From positions 1 through 60,825 of the forward strand of contig JAFNXL010000025.1 in the NCBI GenBank assembly GCA_017379075.1: 60,825 nt of DNA, in the 5' to 3' direction. The position numbers were made by a program, and so were the translations under genes. The DNA is from Bacteroidaceae bacterium (lineage in GTDB: Bacteria > Bacteroidota > Bacteroidia > Bacteroidales > Bacteroidaceae). The notes under the pieces were generated by a model that saw only the letters and a list, made by a program, of their open reading frames with translations, did not search any database and had not been told where the DNA came from. This document shows, piece after piece, positions 1 to 60,825 of this stretch; position 1 is the first letter of the stretch, and each line of letters starts with the position of its first letter.

Positions 1-117
1 ACGGACAACGGACAACGGACAACGGACAACGGACAACGGACAACGGACAACGGACAACGGACAACGGACAACGGACAACGGACAACGGACAACGGACAAC
101 GGACAACGGACAACGGA
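1..117. repeat. Heptanucleotide tandem array (ACGGACA)n
   Basis: About 17 nearly perfect head-to-tail copies of the 7-bp unit ACGGACA run from the window edge to two bases before the start codon at 119. The array is cut by the window edge, so its full length is unknown. A shorter array of the same unit recurs at 1511-1541. The region after the following gene (around 503-537) carries related words in the opposite orientation (for example GACCGTTGTC), so the gene sits between inverted relatives of the array. A function is not visible. Confidence 0.95.
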
Positions 118-118
118 T

Positions 119-487
119 ATGCCGAATAGGAAGATAGAAGATTTACGCATTTGGATGGATGCGCGGGAAATTGTTTCGGACATCTATAAACTGATGGCGA
201 ACAACCATGACTATGGTTTTAAAGACCAGATTCAGCGTGCAAGTGTATCAGTAATGAACAATATTGCGGAGGGCTTCGAATATAATTCTGATACAGTGTT
301 TGTCCGTTATCTGAATATAGCGAAGGGCAGTTGCTCCGAGGTGAGGAGTATGCTGTATCTTTGTGAGGATTTGGGATATTGCACAAAAGGCGAGCGTATC
401 AGATTACAGACAAAGTTGTTGTCGGTATCAAGTGGTATATATAAGATGATACAATATTTGTCTGTTCCCAAACGTAAAAACGGATGA
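119..487 (+). CDS. Four helix bundle protein (S23 / 23S rRNA intervening-sequence protein family)
   Basis: 122 residues, the usual length of this family (PF05635/TIGR02436). Family hallmarks are visible: an N-terminal motif with I-E-D-L and W, a central [17 protein letters not shown] block at about residues 39-55, and a late E-V-R-S-M-L-Y block. Known members were first found in 23S rRNA intervening sequences and form small helical oligomers; the related Avd protein serves diversity-generating retroelements. No reverse transcriptase or variable repeat is near, so an Avd role is not supported. The ATG follows directly on the ACGGACA array, so this gene appears to be a passenger inserted in repeat DNA upstream of the fucose gene. 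Cellular role unknown. Confidence 0.85.
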
Positions 488-551
488 AAAATACTGCAGA
501 CCGTTGTCTATTGTCTGTAGTCTTTTGTCCATAGACAGAAATACATCAAAC

Positions 552-1493
552 ATGGAAAAAGGAAGTAAAATATACGTGGCTGGCCACCGTGGAATGGTAG
601 GTTCCGCCATAGTCAGGGAACTTGAACGTCAGGGATATACGAACATCATTACCCGGACACATAGGGAACTTGACCTGCTGCGCCAGGAGGAAGTGGAGAG
701 GTTCTTTGAGGAAGAGAAACCAGAATACGTGTTCCTGGCCGCCGCCAAGGTGGGCGGCATCATCGCCAACCAAAGCGCACTGGCGGATTTCATGTACGAG
801 AACATGATGCTTGAGATGAACGTGATACATTCGGCATGGAAGAACGGATGCCGGAAGCTGGAGTTTCTGGGCTCATCGTGCATTTATCCCAAGTTCGCCC
901 CTCAGCCCATGCCCGAGAGCTGCCTGTTGACTTCGGCGCTGGAACCCACCAACGAGGCGTATGCGCTGGCCAAAATATCGGGTCTGAAATACTGTGAGTA
1001 CCTGAACCGCCAGTATGGCACAGATTACATTAGCTTGATGCCCACAAACCTGTATGGTCCGAATGACAACTATCATCCGGAACACAGCCATGTGCTGCCT
1101 GCGCTGATCCGCCGTTTCCACGAAGCCAAGGAACAAGGCCTGGATAGTGTGACTTGTTGGGGTGACGGTAGCCCGTTGCGCGAATTCCTGTATGTGGACG
1201 ATCTTGCCAACCTGTGTGTATTCCTGATGAACCACTACAGCGGCAATGAGACGGTGAACGCAGGGTCGGGCAAGGAACTCACCATAAAGGAACTGACGGA
1301 GAAGGTGGCACGCATCGTGGGATACGAAGGAAAGATAATGTGGGACACCACTCGCCCCAACGGCACACCGCGCAAACTGCTTGACGTGAGCAAGGCGAAG
1401 GTGCTGGGATGGGAAGCAAAGGTGGGTCTGGACGAAGGCATCCGCTTGGCATACGAAGATTTCCTGCATAATCCGATGAGGGTGGAGAGATAG
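552..1493 (+). CDS. fcl: GDP-L-fucose synthase
   Basis: 313 residues when started at the ATG at 552. The reading frame is open upstream to 504, but the family begins with the dinucleotide-binding strand, here [12 protein letters not shown] at about residues 6-17. It is an extended short-chain dehydrogenase: the NADP loop GHRGMVG is followed by the catalytic Y-x-x-x-K (Y-A-L-A-K near residue 140) and the P-T-N-L-Y-G-P-N-D motif typical of GDP-4-keto-6-deoxymannose epimerase/reductase. It should convert GDP-4-keto-6-deoxy-D-mannose to GDP-L-fucose in the cytoplasm for surface glycan. GDP-mannose dehydratase (gmd) is expected just left of the window. The next gene encodes a nucleotide-sugar-type enzyme, which fits a glycan-precursor cluster. 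Confidence 0.93.
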
Positions 1494-1510
1494 GGTTTAG
1501 AGCAAAGCTC

Positions 1511-1760
1511 TGGACAACGGACAACGGACAACGGACAACGGTAAACGATGAGCGGTGAGCGGTGAGCGGTGAGCGGTGAGCGAATTCCCATTCCCCATTC
1601 CCCATTAAACATTAATCGTTAAACATTAAACGCCAACGGCCAACAGCCAATAGCCAACGGTAAACGATGAGCGAATACCCATCCACCATTAATCAATAAA
1701 CATTAATCGTTAAACATTAAACACCAACAGCCAACAGCCAATAGCTAACAGCTAATAGTA
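1511..1760. repeat. Composite heptanucleotide arrays
   Basis: The whole gap between the fucose synthase and the next gene is built of 7-bp units that change along the way. First (ACGGACA)n at 1511-1541, then (GAGCGGT)n of nearly five copies at 1550-1582, then runs of ATTAATC/GTTAAAC/ATTAAAC, then GCCAACG/GCCAACA/GCCAATA, and CCAACAG/CTAACAG copies up to about 1757. The ATTAATC plus CCAACAG composite occurs twice. No promoter or gene is visible inside. Confidence 0.9.
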
Positions 1761-1771
1761 TAAAAATAAAA

Positions 1772-2947
1772 ATGAAAAAGAAAGTATTTGTAAGCGGATG
1801 TTATGACCTGTTACACTCGGGCCATGTGGAATTCTTCCGCCAGGCATCTCAATATGGGGATTTGTATGTGGGTATCGGTTCGGACAAGACCATCCTGCAC
1901 TACAAGAACCACAAGACGGTGTATTCGGAGCAGGAACGTCTGTTCATGGTAAAGAGCATCCGTTATGTGAAGGAAGCATATATCAACGCCGGAGACGGCA
2001 TACTGGATTTCCTGCCCACGCTGGACATTGTGAAACCGGACATATTGGTGGTGAACAGCGACGGCGGTTCGGACGCCAAGCGCAAGGTGTGCGAGGAGAG
2101 AGGGATGGAATATGTGGTGCTGGAACGTGACCCCCATGAAGGGTTGGCAGCCCGGAGCAGTACGGACCTGAAGAAGAGTCCGTGCCAGATTCCTACCCGC
2201 CTGGATTTGGCGGGTACCTGGATAGACCAGCCGTATGTGAGTTGTCATGCCCCCGGCTGGGCACTGACCATCTCGTTGGAACCATCGTTCGAGATAAGAG
2301 ACAGATGCGGACTGAGTACATCTACCCGCAACCTTATCAAGCGCATTTGGCCCTACCAGTTGCCCAATATGGATCCGGAGACGCTGGCACGACTGGTGTT
2401 CTGCTTTGAGAACCATCCCGAAAGGGAGGACGGCATAATCAGTGGAGCGCAGGATTCCATTGGTATCTGTGTACCTGGACTCTGCCGCCATTATTATGAC
2501 AACCATTTCTGGCCAGAAAGGATAGAGACTTGTGAGGATGAGGCTGTGCTGCAATGGTTGGAGAACCATCTGTGTATGATTCCTATGGAACCCCGATGCC
2601 CAGGATGTTCGGTGGTGGAGGGGCAGGACATCACACTGGAGAAGGTGAAGGCTCTTGCCGCTGCGGCCGACCGTTGCTGGAATGCCATTATGGCCATGGA
2701 TTTGGATGCGTTTGCCACAGCATACAAGGATTCGTTCCATGCCCAGGTGGCAATGTTTCCGGCTATGATTCAGGGTTCGGTGCCATCCTACATTGATAAG
2801 TACAGCGCTATGGATGAGGTGCTGGCCTGGAAGATGCCTGGAGCCGGCGGTGGTGGTTATCTGGCTTGTGTGGTGACGGATGCCAGTAGTTTCTGTGCGG
2901 CCCATCCAGAGGCAATAGAGTTGAGGATCAGACGGTCGGGGATGTGA
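1772..2947 (+). CDS. Cytidylyltransferase-like / GHMP kinase fusion protein
   Basis: 391 residues with two enzyme domains. Residues about 1-130 form a nucleotidyltransferase of the RfaE-C/TagD type: G-C-Y-D-L-L-H-S-G-H carries the HxGH signature near residues 9-18, and a later S-S-T motif ends the domain. Residues about 140-391 look like a GHMP small-molecule kinase: motif 1 P-T-R-L-D-L-A-G-T-W, a degenerate ATP loop G-L-S-T-S-T-R-N, a G-A-Q-D-S motif, and motif 3 G-A-G-G-G-G-Y-L-A near residue 355. The ATP loop departs from the usual GLGSSA, so kinase activity is uncertain. The pairing implies phosphorylation and nucleotidyl transfer of one sugar, by analogy with heptose or fucose salvage. 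Substrate unknown; the neighbour makes GDP-fucose. Confidence 0.7.
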   Translation: MKKKVFVSGCYDLLHSGHVEFFRQASQYGDLYVGIGSDKTILHYKNHKTVYSEQERLFMVKSIRYVKEAYINAGDGILDFLPTLDIVKPDILVVNSDGGSDAKRKVCEERGMEYVVLERDPHEGLAARSSTDLKKSPCQIPTRLDLAGTWIDQPYVSCHAPGWALTISLEPSFEIRDRCGLSTSTRNLIKRIWPYQLPNMDPETLARLVFCFENHPEREDGIISGAQDSIGICVPGLCRHYYDNHFWPERIETCEDEAVLQWLENHLCMIPMEPRCPGCSVVEGQDITLEKVKALAAAADRCWNAIMAMDLDAFATAYKDSFHAQVAMFPAMIQGSVPSYIDKYSAMDEVLAWKMPGAGGGGYLACVVTDASSFCAAHPEAIELRIRRSGM

Positions 2948-2956
2948 GAGATGAAC

Positions 2957-3063
2957 CTCACGCAAATCTCACAGATCCCGCGAATAAAAAATAAAGTAAG
3001 TGAAATAAAAAGTTCTCATGTGGTCCCCATATCTTTAGCGAGATTTGCGGGATTTGCGTGAGG
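2957..3063. repeat. Flanking repeat, copy A (internally palindromic)
   Basis: A ~107-bp unit with complementary ends: CTCACGCAAATCTCACAGAT at the left and a GAGATTTGCGG...TTTGCGTGAG arm at 3039-3063. The middle contains the word TTCTCATGTG. A diverged copy in the same orientation lies at 3481-3596, so the two copies bracket the GxxExxY gene. The right arm ends about 20 bp before the start codon. Confidence 0.85.
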
Positions 3064-3081
3064 CCAAGAAAGAGAAATAAC

Positions 3082-3474
3082 ATGAAAAGTCGGATAACTT
3101 ATAAAATAATTGGTGGAGCAATGGAGGTATATAACCAATTAGGGCCAGGCTTGTTGGAGTCTGCTTATGAGTTGGCTTTGAAATGTGAGTTGGAAAAGCG
3201 AGGGTTAAAGGTGAAAACACAAGTGCCGTTGCAGATGTATTATAAAGAAGTGGATTTAGGGATAGTTTATCGCATGGATATGATTGTGGAAGACTCTATA
3301 GTGGTAGAATTAAAATCAGTAGAGAAACTATTGCCTGTACATTCCAAACAATTAAAAACATATATGAAGTTATTCCGGCAAAATGTTGGATTGTTGATAA
3401 ATTTTGGTGAAGATAATTTTGCAGATGGAATCAAACGGATAGTATTAGATTATAACGATTTAGAACAAAAATAA
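3082..3474 (+). CDS. GxxExxY protein (PD-(D/E)XK-like family)
   Basis: 130 residues from the ATG at 3082, chosen because the frame upstream reads through the repeat. The family-naming motif G-L-L-E-S-A-Y (GxxExxY) is at about residues 22-28. A V-D-x-x-V-x-x-x-M-D stretch followed by V-V-E-L-K-S-V is the D...E-x-K nuclease-like core, though enzymatic activity has not been shown for the family as far as I know (PF13366/TIGR04256). The gene lies between two copies of a ~110-bp palindromic repeat, the same type of setting as the four-helix-bundle gene at 119. AT-richer than its neighbours, which suggests separate origin. Role unknown. Confidence 0.88.
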   Translation: MKSRITYKIIGGAMEVYNQLGPGLLESAYELALKCELEKRGLKVKTQVPLQMYYKEVDLGIVYRMDMIVEDSIVVELKSVEKLLPVHSKQLKTYMKLFRQNVGLLINFGEDNFADGIKRIVLDYNDLEQK

Positions 3475-3480
3475 AAGATT

Positions 3481-3596
3481 CTCACGCGAATCTCACAGAT
3501 TTCGCAAAGAGAAATATAAAGAAAATAAGAGTAAATGAAACATCGTTCTCATGTGTTCCTAAAATCTTTTGGCGAGATTTGCGGGATTTGCGTGAG
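3481..3596. repeat. Flanking repeat, copy B
   Basis: Second copy of the unit seen at 2957-3063, same orientation, with left arm CTCACGCGAATCTCACAGAT and right arm GAGATTTGCGGGATTTGCG ending at 3596. The TTCTCATGTG word is kept. It begins six bases after the GxxExxY stop codon and ends 16 bp before the next start codon. Confidence 0.85.
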
Positions 3597-3611
3597 AAGC
3601 AGAAATGAAAT

Positions 3612-4754
3612 ATGAATAGGACAGAAGAATTGTTTTTTTATGTGTTGGGTGCCGTAGTGCAAAAAACATCGCTTGAAGCCCAGTATTTTAATGACGTGAC
3701 ACCCGAGGAATGGACAGAACTGTTCCGCCTTTCCAAGATGCAGGGCGTTACGGCAGTGGTGTTTGAGAAGTTGTCCGCAGCCTTTGACGAATGTGAGGAT
3801 TTCCCAAGACCGCCTAAGGCATTGACATTGAACTGGTACGCCCAATCCCAGTCCATAGAGCGGAAAATGGCAACCATACATAAACGTTCTGCGGAATTTG
3901 CCGGGCTGATGGAGGAGAAGGGATTACATACCTTGGTGTTGAAGGGCATAGCTGTAAGCGCCTATTATCCCAATCCGCTGCACCGCGAATTCGGGGATTT
4001 GGATTGCTATCTGTTTGAAGGCAACCCTGAGAACACAATTATATGGGAAAACTGTTATGAGAAGGGAAATGTAGCGGGAGAAGCTGCAGGATGTGTTGTC
4101 AAAAGAGGACATTACAAGCATTCTCATATCAAGTACAATGGTTTGGAAATTGAGAACCATCAATTTGCTTTGCCTATAAAAGACGGAAAAGAGACAAAGG
4201 ATTTGGAAAGACATCTACGAAATGTGGTTCATCCAATCCGCAAAAATGAAAATAATGCATTGCTGATCCCTTCAGCAAATTTCAATGCCCTATTCCTGAC
4301 CGCCCATGCCATGAGCCATTTTCTATATGAGAGTATAAAGATCCGTAATGTCTTGGACTGGGCACTTTTTCTTAAAGAGGAACATGACAATGTGGATTGG
4401 AAAACCTTTTGGAAATGGTGTGACAAGATGCACTATACCCGTTTTGTTGAATGTCTGAATTGCATTTGTGAGAAATATTTAGGTGTAGAGGTTGCACCAC
4501 ATGTTGCGACCTCTCTTGGACGTCCTATAACATACAATAGGGTGGATATGTCAGAACGTATATTGCGGGATGTTTTCAGCGGAAACAGTATTTACACCCA
4601 TGGTTATGGATATATCCGTTTCCGAATAGCACTAGCAATGAGCTATTTTAAATCTATGTGGAAATTTCAACAAGTATATCAACATAATGCCTTATGGCTG
4701 TTGATGAAGCGGGCGTGGGGCATGACGATCAAAGATATTGATGTAAAATTGTAA
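3612..4754 (+). CDS. Nucleotidyltransferase family protein (NTP_transf_5 type)
   Basis: 380 residues. The core signature is L-K-G-I-A-V near residues 113-118 followed by H-R-E-F-G-D-L-D-C-Y-L near 127-137. The G-D-L-D pair matches the metal-binding motif of the uncharacterised nucleotidyltransferases PF14907, often found in polysaccharide or peptide-modification loci. The N-terminal half is helical; the C-terminal third (W-D-K, helices) is less conserved. Position downstream of two sugar-nucleotide genes on the same strand suggests a link to surface glycan, but the reaction is unknown. The gene is AT-richer than fcl. Confidence 0.75.
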   Translation: MNRTEELFFYVLGAVVQKTSLEAQYFNDVTPEEWTELFRLSKMQGVTAVVFEKLSAAFDECEDFPRPPKALTLNWYAQSQSIERKMATIHKRSAEFAGLMEEKGLHTLVLKGIAVSAYYPNPLHREFGDLDCYLFEGNPENTIIWENCYEKGNVAGEAAGCVVKRGHYKHSHIKYNGLEIENHQFALPIKDGKETKDLERHLRNVVHPIRKNENNALLIPSANFNALFLTAHAMSHFLYESIKIRNVLDWALFLKEEHDNVDWKTFWKWCDKMHYTRFVECLNCICEKYLGVEVAPHVATSLGRPITYNRVDMSERILRDVFSGNSIYTHGYGYIRFRIALAMSYFKSMWKFQQVYQHNALWLLMKRAWGMTIKDIDVKL

Positions 4755-4790
4755 AAAATGTTGGAGTCTGCAATACGTCGTTTGTGGACT

Positions 4791-5279
4791 TCAATATAAT
4801 ATCTCCATAAAAAAATCTCCGAACCACAGCACAGCCTTGAACATGAAGTAGATAAGGGTACAGCAGAGGAAGATGGCGAAGAGGGTGATGGCCACGTGTT
4901 TCTGCAGGTGGCGGATGGTGGATTTGTCACCGGCGAGATAGCCTTCGATGAGTTGCAGATTACGACGGTAGGGTCGGCTGAAGACATCGAGGACATCGCC
5001 CACGAAGAAGGGAATGAGGCCGATGAGGATGTCCCACAGCGTGTGGTTGATGATGGCAAGGGTGAGGGGAATGGATTTTGCCACGAAGAGGCTGAAGACA
5101 ATGAATGGGATTGCCATGAGCGCAGAAACGAAATCGCCGATGCCGGCGGGAAGCAGAAAGCCAAGAATGGGGTCCAGATAATAGGTGTCCATCCACCGGG
5201 CAATGCGTTGCAGGGTGTGGTAAAAGCGTGAGTCTGTAGGTAAATCCGTTTTTCCGGAAAGTGTGGGTTTTAACTTCAT
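4791..5279 (-). CDS. DUF4112 membrane protein
   Basis: 162 residues. A soluble N-terminus is followed by L-D-P-I-L-G-F-L-L-P-A-G-I-G-D, the family signature (PF13430), then hydrophobic segments at about residues 40-70, 78-95 and 125-150. It should be an inner-membrane protein of unknown function. It converges with the preceding gene, its stop being 36 bp from that gene's stop, and is transcribed away from the repeat element at 5353. Confidence 0.85.
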   Translation of the reverse strand: MKLKPTLSGKTDLPTDSRFYHTLQRIARWMDTYYLDPILGFLLPAGIGDFVSALMAIPFIVFSLFVAKSIPLTLAIINHTLWDILIGLIPFFVGDVLDVFSRPYRRNLQLIEGYLAGDKSTIRHLQKHVAITLFAIFLCCTLIYFMFKAVLWFGDFFMEILY

Positions 5280-5352
5280 GTGTCAGTCTTGGTAATTATT
5301 GAACATTGTTACATTTCTATGATTTGACGTTTCTTTGGCCGAAAAGTTTAAG

Positions 5353-5547
5353 GGGTGGTTCTAAAAATTCTGGATTTAAGTTTTTACAGATTCTGCTGGT
5401 TTCAGTTTCGGCTGCTTTCCGCCTTTCATCGGTGTCATTTTGTCAAGTCTCATCAGTCACATAGCCCGCGATGCTCCTTCTTCAACTTAAAAAAGCACAC
5501 ACTAAAAAAGAACGAAAATCAACTCGACATAATTTTTAGAACCACCC
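5353..5547. mobile_element. Putative 195-bp MITE-like element with 17-bp terminal inverted repeats
   Basis: GGGTGGTTCTAAAAATT at 5353-5369 is repeated as its exact reverse complement at 5531-5547. The interior has no convincing ORF; on the minus strand a short K-L-K-K-E-H-R-G-L-C-D stretch ending in a stop might be a transposase remnant, but this is weak. A closely related inverted-repeat pair, without interior, forms the hairpin at 36708-36748. No clear target duplication is visible, though both flanks are TTTAA/TAAATT-like. Confidence 0.55.
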
Positions 5548-5664
5548 TAAATTTAAAAGATATCCCGACCTTTATATCCCTCTATTTTGTCATAAACCTT
5601 TTGTCTGTTGCCGGATTTTGCAGGGTTTTGTCCGGTTTTATACGGAAGATAAAAGAAAAATAGT

Positions 5665-5672
5665 TATATTTG
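5665..5672 (+). promoter_or_regulatory. Bacteroidetes -7 element for the CotH protein gene
   Basis: TATATTTG matches the -7 consensus TAnnTTTG and lies 56 bp before the start codon at 5728. No TTTG at the usual 19-21 bp spacing was found, so this is a partial match. Confidence 0.5.
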
Positions 5673-5727
5673 TATCCGAAATAACCGTATTGACCCAATT
5701 TAAGGGGTATGCCAGAATGAAACGCCT

Positions 5728-8700
5728 ATGATGAGAATATGTTTGTCTTTCCTGCTGTTCCTCTCCTTATTGCAGGGAGTGAAGGCTCAATCCGCCAACT
5801 CGCTTCGCATCAATGAAGTGATGTCTGCCAATGTGGACCGCATACTGGACCCCACATGGAATTATGGGGGATGGATAGAGATTTACAATCCTACCACACG
5901 CGACATCAACCTGAAGAACCATTGGATTAGTGATGACCCGGACAAACGGAAAAAACTGCGGATTGCGCACGATGTGGTTGTGCCGGCAAAGGGATTCGCC
6001 AATCTCTGGTTCGGACACTATGGCCTGTACTGGCCCACGCAGATGAATATGAAGCTGGATTGTGACGGTGGCGTAATCTGCCTGTCCTCCAACACCGGTT
6101 GGCTGATTGACTCGGTGGAGTATCCACCAGCCATCTCGCGTACCAGCTATGCCCGCGGAACGGATGCCGGAGAAGAGTGGGGATATACCGCCACACCCAC
6201 GCCTGCTACCACAAACGAGGGCATCACGCTGACGATGCATCGTCTGGCCGCACCTGAAGTGGCACCCGAAAGCCAGATATTCAGCGGAGCATTAAGCATA
6301 ACGGTGGACATCCCCGAGGGAGCGACACTACGGTACACCATGGACGGTTCCACCCCCACTATGGAGAACGGAAGAACCAGCACCACGGGCAAACTGTCCA
6401 CATCGGGTACCCGTGTCTATCGTTTCGCTCTTTTCCAAGATGGTTGCCTGAGCAGTCCGGTGGTGACCCGCTCGTACATAAAGCGCGACAAGTCATTCAA
6501 CATACCGGTGGTGTCCGTGGTGACAGATCCTGATCATCTTTATGACCCCACCATAGGTTTCCTCACCAAAGGCACAAACGGCCGAAGAGGAAAGGGCACA
6601 AGCGAATACTGCAACTGGAACCATGACTGGGACCGGCCAGTGAACTTTGAAATGCTTGATCCGCAGACGGGCAAATCGCTGATAAACATGGAGGCCGACA
6701 TGAGCCGTTGTGGCGGACACAGCAAGGGATTCACCCCATTCAGTTTCAAGATTAAAGCCGGAAAGGAATACGAAGGGCAGAATTATCTGGATTATCAGTT
6801 CTTCCCTGACAAACCTTATCTGAAGCACAAGGCACTGCAGTTCCGTTGTGGCGGAAACGACTATTTGTGCCGTATCAAGGATGCCGCATTGCAGAGCATT
6901 GTAAGGACCAGCGGGATTGACGTGGACCTGCAGGACTACGCGCCTGTGTGCCATTACATAAACGGAGAGTTTATGGGCACCATCAACATGCGCGAACCCA
7001 ACAACAAACATAACGTTTATGCCAACCACGGTCTGGACGATGACGAGATAGACATGTACGAGATAGAGTGCGACTCGGGTTATGTGCAGATGTGCGGCAC
7101 GCGCGATGCCTGGCAACGACTGAAGGAACTGAGCGCAAAGGCAACCGACGCCTCAACTTACGAACAGATAAAGAATCTGCTGGACATAGACGAATGTTGC
7201 AACTATATGGCCATCCAGCTGTATCTGGGCAATAATGACTGGCCGCAAAACAACCTGAAGGCCTGGCGCCCTATTATGGAGAACGGCAAGTTCCGCTTTA
7301 TCATGTTTGATCTGGATTTCGGTTTTTATAATAACAATCCGTTCCCGGCCTTTACCTCGCGCCAATGGTACACGTTCTGCCCACTTTTTGATGTGCCAGG
7401 CGTAAGCAATCATACCCGTGAGGTGGAAATTGTGCCCATATTCATGAACCTGCTCAAGAATGCCGATTTCCGCCGTCGTTTCACCGATGCATTCTGCATT
7501 GTGGCGGGTTCCGTGTTCGAGCCGGAACGCAGCCGTAAACTGGTGAACCGTATGGTCTCAACCGTGGAATATATGCAGACGCGCGAAAGTGGCTATCCCG
7601 ACAGAAACGTGTCGCCCCGCAGCTCGGCCGACGAGGTCATCAACGGACTGGCCAACCGTGCCTCCATGCTTTACGAAGCATTGCAAGGCTTTGGTTCTAT
7701 GGGGCTGTCGGGTAGCGGACAGGAGGTGAAACTGTCTGCCGATACGGATGTGGTGCGCATCAGCGTGAACGGACAAACCGTGACCACTGGTATGTTCGAC
7801 GGACGCCTGTATCCGCCAGTAACCCTTTGCGCCCAAGCACCTGCCAGCTATCGTTTTGCGGGCTGGAAGACAAAGAATGCGATAAACGTGGGCACGGGAA
7901 CCACCTTGATCCCCTCCCAATCGCTTTGGAAATACAGCGACTCCGGTCCCGTGGCATCCAACTGGCGTAACCGTATCTATTCTGACAAGAGTTGGAAGGA
8001 AGGTCGTGCTCCCTTGGGGTACGGGTCGCATTTCCAAATTTCCACCACCATCAGCTATGGTGGCGATGCCAACAACAAGTATCCCACTTATTACTTCCGT
8101 AAGAAGTTCCAGATTGACGAAATGCCCGAAAAGGGAGAATTTGTTCTGAACTACACTCTGGACGACGGTTGTGTAATCTACATCAACGGGGTGGAAGCAA
8201 GCAGGGTTCACATGCCGGCTGGTGCCGTTTCCTACTCCTTGTATTCCGCCACATCCGTATCCACAACGCCGGCCACTGGCAGCATTGTCTTGGACAAGTC
8301 TTTCTTCAAGACGGGAGAAAACCTGATTGCAGTGGAGGTTCACAACACCTCTGCCACCAGCAGTGACATCCTATGGGATGCCTCGCTCACTTGCATGGAC
8401 CAGGTAAAGGTGGAGGCCGGTGGCATTCTCAGTACGGAGGAGGAGATGGAACTGCCGTACAGTAACGAGGAACTGGAACTCCAGGCTTGTTACGAATATG
8501 TGGCGGAAGCAATAACCAAACCGGTGGTGATCAATGAGGTCAGTGCCGGAAACAGTGTTTTTGTGAATGAGTATTTTGACAAGAACGACTGGGTGGAATT
8601 GTACAACATGACATCGGAAGACATAGATTTGGCCGGAATGTATCTGAGTGATGAACTGGAGAACCCCACCAAATACCGTATCTCGGCAGAAGGTACGGAG

Positions 8701-9276
8701 ACCAGTACCATACTTCCCGCTCATGGGACGCGAATCATCTGGTGTGACCATCAGGACACCAAGACCCAACTGCACGCTCCTTTCAAACTGGCCAATGAAG
8801 ACGGTGCGGCCATCATACTGACAGCTGCCGATGAGAGTTGGGGCGATACGCTTGTGTATTGTGCCCATGACGGCATGCAGACCGTGGGACGATTCCCCGA
8901 CGGTGGAAACCAGTATTATCGTATGTACCGCCCGTCCATTGACGCCACCAACACCATGAACTCGTATACTGTACATTATGAAATGCCGGAAATCAAGCCC
9001 GGAGAAGGAGAGAGTGCCATTGATAACCTGATGGCAACACATTCTGGTGGGTTGAGCATCCGTTTCCAGTCTGGACAGCTGATGGTGAAGAGCGAATGCT
9101 GTTCTGAAGTGCAACTCCGTGTCTATACCCTTGACGGACGTTTGGCCATGAGCCACAACGTGCATGTGGAGGCTGGGCAGGTTCGTGTTCCTGTAACACT
9201 GTTGGCATCAGGTACCTATGTGGCACGTCTGAATGACAATGAAGGAAATGATTGTGCGGTCAAGTTTGTCAAATGA
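5728..9276 (+). CDS. Secreted CotH-kinase / lamin-tail domain protein with T9SS sorting domain
   Basis: 1182 residues. Signal peptide at 1-21 (F-L-S-L-L-Q-G-V-K-A-Q). Then a lamin-tail domain (about 25-150, L-R-I-N-E-V-M-S-A-N), a chitobiase/hexosaminidase C-terminal-like domain (about 185-250, L-R-Y-T-M-D-G-S-T-P), a CotH kinase domain (about 255-640, with R-F-I-M-F-D-L-D-F-G-F), a beta-sandwich region (about 720-900), a second lamin-tail domain (about 925-1050, V-V-I-N-E-V-S-A-G-N) and a C-terminal type IX sorting domain (about 1110-1182, L-R-V-Y-T-L-D-G-R and L-A-S-G-T-Y-V-A-R). It should be exported and surface-attached. CotH proteins can act as protein kinases in spores, but the substrate here is unknown. 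It overlaps the following lipoprotein gene by 4 bp. Confidence 0.88.
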   Translation: MMRICLSFLLFLSLLQGVKAQSANSLRINEVMSANVDRILDPTWNYGGWIEIYNPTTRDINLKNHWISDDPDKRKKLRIAHDVVVPAKGFANLWFGHYGLYWPTQMNMKLDCDGGVICLSSNTGWLIDSVEYPPAISRTSYARGTDAGEEWGYTATPTPATTNEGITLTMHRLAAPEVAPESQIFSGALSITVDIPEGATLRYTMDGSTPTMENGRTSTTGKLSTSGTRVYRFALFQDGCLSSPVVTRSYIKRDKSFNIPVVSVVTDPDHLYDPTIGFLTKGTNGRRGKGTSEYCNWNHDWDRPVNFEMLDPQTGKSLINMEADMSRCGGHSKGFTPFSFKIKAGKEYEGQNYLDYQFFPDKPYLKHKALQFRCGGNDYLCRIKDAALQSIVRTSGIDVDLQDYAPVCHYINGEFMGTINMREPNNKHNVYANHGLDDDEIDMYEIECDSGYVQMCGTRDAWQRLKELSAKATDASTYEQIKNLLDIDECCNYMAIQLYLGNNDWPQNNLKAWRPIMENGKFRFIMFDLDFGFYNNNPFPAFTSRQWYTFCPLFDVPGVSNHTREVEIVPIFMNLLKNADFRRRFTDAFCIVAGSVFEPERSRKLVNRMVSTVEYMQTRESGYPDRNVSPRSSADEVINGLANRASMLYEALQGFGSMGLSGSGQEVKLSADTDVVRISVNGQTVTTGMFDGRLYPPVTLCAQAPASYRFAGWKTKNAINVGTGTTLIPSQSLWKYSDSGPVASNWRNRIYSDKSWKEGRAPLGYGSHFQISTTISYGGDANNKYPTYYFRKKFQIDEMPEKGEFVLNYTLDDGCVIYINGVEASRVHMPAGAVSYSLYSATSVSTTPATGSIVLDKSFFKTGENLIAVEVHNTSATSSDILWDASLTCMDQVKVEAGGILSTEEEMELPYSNEELELQACYEYVAEAITKPVVINEVSAGNSVFVNEYFDKNDWVELYNMTSEDIDLAGMYLSDELENPTKYRISAEGTETSTILPAHGTRIIWCDHQDTKTQLHAPFKLANEDGAAIILTAADESWGDTLVYCAHDGMQTVGRFPDGGNQYYRMYRPSIDATNTMNSYTVHYEMPEIKPGEGESAIDNLMATHSGGLSIRFQSGQLMVKSECCSEVQLRVYTLDGRLAMSHNVHVEAGQVRVPVTLLASGTYVARLNDNEGNDCAVKFVK

Positions 9277-10205
9277 GTATAATGATGAAAGGTCTATATT
9301 GTGCATCTTTGCTGGCTTTGCTTGTTCCTTTTTGCGGTTGCAAGCGTTCCGTGGAGATACTGCCCGATTCCTCGCTTGATGGGGGAGTGGTATTGTTGGC
9401 TCCTCAGGCGGTGGCCGGAAAGGGAGTGCCGGTGGATACGTTCTATTTTGGAAAGACCAGTAAGGAACCGGTGTGGCGGTTGTGCCAATGGAGTTGTCGT
9501 CATGACTTGCAGGGCGCACAAGTTTCGGACACCGAATATGGGGTGGAGTATGCCAGCAAATCTCTGACGATGGCACGCAACTCGGATGGTGTGCTGACTA
9601 TGAAACTGGATGCCTCTAAGGAATACCTGAAGCCGCGTACAGCAGACGAGCCTTGGGCGCATATCTTGATAGAAACCGATCTGCCGTTCGTTCCAGTAAA
9701 TGATTATGAAAGTCTGGAACTGACCTATAGCATGCGCATCCTCAAGTGTGAGAACCGTATGGGCGAAGACTATAACAAGACAGTCCATGCCGCACAGGCG
9801 TTGGGCTATTTCCACTTGACCAACAACAATCCACAGTCCGCAGATTATCGTATGGGCATGTGGCTGGGCGTTGGGCTGTATGACAACCGTGAACCAGGTG
9901 GAATGTTGCAAAAGGTGATGTCGCATCTGGACAAGGGTACGCAGACCTATATCTATTGCCGGCCCAGTGCATGCTTTTTCGGAGAGGGAACAGATTTTGC
10001 AGACGGAGCGTGGCATCTGGCGAATGTGGATGTGCGCGAGACACTTGGAGAAGCGCTCGCGCACTTCAAGAGTCAGGGACTCTTTTCTGATTCCGATGTG
10101 GAAGACTTCGCTTTCACTAGCATGAACTTCGGATGGGAGGTGCCTGGAACCTTTGATTGCGCCTTGCAGGCAAAGGATTTTTCCTTGAAAGGGATGAAAC
10201 GTTGA
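9273..10205 (+). CDS. Lipoprotein of unknown function, translationally coupled to the CotH protein
   Basis: 310 residues from the ATG at 9273, whose ATGA overlaps the upstream stop codon. This start gives a proper lipoprotein signal (S-L-L-A-L-L-V-P-F-C-G-C-K, lipidated Cys near residue 20). The rest is rich in beta-strand-type sequence with paired aromatic residues, possibly a jelly-roll or lectin-like fold, but I do not recognise the family. Coupling with the CotH protein suggests joint surface function. Confidence 0.7.
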   Translation: MSIMMKGLYCASLLALLVPFCGCKRSVEILPDSSLDGGVVLLAPQAVAGKGVPVDTFYFGKTSKEPVWRLCQWSCRHDLQGAQVSDTEYGVEYASKSLTMARNSDGVLTMKLDASKEYLKPRTADEPWAHILIETDLPFVPVNDYESLELTYSMRILKCENRMGEDYNKTVHAAQALGYFHLTNNNPQSADYRMGMWLGVGLYDNREPGGMLQKVMSHLDKGTQTYIYCRPSACFFGEGTDFADGAWHLANVDVRETLGEALAHFKSQGLFSDSDVEDFAFTSMNFGWEVPGTFDCALQAKDFSLKGMKR

Positions 10206-10212
10206 AGGCTTG

Positions 10213-10719
10213 TTATTCCTGCTTTACCCAAAGCAGTCTGCCGATGTCATATTTGCGGCGACGGGCTTCCTCAAGTATCGTAATAATGTCGTCTTCTGAG
10301 AGTTTAGGCGTACGGGAAAGAATCCACAGATAGTCATCGGAACCACTGCCGATAAGGGCATAACGATAGTCTTTGTCGAGCAACATAACACGATAGTCAC
10401 CATAGAACGGCCCGAAAAACGAAACGCGTAACAGGGCTGGCGCGTCCGTTAGTTTTGCTTTTCCTTTTGCCTCTTTTAACTTTCCGTTTTTAATGCCGGA
10501 ATTGATGACGCGGACCGTGCCGTCCTCGTTGAGGGCATAACTTGCCTTGGTATGTTCCATGCCGCGCTCGAAGCGGTGGTCAAAGCGGGCGATTTCATAC
10601 CATTCGCCAAGATAGCGGTTCAAGTCCAGATGGGCAACCGGTGTGTTGTCTACGGACAGTGTACTGTTACAACTTGCCAGGATTCCGGCCAGCATTGTGA
10701 ATAAAACTAATCTTTTCAT
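10213..10719 (-). CDS. blc: Bacterial lipocalin (Blc-like lipoprotein)
   Basis: 168 residues from the ATG at 10719. The open frame extends to 10812, but only the inner start gives the lipoprotein signal L-A-G-I-L-A-S-C, Cys 17. Lipocalin hallmarks are clear: L-D-L-N-R-Y-L-G-E-W-Y-E-I-A-R near residues 31-45 (G-x-W-Y), the Y-A-L-N-E-D-G-T-V-R-V strand, and L-W-I-L-S-R-T-P near the end. Family members bind hydrophobic ligands such as lysophospholipids at the outer membrane. It ends 8 bp from the stop of the convergent lipoprotein gene. Confidence 0.9.
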   Translation of the reverse strand: MKRLVLFTMLAGILASCNSTLSVDNTPVAHLDLNRYLGEWYEIARFDHRFERGMEHTKASYALNEDGTVRVINSGIKNGKLKEAKGKAKLTDAPALLRVSFFGPFYGDYRVMLLDKDYRYALIGSGSDDYLWILSRTPKLSEDDIITILEEARRRKYDIGRLLWVKQE

Positions 10720-10906
10720 GTCAGTAAGTATTTGAGGTGAATAACTGACCGCAAATGTAGCCAGTTTATCTGATAAAGCGCAAGAAACCAAACGCTTTTT
10801 ATTCCTCAGCATGAAAGATTTAACAAAAGGTAAGAAAGTTATATGGCCTTTTAAAAGATTTTTAGAATCTGTATGAGAATAAAGTCGCTATTCTATGAAG
10901 AAATAA

Positions 10907-11590
10907 TTAGAAGATATCACTCTTTACACCAAAGGACAGGCGGAGAACGTCGCTTGGTTTCAGATGATTCGTGACGGCACTGATGAGGTAGAGGTCACTG
11001 ACACTGATTTCGTAATAAAGGGAAATGCTTTTGCTGAACTGTCTTTTTTGTTGGGGAATGCAGAACTGAACGCGTTGCCCTACTGACAGGTTGATGCGGA
11101 CGCGGGTGGAAAAACCATAATATCCAGTGGGATAGCGGTCGGGTTCCTGTGTCCAGAACTCATCGTTGAAGATGGTATTAAAGTATAGACTACAGGTGAA
11201 AGGCTTGATGTGGACAATCTTGCCCAAAGGCTTGTGCCATGGAATGTAGTTCTGTTTTATGGTAAAGGTGGCTTTGCCCTCGTCTGACGAATAGCGTGGT
11301 ATGAAACCCAGGAACATCTCGCTTTCCCATTGACTTTGTTTGCCGTAATCCCATCCCATACCTATGCTCAGGAGTCCCATGCCCCCGGCATATTGTATTT
11401 TCGAATAGGTGGGGATGATGTGGTTCCAGGCTTTTCGGTAGCGGGATACGCGTCGATGATATTTTTCCCCTATTATCAAACGGTCAGATGTGTGAGCATG
11501 GATGCAGACGGACAATCCGGCGAAAAAGATCAGACAGAACAACCGCTGCCATTTCCAGGAGAGCTTAGTAATTGACCAGATGCTGTTCAT
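10907..11590 (-). CDS. Putative outer-membrane beta-barrel-like protein
   Basis: 227 residues. A long N-terminal region with a hydrophobic segment (about residues 15-32, ending A-H-A) looks like a signal peptide, followed by alternating polar/aromatic strands and a C-terminal V-L-R-L-S-F-G-V-K stretch typical of small barrels. No named family recognised. Its start overlaps the end of the phosphoesterase gene by 26 bp, so the two are co-transcribed. Confidence 0.5.
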   Translation of the reverse strand: MNSIWSITKLSWKWQRLFCLIFFAGLSVCIHAHTSDRLIIGEKYHRRVSRYRKAWNHIIPTYSKIQYAGGMGLLSIGMGWDYGKQSQWESEMFLGFIPRYSSDEGKATFTIKQNYIPWHKPLGKIVHIKPFTCSLYFNTIFNDEFWTQEPDRYPTGYYGFSTRVRINLSVGQRVQFCIPQQKRQFSKSISLYYEISVSDLYLISAVTNHLKPSDVLRLSFGVKSDIF

Positions 11591-12389
11591 ATCCGTTTGG
11601 GGTTAGGGTAAATTCAATATAACCGCGCTTCTTGGCGCAAGGTGTCTGGTGGTAAAGGATGCTGTCCCCGAAAAGGTCATCCGTTGCATAGCGGTGGCCA
11701 TGGCCGTAGATGCAACATTGGAGATTGGGGAATTGGTGCAGATAGGGTTGGAACACTTTGGTCACGTTGTTGTTAAACTCCAAATCGAAGGGTGGAACGT
11801 GCATGGCCACAATTGTCTTCTCCACCTCTGTCGGTAGATTGTTAAGCAAATTTTCCAGGTAACCAAAGTCGGGAACAGGTTCTGAATAGTCATATTCCAT
11901 ACAGTTGGTGTTCAGGCAGACAAAAAGCACTTTCCCGGCTACAAAGTGGAAGTTTGGCGTGCCGAAGATCTCGTTAAATACATTTTCTCCAGTGCCCAGG
12001 CAATCGTGGTTGCCCAGCAAGGCAACCCAAGGCATGCGCAGGCCAAGCAGGATGTCGCGCTGAAGGATGAACTCGTGCGTGGCGCCAAAGTCGGAAATGT
12101 CACCTCCGTGCAGGACAAAGTCTATGTCTTGCCGTTTGTTTATGCTCCGGACAAAATCTTTCGTTTCATCGTACCACCGTTGGGTGTCGCTGATGAAGGC
12201 AAAACGGATGGTATCCTTTCCGCAAAGCGTTGTCTCAATACGCTTGATGTGTTTCTCGTTCAGGTTCTTTTCTCCCCGCACTAATGTATCATAAGGATGC
12301 GCTTCAAACATTTCGCATCCTTGCAATCCCATGATGATGAAGAGGAGCACAGCACTCCAGACATTATATAACCGACCATTTCTGTTCAT
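11565..12389 (-). CDS. Metallophosphoesterase lipoprotein
   Basis: 274 residues. Lipoprotein signal L-L-F-I-I-M-G-L-Q-G-C, Cys 25. The calcineurin-like core is complete: F-I-S-D-T-Q near residue 65, H-G-G-D-I-S-D-F-G near 92-100, L-L-G-N-H-D near 118, and G-H-G-H-R-Y near 230, which together make the two-metal site. It should hydrolyse a phosphoester in the periplasm or at the cell surface; the substrate is unknown. The following gene (10907) overlaps its 3' end. Confidence 0.85.
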   Translation of the reverse strand: MNRNGRLYNVWSAVLLFIIMGLQGCEMFEAHPYDTLVRGEKNLNEKHIKRIETTLCGKDTIRFAFISDTQRWYDETKDFVRSINKRQDIDFVLHGGDISDFGATHEFILQRDILLGLRMPWVALLGNHDCLGTGENVFNEIFGTPNFHFVAGKVLFVCLNTNCMEYDYSEPVPDFGYLENLLNNLPTEVEKTIVAMHVPPFDLEFNNNVTKVFQPYLHQFPNLQCCIYGHGHRYATDDLFGDSILYHQTPCAKKRGYIEFTLTPNGYEQHLVNY

Positions 12390-12521
12390 GCGGCAAAGGT
12401 CAGACTATTTTGCGGAACATCAATAGTCTTAAAATAGGGTAAATTGTCCTATTTGTCGGCAGATGCGGAATACGGAGAAAAATGTGTCTGGAATATGCTT
12501 TCTGGATATGGCCTGATTTTT

Positions 12522-12559
12522 TTTCCTCCCGAGGAAAATATTTTTCCCTCCCGAGGGAA
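12522..12559 (-). terminator. Tandem hairpins downstream of the 773-residue protein gene
   Basis: Two adjacent hairpins, TTTCCTCCCGAGGAAA (12522-12538) and TTCCCTCCCGAGGGAA (12544-12559), directly follow the stop codon at 12563. In the minus direction the second one is followed by a run of T. They probably end that transcript before the phosphoesterase gene. Confidence 0.6.
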
Positions 12560-12562
12560 GCG

Positions 12563-14884
12563 TTATTTCGCCATTTCGCGTTCTGTATGGGATATGCTGG
12601 CCAAGGCCTCTATCAAGTCCAGTGGGATATAGAAATATTGGTTGGAAGACTCGTAGGCGATGGAGGAATCTTCTGAGGAAAGTGGAAGCATCTGGATGAT
12701 GAGGCTGCGCTCTGCCTCAAGCGCCTTTCTCATGATGTTCCGCAACGCTTGGCGTTCCGTTTCTGTCTTTGCCGTGGCTAACCGGTTGCGGGCATCAATG
12801 AAACGTCCTTGTTCTGCGCCTGATTTCAAGTGGATATATACGGCTTTCATCCGCCTGATTTCGTTGTCCAACGCATTGCGGAAATGCCCTGAAACACCAT
12901 CTCTGGCTTTTTCCAAAAGTTGTGCCCCGTCCTGGAAACCTTGGGCACAAAGATCCATCTGTTGCAGCCAGACGTCAGTGGGGTAAACGGCCCGCCATCC
13001 GTCCAAATTGTCATAGGGAAGGCCCACCATAGTGGCGTTGTAGCCAGAAGGATGGGATAGTATGGGGTTGGAAGGTCCCATGTGCTGAGGCCCCTTGTAA
13101 AGCATTACCATGTGATAGGGATATTGGCGGTACGACTCGGAACACAAACGCCATGCTTCCCTCACAATCGGTGCAACCTCTTCTCCGTATTCCGAAACGG
13201 CCAGCCGCTGAAGTGCGTCTTCCACATTGTCTCCCGAACGGAAGTTCTGAAAAAGCTTTAGGTTTTCAGAGGGGAAACCACCCAATGACCAACTGAGCAT
13301 GATGCCCTGGATGTGTTGGCTGGAAAGGTTTTTCGCATGCTCTGCCACAAGATTCAGAGTGGGCACGGAGGGTACCACCGCCATTTCCCAACTGGCATTG
13401 ACCTGTACCTTTGCCACGGTGCGTAATCCAGCTTGGCGGGCAATGGCCCAGTGGCGTTGCGCCCGTGGCCCCGGACCGACGGCGGAGATGGAATATTCGC
13501 CTATTTGCGATGCCACTCCTCCCCGTTCTATCGGTAGCGACCATTCGCTGACAGACATGAACCAGCAGCTTTTGGGAAGTTGGGTAATGATGCGCTCGCT
13601 TTGGTCATCGGGCCATCCCCAGTCCCATACAATGACCTTGGCATCGGGGTTGCCGCGGTGTACTCCTTCTTCAATGGCCTTGTTCAATTCAACGGCCAAC
13701 GAGGCAAAATCGCGTTCGCGGCAAAGCGGACAATGCTGGTGGGCGGCACCGCGGGACCCACAATATGTAAAGTTCTCCGAAGCGGTTATGGTGAACACAC
13801 CGCCCAATCCTTTAACCTGACTAAAAAGTTGTTCCAGCGAGTTGGATATCCATGCCCTAACTTCTGGCTGCGAAGTGCAGAAGGGACGCAGACCGCCTAC
13901 CTCTGGTCCGGCCAAAGCCATGCGAGCGGTATCCCCATTAAAATAAGAGGTGTCCATGGTGCGGGGCTCATTCAGGTACAGATAGACCTTAACACCATAT
14001 TTGGCGGCTCGGGATACCAGCCGTTTCAGACCGGCGATACGTTTGTCGGCTAACCGGTCGCCGGGAAAAACGCTGTCGGGCTGTACCATCATGCGAAGCA
14101 CTGAGTGCAGCCAAATTCCGTTCACTCCCACTTCGGACAACTGGCGGAACAGTTCTTCGGGATAGGAAGACAGGTCCTTGTCGAGCAATGGATCGCCATA
14201 ATCCGTGAAGTAGGGGAAAATCATTCTGAATTCAAAACCATCGGAGACTGTGGACAAGGTGTCGCGCTTCTGGTTTTTCTTCACTTTCTTGAAGTCGCGC
14301 ATAAAACCAAAGCGTGGTTCTGAGGGGTATTGGGCCGTCTGGACATAATTCTGTACGTCCTTGGCAAAGCGGGCTGCCTTTTCCTGCGTGTGCTTGTCCG
14401 GTTCGGTATAGGAAAGAGGTTCGCATTTCGGTTTTACTTTGCCCAACTTTGTCCACAGAAAATCATCTTCTATAAGACGATAGGCCAACTCTTCGCGCGA
14501 CATGTTTAGCAGCATGAGCAGTTGCTCGTAAGGGAGCAAATGCCAGTTTCGCCTAATGATGGTGATGTATCCTCGGCTTGTGCCCCATTCTTCCTCAATG
14601 CGTTGCTTGCGGTTCAGGCCCATTGACTCGGCCAGACGTTCCACATTCCTTTTGCTCGTTCCCAACACCTTGGCCAGTTTTTCAGCAGGGACCAGCGTCC
14701 AGTTCCGCCATACAAAGGCATGTTGTCGGCTGGGGAAATAGTCATATTGGATGGCGGGTTTCTGTCCGTTCTCACCAGGTAGCGTTGTTGGATGCTGTGC
14801 GGAAACGCGCATGAAAAGGCACAAAATTGTTGTGATGCCTAAAATGAAAATTCTGTATAAAGTGGTTTTTCTTGGCTGATTCAT
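12563..14884 (-). CDS. Secreted TIM-barrel (glycoside hydrolase-like) protein with N-terminal HTH-like repeats
   Basis: 773 residues with signal peptide (to about residue 29, V-S-A-Q). Residues about 58-140 contain two similar ~35-residue modules, each starting R-x-N-W-x-L-x-P and continuing E-x-L-x-x-x-L-x-x-S, which resemble helix-turn-helix motifs although the protein is exported. From about residue 215 the sequence looks like a TIM barrel (F-P-Y-F-T-D-Y-G, G-V-N-G-I-W-L-H-S, K-V-Y-L-Y-L-N-E-P, V-I-V-W-D-W-G-W), as in family-20-like hydrolases. A C-P-L-C pair lies near residue 400. Substrate and activity are unknown. A -7 element sits just upstream. Confidence 0.6.
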   Translation of the reverse strand: MNQPRKTTLYRIFILGITTILCLFMRVSAQHPTTLPGENGQKPAIQYDYFPSRQHAFVWRNWTLVPAEKLAKVLGTSKRNVERLAESMGLNRKQRIEEEWGTSRGYITIIRRNWHLLPYEQLLMLLNMSREELAYRLIEDDFLWTKLGKVKPKCEPLSYTEPDKHTQEKAARFAKDVQNYVQTAQYPSEPRFGFMRDFKKVKKNQKRDTLSTVSDGFEFRMIFPYFTDYGDPLLDKDLSSYPEELFRQLSEVGVNGIWLHSVLRMMVQPDSVFPGDRLADKRIAGLKRLVSRAAKYGVKVYLYLNEPRTMDTSYFNGDTARMALAGPEVGGLRPFCTSQPEVRAWISNSLEQLFSQVKGLGGVFTITASENFTYCGSRGAAHQHCPLCRERDFASLAVELNKAIEEGVHRGNPDAKVIVWDWGWPDDQSERIITQLPKSCWFMSVSEWSLPIERGGVASQIGEYSISAVGPGPRAQRHWAIARQAGLRTVAKVQVNASWEMAVVPSVPTLNLVAEHAKNLSSQHIQGIMLSWSLGGFPSENLKLFQNFRSGDNVEDALQRLAVSEYGEEVAPIVREAWRLCSESYRQYPYHMVMLYKGPQHMGPSNPILSHPSGYNATMVGLPYDNLDGWRAVYPTDVWLQQMDLCAQGFQDGAQLLEKARDGVSGHFRNALDNEIRRMKAVYIHLKSGAEQGRFIDARNRLATAKTETERQALRNIMRKALEAERSLIIQMLPLSSEDSSIAYESSNQYFYIPLDLIEALASISHTEREMAK

Positions 14885-14907
14885 TTTGTTGTAGGGTTAT
14901 TTGTGTG

Positions 14908-14941
14908 CAAAGATACATACAAACGGGCGAGAAACATCAAG
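14908..14941 (-). promoter_or_regulatory. Promoter of the 773-residue protein gene
   Basis: On the minus strand TATCTTTG (14915-14908) matches TAnnTTTG, with CTTG 22 bp further upstream (14941-14938) as a likely -33 element. The start codon is about 24 bp downstream. Confidence 0.6.
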
Positions 14942-15067
14942 TTTGCTTGAATATTTTTCACAGCGAGTGCAGAATGTCTTCAGGGTTATCTCCGAGGTGT
15001 AATTTTTTATGGAATAATTGTAAAGGACGGCCCCAACTATTCACTTTCTTTTGGCGAAAGGTGTAAT

Positions 15068-15085
15068 AATGAATAAATATTCACA
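15068..15085 (+). promoter_or_regulatory. ARG box (arginine repressor operator)
   Basis: AATGAATAAATATTCACA fits the 18-bp ARG box consensus WNTGAATWWWWATTCANW at every position. A weaker half-matching site, GTTGAATAAATGGTGCAT, is at 15112-15129, next to the promoter. The box is upstream of argR, the first gene of the arginine cluster, so autoregulation and arginine repression of the operon are likely. Confidence 0.75.
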
Positions 15086-15145
15086 AAAAAGTAGATATAT
15101 GCAGGGTTTTGTTGAATAAATGGTGCATAGTCATTAGAAAATATG

Positions 15146-15153
15146 TATCTTTG
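15146..15153 (+). promoter_or_regulatory. -7 element of the arginine operon
   Basis: TATCTTTG is an exact TAnnTTTG match, 21 bp before the argR start codon. The expected -33 TTTG is not at normal spacing; the degenerate ARG box lies where it should be, which fits a repressed promoter. Confidence 0.65.
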
Positions 15154-15173
15154 CACCCAAAAGATGAAAAAAT

Positions 15174-15635
15174 ATGCAGGATAAGAAGACGCGACAACAG
15201 GTTATCCGCATGATTGTGGGTTCACAGCATGTGGAAAGTCAGGAGGAACTGATCATGGAATTGGACAAGGCCGGATTCCCTTGCGGTCAGGCCACATTGA
15301 GCCGCGACCTGAAGCAACTGCGTATAAGCAAGGTGCGTACCCGTGGCGGTCATGCGGTGTATGCCTTGCCCAAAGACGGGCAATTTGTGGCCACGCCCTC
15401 TCGCGAAGAGGTGAACCAAGGCCGTTGGGGCGTGCAGTTCTCGGGCCAGATGATGGTCATCCACACTCCGCCCAGCTATGCCAGCATGGTGGCGTCGGAA
15501 GTGGATGCGCTCAAGAATCCCATGCTGCTGGGCAGCGTAGCCGGAGACGACACCATCATTGTGGTGCTAGCCGAGGATGCCGACCGCGAGGAAGTGGCGC
15601 TAATAATCAGTAAAATAATCAGAAAAATCAGATAA
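15174..15635 (+). CDS. argR: Arginine repressor
   Basis: 153 residues, normal for the family. Residues 1-70 are the winged helix with the recognition stretch A-T-L-S-R-D-L-K-Q-L; residues 80-153 are the hexamerisation and arginine-binding domain with the G-D-D-T-I-I-V-V motif near 124-131 whose Asp pair contacts arginine. It should repress arginine synthesis when arginine is plentiful. It is the first gene of the cluster and is preceded by a perfect ARG-box match. The GNAT gene follows 8 bp later. Confidence 0.95.
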   Translation: MQDKKTRQQVIRMIVGSQHVESQEELIMELDKAGFPCGQATLSRDLKQLRISKVRTRGGHAVYALPKDGQFVATPSREEVNQGRWGVQFSGQMMVIHTPPSYASMVASEVDALKNPMLLGSVAGDDTIIVVLAEDADREEVALIISKIIRKIR

Positions 15636-15643
15636 ATACAAGA

Positions 15644-16267
15644 ATGCTACAAGAAGGAATGCTGGGTGACAACATCCAGGTGATGGTGGCGGAAGAATGC
15701 CATGAGGCATATGTGGACACCATTCTGAAAACGATTGAAGATGCCGCCAAGGTGCGTGGTACAGGTATCGCCAAGCGTACCCATGAATATCTGGCATCCA
15801 AGATAAAGGAAGCCAAGGCTGTCATTGCATTGGACGGCGACCGTTTTGCCGGTTTCAGCTATATTGAGACTTGGGGCAACAAGAAGTATGTGACCACATC
15901 GGGTCTGATTGTACACCCCGATTTCAGAGGGCTGGGTCTTGCCAAGCGAATCAAGGACATGACCTTTACGCTGGCACGCAAGCGTTGGCCCCATGCCAAG
16001 ATCTTCTCGCTTACCAGTGGCGCGGCTGTAATGGCCATGAACACGCAGTTGGGCTATAAGCCGGTAACCTTTGCCGACCTGACCGATGATGAGGCTTTCT
16101 GGCAGGGTTGCGAGGGATGCTGCAATGTGGATGTGCTGCACCGTACAGACCGCAAGTATTGCATCTGCACCGGCATGCTGTACGACCCCGAAGAGTATCT
16201 GCCTGCCAAGATTCCGGCAGAAGTGCTTGAACGCATCCGCAAAATAGACGGCCAGGTGGAAGAGTGA
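15644..16267 (+). CDS. GNAT acetyltransferase of the arginine cluster (probable N-acyl-glutamate synthase)
   Basis: 207 residues. The GNAT acyl-CoA loop is at L-I-V-H-P-D-F-R-G-L-G-L-A-K-R near residues 89-103. A C-terminal cysteine-rich part (C-E-G-C-C near 152-156 and C-I-C near 170) is unusual for a simple GNAT. The cluster has argC, argD and the transcarbamylase but no classical argA, so this enzyme most likely makes the N-acyl-glutamate that starts the pathway; in Bacteroides the acyl group is thought to be succinyl. This function is inference from context. A start 15 bp downstream is also possible. Confidence 0.7.
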   Translation: MLQEGMLGDNIQVMVAEECHEAYVDTILKTIEDAAKVRGTGIAKRTHEYLASKIKEAKAVIALDGDRFAGFSYIETWGNKKYVTTSGLIVHPDFRGLGLAKRIKDMTFTLARKRWPHAKIFSLTSGAAVMAMNTQLGYKPVTFADLTDDEAFWQGCEGCCNVDVLHRTDRKYCICTGMLYDPEEYLPAKIPAEVLERIRKIDGQVEE

Positions 16268-16322
16268 TAGCCGTTGGCCCATAATGTAAATTTCAAGGAC
16301 AATAATAAAAAAAGACAACGAT

Positions 16323-17528
16323 ATGGAAAAGAAGAAAAAAGTGGTAGTGGCCTTCAGTGGAGGACTGGATACCAGCTACAATGTGATGTACCTGACCCGC
16401 GAGATGGGTTACGAAGTATATGCCGCCTGTGCCAACACCGGTGGTTTCAGCGAAGAACAGTTGAAGCAGAACGAAGAGAATGCCTATAAGTTGGGTGCGG
16501 TTAAGTATGTAACTTTGGACGTGACCAAGGAATACTATGACAAGAGCCTGCGCTATATGGTCTATGGCAATGTGCTTCGCAACAACTGCTATCCCATCAG
16601 CGTAAGTTCGGAACGTATTTTCCAGGCCATGGCCATAACCCGCTATGCCAAGGAAATCGGTGCGGACGCCATTGCGCACGGCAGTACCGGTGCCGGCAAT
16701 GACCAGATCCGTTTCGATATGACCTTCCTGGTATTGGCTCCCGGTGTGGAAATCATCACCCTGACCCGCGACCGCAACCTCAGTCGCCAGGAAGAGGTGG
16801 ACTACCTGAATGCCAATGGCTACTTTGCCGACTTCACCAAGCTGAAGTACAGCTACAATGTGGGCATCTGGGGAACCAGTATCTGTGGCGGTGAAATTTT
16901 GGACAGCACACAAGGACTTCCCGAAAGCGCATATCTCAAGCACCCCACCAAGCAGGAACCCGAAATCCTGAGCATCGGATTCAAGAAGGGCGAGATCTGC
17001 AGCGTGAACGGAGTGGAATATGAGGACAAGATTGCCGCCATTCAGAAGGTGGAAGAGATTGGTGCGGCATACGCCATCGGTCGCGACTGCCACGTAGGCG
17101 ACACCATCATCGGCATCAAGGGTCGTGTAGGCTTCGAGGCCGCAGCCCCCATGCTGATTATTGCTGCCCACCGCTTCCTGGAGAAGTATACGCTGAGCAA
17201 GTGGCAACAGTACTGGAAGGACCAGATTTCCAACTGGTATGGCATGTTCCTGCATGAGAGCCAGTATCTGGAGCCCGTAATGCCCGACATGGAAGCCATG
17301 CTGGAAAGCAGCCAGCGCAATGTGAATGGTGTGGTGACACTGGAATTGCGCCCCTATACATTCCAGACCGTAGGTTGCGATTCTCCCGATGACTTGGTCA
17401 AGAACAAGCTTGGCGAATATGGCGAGACTGCCAAGGCATGGAGCAGCGAGGATGCCAAGGGATTCATCAAGGTTACCTCTACCGCCCTCCGCGCCTACTA
17501 TCTGGCACATCCCGAAGAAGAAAGATAA
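16323..17528 (+). CDS. argG: Argininosuccinate synthase
   Basis: 401 residues, full length. The ATP-binding PP-loop V-V-A-F-S-G-G-L-D-T-S-Y is at residues 8-19. The G-S-T-G-x-G-N-D-Q-I-R-F motif near residue 120 binds citrulline/aspartate. It joins citrulline and aspartate using ATP. Together with the transcarbamylase gene it completes most of the arginine route; argH is not in the window. Confidence 0.96.
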   Translation: MEKKKKVVVAFSGGLDTSYNVMYLTREMGYEVYAACANTGGFSEEQLKQNEENAYKLGAVKYVTLDVTKEYYDKSLRYMVYGNVLRNNCYPISVSSERIFQAMAITRYAKEIGADAIAHGSTGAGNDQIRFDMTFLVLAPGVEIITLTRDRNLSRQEEVDYLNANGYFADFTKLKYSYNVGIWGTSICGGEILDSTQGLPESAYLKHPTKQEPEILSIGFKKGEICSVNGVEYEDKIAAIQKVEEIGAAYAIGRDCHVGDTIIGIKGRVGFEAAAPMLIIAAHRFLEKYTLSKWQQYWKDQISNWYGMFLHESQYLEPVMPDMEAMLESSQRNVNGVVTLELRPYTFQTVGCDSPDDLVKNKLGEYGETAKAWSSEDAKGFIKVTSTALRAYYLAHPEEER

Positions 17529-17559
17529 AGATGTAAAACCCAATTAAACAAGACCAATC

Positions 17560-17781
17560 ATGTCAGAACCGAAGAAAATGGAGCGCCCTCGTACGGGACG
17601 CATCTTGGCCGGCGTTTGTGCCGCCATTGCCAACTATATTGATAAGGACGTAACATTCGTGCGTATCATTTACGTGTTGCTGTCTGTATTTACGGTAATC
17701 TGTGGTCCGCTGGTATATTTCATCCTCATGTTGCTGATTCCCGAGAAGAAGACGCAATTCAAAATAAACAGAAATAAATAA
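17560..17781 (+). CDS. PspC domain small membrane protein
   Basis: 73 residues. PspC signature R-I-L-A-G-V-C-A-A-I-A-N-Y at about 14-26, followed by F-V-R-I-I-Y-V-L-L-S-V and one strong membrane segment ending in a basic tail. PspC domains act in envelope stress signalling in other bacteria. It lies inside the arginine operon with the same orientation; any link to arginine is not evident. Confidence 0.85.
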   Translation: MSEPKKMERPRTGRILAGVCAAIANYIDKDVTFVRIIYVLLSVFTVICGPLVYFILMLLIPEKKTQFKINRNK

Positions 17782-17869
17782 GTGAAATCGTTTTGCTTTA
17801 GTAGTCTTCCGCTTCATGCTGATAATGGAAGGGAAAAGGCAATAAAATATGAATAAATAAAAGACGATT

Positions 17870-18055
17870 ATGGAAAAGAAGTTTTATTTGTCTCAGACAG
17901 ACAAGAAGATAGCAGGCGTATGCGGCGGTTTGGCCGAGTATTTCGGAGTGGATTCTCTGTTGGTCCGCATCGCATTTTTCTGTGCAATGTGGTTCATGGG
18001 CATTGGTCTCGGATTTTATCTGATTCTGTGGCTTTTGGCTCCCAAGAAGGCCTGA
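17870..18055 (+). CDS. PspC domain small membrane protein (second copy)
   Basis: 61 residues, paralogous to the gene 89 bp upstream. K-I-A-G-V-C-G-G-L-A-E-Y-F-G is the classic PspC motif, followed by one membrane helix (F-Y-L-I-L-W-L-L). Of the two copies this is closer to the family consensus. It ends 25 bp before argC, so the pair appears to be part of the operon. Confidence 0.88.
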   Translation: MEKKFYLSQTDKKIAGVCGGLAEYFGVDSLLVRIAFFCAMWFMGIGLGFYLILWLLAPKKA

Positions 18056-18080
18056 TTCTCTTAAAGAAATCTGAAGACGA

Positions 18081-19055
18081 ATGGAAAAAATAAGAGTAGG
18101 AATATTAGGTGCGGCAGGATATACGGGTGGCGAACTCATCCGTGTGCTGCTGAACCATCCCCAGGCAGAGATTGTTTTTGCCAATAGCGAATCCAACGCT
18201 GGAAACAAGGTTTATGCCGTGCATGAAGGCCTTATTGGTGAAACAGAAATGGAGTTTTCTGCCGATATGCCTTTTGATCAGGTGGATGTGGTGTTTTTCT
18301 GTTTTGGCCATGGCAAGAGCGAGGCGTTCCTGAAGGAACACAGCATACCCGAGCATGTGAAGATTGTCGATCTGGCACAGGACTTCCGCATTGCTGCGCC
18401 CAGCCATGATTATGTATACGGACTGCCCGAGACCCATCGCGCCCAAATCTGCGGATGCAATCATTTGGCCAATCCCGGATGCTTTGCCACTTGCATCCAG
18501 CTGGCCATGCTGCCAGCTCTGGCTCACGGTCTTATCAGTGGCGACATTCATGTGAATGGCATTACCGGCAGTACCGGAGCCGGACAGAAACCCGGTGCCA
18601 CCACACATTACTCCTGGCGCAATGACAACATCTCGGTGTACAAGACCTTTACCCACCAGCATCTGCTTGAGATCAATCAGACGGTGCAGGAACTCTGTCC
18701 CGGATATGACGGCCGTGTGCTGTTCATCCCCCAGCGCGGATGCTTTGCCCGTGGCATTTATGTAACGGCTTACGCCAAGTGCGATGCCGCACTGGAAGAT
18801 GTGCAGAAGGTCTATGCCGACTACTATGCCGATGCGGCCTTTACACATTTCACCACCAAAAGCCCCGATATGAAGCAGGTGGTAAACACCAACAAGGCGG
18901 TGGTCTATGTGGAGAAGTACCAGGACCAGTTGCTCATGATCTGCTGCATTGACAATCTGCTGAAAGGAGCGGTAGGCCAGGCGGTGCAGGACATGAACCT
19001 GATGTTCGGACTGGACGAGAAAGCCGGTCTTGGGCTGAAAGCGTCTGCTTTTTAA
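18081..19055 (+). CDS. argC: N-acetyl(succinyl)-gamma-glutamyl-phosphate reductase
   Basis: 324 residues. NADP loop G-A-A-G-Y-T-G-G-E-L near residues 10-19 and the active-site motif N-P-G-C-F-A-T near residues 130-136 with catalytic Cys. It reduces the acyl-glutamyl phosphate to the semialdehyde. The acyl group could be acetyl or succinyl depending on the first enzyme of this pathway. Confidence 0.95.
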   Translation: MEKIRVGILGAAGYTGGELIRVLLNHPQAEIVFANSESNAGNKVYAVHEGLIGETEMEFSADMPFDQVDVVFFCFGHGKSEAFLKEHSIPEHVKIVDLAQDFRIAAPSHDYVYGLPETHRAQICGCNHLANPGCFATCIQLAMLPALAHGLISGDIHVNGITGSTGAGQKPGATTHYSWRNDNISVYKTFTHQHLLEINQTVQELCPGYDGRVLFIPQRGCFARGIYVTAYAKCDAALEDVQKVYADYYADAAFTHFTTKSPDMKQVVNTNKAVVYVEKYQDQLLMICCIDNLLKGAVGQAVQDMNLMFGLDEKAGLGLKASAF

Positions 19056-19090
19056 CGGATATACGAACCATTAAAAGAAACGATAACGCA

Positions 19091-20224
19091 ATGAAATTAT
19101 ATGATGTGTATCCCCTCTTCAATGTGAACATTGTCAAGGGCCAGGGATGCAAGGTGTGGGATGACCAGGGACAGGAATATCTGGACCTCTATGGCGGACA
19201 TGCTGTCATCAGCATCGGTCACTGCCATCCCCATTATGTCAAAATGCTGTCTCAGCAGCTCAATACGTTGGGCTTTTACAGCAACTCGGTAATCAACTCC
19301 CTGCAGCAGCAGCTTGCAGAACGCATGGGAAAACTTTGCGGATACGATGATTACCAGCTTTTCCTCATTAACAGCGGTGCGGAAGCCAACGAGAATGCCT
19401 TGAAGCTGGCATCTTTTACTAATGGCCGTACCCGTGTGCTTGCGGCAGAAAAGGCCTTCCATGGCCGCACCAGTCTGGCCGTAGAAGCCACCCACAATCC
19501 CAAGATTATCGCTCCCATCAATGCCAACGGTCATGTAACTTATCTGCCTCTGAACGATTTGGCGGCATGGGAAACCGAACTGGCTAAGGGCGATGTCTGT
19601 GCCGTCATTCTGGAATGTATCCAGGGAGTGGGTGGCATCCGCATGGTGGACAAGACCTTTGCCCAGGGACTTTCTGCCCTTTGCAAGCAATATGGCGCGG
19701 TACTCATCTGCGATGAAATCCAGTGTGGATATGGTCGCAGCGGCAAGTTCTTTGCCCACCAGTGGCTGGACATCCGCCCCGACATGATAACCTGTGCCAA
19801 GGGCATTGCCAACGGCTTCCCCATGGGTGCAGTGCTTATCAGTCCCGATTTCGCTCCCGTTTACGGTCAGTTGGGCACCACATTCGGTGGCAATCATTTG
19901 GCTTGTGCGGCAGCTTTGGCCGTGCTTGACGTAATGGAGCAGGAGGAACTGGTGGAGAATGCCCGTAAGGTGGGCGAATATCTGATGGAACGTCTGAAGG
20001 AACTTCAGCAGGAACAGCCCCACATTGTGGATGTGCGTGGCCGTGGCCTGATGATAGGAGTGGAGTTGGACATCCCCTACAAGGATGTGCGCAACCGCCT
20101 GTTGTTCCAGGAACATTGCTTTACCGGCTGCAGCGGTACCAATGTCATTCGTCTGTTGCCCCCCCTATCGGTTAGCAAGGAGCAGGCAGATGCATTTGTA
20201 GAGAAGCTGAAGCGTTGTTTTTAA
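19091..20224 (+). CDS. argD: Acetylornithine/succinylornithine aminotransferase
   Basis: 377 residues, class III PLP aminotransferase. The N-S-G-A-E-A-N-E-N-A-L-K phosphate-binding motif is near residue 95, the I-C-D-E-I-Q-C-G-Y-G-R-S-G motif near 205, and the Schiff-base lysine is in T-C-A-K-G-I-A-N-G near residue 237. It produces N-acylornithine for the transcarbamylase encoded three genes downstream. Confidence 0.95.
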   Translation: MKLYDVYPLFNVNIVKGQGCKVWDDQGQEYLDLYGGHAVISIGHCHPHYVKMLSQQLNTLGFYSNSVINSLQQQLAERMGKLCGYDDYQLFLINSGAEANENALKLASFTNGRTRVLAAEKAFHGRTSLAVEATHNPKIIAPINANGHVTYLPLNDLAAWETELAKGDVCAVILECIQGVGGIRMVDKTFAQGLSALCKQYGAVLICDEIQCGYGRSGKFFAHQWLDIRPDMITCAKGIANGFPMGAVLISPDFAPVYGQLGTTFGGNHLACAAALAVLDVMEQEELVENARKVGEYLMERLKELQQEQPHIVDVRGRGLMIGVELDIPYKDVRNRLLFQEHCFTGCSGTNVIRLLPPLSVSKEQADAFVEKLKRCF

Positions 20225-20246
20225 CCGCAGACAGAGACAGACTATT

Positions 20247-21041
20247 GTGACAGCATTCAATAGAATAGCCGTAAAGGTGGGCAGCAATGTGCTTACCCGA
20301 AAGGACGGGACGCTGGACTTCACCCGCATGTCGGCACTGGTGGATCAATTGGCAGAACTTCGCCGAATGGGTATGGAAGTCATCCTCATCTCTTCCGGTG
20401 CGGTGGCTTGCGGTCGCAGCGAGATGCACCTTACGGCCAATGAGACAGAGCAGATGGACAGCGTGGAGCAACGCCAGTTGTTCTCTGCGGTGGGCCAGGC
20501 CAAACTGATGGGACGCTACGTAGAACTGTTCCGCGACCATGGCATCCATGTGGGCCAGGTGCTTACGGAAAAGGAAAACTTCTCCACTCCGCGCCAAAAC
20601 GAAAACCAGCGCCAGTGCATGACCGCCATGCTGGCACACGGTGTAATGCCCATTGTGAACGAGAACGACACCGTTTGTGTGACGGAACTGATGTTTACCG
20701 ACAATGACGAGCTTAGCGGCCTCATTGCCCGTCTGATGAAATGTCAGGCGCTGATTATCCTTTCCAACATTGACGGTCTGTATGACGGAAACCCATCTGA
20801 CAAGGATTCCAACATCATACGTGAAGTCAGTTACGGCCAGGACATCGCGCATTATATCCGTTCGGAACGCTCCAGTGCCGGAAGGGGAGGGATGCAGAGC
20901 AAATGTACCACGGCAAGCGATGTGGCTGCTGCCGGCATTCATGTTTTCATCGCCAACGGAAAGCGCGAATCCATCCTGACCGATCTCTTGTCTTCCAATA
21001 CAAACGTACCCTATACCCATTTCATGCCCCATGACATTTGA
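20247..21041 (+). CDS. proB: Glutamate 5-kinase (short form without PUA domain)
   Basis: 264 residues with a GTG start at 20247; no ATG is suitably placed, and the first residues ([13 protein letters not shown]) match the family beginning. The amino-acid kinase fold shows [11 protein letters not shown][11 protein letters not shown] and G-R-G-G-M-Q-S-K. The C-terminal PUA domain found in many ProB proteins is missing, as in many Bacteroidetes. It catalyses the first step of proline synthesis and overlaps proA by 11 bp. Confidence 0.93.
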
Positions 21042-22272
21042 CGGAATATTTTCTTCGGCCCATGCCGCCGGCCGTGCGTTGGCGGTTTTGTCTGCAGACA
21101 AGATAGATGCAGTACTCACAGACCTGGCCGATGCCACAGAACAGGCTGTGGATCGCCTGCTCCAGGCAAATGCCGAGGATCTTAGGCGGATGGATGAGTC
21201 GGATTCCCGATATGACCGTCTGCGGCTCACGGAAGATCGTTTGCGCGACATCGCATCCGACTTGCGCAAGGTGGCCTCCTTGCCTTCTCCATTGGGCAAG
21301 ACCCTCAAGCACAAAGTCCTGCCTAATGGTTTGGAACTGACACGCATCAGTGTGCCGTTTGGCGTCATAGGAGTCATCTTCGAGGCCCGTCCCAATGTGT
21401 GTTTCGATTGTTTCGCACTTTGCCTGAAGGCAGGAAGCGCTTGCGTGCTCAAGGGCGGAAGCGATGCCGAATATAGTTGTAAAGCCATTGTGGAACTGAT
21501 TCACGAAGTGCTTTCCCGTCATGGCTTGCCAGCCGAAACGGTATCCCTCCTTACCAGTCATGAGGCCACTGACGCCTTGCTGAAGGCTGTCGGTTATGTG
21601 GATCTGATTATTCCCCGCGGCAGCCAGCGACTTATCAATTATGTGCGCGACAATGCCCGTGTGCCGGTTATAGAGACTGGTGCCGGAGTGGTTCACACCT
21701 ATGTGGACCGCGATGCCGACTTGCAAAAGGCCATCCCCATAGTGGTGAATGCTAAGACACGCCGTGTAAGCGTATGCAATGCGTTGGATTGTCTGTTGGT
21801 GCATAAGGAACGCCTGACAGACCTTCCCGCCATCTGTATGCCTTTGTGGGAAAGGGGAGTGGTGATTGAAGCCGATGAGGCTGCCTACGAGGTGCTTTCA
21901 GTACATAACAGCACACAACTTTGCCGTGCCACAGAGAACAGTTTCGGCACGGAATATCTTTCCCTTCGCATGGCGGTGAAGACGGTCGCGCATGCGTATG
22001 AGGCGGTGGAGCATATCAGCCGATACGGATCTGGACACAGCGAGAGCATTGTGACCGAGAATGAAGAAACGGCACGCTTGTTCCTGACTGCGGTGGATGC
22101 ATCTTGTGTGTACCATAACGCACCCACCAGCTTTACCGATGGCGCACAGTTCGGACTGGGTGCGGAGATAGGAATCAGTACGCAGAAACTCCATGCCCGC
22201 GGCCCTATGGCCCTTGAGGAAATCACCACATATAAGTGGATTATCCGTGGTAATGGGCAGACAAGGCCATAA
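21031..22272 (+). CDS. proA: Gamma-glutamyl phosphate reductase
   Basis: 413 residues, full-length aldehyde-dehydrogenase-fold enzyme. Family motifs: [15 protein letters not shown] near residue 113, L-K-G-G-S-D-A near 140, the active-site Cys in R-R-V-S-V-C-N-A-L near 250, and the late [11 protein letters not shown]. The start overlaps the end of proB, so the two are translationally coupled. Placing proBA inside the arginine operon ties both glutamate-derived pathways to one transcript. Confidence 0.95.
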
Positions 22273-22306
22273 CAACAGACTTACAGTAAAATACAACTCG
22301 AACGAT

Positions 22307-23278
22307 ATGAAATCATTTTTGAACGTACAAGACCTCGGCAATCTGCACCAGGCTTTGCAAGAGGCCGTAGAGGTAAAGAAAGACCGTTTCCAGTGGCAGC
22401 ATCTTGGCAAGAACAAGACCCTGCTGATGGTGTTTTTCAATAACAGTCTGCGCACCCGTCTTTCCACACAGAAGGCGGCAATGAACCTGGGCATGAATGT
22501 CATTGTGCTTGATGTGAATGCCGGAGCGTGGAAACTGGAAACCGAGCGCGGAGTCATCATGGATGGCGACCGCAGCGAACACCTTTTGGAAGCCATCCCT
22601 GTGATGGGTTCCTATTGTGACCTCATCGGAATCCGTTCCTTTGCCGGACTGACAGACCGAGAGTATGACTATGCCGAAACCGTATATCACCAGTTCCTCA
22701 AGTACAGCGGCCGTCCGGTCTTTGCTATGGAGACAGCCACCGTACATCCTTTGCAGGCATTTGCCGACCTCATCACCATTGAGGAACACAAGCGCAAGCC
22801 ACGTCCCAAGGTGGTGCTGACCTGGGCGCCTCATCCCCGTGCCCTTCCGCAAGCCGTACCTAACAGCTTTGCCCAGTGGATGAATGCGGCCGATGTAGAC
22901 TTTGTCATCACCCATCCGAAGGGTTACGAGTTGGATCCCGCCTTTGCCGGAAACGCAACGGTAGAGTATGACCAGATGAAAGCATTTGAGGGCGCCGATT
23001 TCATCTATGCCAAGAACTGGAGTTGTCCCGGTGTTACCTGTCCCGACCAATACGGTAAGATTCTGGACGATTATCATCAGATGATGCACTGGACTGTGGA
23101 TGCCGCCCACATGGCCGTGACAGACAATGCCCACTTTATGCACTGTCTGCCCGTGCGTCGTGGCATGATTGTGTCCGATGATGTAATCGAGGCCCCCACA
23201 AGCCTGGTTATCCCCGAAGCCGCAAACCGCGAGATTTCCGCCACGGTGGTCATCAAGCGTATGTTGGAATCGTTATAA
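22307..23278 (+). CDS. argF': N-succinylornithine (or N-acetylornithine) carbamoyltransferase
   Basis: 323 residues from the ATG at 22307; the frame is open upstream into proA, but the family starts M-K-S-F. Carbamoyl phosphate motif S-L-R-T-R at 47-51; second-substrate motif H-C-L-P-V-R-R-G near residue 280. It belongs to the acylornithine transcarbamylase branch, not to classical OTCase. In the Bacteroides fragilis enzyme the residue at position 90 (Pro) decides for the succinyl substrate, and a Glu there would favour acetyl. Counting from the chosen start, residue 90 here is Ser (G-D-R-S-E-H). From recall of the published mutants, Ser is compatible with the succinyl form. Last gene of the operon, followed by a strong terminator. 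Confidence 0.9.
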   Translation: MKSFLNVQDLGNLHQALQEAVEVKKDRFQWQHLGKNKTLLMVFFNNSLRTRLSTQKAAMNLGMNVIVLDVNAGAWKLETERGVIMDGDRSEHLLEAIPVMGSYCDLIGIRSFAGLTDREYDYAETVYHQFLKYSGRPVFAMETATVHPLQAFADLITIEEHKRKPRPKVVLTWAPHPRALPQAVPNSFAQWMNAADVDFVITHPKGYELDPAFAGNATVEYDQMKAFEGADFIYAKNWSCPGVTCPDQYGKILDDYHQMMHWTVDAAHMAVTDNAHFMHCLPVRRGMIVSDDVIEAPTSLVIPEAANREISATVVIKRMLESL

Positions 23279-23288
23279 GACAAAGATA

Positions 23289-23328
23289 GAGGGATGTTCC
23301 GTTGATAATGTCGGAACATCCCTCTTTG
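23289..23328 (+). terminator. Terminator of the arginine operon
   Basis: Perfect 13-bp stem GAGGGATGTTCCG / CGGAACATCCCTC with a 10-base loop, followed by TTTGTT, starting 11 bp after the stop codon. Confidence 0.88.
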
Positions 23329-23338
23329 TTATATCCAT

Positions 23339-23525
23339 GCCGTTGCGTTGGCCGATGCAATGCACTGACTTTGCCAACGCAACGCATTGCCTTCCTCATT
23401 CCAATGCATTGCGTTTGCTTGGTCTGTGCTATTCAATAATCCAACGTTCCAGATAAACGATTAAACGTTGAATGAAACCCGTTAATTGCTAAATGTTAAT
23501 CATTCGCAGTTGAATGTAGGAATTT
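23339..23525. repeat. Intergenic word repeats (GCAACGCATTGC type)
   Basis: Between the terminator and the thiamine promoter the words GCGTTGGCC, CCAACGCAACGCATTGC and ATGCATTGCGTTTG are repeated in both orientations up to about 23,420. Heptamer-like words (TTAAACG, TTGAATG, TTAATCA) follow. The same GCGTTGGCC/CCAACGCAAC words recur at 37,400-37,475. No gene is visible here. Confidence 0.7.
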
Positions 23526-23577
23526 CAGCCTACAAAGTAGGCTTGTGTGTGGGGTGGGAAAAAAGTGGGACGGGAAT

Positions 23578-23608
23578 TTTGTCAGTTGAAGGAAATGCTG
23601 TAACTTTG
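23578..23608 (+). promoter_or_regulatory. Bacteroidetes promoter of the thiamine receptor operon
   Basis: TTTG at 23578-23581 and TAACTTTG at 23601-23608 with exactly 19 bp between, matching the consensus TTTG-N19-21-TAnnTTTG. The transcript would begin a few bases later, at the 5' edge of the riboswitch. Confidence 0.88.
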
Positions 23609-23614
23609 CGGCCG

Positions 23615-23700
23615 TTATCAGGGGTGTCCTGTCTGTTGGCAGGGCTGAGAATATACCCTATGATCTGAACCGGATAATGCCGGCGTAGAGAGTATGAACG
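23615..23700 (+). promoter_or_regulatory. TPP riboswitch (THI element)
   Basis: The conserved parts of the thiamine pyrophosphate aptamer are in order: AGGGGTGTCC at the first helix, GGGCTGAGAATATACCC forming helix P2/P3 with the CUGAGA pyrimidine sensor, TGATCTGAACC and CCGGATAATGCCGG with the CGTAG closing strand. It lies 20 bp before the receptor start codon. No terminator hairpin is visible between the aptamer and the gene, so translational control or a masked start is more likely than attenuation. Confidence 0.95.
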
Positions 23701-23719
23701 TTTTAATTTCAATTTAAAA

Positions 23720-26080
23720 ATGAAGAAAGTCTTTTTGGCTGCACTCGTATGTGGTGTGGCCCAGACGGGTTGGGCTTATGATGAGTCGGAACCCGATTCC
23801 ATTGCGTTGAATGAACTGAGTGAGGTTGTGGTAAAGGCTGTGAAAGCGCAGAAGTATGCGCCTTTTGCCGTGAGCCGTATCGGGAAGGAAGAGGTGCAGC
23901 AGTTTGCGCATTCCGGACAGGAGCTTCCCTTCCTGCTGTCCCGCACTCCGGGTGTGACGGCATGGAGCGAGAACGGTTTGGGCACGGGAACCACCTACAT
24001 GCGCTTGCGTGGTTCGGGTGACAGCCGTATCAATGTGACGCTGGACGGTGTGTCGCTGAATTCTCCCGAGGACCAGTGTGTGTTCTGGGCCAACATGAAT
24101 TCGTATGCCGCATTGCTGGGCGGCATGCAGGTGCAGCGCGGAGTGGGAACCTCCACCAACGGCGACGGCGCTTTTGGCGGTAGCGTGGTGCTCAGCACGG
24201 CCACGCCCGGCCTTGTCCCTTCGGCACAGGTTAGCGCCTCCTATGGCTCGTATGGCACTTACAACGCCGGCGGAAAGTTCTCTTCCGGCCTGATGGGAAA
24301 TCACTGGATGCTGGACGGCGCCTATCATCACACCGGCACGGACGGTTATGTGCATGGAACCGGCGGACAGAGCGGTAGTTATTATGGCGGACTGACGTAT
24401 GTGAACACCGACGGTACGCTGAAACTGAGCTACAAGAATATCGGCAACTATGAGAAGACGGGGCAGGCATGGAACGGTGTGACGGCAGGCAATGACGACT
24501 ATAGCATGAACGCCTATGACGGTGTGCGCACCTATGCCGACATGTACCGCCTGGGACTGGGCAAATACAACAGTCTGTACGAGCGTTTCGAGCCCGACTG
24601 GAACGGCGGCTGGACCACCGAGCGTTACCGCCTGGCCGACGGCACGCTGTGGGACAAGACCACCGACAACTTCCGCCAGAACCACAACCTGCTGAATCTG
24701 GCATGGCGAATCAACGACTTCTGGAGCACATCGGCCACGCTGCATTACACCCACGGCCACGGCTATTACGATGAGTTCCGCTATCAGAACAAACTGAAGA
24801 AGTTCGGCCTTTCCAACTTTGTCCTTTCAGACGGCAGCGTGCTGAAGAAGACGGATTTTGTTCGTCAGAAAGGCCTCACGCAGGATACCTACGGCATGGT
24901 GTGGAACGTGAACTATCAGGACCGCCGATGGGACGTGATGGCGGGCGCCTCGTTCCGCAATTTCGAGGGCAACCATTGGGGATACCTCACCTATGTGGCC
25001 AACGAGGAACTACGCCAAGAGGTGTTGGCCGACGGAAAGTATAAGTATTATGACAGCGATGCCACCAAGGCCGACAACCAGCTCTTCCTGAAGGGCACTT
25101 ACCATCTGACCTCAGCATGGGATGTCTTTGCGGATGTGCAGTACCGGCACGTGGGCTTCATGACCAACGGCATAAACGACAAGTTCTATGAGGAAGGAAA
25201 CGCCTATTACAACCAGTCGCTGAACATCAAGAAACAATATGACTTCATCAATCCCAAGGCCGGTCTGAGCTATCACAACGGAGGACACAATGCCTATCTG
25301 AGCTATGCGCTGAGCCACCGCGAGCCCGAACGCAACAACTTCACCGACAACGGCGCCTATCCCGCACCCAAGGCCGAGAGCCTGCACGATGTGGAGGCGG
25401 GTTACGGTTTCAACGGCGAAAGATGGCACGCCGCGGCCTCTCTCTATGCCATGCTCTATCACAACCAGTTTGTGCAGACCGGAGCGGTGAGCGACATCGG
25501 CGAGAGCCTGACCACCAATATCGCACGCAGCCACCGCCTGGGCGTGGAACTGAGTGCCGGAGTGAAAGTGACCCAGTGGCTGGACCTGGAGGCCAATGCC
25601 GCCCTGAGCCGCAACCGTATCAAGGACTTTACCGAAGTGGTGGAGACCTATGACGGCGACTGGAACGACATGGCGCCCACCGAGGTGCATTATGACAACA
25701 GCACGCTGGCCTTCTCCCCCTCGGCCATTGTGAACGGTTTTGCCGATTTCCACTTCAAAGGCTTCAAGGCCACCTGGCACACCAATCTGGTCAGCCGCCA
25801 GTATCTGGACAACACCGAATGCAAGGAGCGCTCGCTTCCCAAATACAGCCAGACCAACGTGTACCTGAGCTATGACCTCAAGTGTGGCAGAAAGGGATTG
25901 AAGAGCACCGTCCTGGGAGTGAACTTCAACAACATCTTCAACCGCCATTATGCCGCCGGCGGATGGGTGTACTCCGCCATCGTGGGCGACGACTATCCCC
26001 AGGACAGCCGTTATTACCAGATCGGTTACATCCCCATGGCCGGATTCACCGTGATGGGACATGTCACATTGAAGTTCTAA
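23720..26080 (+). CDS. TonB-dependent outer-membrane receptor for thiamine
   Basis: 786 residues. Signal peptide to about residue 19 (Q-T-G-W-A-Y). Plug domain about 30-170 with R-L-R-G-S-G-D-S-R-I-N-V-T-L-D-G-V, then a 22-strand-type barrel that ends with the aromatic F (G-H-V-T-L-K-F), required for barrel assembly. Control by a TPP riboswitch and coupling to PnuT identify thiamine or a thiamine phosphate as the ligand; this matches the OMthi-PnuT system known in Bacteroides. PnuT starts 3 bp after the stop codon. Confidence 0.92.
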   Translation: MKKVFLAALVCGVAQTGWAYDESEPDSIALNELSEVVVKAVKAQKYAPFAVSRIGKEEVQQFAHSGQELPFLLSRTPGVTAWSENGLGTGTTYMRLRGSGDSRINVTLDGVSLNSPEDQCVFWANMNSYAALLGGMQVQRGVGTSTNGDGAFGGSVVLSTATPGLVPSAQVSASYGSYGTYNAGGKFSSGLMGNHWMLDGAYHHTGTDGYVHGTGGQSGSYYGGLTYVNTDGTLKLSYKNIGNYEKTGQAWNGVTAGNDDYSMNAYDGVRTYADMYRLGLGKYNSLYERFEPDWNGGWTTERYRLADGTLWDKTTDNFRQNHNLLNLAWRINDFWSTSATLHYTHGHGYYDEFRYQNKLKKFGLSNFVLSDGSVLKKTDFVRQKGLTQDTYGMVWNVNYQDRRWDVMAGASFRNFEGNHWGYLTYVANEELRQEVLADGKYKYYDSDATKADNQLFLKGTYHLTSAWDVFADVQYRHVGFMTNGINDKFYEEGNAYYNQSLNIKKQYDFINPKAGLSYHNGGHNAYLSYALSHREPERNNFTDNGAYPAPKAESLHDVEAGYGFNGERWHAAASLYAMLYHNQFVQTGAVSDIGESLTTNIARSHRLGVELSAGVKVTQWLDLEANAALSRNRIKDFTEVVETYDGDWNDMAPTEVHYDNSTLAFSPSAIVNGFADFHFKGFKATWHTNLVSRQYLDNTECKERSLPKYSQTNVYLSYDLKCGRKGLKSTVLGVNFNNIFNRHYAAGGWVYSAIVGDDYPQDSRYYQIGYIPMAGFTVMGHVTLKF

Positions 26081-26082
26081 GC

Positions 26083-26649
26083 ATGGAACAGATTGCGGAA
26101 ATAGCAGGAACGCTGATAGGAATTGCCTATCTCTACTGGGAATACAAGGCCGATGACAAGGTGTGGCTGGCTGGCATGCTGATGCCGGCCATCTCCTTGG
26201 TGGTCTATTGGCAGAGCGGACTGTATGCCGACTTCGGCATCAACGTCTATTACCTGCTGGTGGCGGTGTACGGACTGTACCTTTGGCGCAGGAATCCGCA
26301 GGGCGGCCCTGCCGAGGCTTTGCCCATCACACACACACCGCTGGCGCGATGCCCGCTCCTGCTGCTGGCGTTCCTTGTGTCGTTTCTGCTGATAGGGTGG
26401 ATGCTGTGCCGCACGGACAGCACCGTGCCCTGGTGGGATGCCTTCACCACCGCACTGTCCATTGTGGGCATGTGGATGCTGGCCCGCAAGTGGCTGGAGC
26501 AATGGTGGGTGTGGATGCTGGTGGATGTGGTCAGCTGCGGCCTGTATATATATAAAGGTATATACTTCTATGCCGCCCTCTATGGCATCTATGCTGTGGT
26601 GGCTTGGTTCGGTTACCGAAAGTGGAAGGCGTTGAGTGGTGAACGATGA
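26083..26649 (+). CDS. pnuT: Thiamine transporter PnuT (PnuC family)
   Basis: 188 residues from the ATG at 26083; the frame continues upstream within the receptor gene but those codons are out of family. PnuC-type membrane protein with about seven segments. Motifs include W-E-Y-K-A-D-D at about residue 22 and the late W-x-x-W-M-L-V-D-V-V-S-C-G-L-Y-I-Y-K-G. In this setting it takes thiamine across the inner membrane by facilitated diffusion, trapped by thiamine pyrophosphokinase encoded nearby. Its last codons (G-E-R-stop) are written by the heptamer array that begins at 26640. Confidence 0.93.
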   Translation: MEQIAEIAGTLIGIAYLYWEYKADDKVWLAGMLMPAISLVVYWQSGLYADFGINVYYLLVAVYGLYLWRRNPQGGPAEALPITHTPLARCPLLLLAFLVSFLLIGWMLCRTDSTVPWWDAFTTALSIVGMWMLARKWLEQWWVWMLVDVVSCGLYIYKGIYFYAALYGIYAVVAWFGYRKWKALSGER

Positions 26650-26692
26650 ATGATGAATGTTGAGCGGTGAGCGATGAACGTTGAACGATTTG
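26640..26692. repeat. Heptanucleotide array, GARCGRT type
   Basis: Seven degenerate 7-bp units in a row: GAACGAT, GAATGAT, GAATGTT, GAGCGGT, GAGCGAT, GAACGTT, GAACGAT. The pnuT stop codon falls inside. A second array of the same type in the opposite orientation lies at 27858-27905. Confidence 0.88.
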
Positions 26693-26693
26693 C

Positions 26694-27170
26694 TCAAACT
26701 CTCCAGGCTCCTTCGTCGCCCGGCTGGCGCAGATGCCGTTGCCGCTGGCCCGGACCACATTTGTATACCCGTTGGAACATCTTGTACATGGCTGGGTTTG
26801 AACTGAAGCCACAGCGCAGGGCAATGTCCTTCTTCTCAAGGGTGGAATAGCGCAGCAGGTCGTCGGCCACACGCAGACGGATGGCCTCGTGCAGTTCCTC
26901 AAATTTCAGCCCCGTGAGCGGGAAGCAAAGCCCCGAGAATATTTGCTTCGACACCCCAATCTGTTCTTGCAGAGAACGCAGGGTGTAGCGCTTGCTCGTA
27001 CACACGCATTGCAGAAACTTGTCCAGCATGTGTACTCCTGTGGGCGTCATGTTGCGCTCCACGGGCTTGTAGTAGGCCTTTCCTGTCTGCGGGTCAAAGT
27101 AACGCTTGCCGGTAAAGGGAGTGATGTAGAGGTCCTCCAGCTTGAATTGGGGTGTAAATGCAACTTTCAT
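26694..27170 (-). CDS. Small AraC-like helix-turn-helix protein
   Basis: 158 residues from the ATG at 27170. An open extension of 13 codons to 27209 exists, but the start M-K-V-A-F-T-P-Q-F fits better. The central part includes S-L-Q-E-Q-I-G-V-S-K-Q-I-F-S-G and the C-terminal part E-K-K-D-I-A-L-R-C-G-F-S-S-N-P-A-M-Y-K-M-F, a standard AraC second-helix pattern. It lacks a ligand-binding domain. It lies between pnuT and the thiamine kinase gene in a repeat-bounded block; a role in thiamine genes is not shown. The basic, Gly/Gln/Arg-rich tail is encoded by DNA next to the array. Confidence 0.65.
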   Translation of the reverse strand: MKVAFTPQFKLEDLYITPFTGKRYFDPQTGKAYYKPVERNMTPTGVHMLDKFLQCVCTSKRYTLRSLQEQIGVSKQIFSGLCFPLTGLKFEELHEAIRLRVADDLLRYSTLEKKDIALRCGFSSNPAMYKMFQRVYKCGPGQRQRHLRQPGDEGAWRV

Positions 27171-27275
27171 GGGCTTCGGTTTTATAACGACAGCGCTAAA
27201 GTACAACAAATTTTTGGATCATCCAAACCCGAAGCCGCCAAAAATGCGGTTTGGGTTGTCTGCAAAGTCCTTTGC

Positions 27276-27530
27276 GGATATTTCCGACCTCTTCCGAATG
27301 TCGCCTAAACGTTTAGCGGATAATTCCGCGCCCTTCGGGATGTTCAAAAAGATATTTGCGGACAAATCCATTGCCTTCGAGGTGTCCTAAAACTCGTTTG
27401 CGGACAAATTCATTGCCTTCGAGGTGTTCAAAAAGATGTTTGCGGACAAATCCGTTGCCTTTGGGGTGTCCTAAAACTCGTTTGCGGATAATTCTATCAC
27501 CTTCGGAATGTCCTTGAGCCGGATTTTGGG
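27276..27530. repeat. 42-bp imperfect tandem repeats
   Basis: Six or so 42-bp units in a row. Each begins TTTGCGGAYAAWTCC-like, contains CCTTCGRGGTGT, and ends either in TTCAAAAAGATG or TCCTAAAACTCG, the two endings alternating. The better copies start at 27354, 27396, 27438 and 27480. They lie upstream of the small HTH gene and downstream of nothing coding. Confidence 0.85.
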
Positions 27531-27616
27531 CTTCTGCAAACTTTCAGAAGCAAGTTTTTGTTCGGGGTCTTTGCCCTTGGAGCGGCTTCTATGAAAAGAT
27601 GATGGCCCAAAGTGAT

Positions 27617-27855
27617 GGACGTCTGGAAGACGTGAAAATGAATAGCCGGGGGCTTTTAAGCCCTCGGTCCCTCACGTCCGCACAATAAAGCGTCTGTAAA
27701 GACGCGAATCGGCAACATATTAAGCGATATTCGTTCACCGTTAAAGATTGTTGCCGTTCCGCGTCTTCACAGACGCCATTTTATTCTTCTTTATTATTTC
27801 CACGGGTTCAAGAACCCGCGGCTATTCGCCCTTTCGGGCTTCCCGTCTTCCAGAC
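27617..27855. repeat. Long nested inverted repeat with several hairpins
   Basis: About 240 bp in which the left half (GTCTGGAAGAC, CCGGGGGCTTTTAAGCCCTC, CGTCTGTAAAGACGCG, GGCAACA) is mirrored by the right half (TGTTGCC, CGCGTCTTCACAGACG, CGGGTTCAAGAACCCGCGG, GTCTTCCAGAC). Each half also contains short self-complementary hairpins. It sits at the end of the convergent pnuT and thiamine kinase transcripts and could act as a bidirectional terminator or as a repeat element of its own. Confidence 0.8.
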
Positions 27856-27857
27856 GG

Positions 27858-27905
27858 CTTCCGTTCATCATTCAACGTTCATCGTTCATCGCTCATCGCT
27901 CATCA
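27858..27905. repeat. Heptanucleotide array, inverted copy
   Basis: Read on the minus strand this is ATGAGCG, ATGAGCG, ATGAACG, ATGAACG, TTGAATG, ATGAACG, the same family as 26640-26692 but opposite in orientation. The last codons of the thiamine pyrophosphokinase gene (D-E-R-stop) lie in it. Confidence 0.85.
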
Positions 27906-28540
27906 TATGCCAGAAAAACGAGGAACGGTCCGTCGGCCTCTATGGTGCATTGCGGGAGCAGGGTGCGGTTCAGTGTACCTTGCCACAGCTGGTCGAAGTC
28001 GTAGAGGTGGTATTGCAGTCCGGTTGAGTTAAGGTTTCTGGCACCGAAGTTCCAGACGGAGACGGCTGTGCCCACGGGTGCGGAAAAGGTGATGCGCTGC
28101 CGGTCGTTCTCTGTGCAGGGCAGCCGGAACATGCCGTGGTCGGTGAACATGCGCACGTCGAGTCCCATGCGCTGATAGGTGAGCAGCAGGGCGATGTTCC
28201 CGATGGTGTGGTCCTCGCGCTTTCCGGTGGCGCCCAGATAGGCAATGCGTGTGATGCCTTCAGAACGGAGCAGGCGAGTGGCCTTGGTCTGGTCGTTGGT
28301 CTCCTGTTCTGCTTCAAGGAAGAGGATGTCGCGGCATTGCGCCTTCAGCGCTGCCGGAATGGAATCGCCGTCGCCCACAATGCGCCAGGGCAGCCGGCCC
28401 TCCCTCTGGATGTAATCCTGTGCCGCTCCGTCGCAACAGACCACTCGTGGGCATTCCCGCATCAGGGCGAGCGGAATGTGGTGGCTGGGATAATTGCCGG
28501 CGCCCAGCACAACGGCCTGCGGAGTCCAAACCTCTGTCAT
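27893..28540 (-). CDS. thiN: Thiamine pyrophosphokinase
   Basis: 215 residues. Family motifs: C-C-D-G-A-A near 35-40, V-G-D-G-D-S-I near 54-60, T-N-D-Q-T-K-A near 81-87 (Asp pair for Mg-ATP), and G-A-T-G-K-R-E-D-H-T-I-G-N near 103-115. It converts thiamine to TPP with ATP and so traps thiamine brought in by the receptor and PnuT. It converges on pnuT rather than being in its operon: it follows mnmA by 3 bp on the other strand. Confidence 0.93.
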   Translation of the reverse strand: MTEVWTPQAVVLGAGNYPSHHIPLALMRECPRVVCCDGAAQDYIQREGRLPWRIVGDGDSIPAALKAQCRDILFLEAEQETNDQTKATRLLRSEGITRIAYLGATGKREDHTIGNIALLLTYQRMGLDVRMFTDHGMFRLPCTENDRQRITFSAPVGTAVSVWNFGARNLNSTGLQYHLYDFDQLWQGTLNRTLLPQCTIEADGPFLVFLAYDER

Positions 28541-28543
28541 CTT

Positions 28544-29614
28544 TTATTTATTCTTAAAAATGCCAATCTCGCCACTGCCGTAGCAGATGCGTGCCTCGGC
28601 ATCGTAGATGCAGCCGAACTGTCCGGGGGCGATACCCTGCACGGGCTGGGGAGAATGGATGTGGTAGCCTTCCTCGTCCAGCGTGATGGTGCCGTCCATG
28701 AAGTGGTCCACATGACGCACCTTGAAGCGGATGGGCACATTGACGGGGTTCTCCCACGGGTTGCGGGTGATGAAGTGGAGGTCGGCCAGACGGAAATCGT
28801 GGCCATACTGCAACTGGGTGTCCCAGCCGTGCGCCACAAAGATGATGTTCTTGCGTATGTTCTTCTTCACCACAAACCAGGGGCCGCCGCCCAGACCCAG
28901 TCCCTTGCGCTGTCCGATGGTGTGGAACCAGTAGCCCTGGTGGGTGCCGATGACCTTTCCGGTCTCAATGTCTATGATTTTTCCCTCGCGCTGTCCCATG
29001 AACTTGCGCAGGAAGTCGTTGTAGTTGATCTTGCCCAGGAAACAGATGCCCTGGCTGTCCTTTCTCTTGGCACTGGGCAGTTTGGCGTCGATGGCAATCT
29101 GTCTCACCTCCTCCTTCATCAGTCCGCCCAGGGGGAAGATGGTGTGCTGGAGCTGCTGGTAGGAGAGCTGTGCCAGGAAGTCGGTCTGGTCCTTCACGGG
29201 GTCTTTTGCCGTGCCCAGCCACATGAGTCCGTCCTGTTCTATGTTAGTGGCATAGTGTCCGGTGGCCACCTTGTCATAGTGGTGCCCGATTCTTTGCTCA
29301 AAGGCGCCGAACTTTATCAGACGGTTGCACATGACATCGGGGTTGGGCGTGAGTCCTTTCTCCACGCGTTCAATGGCATAGCCCACCACCTGGTCCCAGT
29401 ATTCCTTCTGCAGGTCGGTAACCTCCAGCGTCAGGCCGTACTTGCGTGCGGTGGCCTGTGACAGTTCGATATCTTCTTCGGCAGTGCAGCTGCTGTCTTC
29501 GCCCTCCATGCCAATCTTGATGTAATGGAGGTCGGGTTTGTATCCTTGTTCGCAAAGGCGGTGTACCACTACGGCACTGTCCACTCCGCCCGAGATGAGT
29601 ACGGCTATGTTCAT
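28544..29614 (-). CDS. mnmA: tRNA 2-thiouridine(34) synthase
   Basis: 356 residues. PP-loop [12 protein letters not shown] at residues 4-15. Catalytic Cys near residue 96 (N-P-D-V-M-C-N) and Cys near 200 (G-I-C-F-L-G) form the thiolation pair. It makes the 2-thio group on U34 of Lys, Glu and Gln tRNAs. It overlaps the upstream NigD-like gene by 4 bp and precedes thiN closely, all on the minus strand. Confidence 0.96.
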
Positions 29615-30207
29615 TTCTTGAAAGTCCAGGTTTTAAGGCCGTTGAATGTGGCAACGGTCATGATGAGTGAATCGCCAGCCTGGGCGGCCTTTATGCTGTC
29701 CACCGGTATGCTGGCGTAGAGGTCTTGTGTGTAAGAGAGCGGGTCGCTGTTCTGCTTGTGGTGCAGGCCAATCCAGGTTTTCCCCTGCGCAACGCTGTCC
29801 ACGGTGAATCCCCAGTAGTGTGTGCCGCCTTGTGTCTTGGGCTGCAGATGCAGGTTGATGTACCTGCCTGCCCTCCAGGCGCTGAGGATGCCGGTGGGGT
29901 CTTTGTGGCCGATGGCGGTGGAGTCGCGCAGGATGTGTACGCCCTTCATCTGGTAGAGCGTGGCTGTTCCGGGGCCTTGCGGCACAAATCCGCTCAGGGT
30001 GCGGTAGACGCTGTTGGGCTTGTAGTCCTTTTGCGGGTTTGTCAGCGCATACACGTCTCCCTTGTCGGTCTCAATCTGGAACATCACCCCATGTTCGTTC
30101 ACATAGGCGTCCGCCATTTCCGTGATGATGGACGGATAGGTCTCCTGTTCTTCCTTGCAGGCTTGGCACAGGAAGATGAGGGTAAGGCACATCAGGGCTT
30201 TTTTCAT
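29611..30207 (-). CDS. NigD-like lipoprotein
   Basis: 198 residues. Lipoprotein signal L-I-F-L-C-Q-A-C-K, Cys 16. The pattern of an N-terminal OB-like domain ([16 protein letters not shown]) and a C-terminal beta-sandwich ([16 protein letters not shown]) matches NigD-like proteins of Bacteroidales. Function unknown. Overlaps its neighbours by 4 bp on each side, so it is in one operon with the acyltransferase and mnmA. Confidence 0.8.
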
Positions 30208-31361
30208 CCTACGGCTTTTTCCTTGTTGATGACGGGGTTGGCATACATGGCAAGCAGCTTTTCGCGCAGGAAGGGCACATCCTTGTTGGGGAGCTTTATC
30301 ATGTCGATGCGTTCCTGGATGTATTTCTCAAAGCGTTCCTTCTCCGCCGGTGAGTAGTGGGGCTGGTGTGCGGTGTTTCCTTGCAGAAGGTCCAGCGCCA
30401 CATAGTTGCCGGGGAAGAGCATGTAGCCCTTGTGGATTTCGCGGTCCATGCGCTGTGCCACTGCGGTGAAGAACTCCGCTTTGGGCAGATGTGCCAGGCT
30501 GTCAATCCATTCGTTGATGCAGGGCGCGGTCTGGTAATGGATGTGTCCCTTCTTGCCCCAGATGCCGGTCTTCATGTTGTCCAGGTCGTCCTGCTTGCTC
30601 TTCTTGAAGGATGGGTTGTCCCTCTTCTGCTGGAATTCCATTGCCTTCAGATAGTCGCAGGGATCATATTCGTAGCTGATGGTAAGTGGCGTGATGTGCA
30701 GATGTTTCAGACGCTCGGCCGGTGTGCCCTCTCCGCCCATTGCCAGCATCTTCAGCACGCTTTCCTGTGTGCGGTCGTTGCTGTCCTTGGCACGGCCTTC
30801 GCGTTGGGCAATCCAGATGTTCTCTTTCTTTTCGTTGATGGCGTGGTGCATGTAGCGGCTCATCAGCTGGCTGCTTTCCATCAGTTCTCTCGGACTGAGT
30901 CCGCGGCGCACGGTGAATGCCTTGTTCAGCTTCACCAGCTTCTTTATCCACGGATAAATGAGCAGATTGTCGCCGATGGCAATCTCGCAGGTGGTGGGGA
31001 ATTTGGCATTGGCGAGAAGGAGGTCCAGGATGGCGCTGTCCAGCACAATGTCGCGGTGGTTGCTGACAAAGGTGAAGCGCTCGTCGCCCGGCGCAATGCC
31101 GGTGTGGTCAAAGGTCACCTTGTCGGCGCATTTGTGCGTCACATACTTTACCACGGGCTTCATGAAGCGCATTTGGAAGTCGAGTGTGCTGTTCACGCCG
31201 ATGAAGGCTGTGCGGATGATGAAGTTGCGCACTCCTTGCGGAAGCCAGGGCACCAGCCCTTTCAGTATGCGGCTGAACTGGCGGTCGTGGAGCAACTCTT
31301 CCACCACTTGCTTTATCTCGTCATCGTTATAGGGACGTATCTCGTCAAATTCCGTATTCAT
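30204..31361 (-). CDS. Phospholipid acyltransferase (PlsB/PlsC-like superfamily)
   Basis: 385 residues, longer than a typical PlsC. The catalytic block is F-V-S-N-H-R-D-I-V-L-D-S near residues 92-103; His and Asp are separated by one residue more than in the textbook HX4D if the last Asp is used, while the H-R-D pair is adjacent, so the exact catalytic Asp is unclear. A later W-I-A-Q-R-E-G-R-A-K-D-S block matches the glycerophosphate-binding E-G motif. It probably acylates a glycerol phosphate or lyso-lipid at the inner membrane. Confidence 0.75.
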   Translation of the reverse strand: MNTEFDEIRPYNDDEIKQVVEELLHDRQFSRILKGLVPWLPQGVRNFIIRTAFIGVNSTLDFQMRFMKPVVKYVTHKCADKVTFDHTGIAPGDERFTFVSNHRDIVLDSAILDLLLANAKFPTTCEIAIGDNLLIYPWIKKLVKLNKAFTVRRGLSPRELMESSQLMSRYMHHAINEKKENIWIAQREGRAKDSNDRTQESVLKMLAMGGEGTPAERLKHLHITPLTISYEYDPCDYLKAMEFQQKRDNPSFKKSKQDDLDNMKTGIWGKKGHIHYQTAPCINEWIDSLAHLPKAEFFTAVAQRMDREIHKGYMLFPGNYVALDLLQGNTAHQPHYSPAEKERFEKYIQERIDMIKLPNKDVPFLREKLLAMYANPVINKEKAVG

Positions 31362-31411
31362 GTGAGTCTAATTTTATAAACAGTCAGATGGGGTGGGGCG
31401 CAAGTCCCCGT

Positions 31412-32404
31412 TTATTTTACTGAGGCCAGGGTGTCTTCAATGATTTCGGTCATCACATCCTTGATGTCCAGCCCTGCCGCCCTTACCTGTTGGGGGATGA
31501 AGCTGGTGGCGGTCATTCCGGGGGTGGTGTTGATTTCCAGCAGATGGATGCGGTCGCCCTCGGTGATGATGTAGTCAATGCGTATGATGCCGTGGCATCC
31601 CAGTATGTCATAGAGCGTGCCGGTGAGGGTCTGCACGCGCTCGGTCAGCCGTTCGCTGATGCGGGCAGGGGTGATTTCCGTCACCTGGCCGTTGTACTTG
31701 GCGTCGTAGTCGAAGAACTCGTTCTCTGTCACCACCTCGGTGATGGGCAGCACGTGCGATGCCTGGCGTGTCTTGTAGCATCCGCAGGTGATTTCAGTGC
31801 CATGCAGGAAGGCTTCCACCATGATGTCCTCGCCCTCTTTCAGCGCAAGGTTGATGGCGGGACGCAGCTGTGCCGCCTCCTTCACCTTGGTGGTGCCGAA
31901 ACTGCTTCCTCCGCTGGCGGGCTTTACAAAGCAGGGCAGGCCAATGCGGCTGATGATGTCCTCGTCGGTCACCTCGGTGTCATGACCTTGGCGGATGAGC
32001 AGGCTGTCGGCCACACTGACGCCGAGCGAGCGCATGTAGTTGTTCAGCACAAACTTGTCATACGTCATGGCCTCCACCAGCACGTTGCAGGTGCTGTAGG
32101 GCATCCCAATCAGGTCAAAATAGCCTTGCAGAATGCCGTTTTCGCCCGGTGCGCCATGAATGGTGATATAACAGAAGTCGGGACGTATTTTTTCTTCCCT
32201 CGCGAGGAAAGAAAAATCGTTGCGGTCCACAGCGGCTCGGCTGCCGTCCTCGAGGATGGCTTCCCAGCGTCCCTGGCAAATTTCTACCTTATATATTATA
32301 TATCTGTCCTTGTCCAAAAAAGATTCTATGCCGGCAGCGCTGCGCATGCTGACGTCGTGTTCGGAGGTGTCTCCTCCGCAAATGATTGCTATGATTTTTT
32401 TCAT
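31412..32404 (-). CDS. ddl: D-alanine--D-alanine ligase
   Basis: 330 residues from the ATG at 32404, which overlaps the end of rluD by 4 bp. ATP-grasp enzyme: I-C-G-G-D-T-S-E-H-D-V-S-M-R-S-A near the N-terminus, V-K-P-A-S-G-G-S-S-F-G near residue 155, and the metal site L-L-E-I-N-T-T-P-G-M-T near residue 290. It makes the D-Ala-D-Ala dipeptide for peptidoglycan. Confidence 0.94.
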   Translation of the reverse strand: MKKIIAIICGGDTSEHDVSMRSAAGIESFLDKDRYIIYKVEICQGRWEAILEDGSRAAVDRNDFSFLAREEKIRPDFCYITIHGAPGENGILQGYFDLIGMPYSTCNVLVEAMTYDKFVLNNYMRSLGVSVADSLLIRQGHDTEVTDEDIISRIGLPCFVKPASGGSSFGTTKVKEAAQLRPAINLALKEGEDIMVEAFLHGTEITCGCYKTRQASHVLPITEVVTENEFFDYDAKYNGQVTEITPARISERLTERVQTLTGTLYDILGCHGIIRIDYIITEGDRIHLLEINTTPGMTATSFIPQQVRAAGLDIKDVMTEIIEDTLASVK

Positions 32405-33459
32405 TGGATTTTTCTCCATTTTTCTAACAGGGTTGTAATGTCTTCCGGAATGTCGCTGGTAAAGAACATTTCCTTTCCGGTGGTGGGGTGCACGAATCCC
32501 AGGGTCTTGGCATGCAGCACCTGGCGCGGGCATGCGTTGAAGCAGTTCTGGATGAACTGGCGGTAGTTTGAGCTGGTGTTGCCACGAAGAATTTCGTTTC
32601 CGCCATAGCGCTCGTCATTGAAGAGCGTGTGCCCGATGTGCTTCATGTGCACCCTGATCTGATGGGTGCGGCCGGTTTCCAGTACGCATTGCACCCAGGT
32701 TACCGGTCCCAGTCGTTCCAACACGCTGTAGTGGGTTACGGCTGGTTTGCCAATTTCGCTTTCGAGCGGGAACACCGCCATCTGCAGACGGTCTTTCGGG
32801 TTGCGTCCGATGTTGCCTTCAATGGTGCCTTGGTCTTTGTCGAATGGTCCCCACACCAGTGCGTTGTACTCCCTTTTTGTGCTTTTTACAAAGAACTGGT
32901 GGCAAAGGTGGGTCTTTGCCTCTGCGGTCTTTGCCACAACCAGCAGTCCGCTGGTGTCCTTGTCTATGCGGTGAACCAGGCCCACGGTGGGGTCGTTGGG
33001 GTCATATCCGGGAAAGTCCCTCAAGTGCCATGCGATGGCATTGACCAGTGTGCCGCTGTAGTTGCCGCATCCGGGGTGCACCACCAAACCAGCCGGTTTG
33101 TTGATGACCATCAGCTGGTCGTCTTCATAAACAATGTCCAGGGGAATGTCTTCGGGGATGATTTCCCAGTCGCGCTTGGGGCGGTCAAGCACAAGGGTGA
33201 TGACATCGCCGGGCTTGACCTTGTAGTTGCTCTTTACGGGGTTACCGTTGGCGCGGATGCAACCGGCTTCGGCAGCTTTCTGTATGCGGTTGCGGCTAGT
33301 GTCGGGCATGTGATCCATCAGGAACTTGTCCACTCGGGTTACGTTCTGCCCTTTGTCCGCCACAATGCGCCAATGCTCGTGCTCCTCGGCCGAAGCGCTT
33401 TCTTCTTCCTCCAGAAAGTCTTCGTCCAAAAGGTCTGTATCGTAAGGATTGCTGTTCAT
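32401..33459 (-). CDS. rluD: 23S rRNA pseudouridine synthase RluD-type
   Basis: 352 residues from the ATG at 33459; the frame runs on to 33555 inside the PASTA gene. An acidic N-terminal tail is followed by an S4 RNA-binding domain (about 35-90), then the catalytic motif V-H-R-I-D-K-D-T-S-G-L-L near residue 165 whose Asp is the nucleophile, and G-R-T-H-Q-I-R-V-H near 265. It should modify uridines in helix 69 of 23S rRNA. Adjacent to ddl and a PASTA gene, a conserved order in Bacteroidales. Confidence 0.92.
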   Translation of the reverse strand: MNSNPYDTDLLDEDFLEEEESASAEEHEHWRIVADKGQNVTRVDKFLMDHMPDTSRNRIQKAAEAGCIRANGNPVKSNYKVKPGDVITLVLDRPKRDWEIIPEDIPLDIVYEDDQLMVINKPAGLVVHPGCGNYSGTLVNAIAWHLRDFPGYDPNDPTVGLVHRIDKDTSGLLVVAKTAEAKTHLCHQFFVKSTKREYNALVWGPFDKDQGTIEGNIGRNPKDRLQMAVFPLESEIGKPAVTHYSVLERLGPVTWVQCVLETGRTHQIRVHMKHIGHTLFNDERYGGNEILRGNTSSNYRQFIQNCFNACPRQVLHAKTLGFVHPTTGKEMFFTSDIPEDITTLLEKWRKIQ

Positions 33460-33460
33460 C

Positions 33461-34108
33461 CTACAGTTCGATTTCAATTTCTTCCACTTCCTCTTCTCCG
33501 GCAACGATGCTGTCTTGCCACTCTTCGTCGGAGATGAGCTCTTCTTCTCCCTCAACTGCGGTGTTGCCTACCACCAGTACCAGAGGCGCGTCAATGGGAA
33601 TGCGCTCGCCAGCTGCCACATGGCGGCCGCGGCACTTGACGCCCAGTACCCAGTCCTTGTCCCCGGGAATGTATTCAACGGGACCCAGTTTGAAGCCTTG
33701 GGCCTTGAGTTTGGCCTCTGCCTCGCGCAACGAGCAGTTGTCGGCAATGTCGGGCACGATAAGGGTGGGTGTCTGTGTGGTGTTGATGGTGAGCTGTATT
33801 TCCCTTCCGCTCTTCACTTGTCTGCCGCTTACGGGCAGCTGCTCCAGAATGGTGCCGGCGGGCAGGGTGCGGTTGTACGCGGAGTCGGCCACAACGGCCA
33901 CAAGTCCGGCACGCTGCAGGGCATACTCGGCATCATGGAAGGGCATGCCTTTTACGTTGGGCACTTCAATGCTTTCGCCGTGGTGGGTATAGTCTTCCAG
34001 AAAGTACCAAAGCCCGACAACAATTCCAACGGCCACCAGTCCCATGGCAAGGAGGTTTCCCCAAATGAGGGGACTGAATATTTTCTTGTTGAATTCTTTG
34101 AATGTCAT
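33461..34108 (-). CDS. PASTA domain membrane protein
   Basis: 215 residues from the ATG at 34108. A short cytoplasmic part and one membrane helix at about residues 13-33 (W-G-N-L-L-A-M-G-L-V-A-V) are followed by two PASTA domains: E-V-P-N-V-K-G-M to about residue 105, and V-P-D-I-A-D-N-C to about 180. An acidic C-terminal tail follows. PASTA domains bind uncrosslinked peptidoglycan; here no kinase or transpeptidase domain is attached. Its stop codon is one base away from the rluD start. Confidence 0.88.
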   Translation of the reverse strand: MTFKEFNKKIFSPLIWGNLLAMGLVAVGIVVGLWYFLEDYTHHGESIEVPNVKGMPFHDAEYALQRAGLVAVVADSAYNRTLPAGTILEQLPVSGRQVKSGREIQLTINTTQTPTLIVPDIADNCSLREAEAKLKAQGFKLGPVEYIPGDKDWVLGVKCRGRHVAAGERIPIDAPLVLVVGNTAVEGEEELISDEEWQDSIVAGEEEVEEIEIEL

Positions 34109-34213
34109 TTCTTTTACGATGTGTTGTCTGTAATTTGCCTCAAAGATACACAAAAAAACAAAAAAGAAGTAAAGCTGCCCTTACTTCTTTTATGTTTTAG
34201 TCATTTTTTGCAA

Positions 34214-34369
34214 TTACTTGCCATGCTTCTCGTCAGAAACGGTCAGCTTCTTGCGTCCCTTAGCGCGACGAGATGCCAATACGCGACGGCCATTGGCAGT
34301 GGCCATTCTTTCACGGAAACCGTGCTTGTTCTTGCGGCGACGGTTGTGGGGCTGAAATGTTCTTTTCAT
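34214..34369 (-). CDS. rpmH: 50S ribosomal protein L34
   Basis: 51 residues, too short for many ORF screens but unmistakable: starts [19 protein letters not shown] and continues with [15 protein letters not shown]. Basic, full-length L34. It stands first in the minus-strand group and is divergent from efp. Confidence 0.96.
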
Positions 34370-34471
34370 ATCTTTATATTCTTTTTATTGTTATTCCAAT
34401 CCTAATTCGGGGTGCAAAATTAGACACTTTTTTTCAAACTTGCAAGAGTTACGTCATTTTTGCGCCAAACT

Positions 34472-34505
34472 TTTGTGGATTTTCTCTAAAAATGAGTTAT
34501 CTTTG
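34472..34505 (+). promoter_or_regulatory. Promoter of efp
   Basis: TTTG at 34472-34475 and TATCTTTG at 34498-34505, spacer 22 bp. The start codon of efp is 42 bp downstream. Confidence 0.75.
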
Positions 34506-34546
34506 CAGCGCAAAATCAATAATCATCTATAAATAAGCAATATTTT

Positions 34547-35110
34547 ATGATCAATTCACAGGACATTAAGAAAGGAACTTGCATCCGTCTGGACGGTAAA
34601 CTTTATTTCTGTATCGACTTCTTGCACCGCAAGCCCGGTAAGGGAAACACCATCATGAACGTAACCCTCAAGGACGTGGTTAACGGTGGCGTGCTGGAAC
34701 GTCGCTTCAACATTGGCGAAAAGCTCGAGGACGTACGCGTAGAGCGTCGCCCCTACCAGTATCTTTATAAGGATGGCGAAGACCTGATCTTCATGAACAA
34801 CGAGACTTTCGAGCAGATTACGATCCCCGGAGAGCAGGTTATCGGCCTTGCATTCATGAAGGAGAGCCAGGATGTGGTTGTTGTGACTGACGCCAGCACC
34901 GAGACCGTTCTCTTTGCTGAAGTTCCCGCCAAGGTACACTTGCAGATTACCTGGACCGAACCCGGTCTGAAGGGCGACACCGCCACCAACACATTGAAGC
35001 CCGCCAAGGTGGAGACCGGAGCAGAAATCCGTGTGCCCCTGTTCATTGAAGAAGGCGAAATGGTTGAGGTGGATACCCGCGACGGTTCTTACCTGGGCCG
35101 TGTAAAGTAA
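34547..35110 (+). CDS. efp: Elongation factor P
   Basis: 187 residues with the usual three domains: KOW-like N-terminal domain (C-I-R-L-D-G-K-L-Y-F-C), a central OB domain and the C-terminal OB domain ending V-D-T-R-D-G-S-Y-L-G-R-V. The loop that enters the peptidyl transferase centre is H-R-K-P-G-K-G-N near residues 28-35, with Lys at the tip. It relieves ribosome stalling at polyproline. Confidence 0.96.
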   Translation: MINSQDIKKGTCIRLDGKLYFCIDFLHRKPGKGNTIMNVTLKDVVNGGVLERRFNIGEKLEDVRVERRPYQYLYKDGEDLIFMNNETFEQITIPGEQVIGLAFMKESQDVVVVTDASTETVLFAEVPAKVHLQITWTEPGLKGDTATNTLKPAKVETGAEIRVPLFIEEGEMVEVDTRDGSYLGRVK

Positions 35111-35143
35111 GCACATACCTATTATCATTGATTTAAATCGAGC

Positions 35144-35192
35144 AAGCCATCGGTTGGGGTTTATTCCCATTGCCGGTGGCTTTTTCTTTTTC
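35144..35192 (+). terminator. Terminator of efp
   Basis: Stem GCCATCGG (35146-35153) pairing with CCGGTGGC (35173-35180) through one G-T pair, followed by TTTTTCTTTTT. Confidence 0.8.
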
Positions 35193-35242
35193 CAAACTTG
35201 GAAAATCTTAGTCAGGCTTGCCCGTAATACGTTTTTTATATA

Positions 35243-35250
35243 TATATTTG
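35243..35250 (+). promoter_or_regulatory. -7 element of the hexosaminidase gene
   Basis: TATATTTG matches TAnnTTTG; CTTG lies 22 bp upstream (35217-35220). The start codon is 31 bp downstream. Confidence 0.6.
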
Positions 35251-35281
35251 CAACCGCTAACTTTAATATACCATAAATAAT

Positions 35282-36688
35282 ATGCGATTAAAATTCATTT
35301 CCATACTGGCAACATGGCTGATGTTCGTCCTTGCCGGTATTCTTCCCTGTTCGGCAGTGAACGTCATTCCTTATCCCCAGTCTGTTGAGATGACCGATGT
35401 GGTTTTCAACAAGAAGAAGATTGACAAAGTAAAGTATGTGACAGACAAGGAAATGCCTTCAGAGGCATACGAGCTCTGCATCAAGAAGAACGGAGTGGTC
35501 ATTAAGGCTTCTGATGACAAGGGTCGCTTCTATGCCCTCCAGACGCTTAAACAGCTTGCCGAAGCAGAGGTGATGTATTGCGGTGTGATAAAGGATGAGC
35601 CGCGTTTCCCCTGGCGAGGCTTCATGCTGGACGAATCGCGCCATTTCCATGGCAAGGAGAAAGTGAAGATGCTGCTTGACATGATGGCACGCTACAAACT
35701 CAACCGTTTCCACTGGCATCTTTCTGATGACCAGGGATGGCGCATAGAGATCAAGGCATTCCCCAACCTGACAACCGTGGGCGGAATAGGATGCAATACC
35801 GATGCCAACGCACCGGCCAAGTTCTATACCCAGGATGAAGTTCGCGAGATTCTGGCCTATGCGGCAGAACGCCACATTGAGGTGATTCCCGAAATTGACA
35901 TGCCAGGCCATACCACAGCCTTCACAAAAGTATTCCCCCAGTTGAATGGCAAGAACCGTACCGTCAATCCCGGTAAGGAAGAGACCTATGCCACTTTGAA
36001 GACCATCTATGGCGAACTGGCGGAACTCTTCCCCGGACGTTATATCCACACTGGAGGAGATGAAGTGAACAAGAACGGATGGAACGACCTACCCGAGGTG
36101 AAGGCCTTGATGGAGAAGGAAAATCTCAAGAGTTTGGGCGAAGTGGAGGAGTTCTTCTGCCGCCGCTTGGCAGACATCGTTACCGCCACAGGCAAGAATG
36201 TGGTGGCATGGGACGACCTTATTGACTGCGGCACCAATCCCGACGGCAAGGTGATGCTTTGGTGGCATACCGAACATCCCGAGTTCCTGCAGCAGGGTGC
36301 AGACCGTGGATTCGACATGGTGGTGTGCCCGGACCGCCCCTTCTATCTGGACTTTGTGCAGGACAAGGAAGACAAGGTGGGCCACCTCGTAGGCCGTTTT
36401 ACCAATTACATGCAGCAGATTTATGAATTCGGAATTATGGACAATCCCCGCGTAATCGGTGTGCAGTCCAACCTGTGGTCAGAGCGTGTGGTTACCCCCA
36501 AGAGAATCGATTACATGGTATTCCCCCGTCTCCTTGCCTTGGCGGAGAAGGGATGGACATGGGCGCGCAATCTCGATTATCAGGGATTCCTCAAGCGTCT
36601 GGAGAACGAGTATAAGTACATGGATGCGAAGGGTATCTATTATTACGACTTCCGCAATAAAAATAATCATCCCGAACCTGAACGATAA
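35282..36688 (+). CDS. Beta-N-acetylhexosaminidase (GH20)
   Basis: 468 residues. Signal peptide to about residue 25 (L-P-C-S-A-V). N-terminal GH20b-like domain about 27-110, then the TIM barrel from about residue 115 (W-R-G-F-M-L-D-E-S-R-H-F-H-G). Catalytic Asp-Glu pair in H-T-G-G-D-E-V near residue 262; other family motifs are F-H-W-H-L-S-D-D-Q-G-W-R near 145 and Y-W-H/W-W-H-T-E-H-P. It removes terminal beta-linked GlcNAc or GalNAc, probably from host or wall glycans, in the periplasm or on the surface. It is monocistronic and followed by a strong hairpin. Confidence 0.92.
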   Translation: MRLKFISILATWLMFVLAGILPCSAVNVIPYPQSVEMTDVVFNKKKIDKVKYVTDKEMPSEAYELCIKKNGVVIKASDDKGRFYALQTLKQLAEAEVMYCGVIKDEPRFPWRGFMLDESRHFHGKEKVKMLLDMMARYKLNRFHWHLSDDQGWRIEIKAFPNLTTVGGIGCNTDANAPAKFYTQDEVREILAYAAERHIEVIPEIDMPGHTTAFTKVFPQLNGKNRTVNPGKEETYATLKTIYGELAELFPGRYIHTGGDEVNKNGWNDLPEVKALMEKENLKSLGEVEEFFCRRLADIVTATGKNVVAWDDLIDCGTNPDGKVMLWWHTEHPEFLQQGADRGFDMVVCPDRPFYLDFVQDKEDKVGHLVGRFTNYMQQIYEFGIMDNPRVIGVQSNLWSERVVTPKRIDYMVFPRLLALAEKGWTWARNLDYQGFLKRLENEYKYMDAKGIYYYDFRNKNNHPEPER

Positions 36689-36707
36689 GTTGCGATAAAG
36701 AATCTTT

Positions 36708-36748
36708 AAGGGTGGCTCTAAAAATCCCGAGTTTTTAGAGCCACCCTT
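36708..36748. terminator. Strong hairpin after the hexosaminidase gene
   Basis: A 17-bp perfect stem with arms AAGGGTGGCTCTAAAAA and TTTTTAGAGCCACCCTT and a 7-base loop. The arm is nearly the same as the terminal repeats of the element at 5353-5547 (GGGTGGTTCTAAAAATT), differing at one base of the shared part. Confidence 0.85.
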
Positions 36749-36779
36749 ATTGTTGCTATACTTGGTAGTTCATGAATAC

Positions 36780-36885
36780 GGATTAGTTACACACTGCTAA
36801 CATTGCAGTACCATACGTTTAACACTGGAGTACCAAGGCGTTGATACTCCAGTACCAGCGCCTTGGTACTGATGTGGTACTGGCA
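36780..36885. repeat. Intergenic word repeats (AGTACCA type)
   Basis: Short words AGTACCA, CAGTACC, GGAGTACCA and GGTACTG recur about eight times in both orientations, with AAGGCG/CGCCTTGG pairs between them. Part of the ~1.6-kb gene-free stretch 36689-38324; between here and 37,400 I see no gene, only AT-rich DNA with CTAGTTGG words near 37,050-37,075. Confidence 0.65.
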
Positions 36886-37394
36886 TATCATCGTTTAGGG
36901 AATGTTATGAATCCACTGGGAATACTATATCCGCATAAGCTAAATGTAAAATCTTTTTACTCTGTTTTCTACTCTATTATAAGTTGGTTCAGAGCGAAAA
37001 TATGGTAAGAATTCCACGAAATCCGAATAACCCTCTAAATAAGGGTTTCTAGTTGGGAAAAAATAATTGTCTAGTTGGAAACATATTTTTTTTCAACTGG
37101 GCACTTTTTTGCGCCTAACTGAGCAATATATACTTTCCACTCCCATCAGTGCTTCGTTTTAGCGTTTCCTTTTTGTAAAATTATTTTACCGAGTGTGAGA
37201 ATTGCACACAGATGACGCAGAAACGACAGATGACCGATTTTTATTGTCGCTTATAAAACTTTGCATACATTGTTCGTTGTTATACGAATTGCATAGAAAA
37301 ACTCCCTTTTTCAGAGAAGATGTCTCCTCGGACCAAGTAAGCTATCTCCGTTTTTTCTGCCATATTTCTCCGTAGTTTTGCAGCATAGTGCGTA

Positions 37395-37575
37395 GCACAA
37401 CAAATAGTGTTGCGATGGCCAACGCAACAGCATGCAATAGCCATCGCAACGGTATGCGTTGGCCATCGCAGCCTATTGCCTTTTTCTGAGCAGTAGTACT
37501 GCATCAGTCATCGCAGTATATCTTCATCTGCCTTTGCAGTATATCTGCATTGTCACTTACAGTACTACTGCTCTG
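37395..37575. repeat. Intergenic word repeats (GCGATGGCCAACG and GCAGTA types)
   Basis: First 37,400-37,475: GCGATGGCCAACGCAAC, GCCATCGCAACG and GCGTTGGCCATCGCAG alternate. Then 37,485-37,570: GCAGTAGTACTGC, GCAGTATATC twice and CAGTACTACTGC. The first class shares words with the repeats at 23,339-23,420. No coding potential beyond chance frames. Confidence 0.65.
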
Positions 37576-37658
37576 GGAGACCTATATTATGAAAAAGTAC
37601 GGCCATTATTCTGACATAAAACACAACCCAAATTAACTTTTTTTGATATTTGTTCTTG

Positions 37659-38200
37659 TATCTTTGAAAAAATGTTTAAATTTGCACTTGGACTTCCTAT
37701 TTCTTTGTCCATAATCCCCCGAGAGACGTGTTCTTTCATGGAAATGGCAAGGTTGCTCGCGCCGGGCTGATTGCGATGCGATGTTGAATCTGTCGCATTT
37801 GGCGGGCATTGGGTGGGAAAGGGAGACCGGACATAGAAGGCGTTTACTACGCTCTGTTTAGGGCATTCTGAAATCTGGAAAATTTCTAAGAATCCTGTCT
37901 TGAACTTAGCAACGGTAGATGCCCCGGGTGTGATTATATCACAGCCATTGGAATACCCTGAACAAATGCTTTTGCATGTCTGTTCAGTTGTTTTTCCAAT
38001 TTGGCGATATATCATATCGGCGTGGGCTCTGGCGTTGTCTGTTCAACAGGATTAGGCAATTTCCAGAGCCTCAGGATGCGGAACGGACAACAGACGATTC
38101 CACGCTTGAACCGAAATATACAACTTATTACTCAGATAATCAAATATACAATAACGGGAACTATATGAATTGATACCATAAAGTTCCCGTTATTTTTATT
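37659..38200 (+). ncRNA. Possible structured RNA or leader, unidentified
   Basis: A -7 element TATCTTTG at 37659-37666 and a strong terminator (AATAACGGGAACT at 38150-38162 pairing with AGTTCCCGTTATT at 38182-38194, then TTTTATTTT) bound a ~500-nt stretch with no convincing protein. Inside are potential stems, for example GGCTCTGG 38025-38032 with CCAGAGCC 38063-38070, and TGTGATTATATCACA near 37,930. Composition is more GC-rich than the flanks. A 65-codon frame (37976-38173) also ends at the terminator and may be a small gene instead. I cannot match it to a named RNA family. Confidence 0.35.
38150..38200 (+). terminator. Strong intrinsic terminator
   Basis: 13-bp perfect stem AATAACGGGAACT / AGTTCCCGTTATT followed by TTTATTTT. 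It separates the gene-free stretch from the ATPase gene. Confidence 0.8.
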
Positions 38201-38324
38201 TTCGCAAGATGTGATATATTATAGATGTGCGCGATTCTTGGTCGGTAAGTCAAAAAAAAATAGAGTTACCGATAAAGAATCGAAAGATTTTGCTTACCTT
38301 TGCATAAACTTAAATGATTGGGGC

Positions 38325-39737
38325 ATGAGTGATATAATCATAGGAAGAAAGGCTGAGCAGGAAATTTTGCGTCAGCGTATTGAATCAAAGTCTCCAGAAC
38401 TTATTGCTATTTATGGTAGACGCCGTATCGGTAAGACCTATTTGGTAAGACAATATTTCAATGATACGTTTAGTTTTTACTCCACTGGTATTTATCAAGG
38501 AACGAAGAAGGAACAACTTGGTGAGTTCACTCGTCAGTTAGAGCATTATTCGGGTCGCAAATGGAAAGTTGCAAAGGATTGGTTTGATGCTTTTGCTCAG
38601 TTGCGTGAATATCTAGAGTCTATTGATGGCGATAGCCCCATTGTTGTATTCCTTGATGAATTGCCTTGGATGGATACCCAAAAGAGCCGATTCATTAAAG
38701 CCTTTGAATACTTTTGGAACTCTTGGGGTGCGACTAACAAGCGCTTGAAACTTATCGTTTGTGGTAGTGCCACCACTTGGATGCGAGAGAATGTGCTTTC
38801 TGATAAAGGTGGATTGTATAATAGAACTACTCGAAGTATCTATCTCGCTCCATTTTCATTATATGAGACAGAGCAGTACCTTATATCACGCGGAATAAAT
38901 TGGAATCGCTACCAGATTGCAGAATGTTATATGATACTTGGTGGTACTCCTCTTTACCTTCAGATGCTTGAACGAGACAAGAGCCTGACACAAAATGTAG
39001 ATAATTTATTTTTTGTACAAAACGCTCCACTTTCACGAGAATATAACTTCTTGTTCCGTTCGCTATTCAACGAGGCTACATTACATAAGCAAATTATCGA
39101 AGTGTTGGCAAATAAGGCATCTGGACTGACTCGTACTGAGATCATGGCAGCTACCAAGATTGAAGATGGTGGTGCCTTAACAAAAGCACTCCGCAACCTA
39201 TGTGATTGCGACTTTATACGTCAATACACAGCTTTCGGGAAAAGCGAAAGAGGCACAATATTCCAATTGACCGACTTGTTCACACTATTCCACCTTCGCT
39301 ATGTAAAGGGTTATCGTGGCCAGGACGAAAACCATTGGCAAAACATGATAGACTCTCCATCTCGTAGAGCGTGGAGTGGTTATTCATTCGAACAGTTGAG
39401 TCTGCATCATATTCGACAGATTAAGCAAAAATTGGGCATTAGTGGTGTGCAAAGTGATATATGTGGTTGGAAAGGTGATGGGGCACAAATTGACTTGCTC
39501 ATTGACCGCAGAGACCAAACCATAAACCTATGTGAAATGAAGTTCTCGCAATGTGAGTTTGAAATTACCAAGCAGTATGATGAACGCTTGAGAGAACGTG
39601 CGGAGATTTTCCGTTCAGCAACCAAGACACGTAAAGCAATACATCAAACATTCGTAACCACCTACGGCTTAAAAAAGAATATGTATAGCGGAACTGTACA
39701 AAGCGAAGTTGTGCTCGATGACTTGTTTGTAGAGTAA
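38325..39737 (+). CDS. AAA-family ATPase with C-terminal DUF234/PD-(D/E)XK-like domain
   Basis: 470 residues from the ATG at 38325; upstream codons to 38211 contain the promoter. Walker A I-Y-G-R-R-R-I-G-K-T-Y at about residues 31-41 and Walker B V-V-F-L-D-E-L-P-W near 107. The middle is a winged-helix-like region and the C-terminal part (I-D-L-L-I-D-R-R-D-Q-T-I-N-L-C-E-M-K-F) matches the DUF234/nuclease-like domain of the archaeal-type ATPase_2 family. Such genes are common single accessory genes with unknown role. -7 element TACCTTTG lies near 38,295. The gene converges on the nuclease end of the large operon. Confidence 0.85.
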   Translation: MSDIIIGRKAEQEILRQRIESKSPELIAIYGRRRIGKTYLVRQYFNDTFSFYSTGIYQGTKKEQLGEFTRQLEHYSGRKWKVAKDWFDAFAQLREYLESIDGDSPIVVFLDELPWMDTQKSRFIKAFEYFWNSWGATNKRLKLIVCGSATTWMRENVLSDKGGLYNRTTRSIYLAPFSLYETEQYLISRGINWNRYQIAECYMILGGTPLYLQMLERDKSLTQNVDNLFFVQNAPLSREYNFLFRSLFNEATLHKQIIEVLANKASGLTRTEIMAATKIEDGGALTKALRNLCDCDFIRQYTAFGKSERGTIFQLTDLFTLFHLRYVKGYRGQDENHWQNMIDSPSRRAWSGYSFEQLSLHHIRQIKQKLGISGVQSDICGWKGDGAQIDLLIDRRDQTINLCEMKFSQCEFEITKQYDERLRERAEIFRSATKTRKAIHQTFVTTYGLKKNMYSGTVQSEVVLDDLFVE

Positions 39738-39811
39738 AGATTATATCCCTTCAGATATATGCAATCAATTTGGTTATATTAACTTTTGGGGTAGTTTATT
39801 ATTCAATGAAT

Positions 39812-39844
39812 AATGATGCAAAAGAAGTCACTTTTTGCATCATT
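39812..39844. terminator. Bidirectional terminator between ATPase and nuclease genes
   Basis: AATGATGCAAAA at 39812-39823 pairs with TTTTGCATCATT at 39833-39844; runs of A and T on either side suit both directions. It ends the 13-gene minus-strand operon. Confidence 0.8.
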
Positions 39845-39850
39845 ATATTA

Positions 39851-40609
39851 TTAAAGGCCCCAGTGTCTAAAATAAACATCAGACTCCACCATTTCCTCAA
39901 ATCTGTCGTCAATATTAGTAAAAAAATCAATACCAATTATGTTTTCCAAATCGTTTACTGAAACAGCATACTCTTGTATGCGTTTATGACCAGGAGTATT
40001 TGGCATTATAAATGCAATAGTATTAAAGACATTATTTTTTACAGTTAGGAAAGCCTTAAAAAACGCATCTGGAACGACGACCTTATTTGAACCAATAGTT
40101 CCGTAAGTGTTGTTCGTAATAATTGGGCCACAAATTATATACACCTTGTCAAATTTTTTAGCCCACTCTCTTCCTAATTTCTCAAGTGTCAACCAGTCAC
40201 CTGAGTTAAGTTCGTGATTTTGAGGACAAATATTTGTTAGGTAAAAACTTTCATACATAGTCTTCTCTGACCACTTCAAATCAGCAGCAGGACACATATG
40301 ACCTTTGTCCCATCCCGAATTGCTATAATCCTCTCTCATTGCCTGGCGACCTTTAAAAGAAAGATCCATGCCGAATTGACCTTTCCTCGGGAACTGACCA
40401 TCTACTTCTACATCGGTCAACTCATATGCAACCCAATTAGGGATTAGTGTTTTTGTGTTGTATGACACAGTAAAACCTGTATATGTAATAACATTGTCAC
40501 TAGCAGTGATCTTTGGCATCTCTAATAAAGATCCTGAAATACCTTTAGATGTTTGTCCATATCCTGTTAAACAAACGACTAATAGTAGTAGTGTTGAGAT
40601 TATTCGCAT
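39851..40609 (-). CDS. Secreted DNA/RNA non-specific endonuclease
   Basis: 252 residues. Signal peptide to about residue 19 (L-V-V-C-L-T-G-Y-G-Q). The active site of the NucA/NUC1 family is present: D-K-G-H-M at 101-105 with His 104 as the general base, N-I-C-P-Q-N near 126-131 with the metal-binding Asn, and W-x-x-L-E near 139-143. It should cut DNA and RNA outside the cytoplasm. Its start overlaps the end of hxsC by 10 bp, so it is the last gene of the srf-hxs operon. No immunity gene is visible, as expected for an exported nuclease. AT-rich like the rest of the operon. Confidence 0.9.
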   Translation of the reverse strand: MRIISTLLLLVVCLTGYGQTSKGISGSLLEMPKITASDNVITYTGFTVSYNTKTLIPNWVAYELTDVEVDGQFPRKGQFGMDLSFKGRQAMREDYSNSGWDKGHMCPAADLKWSEKTMYESFYLTNICPQNHELNSGDWLTLEKLGREWAKKFDKVYIICGPIITNNTYGTIGSNKVVVPDAFFKAFLTVKNNVFNTIAFIMPNTPGHKRIQEYAVSVNDLENIIGIDFFTNIDDRFEEMVESDVYFRHWGL

Positions 40610-41484
40610 AATATTACTTTTATTGGTTGTAATCCTTTACTCTGTTTTCTCGATGTTGCAAACAAACCGCAACATTTCTCTTTCAATGCGCATTCATCAC
40701 AGAATTCAGCATATTCATTCTTCCAATCAGAAATGGATTTAACTGCAAATTTCCACAAATTTTCATTCAATACGCAATGAGTCAAATTGAACACGGATAC
40801 ATTTAACCCCCAACGGTTCAATTCGCATACAGCAGTCTCAAGTTGATCTTTATAGTCAAGTGGGTCTATCCAAACTAAATCGTGGTTTTTAATTGTGTAC
40901 CCTGTATATTCCATACCCATAAAAGCGACATACCTGACAAAAGGCAAATTCCGATAAATAAAATTAGCCATTTGAGGGAGTCTCTGACAGGTTATTCTGT
41001 TAAGGACAATTCTAAGTTCTACATCAAAACCACACCGTTCAAGATTATATAACCCTAGCATTGTTTCATCAAAAGAACCTTTGGATTGAGTAATATAATC
41101 GTGATCAATTGAGCAGTCTGAGTGAAGTGGGATTCCAAGTAATATGTTGTCAGTGCCACATTGCTTTAGTTTTTTTGCATAAGTAATATCTGCAAATGCG
41201 CGTCCATTTGTAAGTAAATGAATTTCAGTTTCCGGTAATTTTGCTTTGATATGACTTATTAAAGAGAAGAGTTTATCTCCAAGCAATGTCGGTTCACCTC
41301 CTGTAATTCCAATAGATGGCAACGTACTTGGGGCAGAATCAATCAGTTTTATGTTCTTAATATAATTGCGCTCTAAATCGTTGCTGTTATTCGGTGGCTG
41401 ACAGCACATTAAACATCTATTATTACATTGAGATGTAATAAAAAGAACATTATCATTAGAATTTATATCTATTGTGTCTCTCAT
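40600..41484 (-). CDS. hxsC: Radical SAM maturase HxsC (His-Xaa-Ser system)
   Basis: 294 residues. The radical SAM cluster motif is S-Q-C-N-N-R-C-L-M-C-C-Q-P-P with Cys 20, 24 and 27; the following Q-P-P fits HxsC (TIGR03977). S-adenosylmethionine motif G-I-T-G-G-E-P-T near residue 60. Four late Cys (F-C-D-E-C-A-L-K-E-K-C-C) could hold a second cluster. Together with HxsB it is expected to modify the His-Xaa-Ser protein HxsA. It starts one base after the hxsB stop codon. Confidence 0.9.
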   Translation of the reverse strand: MRDTIDINSNDNVLFITSQCNNRCLMCCQPPNNSNDLERNYIKNIKLIDSAPSTLPSIGITGGEPTLLGDKLFSLISHIKAKLPETEIHLLTNGRAFADITYAKKLKQCGTDNILLGIPLHSDCSIDHDYITQSKGSFDETMLGLYNLERCGFDVELRIVLNRITCQRLPQMANFIYRNLPFVRYVAFMGMEYTGYTIKNHDLVWIDPLDYKDQLETAVCELNRWGLNVSVFNLTHCVLNENLWKFAVKSISDWKNEYAEFCDECALKEKCCGLFATSRKQSKGLQPIKVILCE

Positions 41485-41485
41485 A

Positions 41486-42892
41486 TTATTCTACTCCTGT
41501 TATCCATCTCTGAAAAATAGGCATCAGTTCTTCTCTTCGAGTATCAAGTAGGTGGAATATGTGGTTAATTATGCTCATATTCTTTTTACACAATGTCGAA
41601 CTAGGTCGAAAACCATATTCATCACCTTGGGTTGAATAATTTCTAACTGGGTCTGCACCACATATAGACAAGTATGCGCATTCCGAACATCCTGCAATAT
41701 ATTCTGTTGCCCAAACTCGTGACACTTCTTGTACTCTACGTCCATAAAAGATGCTCTCGTAGTTATCAGTTATTTTACCTAGTCGAAACTTATAGTCTCC
41801 ATTTTCAGCAAGCATTCTTGACTCATCAGAGGCATAAACATATCCGTCATAATTGTATACGATTACGCCATTTACAATGCCAGAAGGTGATTGTAAATCG
41901 ACAAAACCAATTGGAAACGGAGTCAATATCTTTTTGAGAATCATGGTTGTTAACTCCTCAACAAATAATTCTCCGGATTTATTAATCTCAATGATATAAT
42001 CCAAAGCGATTTTATAGAACTCAACAAATCTATCAAAATAGCGAGGCCAATCTTCATTATCCTTCGCCAATCCATATGGGTTGAGCGATCTTATAAAAAT
42101 GCTATTAAACTTATTCGCTCTATACGCATCAATAATTTCTTTAGGATGGTCTAAGGACAGTTCAGATGTTGTCATTAAGGCTGACACCTTATATTCACCT
42201 ATTGCATCTCTTACTTTTTCAATGCCTGCAATAACTTTCTGATAGCTATCAGACTTTCCTCTATTTGTATTGTGTAACCACTCAGGACCGTCTAATGAAG
42301 TCGAAAATACGACATTGTAGTTTGAGCAGAAATCCAAAAGATGGTCTGGGATATTAACGGAATTTGTACATATCACATATGTAACAGACTTACCGGTTTG
42401 CTCCCTCTTACTTTCCGAATAGAGAATACCTTCCTTTATCAATTCCGGAACCAGAGTTGGCTCCCCTCCCTGAAACTCCATTGTTAGGTGCGGTGCAGGA
42501 GACATATACATGTGGTCTATCGATCTGAATAAATCTTCTTTACTCATATCGACACCACTTTTATCGCACACTTTACTTGATGCTTGACAATACACACAAT
42601 TCTGGTTGCACCTTAATGTTACTACAAAAATGTGCAGTGCTGTATAATTATCTAAAAAGCTCTTTCTTGTTGAGAGTCTTACAGATAAATTATCTATCAG
42701 TCGAGGGACTGGCTGTTCACTTATTATATATGAAGCAAGCAAATCTTTGTAAAGATTGTCAGACGGGTCTAATTCCCTATTGACAATTTTAGACACAGTG
42801 CCCCTCGGCACAATTTGATAATCACCAAAATCATTAGTGATTATTTCCTTGCCGTTAGCTATATTATATTTGAAAGGCAGTAGATAGTACAC
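41486..42892 (-). CDS. hxsB: Radical SAM maturase HxsB (His-Xaa-Ser system)
   Basis: 468 residues. Radical SAM motif L-R-C-N-Q-N-C-V-Y-C with Cys 95, 99 and 102 and Q-G-G-E-P-T near residue 140. An N-terminal extension (1-85) precedes the barrel. The C-terminal region has SPASM-type cysteines (C-S-E-C-A-Y-L-S-I-C-G and a last C-K-K-N). The neighbourhood with hxsA, hxsD and hxsC identifies it as HxsB (TIGR03978). It should install, with HxsC, an unknown modification on HxsA. Start overlaps the hxsD stop by one base. Confidence 0.9.
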   Translation of the reverse strand: MYYLLPFKYNIANGKEIITNDFGDYQIVPRGTVSKIVNRELDPSDNLYKDLLASYIISEQPVPRLIDNLSVRLSTRKSFLDNYTALHIFVVTLRCNQNCVYCQASSKVCDKSGVDMSKEDLFRSIDHMYMSPAPHLTMEFQGGEPTLVPELIKEGILYSESKREQTGKSVTYVICTNSVNIPDHLLDFCSNYNVVFSTSLDGPEWLHNTNRGKSDSYQKVIAGIEKVRDAIGEYKVSALMTTSELSLDHPKEIIDAYRANKFNSIFIRSLNPYGLAKDNEDWPRYFDRFVEFYKIALDYIIEINKSGELFVEELTTMILKKILTPFPIGFVDLQSPSGIVNGVIVYNYDGYVYASDESRMLAENGDYKFRLGKITDNYESIFYGRRVQEVSRVWATEYIAGCSECAYLSICGADPVRNYSTQGDEYGFRPSSTLCKKNMSIINHIFHLLDTRREELMPIFQRWITGVE

Positions 42893-43233
42893 TAGTCATT
42901 AAAATTAAATTCAACGAAACTATCGCTGTTTGCAAAGGCCTTTGCAAAATAGAGTTCTCTTAAATTTCTAGTCTCCTCCAGGATTATTTGACGATTTTTA
43001 TAGTCAATGAACTTGTCACTTAAATCAAATACAAGTTTATCCCAGTTGTAGTCTGGCACATCATTCTTAAGTTTGAACTCTATTCTTTGAATATTATCGC
43101 TTACACCCTTACTACGACAGATAATAAAATCCGTAGTAAGCCAATATAGAGTTTTACATATTACAGCTTCACTATATATTGAAGTATCAACCTCTATTAT
43201 TAGCGTATTATTCTCAATTTTGGAGCTAATCAT
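42892..43233 (-). CDS. hxsD: HxsD protein of the His-Xaa-Ser system
   Basis: 113 residues. The N-terminal I-Y-S-E-A-V-I-C-K-T-L-Y-W-L-T and the late E-E-T-R-N-L-R-E-L-Y-F-A-K-A-F resemble the HxsD family (TIGR03976), where a similar block is found near the C-terminus. It is thought to be a recognition or scaffold partner for the maturases. Its start overlaps the end of hxsA by 8 bp. Confidence 0.85.
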   Translation of the reverse strand: MISSKIENNTLIIEVDTSIYSEAVICKTLYWLTTDFIICRSKGVSDNIQRIEFKLKNDVPDYNWDKLVFDLSDKFIDYKNRQIILEETRNLRELYFAKAFANSDSFVEFNFND

Positions 43234-44083
43234 TGTACTTCTTCTTTAGATAGAATACTATATCTGAGTCTGTTTTACCTGTCCACTCTATACCTACATC
43301 ATTTAAGAATGCTTTAAGTGCCGTCTCTAATGTCACATCAAAGGTTGATACACCCTTAGATGCTGTGCCCTCAATATAGCCCTTCTCAATAAGGAGATTC
43401 TTCATCTCTGTTACGTCAGTACCAGACATGCCTACACTCAATACTCGATCCCCAAGTTTCTTAAAGTTTTCTGCATAAGCAGTAAGTTTGGTAATAGTTG
43501 TTGTGCCTGCAATACCATCCTCAGTCAGACCCATATCCTTCTGGAATCTCTTTACAGCGTCAGCAACATTCTCATCATATACTACATAACCAGAATAATT
43601 AGTTTTAACTTTTGACTTGTCCAAATACTCACACTTAACCAGGTTGTCAGTTAGAAGTTTCACATCAGCTCCATATAAGTCCTTGTTGAGTGTGCGAGAA
43701 CCCAACTTATATGACGAAGGAGAAACATATGAAGATGAACTACTACTTGAACTCGTTGTACTTCTTGTTGTGGTTGTGGATGAATAATGTGATGAGTGCG
43801 AATAGTGGCTCGAACCCGATCTGTGTGAACTATGGCTTCGATGAGATCTGTGTGAACTATGGCTTCGATGACCAGCTATATCATAAGTATTATCACTATT
43901 TATCTTAAGCATCAATTTGTAGCTAAGATCTTTCTTTGCCTCACCTACTGACGCTATATCTAAATCCATATCTGAGTCATTAAAAGAGACTGTTGGTGCA
44001 GCTTCTGCGCCATGTGTTCCCGCTATTGCAGCTATTGAGGTAGCCACAATGCCTTTGATTAAATCTTTAAAGCTCTTTTTCAT
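43226..44083 (-). CDS. hxsA: HxsA: exported His-Xaa-Ser repeat protein with peptidoglycan-binding domains
   Basis: 285 residues. Signal peptide to about residue 28 (T-H-G-A-E-A-A). Residues about 72-101 contain nine H-x-S tripeptides (H-R-S, H-S-S and H-Y-S), the hallmark of HxsA (TIGR03979), followed by a Thr/Ser tract to about 123. Two peptidoglycan-binding type-1-like domains follow: about 127-200 (L-G-S-R-T-L to T-T-T-I-T-K-L) and about 210-280. It is the predicted substrate of HxsB/HxsC; the modified tract would be exposed outside the inner membrane while the C-terminal half grips the wall. The upstream gene ends 4 bp before its start. Confidence 0.92.
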   Translation of the reverse strand: MKKSFKDLIKGIVATSIAAIAGTHGAEAAPTVSFNDSDMDLDIASVGEAKKDLSYKLMLKINSDNTYDIAGHRSHSSHRSHRSHSSHRSGSSHYSHSSHYSSTTTTRSTTSSSSSSSSYVSPSSYKLGSRTLNKDLYGADVKLLTDNLVKCEYLDKSKVKTNYSGYVVYDENVADAVKRFQKDMGLTEDGIAGTTTITKLTAYAENFKKLGDRVLSVGMSGTDVTEMKNLLIEKGYIEGTASKGVSTFDVTLETALKAFLNDVGIEWTGKTDSDIVFYLKKKYND

Positions 44084-44087
44084 ATGC

Positions 44088-45287
44088 CTAGAAATAATAT
44101 GTAAATGCTGTTCCTACAGCACCAGATTCGCTATTGAATGTACTAGTTGTTTTTGTGTGTATTTTATAATATGCTTTCCAATCCCAATGTCTGCCAGCAA
44201 ATCCCATTTGCAAGATCACACTTCTTGATGGTACAGATAATTGAACAAAGTCTTCGTCACCATATCTATAAAAATCACTTTCGTTAAAAGGATCTCCAAA
44301 ATCATACTCGAATTTGTAATTATCTGATAAAAGAACGCCAAACTCGTATCCAATACCTAGATAGAATGACCAATTGTCATTTCTAGCTGCATTCCAATTA
44401 AGTATGATAGGAAATACAAATTGATTAACCTTTCGTTTATAGTCTGCATAGCTATAAACATATTCATATCCCCAATAACTATTATAGTCATCATATGAAT
44501 AACCCACCCACTTACTATATCCAGTATACTGATATTTTATGCCTATAGTAGAGTTAAAAAGTGAATTAAAACGACCTATACGCATAGATAGTCCCCAACC
44601 AGAAGAGAAGCTCTTTAATCCCTCTATTGAGCCTTCAATACCGACTCTAACAAATGGTTCTTTTTTAACATATGTGGAATTACGATACCCACTATTGGAA
44701 TTATAACTAGATGAGCCATAACTTCTATTATTAGACGAATATGAACTGTTATAAGAACTTGATGAACTAGTTGTATTGGAAGAACGGTAGGATGATGACG
44801 ACGATGTACTACTACTTGACGTCTTCTTAGCCATAGCTGCTTTCCACTTATTAGCAATATAATCCTTTGTCATACCCTTTTTAGCGTACGACTCCGCTCT
44901 TGTTCTATCAGAATAACTAGAATTTGGCGTAAACTTATCCGCTAGCCTTTTTGCCATATTATCTGAAGCCGTATCATCATACTTACTTCCTGGATGTTTG
45001 GCCCTAAATTGTTCGTATGCCTCAAAGGTATTAGTTGTCTGAGCTAATTGCCAGTCTGCATCTATTTGTCTATCAGAAATAGTTTTATTGAATTTTTCCA
45101 ACAATGCTTTCGCTTGCTGGTTGTCTGGGTACTTTTGCAGTATTTTTGTAACCAACTCTATGGCACCTGTTTCATTACCACTAGAGAATCTAGCTTCTGC
45201 TTGACGTAAAGCAGAAGATATATCCTGAGCACTCGCAGACAGTACAATCACGAATGATAGTATCAATAATGAGAATATCTTTTTCAT
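44088..45287 (-). CDS. Secreted Ser/Tyr/Asn-rich outer-membrane-like protein
   Basis: 399 residues. Signal peptide to about residue 20 (V-L-S-A-S-A-Q). An N-terminal helical repeat part (about 20-140) includes A-Y-E-Q-F-R-A-K-H-P-G-S-K-Y, the same module that recurs in the GTPase-like protein of the operon. A low-complexity tract of Ser, Tyr and Asn spans about 155-207. From about residue 210 to the C-terminal F the sequence looks like an eight-strand-type beta barrel rich in Tyr and Trp. It probably sits in the outer membrane with the tract in the periplasm or outside. No named family. Confidence 0.6.
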   Translation of the reverse strand: MKKIFSLLILSFVIVLSASAQDISSALRQAEARFSSGNETGAIELVTKILQKYPDNQQAKALLEKFNKTISDRQIDADWQLAQTTNTFEAYEQFRAKHPGSKYDDTASDNMAKRLADKFTPNSSYSDRTRAESYAKKGMTKDYIANKWKAAMAKKTSSSSTSSSSSYRSSNTTSSSSSYNSSYSSNNRSYGSSSYNSNSGYRNSTYVKKEPFVRVGIEGSIEGLKSFSSGWGLSMRIGRFNSLFNSTIGIKYQYTGYSKWVGYSYDDYNSYWGYEYVYSYADYKRKVNQFVFPIILNWNAARNDNWSFYLGIGYEFGVLLSDNYKFEYDFGDPFNESDFYRYGDEDFVQLSVPSRSVILQMGFAGRHWDWKAYYKIHTKTTSTFNSESGAVGTAFTYYF

Positions 45288-45288
45288 A

Positions 45289-46071
45289 TTAGAAGAATTT
45301 TGGATCTAATGAGTTAGCTGCATCATTATATTTAATTGACTTAAAACTTGCATCTAAGGCACTATTGCTATACTTATGCTTGCTCAAGAATAATTGTGCA
45401 TTCTTGAGCATCTGGTAGTCTGCATCAAAATCATCAAAATAAGAATAATTACTTTTGAAATTATTCATCTTCTTACACTTCGGTAGCAATGTTTTATTGG
45501 TATATGAAGTCATTGATGTGTTTGGTACTGCAGCTAGACCTTCTTTCAATGAAGTACAATTACTCCATGGTTGCACAGAATACTTTGCGCTTTCAGTAAT
45601 ACAATTCTCAACTTGCGATTGGGTACGACAAGACTGACTAGATGCTAAAAGTGACTGTATGCTATAATATCCACTTACAGCATTAGCAGTGTATTTATGA
45701 TCAATATACTGAGCAAACTTATTTAGAGACTGTAACTCTGATTCGTTCCAACTTTTTTGGTTGAAATATGAGCGTAAAATCAAATCTGCTTTAGTGTTTA
45801 ATAAAGCATTGTATTCGGAGAGAGTTTCACTTTCTACTGCCCCCATTGAGCCAACTATTGCCAAGTCTGCATAAAGTTCCTTAAGCTGGTTGAAATCTTT
45901 TTTTGACCAGCTCTGAGACAAACTATCAACACCTTCAGTAAAGTCTTTATGATAATTATATTGTTCTATGGCATCCTGAGATGTACCAAGTGACATAAAA
46001 TGGCTTATCGCTAAATATAGTCCTCCTATAACAGCGACCATAACCAGTAAAATCTTAAATACTCTCTTCAT
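45289..46071 (-). CDS. Membrane-anchored protein of unknown function
   Basis: 260 residues. One membrane helix at about 5-25 (I-L-L-V-M-V-A-V-I-G-G-L-Y-L-A-I) followed by a helical, Ser-, Lys- and Asn-rich periplasmic part with two Cys (about 153 and 162) and one at 201. It overlaps the preceding gene by 17 bp. I do not recognise it. Confidence 0.55.
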   Translation of the reverse strand: MKRVFKILLVMVAVIGGLYLAISHFMSLGTSQDAIEQYNYHKDFTEGVDSLSQSWSKKDFNQLKELYADLAIVGSMGAVESETLSEYNALLNTKADLILRSYFNQKSWNESELQSLNKFAQYIDHKYTANAVSGYYSIQSLLASSQSCRTQSQVENCITESAKYSVQPWSNCTSLKEGLAAVPNTSMTSYTNKTLLPKCKKMNNFKSNYSYFDDFDADYQMLKNAQLFLSKHKYSNSALDASFKSIKYNDAANSLDPKFF

Positions 46072-47503
46072 AAAAACTATTCAAAAAGTTATTTATGAAA
46101 CTAGTTATCTCAGACCAGTAGAGAACAGAAAGTACACCTACTGCTGCAATAAAACCTATAATGAGAATAGCCATTAGCCATTTAATCCATTTAGGAGATG
46201 ATGATTGATAATCATTATACTCATAATCTCTAACTGGTTTAGGATTTTTAGGAATATCAACTTGATATACATTGTTAAAGTCTAATCTCGCTCTGTACCC
46301 ACAGAATCTATCAGACTGCGTTAAGTCCTTATATATTTTAGTTGTTTCATCAATTTGCATAAACACCGGGCTAGAACTGATGCTATTATCAAAATTGAAC
46401 TGAACTCTTATTTTTGATACTTTAGGTTCCATCTTAATTAATATTTGAGAATTAGTTGTTGTTAGATCTACTTCGCCATTGTATTGATGGTAGTGTGGAC
46501 CTGATGCTGTTATAGGCACAACTCGCAATGTTTTCAATTCTTCTTCCGTAAATCGTATTAGCTTTCGATTTGACTTATCTGGAATACGTCCATTGACTGT
46601 TAACTCAATAAGACTCTCATCGACACAAGTATTGTCGGTTGATTTGCGGATGTCAAAATACCAAGTTTTTGTGAAGACTACGTTTACTTTAGAAACATCG
46701 TTTAAAACAATTGATGTTCCCTTTATTTGAAAGTATTCACAATTGCAATGAGGTGCGTTGCATGCAATAATCGCATTATCAACCCCCTGCTTCCTATATG
46801 TAATATTGAAAGTATCTTGAGCATTTATGAATCTGCAATTTGCTTGGGCATCTTGAGCATCGTAAATATTATAGTATTTGCGTAAAGAAGAAGTTATATG
46901 CTGAATTGCTATATTATCTTTAGTATTACCATCTTTTGTAAGAATTATCTTATCATAAGATGCATATCCTTCTTGAGCGATAAATGTCAAGAGATCTATG
47001 AGTTCTTCATCATTCGCATAAACTTTATATCCGTATGTGGGCTCGGTTGTTGTAGTATTCTTATTAATTTTAGAAGGAATACATTTCGATGAAGTATACA
47101 CCGCAATGTCATTTATAACCTCTTCTACAGTTTCATTGCTATATTCTCCATTTACAATGAACTTATGTGAGAGTTTTGTTAATGCCTCATAAATATCCTT
47201 GCCGTCACAAATATGATTTCTCTCTACGAAGAAAGTAACCATAGCCATTCCACCTCTGGAATCTCGACTATTTCGTGTAATGTGAGAGAAGTAATTGCCA
47301 TACTCGTTACCCCATATAACATAGCAATCAGCTCCAGCCTTACATAATTTACCATGTAATGCTCGAGGGTCAGATATTGATTTTGCCCAGACAGTAGCTT
47401 CTGTGAAACTGTACTGATTTAACAACTTTGATGGATACGTAAACTCGTGTCTAGTATCATCATCAAACTGTCCGTACAAATCTACTTTTATATACTGTTT
47501 CAT
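46055..47503 (-). CDS. Cytosolic protein with C-terminal membrane anchor, possible GTPase partner
   Basis: 482 residues. No signal peptide. N-terminal part (about 1-115) with D-L-Y-G-Q-F-D-D-D and F-S-H-I-T-R-N-S-R-D-S-R-G-G-M-A resembles the adapter-type domains next to bacterial GTPases, but I cannot name the family with confidence. One membrane segment near 443-465 (I-K-W-L-M-A-I-L-I-I-G-F-I-A-A-V-G) leaves a short outer tail. It lies directly downstream of the GTPase-like gene (3 bp gap), which supports a physical partnership. Confidence 0.5.
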   Translation of the reverse strand: MKQYIKVDLYGQFDDDTRHEFTYPSKLLNQYSFTEATVWAKSISDPRALHGKLCKAGADCYVIWGNEYGNYFSHITRNSRDSRGGMAMVTFFVERNHICDGKDIYEALTKLSHKFIVNGEYSNETVEEVINDIAVYTSSKCIPSKINKNTTTTEPTYGYKVYANDEELIDLLTFIAQEGYASYDKIILTKDGNTKDNIAIQHITSSLRKYYNIYDAQDAQANCRFINAQDTFNITYRKQGVDNAIIACNAPHCNCEYFQIKGTSIVLNDVSKVNVVFTKTWYFDIRKSTDNTCVDESLIELTVNGRIPDKSNRKLIRFTEEELKTLRVVPITASGPHYHQYNGEVDLTTTNSQILIKMEPKVSKIRVQFNFDNSISSSPVFMQIDETTKIYKDLTQSDRFCGYRARLDFNNVYQVDIPKNPKPVRDYEYNDYQSSSPKWIKWLMAILIIGFIAAVGVLSVLYWSEITSFINNFLNSFYEESI

Positions 47504-47506
47504 AGC

Positions 47507-49153
47507 TTATCCTTTTAAGAAATCCCACAAACTACGCCCAGTGCTATCACTTTTCTTGCATATATTGTCTAATACCAACTTCGCGTACTTACCATTAAAC
47601 TCACAAAGCTGTTTAGCAACCACATTGCCTACAGAGAAAGGAATGACTTTGAGGTCTTTAACGCCACAGCTTCTACTAATTTCCTTCAATGTTTCCCAAA
47701 AACCATTAAAGTACTTTTCTACATATCTTTGTGCTTCTACAGCCTGATCCTTATATTCACAAGGAATCATATCACTCTTGGTTACTAAAACATATATACC
47801 ATTAACTGAACTGCTGATAATTCTTAAATCGTTAAGATAGTTCAAACATCTATCCAAGTAGTCACTCATATTAAGATTTGAGTTATCATCCCAAATTCTG
47901 TTATGGCCATTATATTCAACTACGAAGAACATAATCTTTTTATTTCTTTTGTCCTTCAAATAGTTAAATGTTGTATTTAGTATTCGCTGACGATCTTCGT
48001 CTAGGTCAAAATTTTGGCTACTAAAATAGATGCATTTGAATATCTCACCTGCAAGGTCAATAAGTGTGATCGGATGTTTTCGGTTATTGTCATCCTTAAT
48101 ATCAACATTCATATCATAAATACAGGCATTAGATGTACTATTTGGTAATCTACTAATACCAGATGGGTTAAATATATTTTTTAATCCATCCATATATTCA
48201 AGAGCTCCGCCTCTTTTGATAAGTTTACCTTTAGTGTAGGCGCTGCTCAAAACTGCTCCCAAAGTACATGTTTTACCAGATGCAGGTGTACCCCAAAAAT
48301 ACACTTCTGTTTTGCCCTTCTGCAATTGTTGAGGAGAAGTGTAAATAGGCAAATCAGGTGGCCTTTGATAAGAGAGTATTTCATTGGCCCAATCAGCACC
48401 TACAATACTTATTAGCTCCTCACGAGAAATAACATTATTATTAATTGCTGTTTGAATTTCCTCAGCACTAATGTAATTTTTATCACTTGAAATACCACTA
48501 ATCAGGGCGTCGTGCTCCCTTCTACTACTAATTATATTTTGAGCATCAGAGACCTTTTTCCCATTGGGGTGCTTCGAGATGTAATCTCTATATGCATTTG
48601 TAGTGTTCATAGAGCATGCGAACTCCCAGTCGGCTTGATCGCTAAAACCAACAAGAATTTCAGTAATTTCCTTAGAATGCTTACCAGGGAAACTATCTCT
48701 ATATTTAAGATATGCTTCTTGAGTATTGATTCGGCACGTGTTTAACCAGTCTATATCCTTCAAAAGGAGGTTTGCATCATATAAATGGTCTCCTTCTGGG
48801 TATATTGCAATATAGGCATTCAAAGATTCTTCTGTTGGTGCAATTGAAATATCATTCCACCAACTATCTTCAAGGTCCTCTAAGGCTTGCTTACAGTTCT
48901 CTGCATACTTACCTTCAGGAAAAATCCTCAAATATTCATGATACGCCTGTGGCGTATGAGACTTTTGAGCTCGTTTCCATATAATATTCTCATTACAAAC
49001 GATCTCCTTATTAATCTCGTCTTCTCGTTCAGATGACAAGCCATTAGCTCTTAACTCATCCATAGTTATAACACCATCTCTCAAATATTTTACAATATTT
49101 TTGATCGGTATTACATTACAACGACTTAATATTTTATCTTTTTTCTCTTCCAT
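47507..49153 (-). CDS. GTPase-like P-loop protein with N-terminal helical repeats
   Basis: 548 residues. C-terminal half: Walker A W-G-T-P-A-S-G-K-T at 287-295, G3-like L-I-D-L-A-G-E near 363-369 and G4-like V-T-K-S-D near 457-461, so a small GTPase fold is likely. N-terminal half: four degenerate ~42-residue repeats with the pattern A-Y-x-x-Y-x-x-x-x-P-x-G-K-Y (about 66-205), flanked by two copies of a short module V-I-x-x-E-E-L/M-D-E-L (about 28-35 and 240-247). The same A-Y/F-P-G module is found once in the secreted protein at 44088. Role: probably a nucleotide-driven switch of the Srf-Hxs machine. Confidence 0.7.
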   Translation of the reverse strand: MEEKKDKILSRCNVIPIKNIVKYLRDGVITMDELRANGLSSEREDEINKEIVCNENIIWKRAQKSHTPQAYHEYLRIFPEGKYAENCKQALEDLEDSWWNDISIAPTEESLNAYIAIYPEGDHLYDANLLLKDIDWLNTCRINTQEAYLKYRDSFPGKHSKEITEILVGFSDQADWEFACSMNTTNAYRDYISKHPNGKKVSDAQNIISSRREHDALISGISSDKNYISAEEIQTAINNNVISREELISIVGADWANEILSYQRPPDLPIYTSPQQLQKGKTEVYFWGTPASGKTCTLGAVLSSAYTKGKLIKRGGALEYMDGLKNIFNPSGISRLPNSTSNACIYDMNVDIKDDNNRKHPITLIDLAGEIFKCIYFSSQNFDLDEDRQRILNTTFNYLKDKRNKKIMFFVVEYNGHNRIWDDNSNLNMSDYLDRCLNYLNDLRIISSSVNGIYVLVTKSDMIPCEYKDQAVEAQRYVEKYFNGFWETLKEISRSCGVKDLKVIPFSVGNVVAKQLCEFNGKYAKLVLDNICKKSDSTGRSLWDFLKG

Positions 49154-49157
49154 CTAT

Positions 49158-50084
49158 TTAATCTTCTTCAGGCATTTCTACTATATAGTTATTGTCATCG
49201 CCTATTGCGGCTATGTCCTTTGAGGTCACAATCCAAGGTAACAAGATTATTGCACAGCATATAATAGCTAGCAAAATGGCAATAAATGATGGTGGAACAA
49301 CTGTTGTACACAACTTTTGTAATCTGTCAGCATTTTGATTGAAAGATTCGTCCTCAAATTTTGGATAATTTCTTTCCAGAGTATACTGCTTTTGGCTCAG
49401 CTCACCATAGTTTGCGAGCCAAGAGTTTACAGAAGAAGTAACATCTTGAATGTTTTTAGGAAGATTAATATTCCATATAGTTGTTGCACTTTCAGAAAGC
49501 CAGACAGTTCTTTTTTCGCTTAATGCATCTATATTGTCTCCTAATAAAAAGTCTTTCAATCTGCTTGCGTATTTTTCAGATATAGAAATTTGGGACATAC
49601 CTAGTGACAATGGTTTTGCAACCATATCAGTGTATCCTTTTGTTCCAACCTTTAACCCAACTATTGTTGCTTTGTAACTTTGGCATCGTTGGTCTACATA
49701 TTCTCGATATTTTGCATCTAACTCACGCGCATCATCAATAGTTTCTGAATAAAGTTCTACAATTGAGTCCTTCTCTTTTATCATACGCGTAAAATGAGTA
49801 AAGAAGACGGATGACACTAACAGGAAAACTAATATAATGAGTCCAATAGATATTTGACCTATAATACCAAGCCGAAGCCACCTTGTAGCTTTTGCTTTAC
49901 ACATAATATTGAGCAAAAAGACGATAATGCCTGTAAATGCCAATGCTATGAGGATAGAAAGCCCTAGTGAGCACAATTGACTATATATAAGCCCCATAAA
50001 GCTTATATATGTATATGTTAGAAGTGCAAGTGTCGCAAAGACCCAAGCAAAATTAAATTTAGATCTGGACATATTCAGAATCAC
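49158..50084 (-). CDS. Inner-membrane protein with four predicted helices
   Basis: 308 residues. Hydrophobic segments at about 13-35, 40-62, 72-97 and 267-290. Between the third and fourth lies a ~165-residue helical soluble part (E-L-Y-S-E-T-I-D-D-A-R-E-L-D-A-K-Y). Short acidic C-terminal tail. No family recognised; a structural or channel component of the operon is likely. Overlaps the upstream gene by 26 bp. Confidence 0.6.
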   Translation of the reverse strand: MILNMSRSKFNFAWVFATLALLTYTYISFMGLIYSQLCSLGLSILIALAFTGIIVFLLNIMCKAKATRWLRLGIIGQISIGLIILVFLLVSSVFFTHFTRMIKEKDSIVELYSETIDDARELDAKYREYVDQRCQSYKATIVGLKVGTKGYTDMVAKPLSLGMSQISISEKYASRLKDFLLGDNIDALSEKRTVWLSESATTIWNINLPKNIQDVTSSVNSWLANYGELSQKQYTLERNYPKFEDESFNQNADRLQKLCTTVVPPSFIAILLAIICCAIILLPWIVTSKDIAAIGDDNNYIVEMPEED

Positions 50085-51459
50085 TTTGTTTATTATTATT
50101 CCCTACTTGATTCTCTGGTAACATTTGCTCTAGCTCATCTATTCTTCTTTCATATTCTTGAATTAGAGCGCGTATCGCCTCGTAATCATCGGTCTTTTGT
50201 GGAGTTTCTTGAGGTGTTTCTTGTTTAGGCGTATGCACAACCTCAGGAATAGGTTGAGTTACAATAGGTGTATTGTTTCGTGTACTACACCCTCTAAACA
50301 AAGAAGACAACAACATAATAAGGAGGCCCATTAATAAAAGTCCTACGATCCAACTCAAGCAGCCAGAGAACCAGCCTCTACCAAACCCACCAAAACCAAA
50401 TCCACTAAAAAGGTTTCTAAACCATCCAAATAGGCCACCACTAAACAAGTTACCCCAGAAACCCTTACCATTCTTTTTGTATTGAGCCTTAAAGACTTTA
50501 TCTCCATTGATTGGATTGTTTATATCTTCATCCCAACCCACGAAATCATAGCCTCGTTTGGGTTTAACTTCAGGCACTTGCATTGGAGGTACAGGCTCTC
50601 CATTTTTTGCTCGTATTGTATCAATACCCTTTATCTTACCGTGTTCGCCACCATCGAATCTCACATTGCTAAACTCAGGCTGCGCTGTTTCAGACTCCAC
50701 AATATCGTTAGTTGGCGCAGTTTCTTCACTGACTGGAGGTGCTGGAATAGGAGTACATATGGCAGTAAAATTAATATCTGATTCTACCTTCCGATTATGT
50801 GGGGCATCTGGTTCCCAAGATGAGAATTCAAACCCATCACCAGGGATAATATTTGGAATATCTTTACCTCCATTTAGGACATGTCCATGACGTCGCTTTA
50901 TAGTACCTTTAATACCTGACATTATACCATTTCCTCTAACTTGATAGTTTATGGTATACACTCTTTTATCATCTATGTCCGTTCTAATAGATGTAGTAAG
51001 ATTCTTTCCATCTATTAGTCTTAATCCCCATACGCCAAATATAATTTGGCCTTTATCGCAATATACCAAATCATCAATGTAGTCAGATGATAAGTACTTT
51101 GTGAGGCACTTAAAATATTTTTGATCATGGTCAGGTAAATCTGCTGCGGTCCTATTAAGATGCTGGATGATTAATTCCTTCTGCTTTGAGTATTCATCAC
51201 CTTCAGCAGTTCCTTTCAATTCAGACAATTTTATTGCATTTTGGAAGTTCGCCGGTACATACCAGTCAATCATCCCATTTGTCGTATTGAAAACGGGCTG
51301 CGCAAAAAGGTTGTGATACTTTCTGTCAATTATATGCTTCTTAATGGTGTTATCAAACTCTATATATCTTTCATAGAAAGGTACGCCATTGATTTTTTCA
51401 ACAGCAACACCATTCATATCAATCGAACAGAGTTTTACTTTATCTCTAACAGAACTCAT
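50059..51459 (-). CDS. Membrane protein with InlB-like repeat and coiled coil
   Basis: 466 residues. N-terminal 130 residues of unknown fold. Two beta-repeat units resembling the Listeria-Bacteroides (InlB B) repeat follow, the clearer ending Y-D-F-V-G-W-D-E-D-I-N-N-P-I near 303-316. A Gly/Phe-rich stretch (about 330-360) leads to one membrane helix near 365-388, and a C-terminal coiled coil (about 420-450, I-R-A-L-I-Q-E-Y-E-R-R-I). It precedes the membrane gene at 49158 and follows srfC by 4 bp. In Salmonella-type srf loci a protein of similar length (SrfA) is next to srfB, but I see no clear sequence match. Confidence 0.55.
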   Translation of the reverse strand: MSSVRDKVKLCSIDMNGVAVEKINGVPFYERYIEFDNTIKKHIIDRKYHNLFAQPVFNTTNGMIDWYVPANFQNAIKLSELKGTAEGDEYSKQKELIIQHLNRTAADLPDHDQKYFKCLTKYLSSDYIDDLVYCDKGQIIFGVWGLRLIDGKNLTTSIRTDIDDKRVYTINYQVRGNGIMSGIKGTIKRRHGHVLNGGKDIPNIIPGDGFEFSSWEPDAPHNRKVESDINFTAICTPIPAPPVSEETAPTNDIVESETAQPEFSNVRFDGGEHGKIKGIDTIRAKNGEPVPPMQVPEVKPKRGYDFVGWDEDINNPINGDKVFKAQYKKNGKGFWGNLFSGGLFGWFRNLFSGFGFGGFGRGWFSGCLSWIVGLLLMGLLIMLLSSLFRGCSTRNNTPIVTQPIPEVVHTPKQETPQETPQKTDDYEAIRALIQEYERRIDELEQMLPENQVGNNNKQSDSEYVQI

Positions 51460-51463
51460 ATAA

Positions 51464-54280
51464 TTATGAATTTACAATGTTTAAAATATCTCCCAATGTT
51501 TTATTCGCCTCTGCATCATAGTTGGGCAGATCACAAGCTAAAACATATCCAATTTTCAGCTGTTCCTCCCATTTCCAAACACTGTTATACTGAGGAAATT
51601 TGTTCAAGAAAGCCTTATCATCAGAATTAAAACTTGGATGCTCCAATATCTCCTTCTGATGACTAATATGGGATACTAACATTACGCCTTCATTTTGAGG
51701 AGATTCTATGTACTCTTCGTTTATGCGCAAACTGAACTTCTCATCTATATCGGCAATGGATGTTTTGGCTTCATCTGTCAGGAATTCATATCCAAACGAA
51801 GAGGTCATCTTGTTGAACATTACTGATAGATAGTCAGATAGTACACCTACAGCGCCCTCATTACCAAAACAATTAATATAGTATTCTACTTTGTTTATTA
51901 ATTTTTTTCTAACTTCAAGCTGAAGGTATAATCTATACAGAGTCGACACAATAGTAGAGATGCTATCAACTTTATCCTTCAATGCATTTACTCCATAATG
52001 AGATAAAACCTCGTTATACCAGTACTCTTCAACGCGCATTACAACGCTTTCCGCTGTTCCAATATGCATTTGTTTGCTAGATAAGAGTTTTGCCATATCG
52101 ACATTCATCTCCATCAACATTTCTTTGCACTCTTCAATATTTTCAGAACCCGTATATTCACACAACAACATCTCATTTTCTTTTCTTGAGTTATCAGTGC
52201 TCAAACCTGCAGCAATAAAGACCTGAGACTCAATGTTAGTCATTTTAACCTGGGCTTTATTGTTTATGAGAATAGTATGTAATAGTTCTCGCAGTTCGGT
52301 CTCATTCAGCATCAAGCGATCCATAAAAGTACCGAAGAATGATGGATCTTTTCCAATTTGGATATCAATCTGCATATTTGCTCTACGAGATTGCTTTTTG
52401 GCTTTCTGCACTTCTTCGTCTTTATTATCGCTATGATAGTAAACTTGAAGAGTCGACTTTAATTTATTCAATAAAGCTCTAATATCAGAATTGAATTTAC
52501 TAGTACGAGCATTGTTTAAGTTAGGTGCAATAGTATTTAATGCATCAATAATTCTACTCGTTCCATCGTTGTTCATTGTTGCCGCACTATCCCACGCATT
52601 CTCTGGTGAGTTAAAGTGTGTCTTAACAAATTGACATGAGCAGAATGAGTTTCTAAGATCATTCAGAAATGTAGGATATGCAGGTGGCGTAATCAGCGAC
52701 ACCTCTGGAGATTTTCCCTCTGGGCCTGGATGATACCCAGAATATATTTCCTTAGAGAACTTATAATCTCTTAGCATATATATATTCTTGAAGCAACTAC
52801 CATTTGACCAGTTGTTGAACCAATGAGTATTTGTCTCATCTGACAAAGACTTTAATACCTCTCCTTCAAGAACGGTAGTAAAGCGACGTCTCCATCTCTC
52901 TTCCAAATCTGATTTACCCTTAATCTCATCATGGTACACAAGATCTTTATTGAACCAAGTGCTTACAATGAAAAGAGGAGAGATTATAGACTGCTCAATA
53001 AATGAGGCTCTTCTTTCTGAACTCTCGCCAACATTGTTAGTTATCCAGCTGTTAAGCACAAAACTCATTGTACTTTCCGCCGATTGATTATTATTATGGC
53101 AGAACATTAATGAGTTGATTCGTTTAGCAGTAGAATATTTGTTAAACAAATAAGTAACCTTTCCTCGACGATATACAGTTGATAGATTTTCACCATCTGC
53201 TAATTTTGTTGCTTTAATTTTTTCTGGTCTTCGTGCTCCAGGAAAGTCCAAGATGTCAAGATGTTTCAAAAACGGATGTTCTTCGGCAATGGCAGAGGGT
53301 AACACAAAGTATAATTCGGCAGTCAACGCACTCAAAAATGATTTCTTCATTGTGATTTGATTGCCATTTGCAATCCTAACCTCAGAGTCCTTAATGTATT
53401 CCATCGGGACATTCTCAGGCTCACAATACATTTCGTTAAGACGAGCAACATCCAAAATGGTGCCGTGTTTGCGAAGTACAGACTTAAATGGGATATATAC
53501 GAACCTTGAATACTGAAGTTTTTTGTATTCTGATACTATATCTTTAAAAGATTTGGTTATATCCTGATTCTTATCCCAAAGCATTTCAATCAACCCGAGG
53601 GTTTGCTCCTCAGATAGTCGATTGATATTATGAATCAAGAATGGGAAAAGCTCTGAATCAGTAATATTGAGGATTGATCTATTATATGAGGATAATGACT
53701 TTAGATATTCCTGCACATCTAGAATATCATCTTCACTCAAAAGACTGTTCTTTCCTTGTTTTCCTAGTGATAACGATTTTACAGCATCATTTATAGCACT
53801 TGTTCTGAGTACTTGGCTGAAGTCGTAGTCAACGATCTGAGTATAATATGCTTCACACAAAATTAATATTACATCGACAACTGACAAAAGGCGAATTTTC
53901 ACATAACCCTCTGGTGTTTGGCTATCCGACTTGACGGTAAATCTAGTGACTACGCCAGTAGCCTCAACAGTAGCATTTGGGGCACTTGGATTAATTTCGT
54001 TTATGAAATTATACCTTTCTCCGGTTGATGAATCAGTAACACAAAAAGCCTCACCTGGTTTTGAGAGCATTGCACTTACTAAATATGATTTACCCATTTG
54101 GCTCTCACCAAATGCAGCTGTAGAACATTGCTCTTCTACCGCGAACTTAATCTTATTTAGCTCACGTCGTATATTGATGAGGTCCTGCTTATACTGAAGT
54201 TGTTCAGCTTCAGGAACATTTGCAACCCAATTAAGGGCTTGCTCAATAGCTTGCAGGTTTTTATCTATAATTGTATTCAT
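51464..54280 (-). CDS. SrfC-like P-loop protein
   Basis: 938 residues. Walker A F-G-E-S-Q-M-G-K-S-Y at 57-66, near the N-terminus as in SrfC/PF10139 proteins. A G3/Walker B-like L-D-F-P-G-A-R is at 344-350. The long C-terminal region is helical with Leu/Lys/Glu-rich segments, recalling dynamin-like proteins. No signal peptide or membrane helix, so it is cytosolic. In other bacteria srfC always accompanies srfB; here srfB ends one base before its start. The function of the Srf proteins is not settled; in some enteric bacteria they are linked to virulence or cytotoxicity. Confidence 0.75.
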   Translation of the reverse strand: MNTIIDKNLQAIEQALNWVANVPEAEQLQYKQDLINIRRELNKIKFAVEEQCSTAAFGESQMGKSYLVSAMLSKPGEAFCVTDSSTGERYNFINEINPSAPNATVEATGVVTRFTVKSDSQTPEGYVKIRLLSVVDVILILCEAYYTQIVDYDFSQVLRTSAINDAVKSLSLGKQGKNSLLSEDDILDVQEYLKSLSSYNRSILNITDSELFPFLIHNINRLSEEQTLGLIEMLWDKNQDITKSFKDIVSEYKKLQYSRFVYIPFKSVLRKHGTILDVARLNEMYCEPENVPMEYIKDSEVRIANGNQITMKKSFLSALTAELYFVLPSAIAEEHPFLKHLDILDFPGARRPEKIKATKLADGENLSTVYRRGKVTYLFNKYSTAKRINSLMFCHNNNQSAESTMSFVLNSWITNNVGESSERRASFIEQSIISPLFIVSTWFNKDLVYHDEIKGKSDLEERWRRRFTTVLEGEVLKSLSDETNTHWFNNWSNGSCFKNIYMLRDYKFSKEIYSGYHPGPEGKSPEVSLITPPAYPTFLNDLRNSFCSCQFVKTHFNSPENAWDSAATMNNDGTSRIIDALNTIAPNLNNARTSKFNSDIRALLNKLKSTLQVYYHSDNKDEEVQKAKKQSRRANMQIDIQIGKDPSFFGTFMDRLMLNETELRELLHTILINNKAQVKMTNIESQVFIAAGLSTDNSRKENEMLLCEYTGSENIEECKEMLMEMNVDMAKLLSSKQMHIGTAESVVMRVEEYWYNEVLSHYGVNALKDKVDSISTIVSTLYRLYLQLEVRKKLINKVEYYINCFGNEGAVGVLSDYLSVMFNKMTSSFGYEFLTDEAKTSIADIDEKFSLRINEEYIESPQNEGVMLVSHISHQKEILEHPSFNSDDKAFLNKFPQYNSVWKWEEQLKIGYVLACDLPNYDAEANKTLGDILNIVNS

Positions 54281-54281
54281 A

Positions 54282-57200
54282 TTACTCTCTCAATTCGCGG
54301 TTAACATTTGACACTGTGTTGATATTAAACTCTCCAGAGTCTAACCAATAGCACTCAGGATCATTTAGGCTCTGTATCTCCAATTTGAAATTGCGGATAT
54401 TTATCTCCTCACCATCATCACCCTTAACACTATCTATTACTATTATCTCTTTATTTTCTTTGTAGTTTTCTCTTGTAAGCGATAATGTTAGCGGACACTT
54501 CGAAAGAATCTTGTCAATTTCCTCCTGAAGCGCAACTTGAATCTCTTGTGAATTTAACTCGACGGAGTTTTCTTCATATTGCTTTCTAATTCTTGCTTTG
54601 ATGCCTCTCTCGTCGATGTCAAAAACATAGAACGGTCTTAATGGGTAATTCCCTATATCGAATTGCTTGGTCCCAATGTACGCAGGGAACGATTCAATAG
54701 ACAAAGAACCATTATTAACATCAGGAGAGATAAACCAGTCTGTATTTTTCCTATTTTTGGACATCTTTGCATAATACTCCGTGGTTGGCTTAATTCTATT
54801 GCCAAGTTCGCTGAGGTCTAATAAAAAACCATTATAACCTCCGGCGTGAGATGCTTTATATGCAATCATAGCTCCTACAGGTACAATAGACTTAGAGTCA
54901 CTCAAATAACCATTTTTATCAGCAAATGGATACCAATGACCTATGCAGAATTTATTCAAGGAAATAAGTCGATCTGGAGTTACGGCAAAATACTTCAAGA
55001 AAATATCTCTAATAACTTTTAGTGATGTTGGTCTACCTGTCAACAAAACAATATCACACTTGTATGCATACATAATTACAGCGATGTGCTCCAGTAGGTT
55101 ATCCATCGCATATTCAATATGCTTACACATTACAGCAGAATCAAAAGTCCATCGAATAGACTTTAAATCGATTCCCATCTTTTCATTAAAAGCATCTATG
55201 ACAACTTGACTAGGTGACTGTTTAGCAAAAATCTCGTCGTATGAAATTTCCCTAAACTGTTCACCATCGCTTAGCAAGTTCAAGAAATAGTACATGATGG
55301 GAACAGAAACTTGAGCGTTAAAGTCCCTTCTAACCATTCTGTCTTTAAATGACAAGCGGTTGTGATCGGCCCCAAAGAAATCGAATAATTTAGAGTATAT
55401 CTGAGATGCCTCTAAACCGAGTTTTGACAACTCCTTTTGAAGTATACCGTCCTGACCTTCAAGGAGGATGTTGTTAATTAACACTCTAAGCATATCATCG
55501 CCTGCGTAATCAAAGCTATCCCAAAAAATAGGTGTTGGCTTTAATTGCGAAGGTTTAAGTTCATTATACTCATAAGAGCAGATAGTAACATCAGATGTTC
55601 CTGCTCCAATGTCCAACGAACCTACTGTTAGACATGTGCTAGAGCCTGTTTCTGTCCTAATCTCTTTGCCGTAAATATCGAAAAACTCTTTGGTTAAGTT
55701 TTTATATCGTTCAGTTAAAACGCTATATAGATAAACAAACTGCGAGCATGTAGCTTCGTCAAAGATCCAAGGTGTATTATCATTTGAATCTTTGGTTAAT
55801 TTTGGCTCAATAGAGATATCTAATGGGATACGACTTGAATCGATATTGTTATAAAACTTATTCATAACAAAAATCGCATCTTCTAAACTCGAGTGCAAAG
55901 ACTTCTGCTCGTATTTAGACATAGCAGTCGGACAAGTCAAAATAATTTTATTGATTCTTCGAGGGGTATTTAGGCTACCATTGTATTCTCGATAATCGTG
56001 ACTATTTACTTGCGCCGATGCTTGTGCTAAAATCTCCAAGAAAGCAAATGTCATAAGTGACTTTCTCGAATAATTAGCACCAGCCCCTAATCCATCCTTA
56101 TCAATTGTTCCATCATAATTGAAATAGTTAGATATCCCTTTTAGAATTGGAGGCCTATCTTGATTATTTTCAAGATTTATGAAGCGCCACTCTTCCTGTC
56201 GAGGGTTATAATCCCACAAATATCTTTTAGGACTAGAATAAGTGGATAATGTCTGTTTTGCAAAGGATATATTGGTTGCCTCATGTGAGAGATACTCTGC
56301 TTCATTTCCTAGCCTAACAATGCTAGGCCAAGTAAATTGAGTGCTTCCCTCCATATTTCCTCCAAACTCGACCTTACTGAACGCAAGTCGCATATTGAAT
56401 GAATCTTCAACACGATTCAACTTGCCATTACTCAATAATGGTTTGGAAAAGTTTTGCAGTTTCAAAGATGCAACTTTTGTAAAATCTGAATTTTCAAACA
56501 AAATAGCTGATGTCCTAGAGTTGCCAATGTCAATAATCATTTCAACATTGATTTCCTCTTGTCCGCGCTCTTTAATAAGTTTGATATTTGGAAGGTTAGC
56601 CGTTCTTACCAAGTAACTTATAAGCAAATAATATGATGCCAAGAATGAATACTTGTATGGCTGCTGTGGCGGTATCTTATTGATGTCATCAGTATTGTAA
56701 ACCAATTTCATCAAATACAGTCTAATCCAATCATTCTTGCCAGAACAATAATCAATCAATTTGTCGGTATTACCACAAAGACCAAATAATTTTTCATTCT
56801 CAAACGAGAACACAGGGCTTTCGTTGTATTCATCATTGCCATCATATGTAGCATGTGTATCAAAGGCAACCAATAAGTTGGCCTTAATGACTCCATTCTC
56901 CTGAGAGATAGGAATAATTTTAAAACGACACCAATTGTATGGGCCTAACTTAAAGTTTCCAGTTTGATCAATCTCATAATATGGAGCAGGTAACCAACAA
57001 TTAAGATACTTTTCTAAGATGCAACTATTTTTGTCATCGATTCGCATCCTAAAAAGTCCCTCACCATCTGCGATATCGCCCTTGTGGATTAAGCGAACTT
57101 CAGGGTTTGCTGTAATGACATTAGACTCAACCAATAGATTTCCAGCATGGTCAATAAAACCATACTTCAGGAGGTCTGACATTCGAACAAATTCGCTTTG

Positions 57201-57353
57201 CTGCTTGATTTCGTAAGCATATTCAAGCACTTGCTCCACTTGTTCTTCGTCAAACCACTCGTAGAAAACCTGCTTAAAACCATCATTCAAATCTATTTCG
57301 ATTTCTTTCGAATAAAATTGAATACCAGAGTTGGCAATTAGTGAGTAATTCAT
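54282..57353 (-). CDS. SrfB-like actin/Hsp70-fold ATPase-like protein
   Basis: 1023 residues, the family's size (PF07520). Phosphate 1 motif D-I-G-N-S-R-T-S-A at 275-283, phosphate 2 motif L-D-I-G-A-G-T-S-D-V-T at 580-590, and adenosine motif L-L-T-G-R-P-T-S-L near 770-778: the actin/Hsp70 superfamily signature. The S-S-P-K-R-Y-L-W-D block (373-381) is as I recall it from SrfB proteins. First gene of the operon; a palindrome (57386-57404) lies 33 bp upstream of its ATG. No signal peptide, so it is cytosolic. Confidence 0.75.
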   Translation of the reverse strand: MNYSLIANSGIQFYSKEIEIDLNDGFKQVFYEWFDEEQVEQVLEYAYEIKQQSEFVRMSDLLKYGFIDHAGNLLVESNVITANPEVRLIHKGDIADGEGLFRMRIDDKNSCILEKYLNCWLPAPYYEIDQTGNFKLGPYNWCRFKIIPISQENGVIKANLLVAFDTHATYDGNDEYNESPVFSFENEKLFGLCGNTDKLIDYCSGKNDWIRLYLMKLVYNTDDINKIPPQQPYKYSFLASYYLLISYLVRTANLPNIKLIKERGQEEINVEMIIDIGNSRTSAILFENSDFTKVASLKLQNFSKPLLSNGKLNRVEDSFNMRLAFSKVEFGGNMEGSTQFTWPSIVRLGNEAEYLSHEATNISFAKQTLSTYSSPKRYLWDYNPRQEEWRFINLENNQDRPPILKGISNYFNYDGTIDKDGLGAGANYSRKSLMTFAFLEILAQASAQVNSHDYREYNGSLNTPRRINKIILTCPTAMSKYEQKSLHSSLEDAIFVMNKFYNNIDSSRIPLDISIEPKLTKDSNDNTPWIFDEATCSQFVYLYSVLTERYKNLTKEFFDIYGKEIRTETGSSTCLTVGSLDIGAGTSDVTICSYEYNELKPSQLKPTPIFWDSFDYAGDDMLRVLINNILLEGQDGILQKELSKLGLEASQIYSKLFDFFGADHNRLSFKDRMVRRDFNAQVSVPIMYYFLNLLSDGEQFREISYDEIFAKQSPSQVVIDAFNEKMGIDLKSIRWTFDSAVMCKHIEYAMDNLLEHIAVIMYAYKCDIVLLTGRPTSLKVIRDIFLKYFAVTPDRLISLNKFCIGHWYPFADKNGYLSDSKSIVPVGAMIAYKASHAGGYNGFLLDLSELGNRIKPTTEYYAKMSKNRKNTDWFISPDVNNGSLSIESFPAYIGTKQFDIGNYPLRPFYVFDIDERGIKARIRKQYEENSVELNSQEIQVALQEEIDKILSKCPLTLSLTRENYKENKEIIVIDSVKGDDGEEINIRNFKLEIQSLNDPECYWLDSGEFNINTVSNVNRELRE

Positions 57354-57385
57354 ATATTTTATAACTTTTATCGCTATTCATATTG

Positions 57386-57404
57386 AATCTCCTATTAGGA
57401 GATT
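57386..57404. promoter_or_regulatory. Palindromic site upstream of srfB (site 1)
   Basis: AATCTCCTATTAGGAGATT is a perfect 9+1+9 palindrome, 33 bp upstream of the srfB ATG. A second, nearly identical palindrome is at 57573. The position suits a repressor operator in the 5' region of the operon. No standard promoter was found between them on the minus strand. Confidence 0.7.
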
Positions 57405-57572
57405 TATACTTCATAAATCTTGTTATTATGCAATCATTTAGCTAGTAAATCTTTATTGAATTGCAAAACGTTTTAACAAGAAAGCCATTATTTATACTTA
57501 AAAAGTGTTTTTTTGTAAACTAAAACTGCCTTAATATGAAATAAAACAACTAAATTTGCATATTAGATTATT

Positions 57573-57589
57573 ATCTCCTAATAGGAGAT
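57573..57589. promoter_or_regulatory. Palindromic site between srfB and the integrase (site 2)
   Basis: ATCTCCTAATAGGAGAT, a perfect 8+1+8 palindrome with the same half-site (ATCTCCTA) as site 1. A + strand -7-like element TAAATTTG lies just before it (57551-57558), but no + strand gene follows. The two sites are 170 bp apart; looping or a divergent promoter pair is possible. They might instead be integrase arm sites. Confidence 0.65.
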
Positions 57590-57627
57590 GGATTGTTTGG
57601 CCAAACAAATAGTAAGTTCATCTGCAC

Positions 57628-57656
57628 ACAAAAAGGAGTTCGCATCTGAACTCCTC
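57628..57656 (-). terminator. Terminator of the relaxase-integrase operon
   Basis: AGGAGTTC (57634-57641) pairs with GAACTCCT (57648-57655), followed in the minus direction by a run of T. It is about 20 bp after the integrase stop codon. Confidence 0.8.
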
Positions 57657-57677
57657 AAAATACAGAAATATTTATTT

Positions 57678-58892
57678 TTATAATAATTTCAGTATTTTCT
57701 TGTTAGCCTTATCGATTACTTGAGTTTCCAATGAAGCAAGGTATATCTGTGTGGTACTCTCAGAATCATGCCCCATTCCCTCACTAATAACTGATATTGG
57801 TATTCCTTCATTCCTGGCAATACTTGCCCACGAATGGCGCGCAACATACATTGTCAGCGGTAAGTTCAATCCCAACTCTCTACCAATCGCTTTTAAGTTA
57901 TGATTTATAAGTGTTAAGGCATTATGATACTGTTTTCTAGTATTCTTGTCAGGATCTTTTATAATCGAAAGAAGAAATGGAGAAGTCAAAGATGAGTATT
58001 GGTCAACAATCTTTTGCATACAATCTTCCCAATGGACAGACAGTAGTTGTCCTGTTTTCTTTCTTCTGTATGTCAAAACGTTATCTTTCAGATTCTTCTT
58101 TTGCAAGTACGCCATATCCACAAATGCCATCCCTCGTGTATAGAAACTGAACAAGAACATATCACGAGCGAAACTCTTTGATGGAGAACAATTCAGATCC
58201 AAATCTTTTAATTTTCGAACAAATTTCAACGGGATAGCTCTCTTAATAGTTTTTTCAGATGATGTAAACACCTTTTTGAAAGGATTCTTATTCTCCACAT
58301 AACCATCTTCTACAGCATTATTATATACCGCACGTAAACGTCTCATATAAAAAGATATTGTATTGAGGGCCAATCCCTTCGCTCTCAAATGATACTCATA
58401 CGAAATAAGTATTTCCGAATCAATATCATCAAAGCATACATCTACACCTTTTCTAAACTTCCGAAAACTATTTAGAGCTGCTTGATATGTCTCGCTTGTG
58501 CGCTGTTGCCCTTGGCGCCAGAGCTTTCCAATCATCTTCTCCATATATGTGAATAGCGTAATTTTTGAGGTCTGCTTGTTAAACTCATCTACAACAGTAT
58601 CAACAGTAAATGGGGCGTCGGAAAGGGTTAGTTCCTTTACAATGCGCTTGAAACATTTCTTGTCGTATTCTATGTGTTTTTGTACATACTGCAAATAACA
58701 GGTTTGAGAAGAATCATCATCCTTAATGATAATTTCTTCCAATTCTGAATCCCATTCATTTGGGGCTACTCGAAAGTTTGTTGCAACCTGTCGAACTTTC
58801 CGCATATAAATTACTTGGTAGTATAAACTACCAGATTTCCCTTCAATGCTTGAAGCTCTGAATTTTAATTTTATTGTTACTCGCATAATCAT
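57678..58892 (-). CDS. int: Tyrosine recombinase / integrase
   Basis: 404 residues, the size of Bacteroides element integrases. An Arm-type N-terminal part is followed by a SAM-like core-binding domain (about 105-200), then the catalytic domain: Arg in Y-T-R-G-M-A-F near 255, Lys in R-K-K-T-G-Q near 277, A-R-H-S-W-A-S near 350-356 and the Tyr in I-Y-L-A-S-L near 385. The first His of the usual HxxRH box is replaced, as often in Bacteroidetes integrases. The start overlaps the relaxase stop codon by 4 bp. It should integrate and excise the mobilizable element. Confidence 0.92.
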   Translation of the reverse strand: MIMRVTIKLKFRASSIEGKSGSLYYQVIYMRKVRQVATNFRVAPNEWDSELEEIIIKDDDSSQTCYLQYVQKHIEYDKKCFKRIVKELTLSDAPFTVDTVVDEFNKQTSKITLFTYMEKMIGKLWRQGQQRTSETYQAALNSFRKFRKGVDVCFDDIDSEILISYEYHLRAKGLALNTISFYMRRLRAVYNNAVEDGYVENKNPFKKVFTSSEKTIKRAIPLKFVRKLKDLDLNCSPSKSFARDMFLFSFYTRGMAFVDMAYLQKKNLKDNVLTYRRKKTGQLLSVHWEDCMQKIVDQYSSLTSPFLLSIIKDPDKNTRKQYHNALTLINHNLKAIGRELGLNLPLTMYVARHSWASIARNEGIPISVISEGMGHDSESTTQIYLASLETQVIDKANKKILKLL

Positions 58893-60286
58893 CTCCTCCT
58901 TCTTGATGTATTATTATCTTTCTTCCTCTCTCCCCAAGGCATATCAGGTGATGAACCACCTCCACCAGTTCCGACATGAGTCTGTGCTGGACCACCTGAA
59001 AGCATCTCAAATGTAGCTCCGAGTAATTGGGCCTGAACTTGATTCACTTGCTCAAACGGCTCAAAGATTTCATTGACCAGTTCATATTCTGTAAGCTCGC
59101 CATTCAGATACTTTTGTATAACAGGATTGTACCATTCGAAATACTTCGCATCCTCAAATGTCTCATTTTCCACCTTAGTTTGAATGCGAAGGCTTGGTAT
59201 GTTTGAATGGCGAGGCGACATGCGAATACCTGTGAGTGTTGCACCCGATGACAGGCAATAACGATGCGGATTGGCCTTTCTGTCAAGCGTGTCAATACGT
59301 TGCTTCTGCTTTTCTATGGTAGCTTCGTGAGCAATGTTCTTTCGCTCGGCAATCTCGGCTCGTTTGATAGCCTTGTCAATCTCCGCAATATAACCATTGC
59401 GATATTTCGCTAGTTCTGTCTTATGTTGCTCCTTTAGTTGTAGTTGCTCCTGTTCTAATAGAGCGATTCGTTGCTGTAACTTTTCTATCTGCTTGTCCTT
59501 ATCCGATAGTTTTTTCTTTGCTTCGGCCAGCTCTCCCGTCCCGAAGAATGCCAATATTTTGGAACGACCTTCACGTGCCTTCTCAACTTCTGCCTGCAAT
59601 CTCTCTATGTCATCTTCGTATTTCAACATCTGCTCACGATAGTATTGACCGTTAGTCTTATGTCTAGCTGTAGAACCCACCACACCACGCTGCAATCCAA
59701 ATGGTTTCATAGCAACGGCATAGGTGTTCTGATATTGGAACAATTTGCCACGAGCCATCACGTCATCTGCTGATAATCGTGGCCCACTTTTGGTTGCATA
59801 TTTCTTATTACCCTCACGCTCCTTGCGTCTGCGTTCTGTGGTCACAATGGGTACGATGGTGGCATGAAGATGTGGTGTCTTCTCATCCATGTGCAACACA
59901 CACGAAACAAGATTCTCTTCCCCGAATGTATCTTTGAGCCAACGGATATTGGCTTCTATCCATCTGTCAAGTTTACCTTCACTCTGCAGCTTCAACATCT
60001 GCTCGTGTGTTCCTGTCAAGATGATACGTATTGCTTTGGTCTGATTCTTACCGACCTTTCGGTGCAGACCTGCATGGTCTATACGATACTGAATAGCCTC
60101 GGTTCTGTTGGCAACTCCTTGCGGAAATTTTATCAGTTCCCGATTCAGATGTGTCCGCTTTGCATCGGCATTCTCCGGCACATATGTTTTGCCCTTTGCA
60201 TCCGTTCTCTCTATGTGGCACGACATACCGCTGTCACTGCCACTGCCACGTTGCAGGTGGCATACTGCATATTGAATATTACTCAT
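58889..60286 (-). CDS. mob: MobV-type relaxase (plasmid recombination enzyme, Pre/Mob)
   Basis: 465 residues. Relaxase domain in the first ~230 residues, with the metal-binding block H-M-D-E-K-T-P-H-L-H-A near 133-143 typical of PF01076, and the N-terminal H-L-Q-R-G. A long Glu/Lys/Gln-rich coiled coil follows (about 225-340). The C-terminal part (G-G-G-S-S-P-D-M-P-W) is low complexity. It should nick at oriT for transfer by a helper element. The gene is less AT-rich than the srf-hxs operon. Confidence 0.93.
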   Translation of the reverse strand: MSNIQYAVCHLQRGSGSDSGMSCHIERTDAKGKTYVPENADAKRTHLNRELIKFPQGVANRTEAIQYRIDHAGLHRKVGKNQTKAIRIILTGTHEQMLKLQSEGKLDRWIEANIRWLKDTFGEENLVSCVLHMDEKTPHLHATIVPIVTTERRRKEREGNKKYATKSGPRLSADDVMARGKLFQYQNTYAVAMKPFGLQRGVVGSTARHKTNGQYYREQMLKYEDDIERLQAEVEKAREGRSKILAFFGTGELAEAKKKLSDKDKQIEKLQQRIALLEQEQLQLKEQHKTELAKYRNGYIAEIDKAIKRAEIAERKNIAHEATIEKQKQRIDTLDRKANPHRYCLSSGATLTGIRMSPRHSNIPSLRIQTKVENETFEDAKYFEWYNPVIQKYLNGELTEYELVNEIFEPFEQVNQVQAQLLGATFEMLSGGPAQTHVGTGGGGSSPDMPWGERKKDNNTSRRRR

Positions 60287-60316
60287 TTTGATTTGTTTTA
60301 AGTTAAACGATTGTTC

Positions 60317-60447
60317 TATAAAATGCCGTCATCATAATACCGCTATTTGTGTAGCAGGTATCTTCAAGACCTTATGGGGACTTTTTCGCTCCGCCACATC
60401 ACGAGTGGAAGAGAAGAAAATGCCCTAATAAGCTACGGCATTTTATA
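60317..60447. other. Candidate oriT region
   Basis: The 192-bp gap upstream of the relaxase contains a 13-bp perfect inverted repeat TATAAAATGCCGT (60317-60329) and ACGGCATTTTATA (60435-60447) bracketing ~105 bp with further hairpins (GCTA...TAGC near 60,345 and CCAC...GTGG near 60,400). MobV relaxases act close to their own genes, so oriT is likely here. No known nick consensus was recognised. Confidence 0.45.
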
Positions 60448-60478
60448 AAGCCTTTTCCTTGAAAGATTCTCTTGCCTA

Positions 60479-60825
60479 TTAGGATTCATCTACCAGAACT
60501 AAATCCAGCTCATCGATGAGCTTTTGTAATACAGGATTCTTGTCAATCATCCGTTGCAGTATCATCTGCGGAGTATCTTTCATCAATAGGAAGTCTGCAA
60601 TGTCAAGCCCTTGCTTGCGTTGCTCATCAGTTGCCACATCTTCAAGAACAGAGCTTACGCTGACACTGCGGCATATAGGACGAAGCATGGAAACTTTCTC
60701 CTGCCACTCGGAGGTCGCTCCAAGGTCGGGCATCAGAATCACATCCCTGCCAGCGAGAACCTTAACTGCTTGTGCATTGAAACATCCATTCTTACCTCCC
60801 GTGGCGATCCATAGCCCATCAGGAA
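60479..60825 (-). CDS. Toprim/primase-like element protein (DUF6371 type), partial
   Basis: The reading frame is open to the right edge, so only the C-terminal ~115 residues are seen. Visible features are L-W-I-A-T-G-G-K-N-G-C-F, then D-V-I-L-M-P-D-L-G-A-T-S-E-W near the middle, resembling the metal-binding part of toprim-like domains, and an acidic end. Similar proteins of unknown function are found with mob and int genes on Bacteroides mobilizable elements. The start lies beyond the window. Confidence 0.6.
   Translation of the reverse strand, partial: PDGLWIATGGKNGCFNAQAVKVLAGRDVILMPDLGATSEWQEKVSMLRPICRSVSVSSVLEDVATDEQRKQGLDIADFLLMKDTPQMILQRMIDKNPVLQKLIDELDLVLVDES

Follow-up and report, generated by a model that had tools for sequence, protein, structure and literature searches.

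Organization of the locus

The window, a 60,825-nucleotide stretch of DNA from a gut-type bacterium of the Bacteroidaceae, encodes homologs of SrfB and SrfC together with a His-Xaa-Ser (Hxs) cassette and a nuclease, raising the question of whether all these proteins build one apparatus or whether some of them are replaceable parts of an SrfABC-type system. The minus strand carries a 13-gene operon (39851..57353) in which all 13 open reading frames were confirmed. A preliminary description had claimed that the genes are tightly packed and form one operon, and both statements hold: adjacent genes overlap by 1-26 bp or sit 1-4 bp apart. It had also called for a check for separate promoters inside the operon, of which we found no sign, since promoter-like matches between 39700 and 57800 were not in excess over shuffles (71 versus 76.9, sd 8.4), in a scan with a sigma-70 pattern that may not suit the host, such a pattern being unsuited to Bacteroidota. 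The feature reaches further upstream than previously described, to a segment flanked by inverted repeats and a recombinase gene (57387-58892). No description of the Srf and Hxs combination was found among the literature matches listed.

SrfB, SrfC and an SrfA-like protein

The first gene, srfB (54282..57353, minus strand), encodes an Hsp70-like ATPase with an extra N-terminal domain and no predicted TM helix, whose nucleotide-binding part, of the Hsp70/actin-type ATPase fold, spans approximately residues 268-842. It matches PF07520 with 559.6 bits over residues 3-1009, for a gathering cut-off of 27.1. The second, srfC (51464..54280, minus strand), encodes a large P-loop NTPase with the motifs GESQMGKS and DILDFPGAR that matches PF10139 with 340.6 bits (gathering cut-off 28.1). 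Residues G58, S60, Q61, G63, K64 and S65, as well as D342, L344, D345, F346, P347 and G348, are invariant in a 36-row alignment. The earlier family assignments are thus upheld, both scores being well above threshold, and the prediction that SrfB and SrfC are NTPases is supported, for SrfC by its motifs only. Searches of PDB sequences were uninformative and their results were discarded: SrfB retrieved one chance-level chain, and the 60 matches listed for SrfC, out of 499, were mostly nanobodies and designed repeats, which we took as chance. A phage collection contained no SrfB match.

The third gene (50059..51459, minus strand) had been described as encoding an InlB-repeat membrane protein. The repeats are there, but the product is more than that: hhalign identifies it as an SrfA-like bitopic protein, with an N-terminal SrfA domain, InlB-type repeats, one TM helix (residues 366-384) and a short tail. 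Its N-terminus aligned with the SrfA family over 138 columns with a probability of 98.6 and an E-value of 1.3e-15 (control 0.2). After the TM helix come only 82 residues, which may or may not correspond to the C-terminal extracytoplasmic domain of enterobacterial SrfA.

A conserved core in Bacteroidota

Conservation was assessed in 80 relatives' loci, counting for each gene only the loci long enough to contain it. By this measure srfB is present in 76 of 76 loci and the SrfA-like protein in 66 of 72. The core further comprises a four-helix membrane protein (49158..50084, minus strand; 61/65 loci), a double-GTPase-like protein combining TPR and GTPase parts (47507..49153, minus strand; 60/61) and a protein with one TM helix near its C-terminus (46055..47503, minus strand; 56/59; residues 443-461), while an N-terminally anchored protein (45289..46071, minus strand; TM helix at residues 4-22) occurs in most loci (44/56). 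The membrane calls made previously for the four-helix protein and the two anchored proteins agree with hydropathy. Relatives occur in Flavobacterium, Niastella and a freshwater Runella, which are mostly free-living genera.

Within the GTPase family, 8 of 37 aligned members match DO-GTPase2 (PF19993) and 4 of 37 match DO-GTPase1, at E-values up to 0.01, and one relative matches EAD7; the window protein itself stays below the Pfam cut-off for DO-GTPase (PF19975, 12 versus 27 bits). The family profile matches BamD/CpoB chains among PDB sequences through its TPR part; there is also a weak match to EngB (E 0.25). Viral contigs searched with the GTPase as query contained no relative.

The next gene (44088..45287, minus strand) encodes a secreted protein with a TPR-like N-terminus, a Ser-rich linker and a probable outer-membrane beta-barrel, as suggested by matches to TPR_6 (E 3.5e-4) and OMP_b-brl_2 (E 0.009) that are both below cut-off. 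A strict profile run found homologs in the window and in L012, an Alistipes MAG, only. The TPR part matches proteins that follow the core in other loci (probability 95.9), the barrel part being left unaligned. An iterated profile drifted into TPR proteins (65 matches) and was discarded. The locations predicted in the preliminary description, with parts in the cytosol, in the inner membrane and outside, are supported.

A subtilase in relatives and an Hxs cassette in the window

In most relatives the operon encodes a subtilase. When Pfam and iterated-profile matches are counted, an S8 domain is present in 71 of the 80 loci, usually inside the SrfA-like protein; six loci lack the SrfA-like domain and encode in its place an S8 protein whose TM helix lies close to the N-terminus. 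Among the nine loci without S8, four lie on contigs ending inside srfC (L045, L061, L078, L081) and the others are L012, L036, L043, L044 (cut by the contig end) and L048 (short). PF00082 was found in 16 of 19 aligned SrfA-like rows, the window being one of the 19 and its row having no Pfam match at that limit. The window copy therefore departs from most Bacteroidota SrfABC-type operons, in which the SrfA-like protein contains an S8 subtilase. In a quick tree the window and L012 form a pair that branches beside nine rows from S8-bearing loci. By eye, the C-terminus of SrfA resembles that of S8-bearing relatives.

The downstream end of the operon carries the Hxs genes, in the order A-D-B-C, all on the minus strand. 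HxsD (42892..43233; TIGR03976, 65.2 bits, cut-off 50) and the radical SAM maturases HxsB (41486..42892; TIGR03978, 532.8/370) and HxsC (40600..41484; TIGR03977, 355.8/267.9) pass the NCBIfam cut-offs. The hxsA-like product (43226..44083) remains below them (TIGR03979, 56.2/121.65; HxsA2, NF038296, 42.8/48), and its assignment is based on a peptidoglycan-binding domain (PG_binding_1, 61.4 bits), His-Xaa-Ser repeats and the place of the gene before hxsD-B-C. The last gene (39851..40609, minus strand) encodes a secreted-type DNA/RNA non-specific endonuclease (PF01223, 182.6 bits, cut-off 23).

The preliminary description had inferred a single trans-envelope machine that includes the Hxs genes and the nuclease, and had proposed a co-occurrence test across Bacteroidota. 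A fixed arrangement of this kind is not supported, since joint presence turned out not to be the rule. Besides the window, Hxs adjoins srfBC in only 1 of the 80 relatives, L012, where the nuclease is mostly deleted (approximately 240 bp left). HxsB was found in 5 of the 78 srfC-bearing genomes searched, four of which have it on a contig other than that of SrfB or SrfC. In the window's own family, SrfB is present in 19 of 251 genomes, HxsB in 11 and both in three including the window; the other two have them on separate contigs, and in one of these both contigs are shorter than 10 kb and the srfB frame is short, linkage there being unlikely. Hxs also exists away from srfBC, on three plasmids and in two other Bacteroidales genomes (L100 and L172), where hxsA-D-B-C is attached to a kinase/vWA/PP2C operon in a stretch with no SrfB or SrfC homolog. 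Given that a single one of the 80 relatives has Hxs next to srfBC, and that S8, present in 71 of 80, is missing here, the Hxs genes do not appear to be part of the SrfABC-type system and look like an exchanged output module.

This is the evidence against which to set the view that srfBC, hxs and the nuclease are one co-evolved trans-envelope secretion or modification machine with all 13 parts essential. The tight coupling of the 13 genes speaks for it, as does the comparison with L012, which keeps the same 12-gene order despite differing flanks and in which the 12 shared genes are each under strong purifying selection (dN/dS 0.026-0.111 at dS 0.52-0.88). Nevertheless, the single adjacent case, the separate contigs of HxsB in four of the five genomes having both, the deletion of most of the nuclease in L012 and the existence of Hxs on plasmids or with a kinase/vWA/PP2C set make such a machine unlikely.

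As side observations that are not set against background frequencies, and from which we draw no conclusion, homologs of the NS nuclease lie close to a related operon in L125 (45%) and to the Hxs/kinase locus L172 (39%), while EEP nucleases were seen in the vicinity of L049, L050 and L110.

A putative invertible promoter upstream of srfB

An element missed in the preliminary description, likely an invertible promoter, precedes srfB. Two 17-bp sites forming an exact inverted pair (57387..57403, operon-proximal, and 57573..57589, operon-distal) flank a putative invertible segment of 169 bp (57404..57572), inside which the promoter motif TAAATTTG faces away from srfB, as expected for an OFF state. 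At up to one mismatch, the repeat is found at only these two places in its own genome assembly. Beside it lies a gene for a tyrosine recombinase (57678..58892, minus strand; PF13102 and PF00589), the candidate invertase, homologs of which (37-51%) were found in seven relatives' loci with a full srfB, all of them upstream, within 1.1 kb and co-oriented.

The layout was found again in several other Bacteroidales. Of 73 loci, 11 have exact inverted repeats of at least 13 bp upstream of srfB; the corresponding counts were 11 among 694 other genes and 12 among 1460 shuffles (p 8e-7). Site pairs of the form TCTC[CT]N4-6[AG]GAGA occur in 5 of 73 loci versus 0 of 691. In eight distinct loci with palindromic repeats approximately 150-200 bp apart (the window, L047, L058, L060, L063, L065, L068 and L152), a TAnnTTTG motif in the segment points away from srfB, with none pointing toward it. 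The 60-bp piece 57521-57580 is reversed with respect to the operon in the diverged L012, the window representing one assembled orientation; L012 is the sole ON-like case, with a decayed proximal site and a distal site that was not found. Weak cases among the 11 repeat-bearing loci are L008 and L031, with no promoter motif, and L018 has a palindromic pair only approximately 100 bp apart and no motif. As 62 of the 73 loci have no inverted repeat of this length, inversion is not general. On the SrfC tree the layout clusters weakly (3 changes versus 4.8 in shuffles; 46 of 500 shuffles gave as few), suggesting that it arose or was lost more than once.

Judging from its genes, the locus is located in, or next to, a mobilizable element: a MobV relaxase gene (58889..60286, minus strand; NF041497, 205.3/100) directly adjoins the recombinase gene. 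One could thus read the repeats and the recombinase as the attachment site and integrase of such an element, with no promoter switch. The low G+C of this block (0.34-0.37 versus 0.43-0.59 across most of the window), the different flanks in L012 and a relaxase-like gene, recognized by eye, nearby in L047 would fit. However, the two sites form an inverted pair at a distance of 186 bp and enclose nothing but the promoter-bearing segment, a piece of which is reversed in L012; comparable spacing, the motif and an antisense promoter are seen again in other loci that have a related recombinase, and none of the seven other recombinase loci has a homolog of the window MobV. We consider this reading improbable and retain that of an invertible promoter.

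A model for the system and its possible role

Taken together, these data lead us to lean toward a phase-variable, SrfABC-type, membrane-anchored NTPase system with exchangeable output parts. In this model, the tyrosine recombinase would flip the 169-bp promoter segment between the 17-bp inverted repeats before srfB, a step that the comparison of loci supports; the assembled orientation would leave the operon silent, and inversion would turn it on. Homology suggests that SrfB, SrfC and the SrfA-like bitopic protein form an inner-membrane complex assisted by the double-GTPase-like, four-helix and two single-span proteins; in Xenorhabdus, SrfA, SrfB and SrfC are reported to co-precipitate as a complex (PMC6950479). 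We further infer that nucleotide-driven changes in the cytosolic part would act on the periplasmic side, the SrfA-like protein having a subtilase as its periplasmic part in most relatives. With this domain gone in the window lineage, the operon would instead supply a wall-binding His-Xaa-Ser protein modified by HxsB and HxsC, and, as further outputs, the TPR-barrel outer-membrane protein and the secreted nuclease. Our best guess for the biological role is an envelope-level conflict or stress response, perhaps costly enough to be OFF in most cells.

A sharper form of this guess would make it an anti-phage or biological-conflict system with exchangeable effectors, of the GTPase/Hsp70 kind for which GTPase-centred systems with HSP70 have been described (Kaur et al. 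2020, PMC7159879). The matches of GTPase relatives to DO-GTPase1/2 and EAD7, the proteases and nucleases among the accessory genes and a Runella plasmid copy adjoining BREX point in this direction, although the BREX neighbor is a single anecdotal case. On the other hand, no GAP1 match was found among the 13 proteins at E-values up to 1, the term Srf does not occur in the main text of Kaur et al. (2020), and PADLOC-DB 2.0.0 gave no useful match for the 10 of 13 operon proteins compared with it (all except HxsB, HxsC and HxsD), the four-helix protein matching PglZ weakly (E 0.011). We regard this form as possible, though somewhat doubtful. Far harder to credit is a role in virulence or cytotoxicity toward host cells. 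Such a role has been claimed for the SrfABC proteins of Xenorhabdus stockiae, which are reported to enter and kill HeLa cells (PMC6950479); here SrfB is Hsp70-like with no predicted TM helix, the SrfA-like protein is bitopic, and relatives are found in Flavobacterium, Niastella and a freshwater Runella.

Returning to the phase-variable NTPase system, we tentatively suggest that Bacteroidota may encode an undescribed class of Hsp70-/GTPase-driven transmembrane SrfABC-type systems, phase-variable, in which cytosolic NTPases would control an envelope output that can be swapped: in most, a periplasmic subtilase; in the window lineage, an Hxs wall protein modified by radical SAM enzymes. SrfABC is annotated as a virulence factor in many genomes, and we found no consensus on its function. 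The relatives in Bacteroidota have a recurrent set of partners and an ATPase of the Hsp70 type, and their periplasmic protease can disappear as a different output is acquired; they thus offer concrete hypotheses on what SrfABC does. The invertible-promoter layout would also explain any apparent silence of such an operon in the laboratory.

Comparison with known systems

The SrfABC operons of enterobacteria and Cereibacter (PF07520/PF10139) likewise encode SrfB, SrfC and an SrfA-type bitopic protein together. The Cereibacter and Klebsiella copies are accompanied by vWA, ABC transporter and SUMF1-type genes, and the Rahnella copy by none of these, whereas the Bacteroidota operons have instead the double-GTPase-like, four-helix and two single-span proteins. 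Their SrfA-like protein usually contains a subtilase, and some of them show the invertible-promoter layout. The latter resembles BF2766/Tsr19 of Bacteroides fragilis, where a tyrosine recombinase gene adjoins the invertible promoter of a downstream operon and TAnnTTTG is the -7 element (PMC4747536). Both have this recombinase, promoter arrangement and motif, inversion being putative in the window, but BF2766/Tsr19 controls polysaccharide and outer-membrane protein genes while the window segment would control an SrfABC-type operon. With the GTPase-centric conflict systems (DO-GTPase, GAP1, HSP70; Kaur et al. 2020) the operon shares a GTPase of related type, an Hsp70-type protein and effector-like enzymes; it differs in that the GAP1 partner has no match among the 13 proteins and in that the predicted site of action is the envelope.

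The Hxs system (TIGR03976-03979; Haft and Basu, as cited in PMC9062424) has the same hxsA-D-B-C order, two radical SAM maturases and a His-Xaa-Ser repeat protein; the window differs by its HxsA, below the NCBIfam cut-offs, and by a cassette embedded at the end of an srfBC operon. The Hxs product is not known from the papers cited, and our comparison suggests a role as envelope output of cytosolic control sets. In L100 and L172, the attachment of hxsA-D-B-C to kinase/vWA/PP2C operons, which we take to be of the TerY-P type, connects Hxs to a second cytosolic control set. If the proposed class exists, it would explain these cassettes too: Hxs would be a module that serves cytosolic alarm systems in general as their envelope output.

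A conserved SrfABC-type core

The 13 minus-strand genes described as a single operon lie exactly at 39851–57353, and their tight packing was confirmed, adjacent genes either overlapping by 1–26 bp or being separated by 1–4 bp. The G+C content of this block is 0.34–0.37 versus 0.43–0.59 across most of the window, with two border windows at 0.39 and 0.41. Upstream of the operon lie a tyrosine recombinase gene (57678–58892) and then a MobV relaxase gene (58889–60286), the contig ending at 60825. The assignment of SrfB and SrfC held, both proteins scoring above the curated profile cut-offs, which HxsB, HxsC, HxsD and the nuclease also pass; HxsA scores below its cut-off. A plus-strand gene (38211–39737) encoding an ATPase_2/DUF234-type AAA protein is convergent with the operon, and several imperfect 29-bp inverted repeats occupy 36696–37573, between the preceding gene and the operon end.

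A SrfC alignment was used to scan the contigs of 84,980 species; of the 129 relatives returned, the best 80 were analysed. ORFs were called in these 80 loci and searched with iterated profiles; 79 loci were usable, L039 being dropped for its unmatched srfC ORF. Counting only loci long enough in each case, srfB was found in 76/76, the SrfA-like protein in 66/72, the four-helix protein in 61/65, the GTPase in 60/61, the tail-anchored protein in 56/59 and the N-anchored protein in 44/56. Judged by sequence, the core is a conserved SrfABC-type operon. The loci are mostly labelled Bacteroidota, with a few Fibrobacterota, Clostridiales/Lachnoclostridium and Caenarcaniphilales, MAGs so labelled apparently carrying the operon or its start (L083, L045, L029, L037, L044, L081). 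SrfB was detected in 2/395 genomes drawn from the window's phylum, the window being one, and in 19/251 genomes of its family. A genome of the window's genus encodes a different SrfB (G506:C9:18889–21702), in which the profile match falls into two parts inside one open frame.

SrfA homology of the third gene and probable loss of the subtilase

The third gene keeps its place in the order, and its identity was corrected from an InlB-repeat membrane protein to a SrfA-like protein by profile and alignment–alignment comparison. Six candidate sequences were screened with a profile built from third-slot N-termini: SrfA of Rahnella scored 26 bits and SrfA of Klebsiella 16 bits, two proteins of Cereibacter scored 28 and 10 bits, and one Runella and one Klebsiella protein stayed below inclusion. 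The SrfA alignment matched the third-slot alignment with a probability of 98.6% over 138 columns (E 1.3e-15); the four-helix protein, compared with that SrfA alignment as a control, gave 0.2%.

In most relatives, the SrfA-like protein carries an S8 subtilase after its transmembrane helix, with PF00082 matched by 16 of 19 aligned rows. Of the 80 loci, 71 contain an S8 domain. Four of the nine S8-less loci are contigs ending inside srfC (L045, L061, L078, L081); the remaining five are the sister operon L012, L036, L043, L044 (cut by the contig end) and L048 (short, 336 aa). Six loci lack the SrfA-like domain (L077, L082, L084, L087, L090, L091), and all have an S8 match, in proteins with a transmembrane helix near residue 20. 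A quick tree of 75 SrfC rows pairs the window with L012 (support 100) and puts the pair next to nine rows whose loci bear S8, which makes loss of the subtilase in the window–L012 lineage the simpler reading. Different proteases occur on the same anchor type: a trypsin-like protease with a SrfA-type N-domain in Cereibacter (L009:8594–10462) and a subtilase in Portibacter (L007:8811–11306).

The Hxs genes as an add-on

The preliminary description had joined Hxs and Srf in one trans-envelope machine, a view that was not supported: among the 80 relatives' loci, hxs genes lie near srfC (within 10 kb, less where contigs end) in L012 only. A search for HxsB in 78 of the genomes from which the loci come (50 + 28; L046 was excluded, as was L066, from the same MAG as L061) gave scores above cut-off in five, in four of which the HxsB contig differs from that of srfB or srfC. 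Background frequencies are 2/395 genomes in the phylum, including the window, the other being below the curated cut-off, and 11/251 in the family. HxsB and SrfB are found together in 3/251 family genomes, the window, G532 and G545; leaving out the window, 18 and 10 of 250 give 0.7 expected by chance, and two were seen. These two genomes have HxsB and SrfB on separate contigs and a more distant Hxs (~40% HxsB identity); G545 has the two on contigs shorter than 10 kb each, and its srfB frame reaches just 520 aa and is followed by other genes. Neither srfB nor srfC lies within 10 kb of the Hxs sets carried by Hymenobacter, Adhaeribacter and Leptospira plasmids. Two Bacteroidales genomes contain hxsA-D-B-C within an operon encoding a kinase, a vWA protein and a PP2C phosphatase, at L100:3114–11605 (plus strand, LRR and TPR proteins next) and at ~8300–16150 of L172 (minus strand), from the window's genus, where an NS nuclease 39% identical to the window's lies nearby on the opposite strand. 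Going by these gene neighbourhoods, Hxs is an add-on to the SrfABC-type operon.

The block from ~57355 to 40573 is common to the window and L012 at ~87–88% DNA identity, with no match past either end. Their comparison shows purifying selection, dN/dS being 0.026–0.111 at dS 0.52–0.88 for 12 genes (0.041–0.105 for the hxs genes); the nuclease gene is the exception, with ~240 bp left in L012. As judged from this pair, the Srf/Hxs pairing is stable where present. Since L012 is labelled Alistipes (Rikenellaceae) and the window belongs to another family, the operon has likely moved between families, unless the label of the L012 MAG is wrong. The window's family includes a B. muris genome, G700 having the same contig and SrfB place as G436/L063.

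A putative invertible promoter before srfB

Between the recombinase gene and srfB, an exact 17-bp repeat occurs in inverted orientation at 57387–57403 and 57573–57589; no other place in the genome assembly matches it with at most one mismatch. The 169-bp segment between them contains TAAATTTG, which fits the Bacteroides -7 consensus TAnnTTTG (PMC4747536, consulted in part) and is directed away from srfB. L012 aligns reversed over the operon and forward over 57521–57580 (90% over 60 bp, E 2.7e-14); this piece is thus inverted relative to the operon, with the near-consensus TAACTTCG directed at srfB. We infer that the segment is a putative invertible promoter. It may be locked ON in L012, because the sites there look decayed; the distal copy was not found.

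Inverted repeats of at least 13 bp occur from −500 to +50 of srfB in 11/73 loci versus 11/694 other genes and 12/1460 shuffles (Fisher p 8e-7). Of these 11, L008 and L031 are weak, and L025 and L034 show a repeat of a second type; in L018 and L057, the repeats lie farther upstream and come without the promoter motif. A specific site pair spaced 120–260 bp was found in 5/73 loci versus 0/691 other genes, the bracketing pairs being 176–193 bp apart, with additional 130- and 167-bp pairs in L065 and L068. Palindromic repeats ~150–200 bp apart are present in 8 distinct loci (L137, the L063 genome again, was excluded); in every one of these the in-segment motif points away from srfB, as it does in L025, and L034 has one in each direction. 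Within −250 to +60, sense TAnnTTTG is present in 1 of nine repeat loci versus 35/66 others, and antisense in 6 of nine versus 15/66. Recombinase homologs, found in seven loci with a srfB ORF above 800 aa, are upstream of srfB (291–1064 bp) and co-oriented in 7/7. This layout clusters only weakly on the SrfC tree. Upstream of srfB in L065 and L068, a palindromic recombination-like site stands in three or four tandem copies, which suggests more than one invertible segment and resembles the multiple repeats of Tsr19 in the portion of PMC4747536 consulted.

Proposed working

Among the matches listed from open-licence PMC papers, none described the Srf/Hxs combination or an invertible promoter before srfB, and SrfB does not occur in PMC11892184 or PMC4747536; PMC6950479, PMC9062424 and PMC8446631 were also consulted in part. 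In the scheme judged most likely, the recombinase would flip the promoter, the operon being expressed by a minority of cells. A cytosolic ATPase, assigned an Hsp70 fold by comparison, and two P-loop NTPases, anchored through the SrfA-like protein, would form a complex gating envelope parts: presumably the subtilase in most relatives, and in the window the wall-binding His-Xaa-Ser protein, the barrel protein and the nuclease as putative outputs. Our guess at the purpose is conflict or stress, as hinted by double-GTPase kinship, by the likeness to GTPase/HSP70 conflict systems (in the part of PMC7159879 consulted) and by a plasmid copy beside BREX. In this Runella plasmid (L008:2937–18730), the srfBC operon lies directly downstream of the BREX locus.
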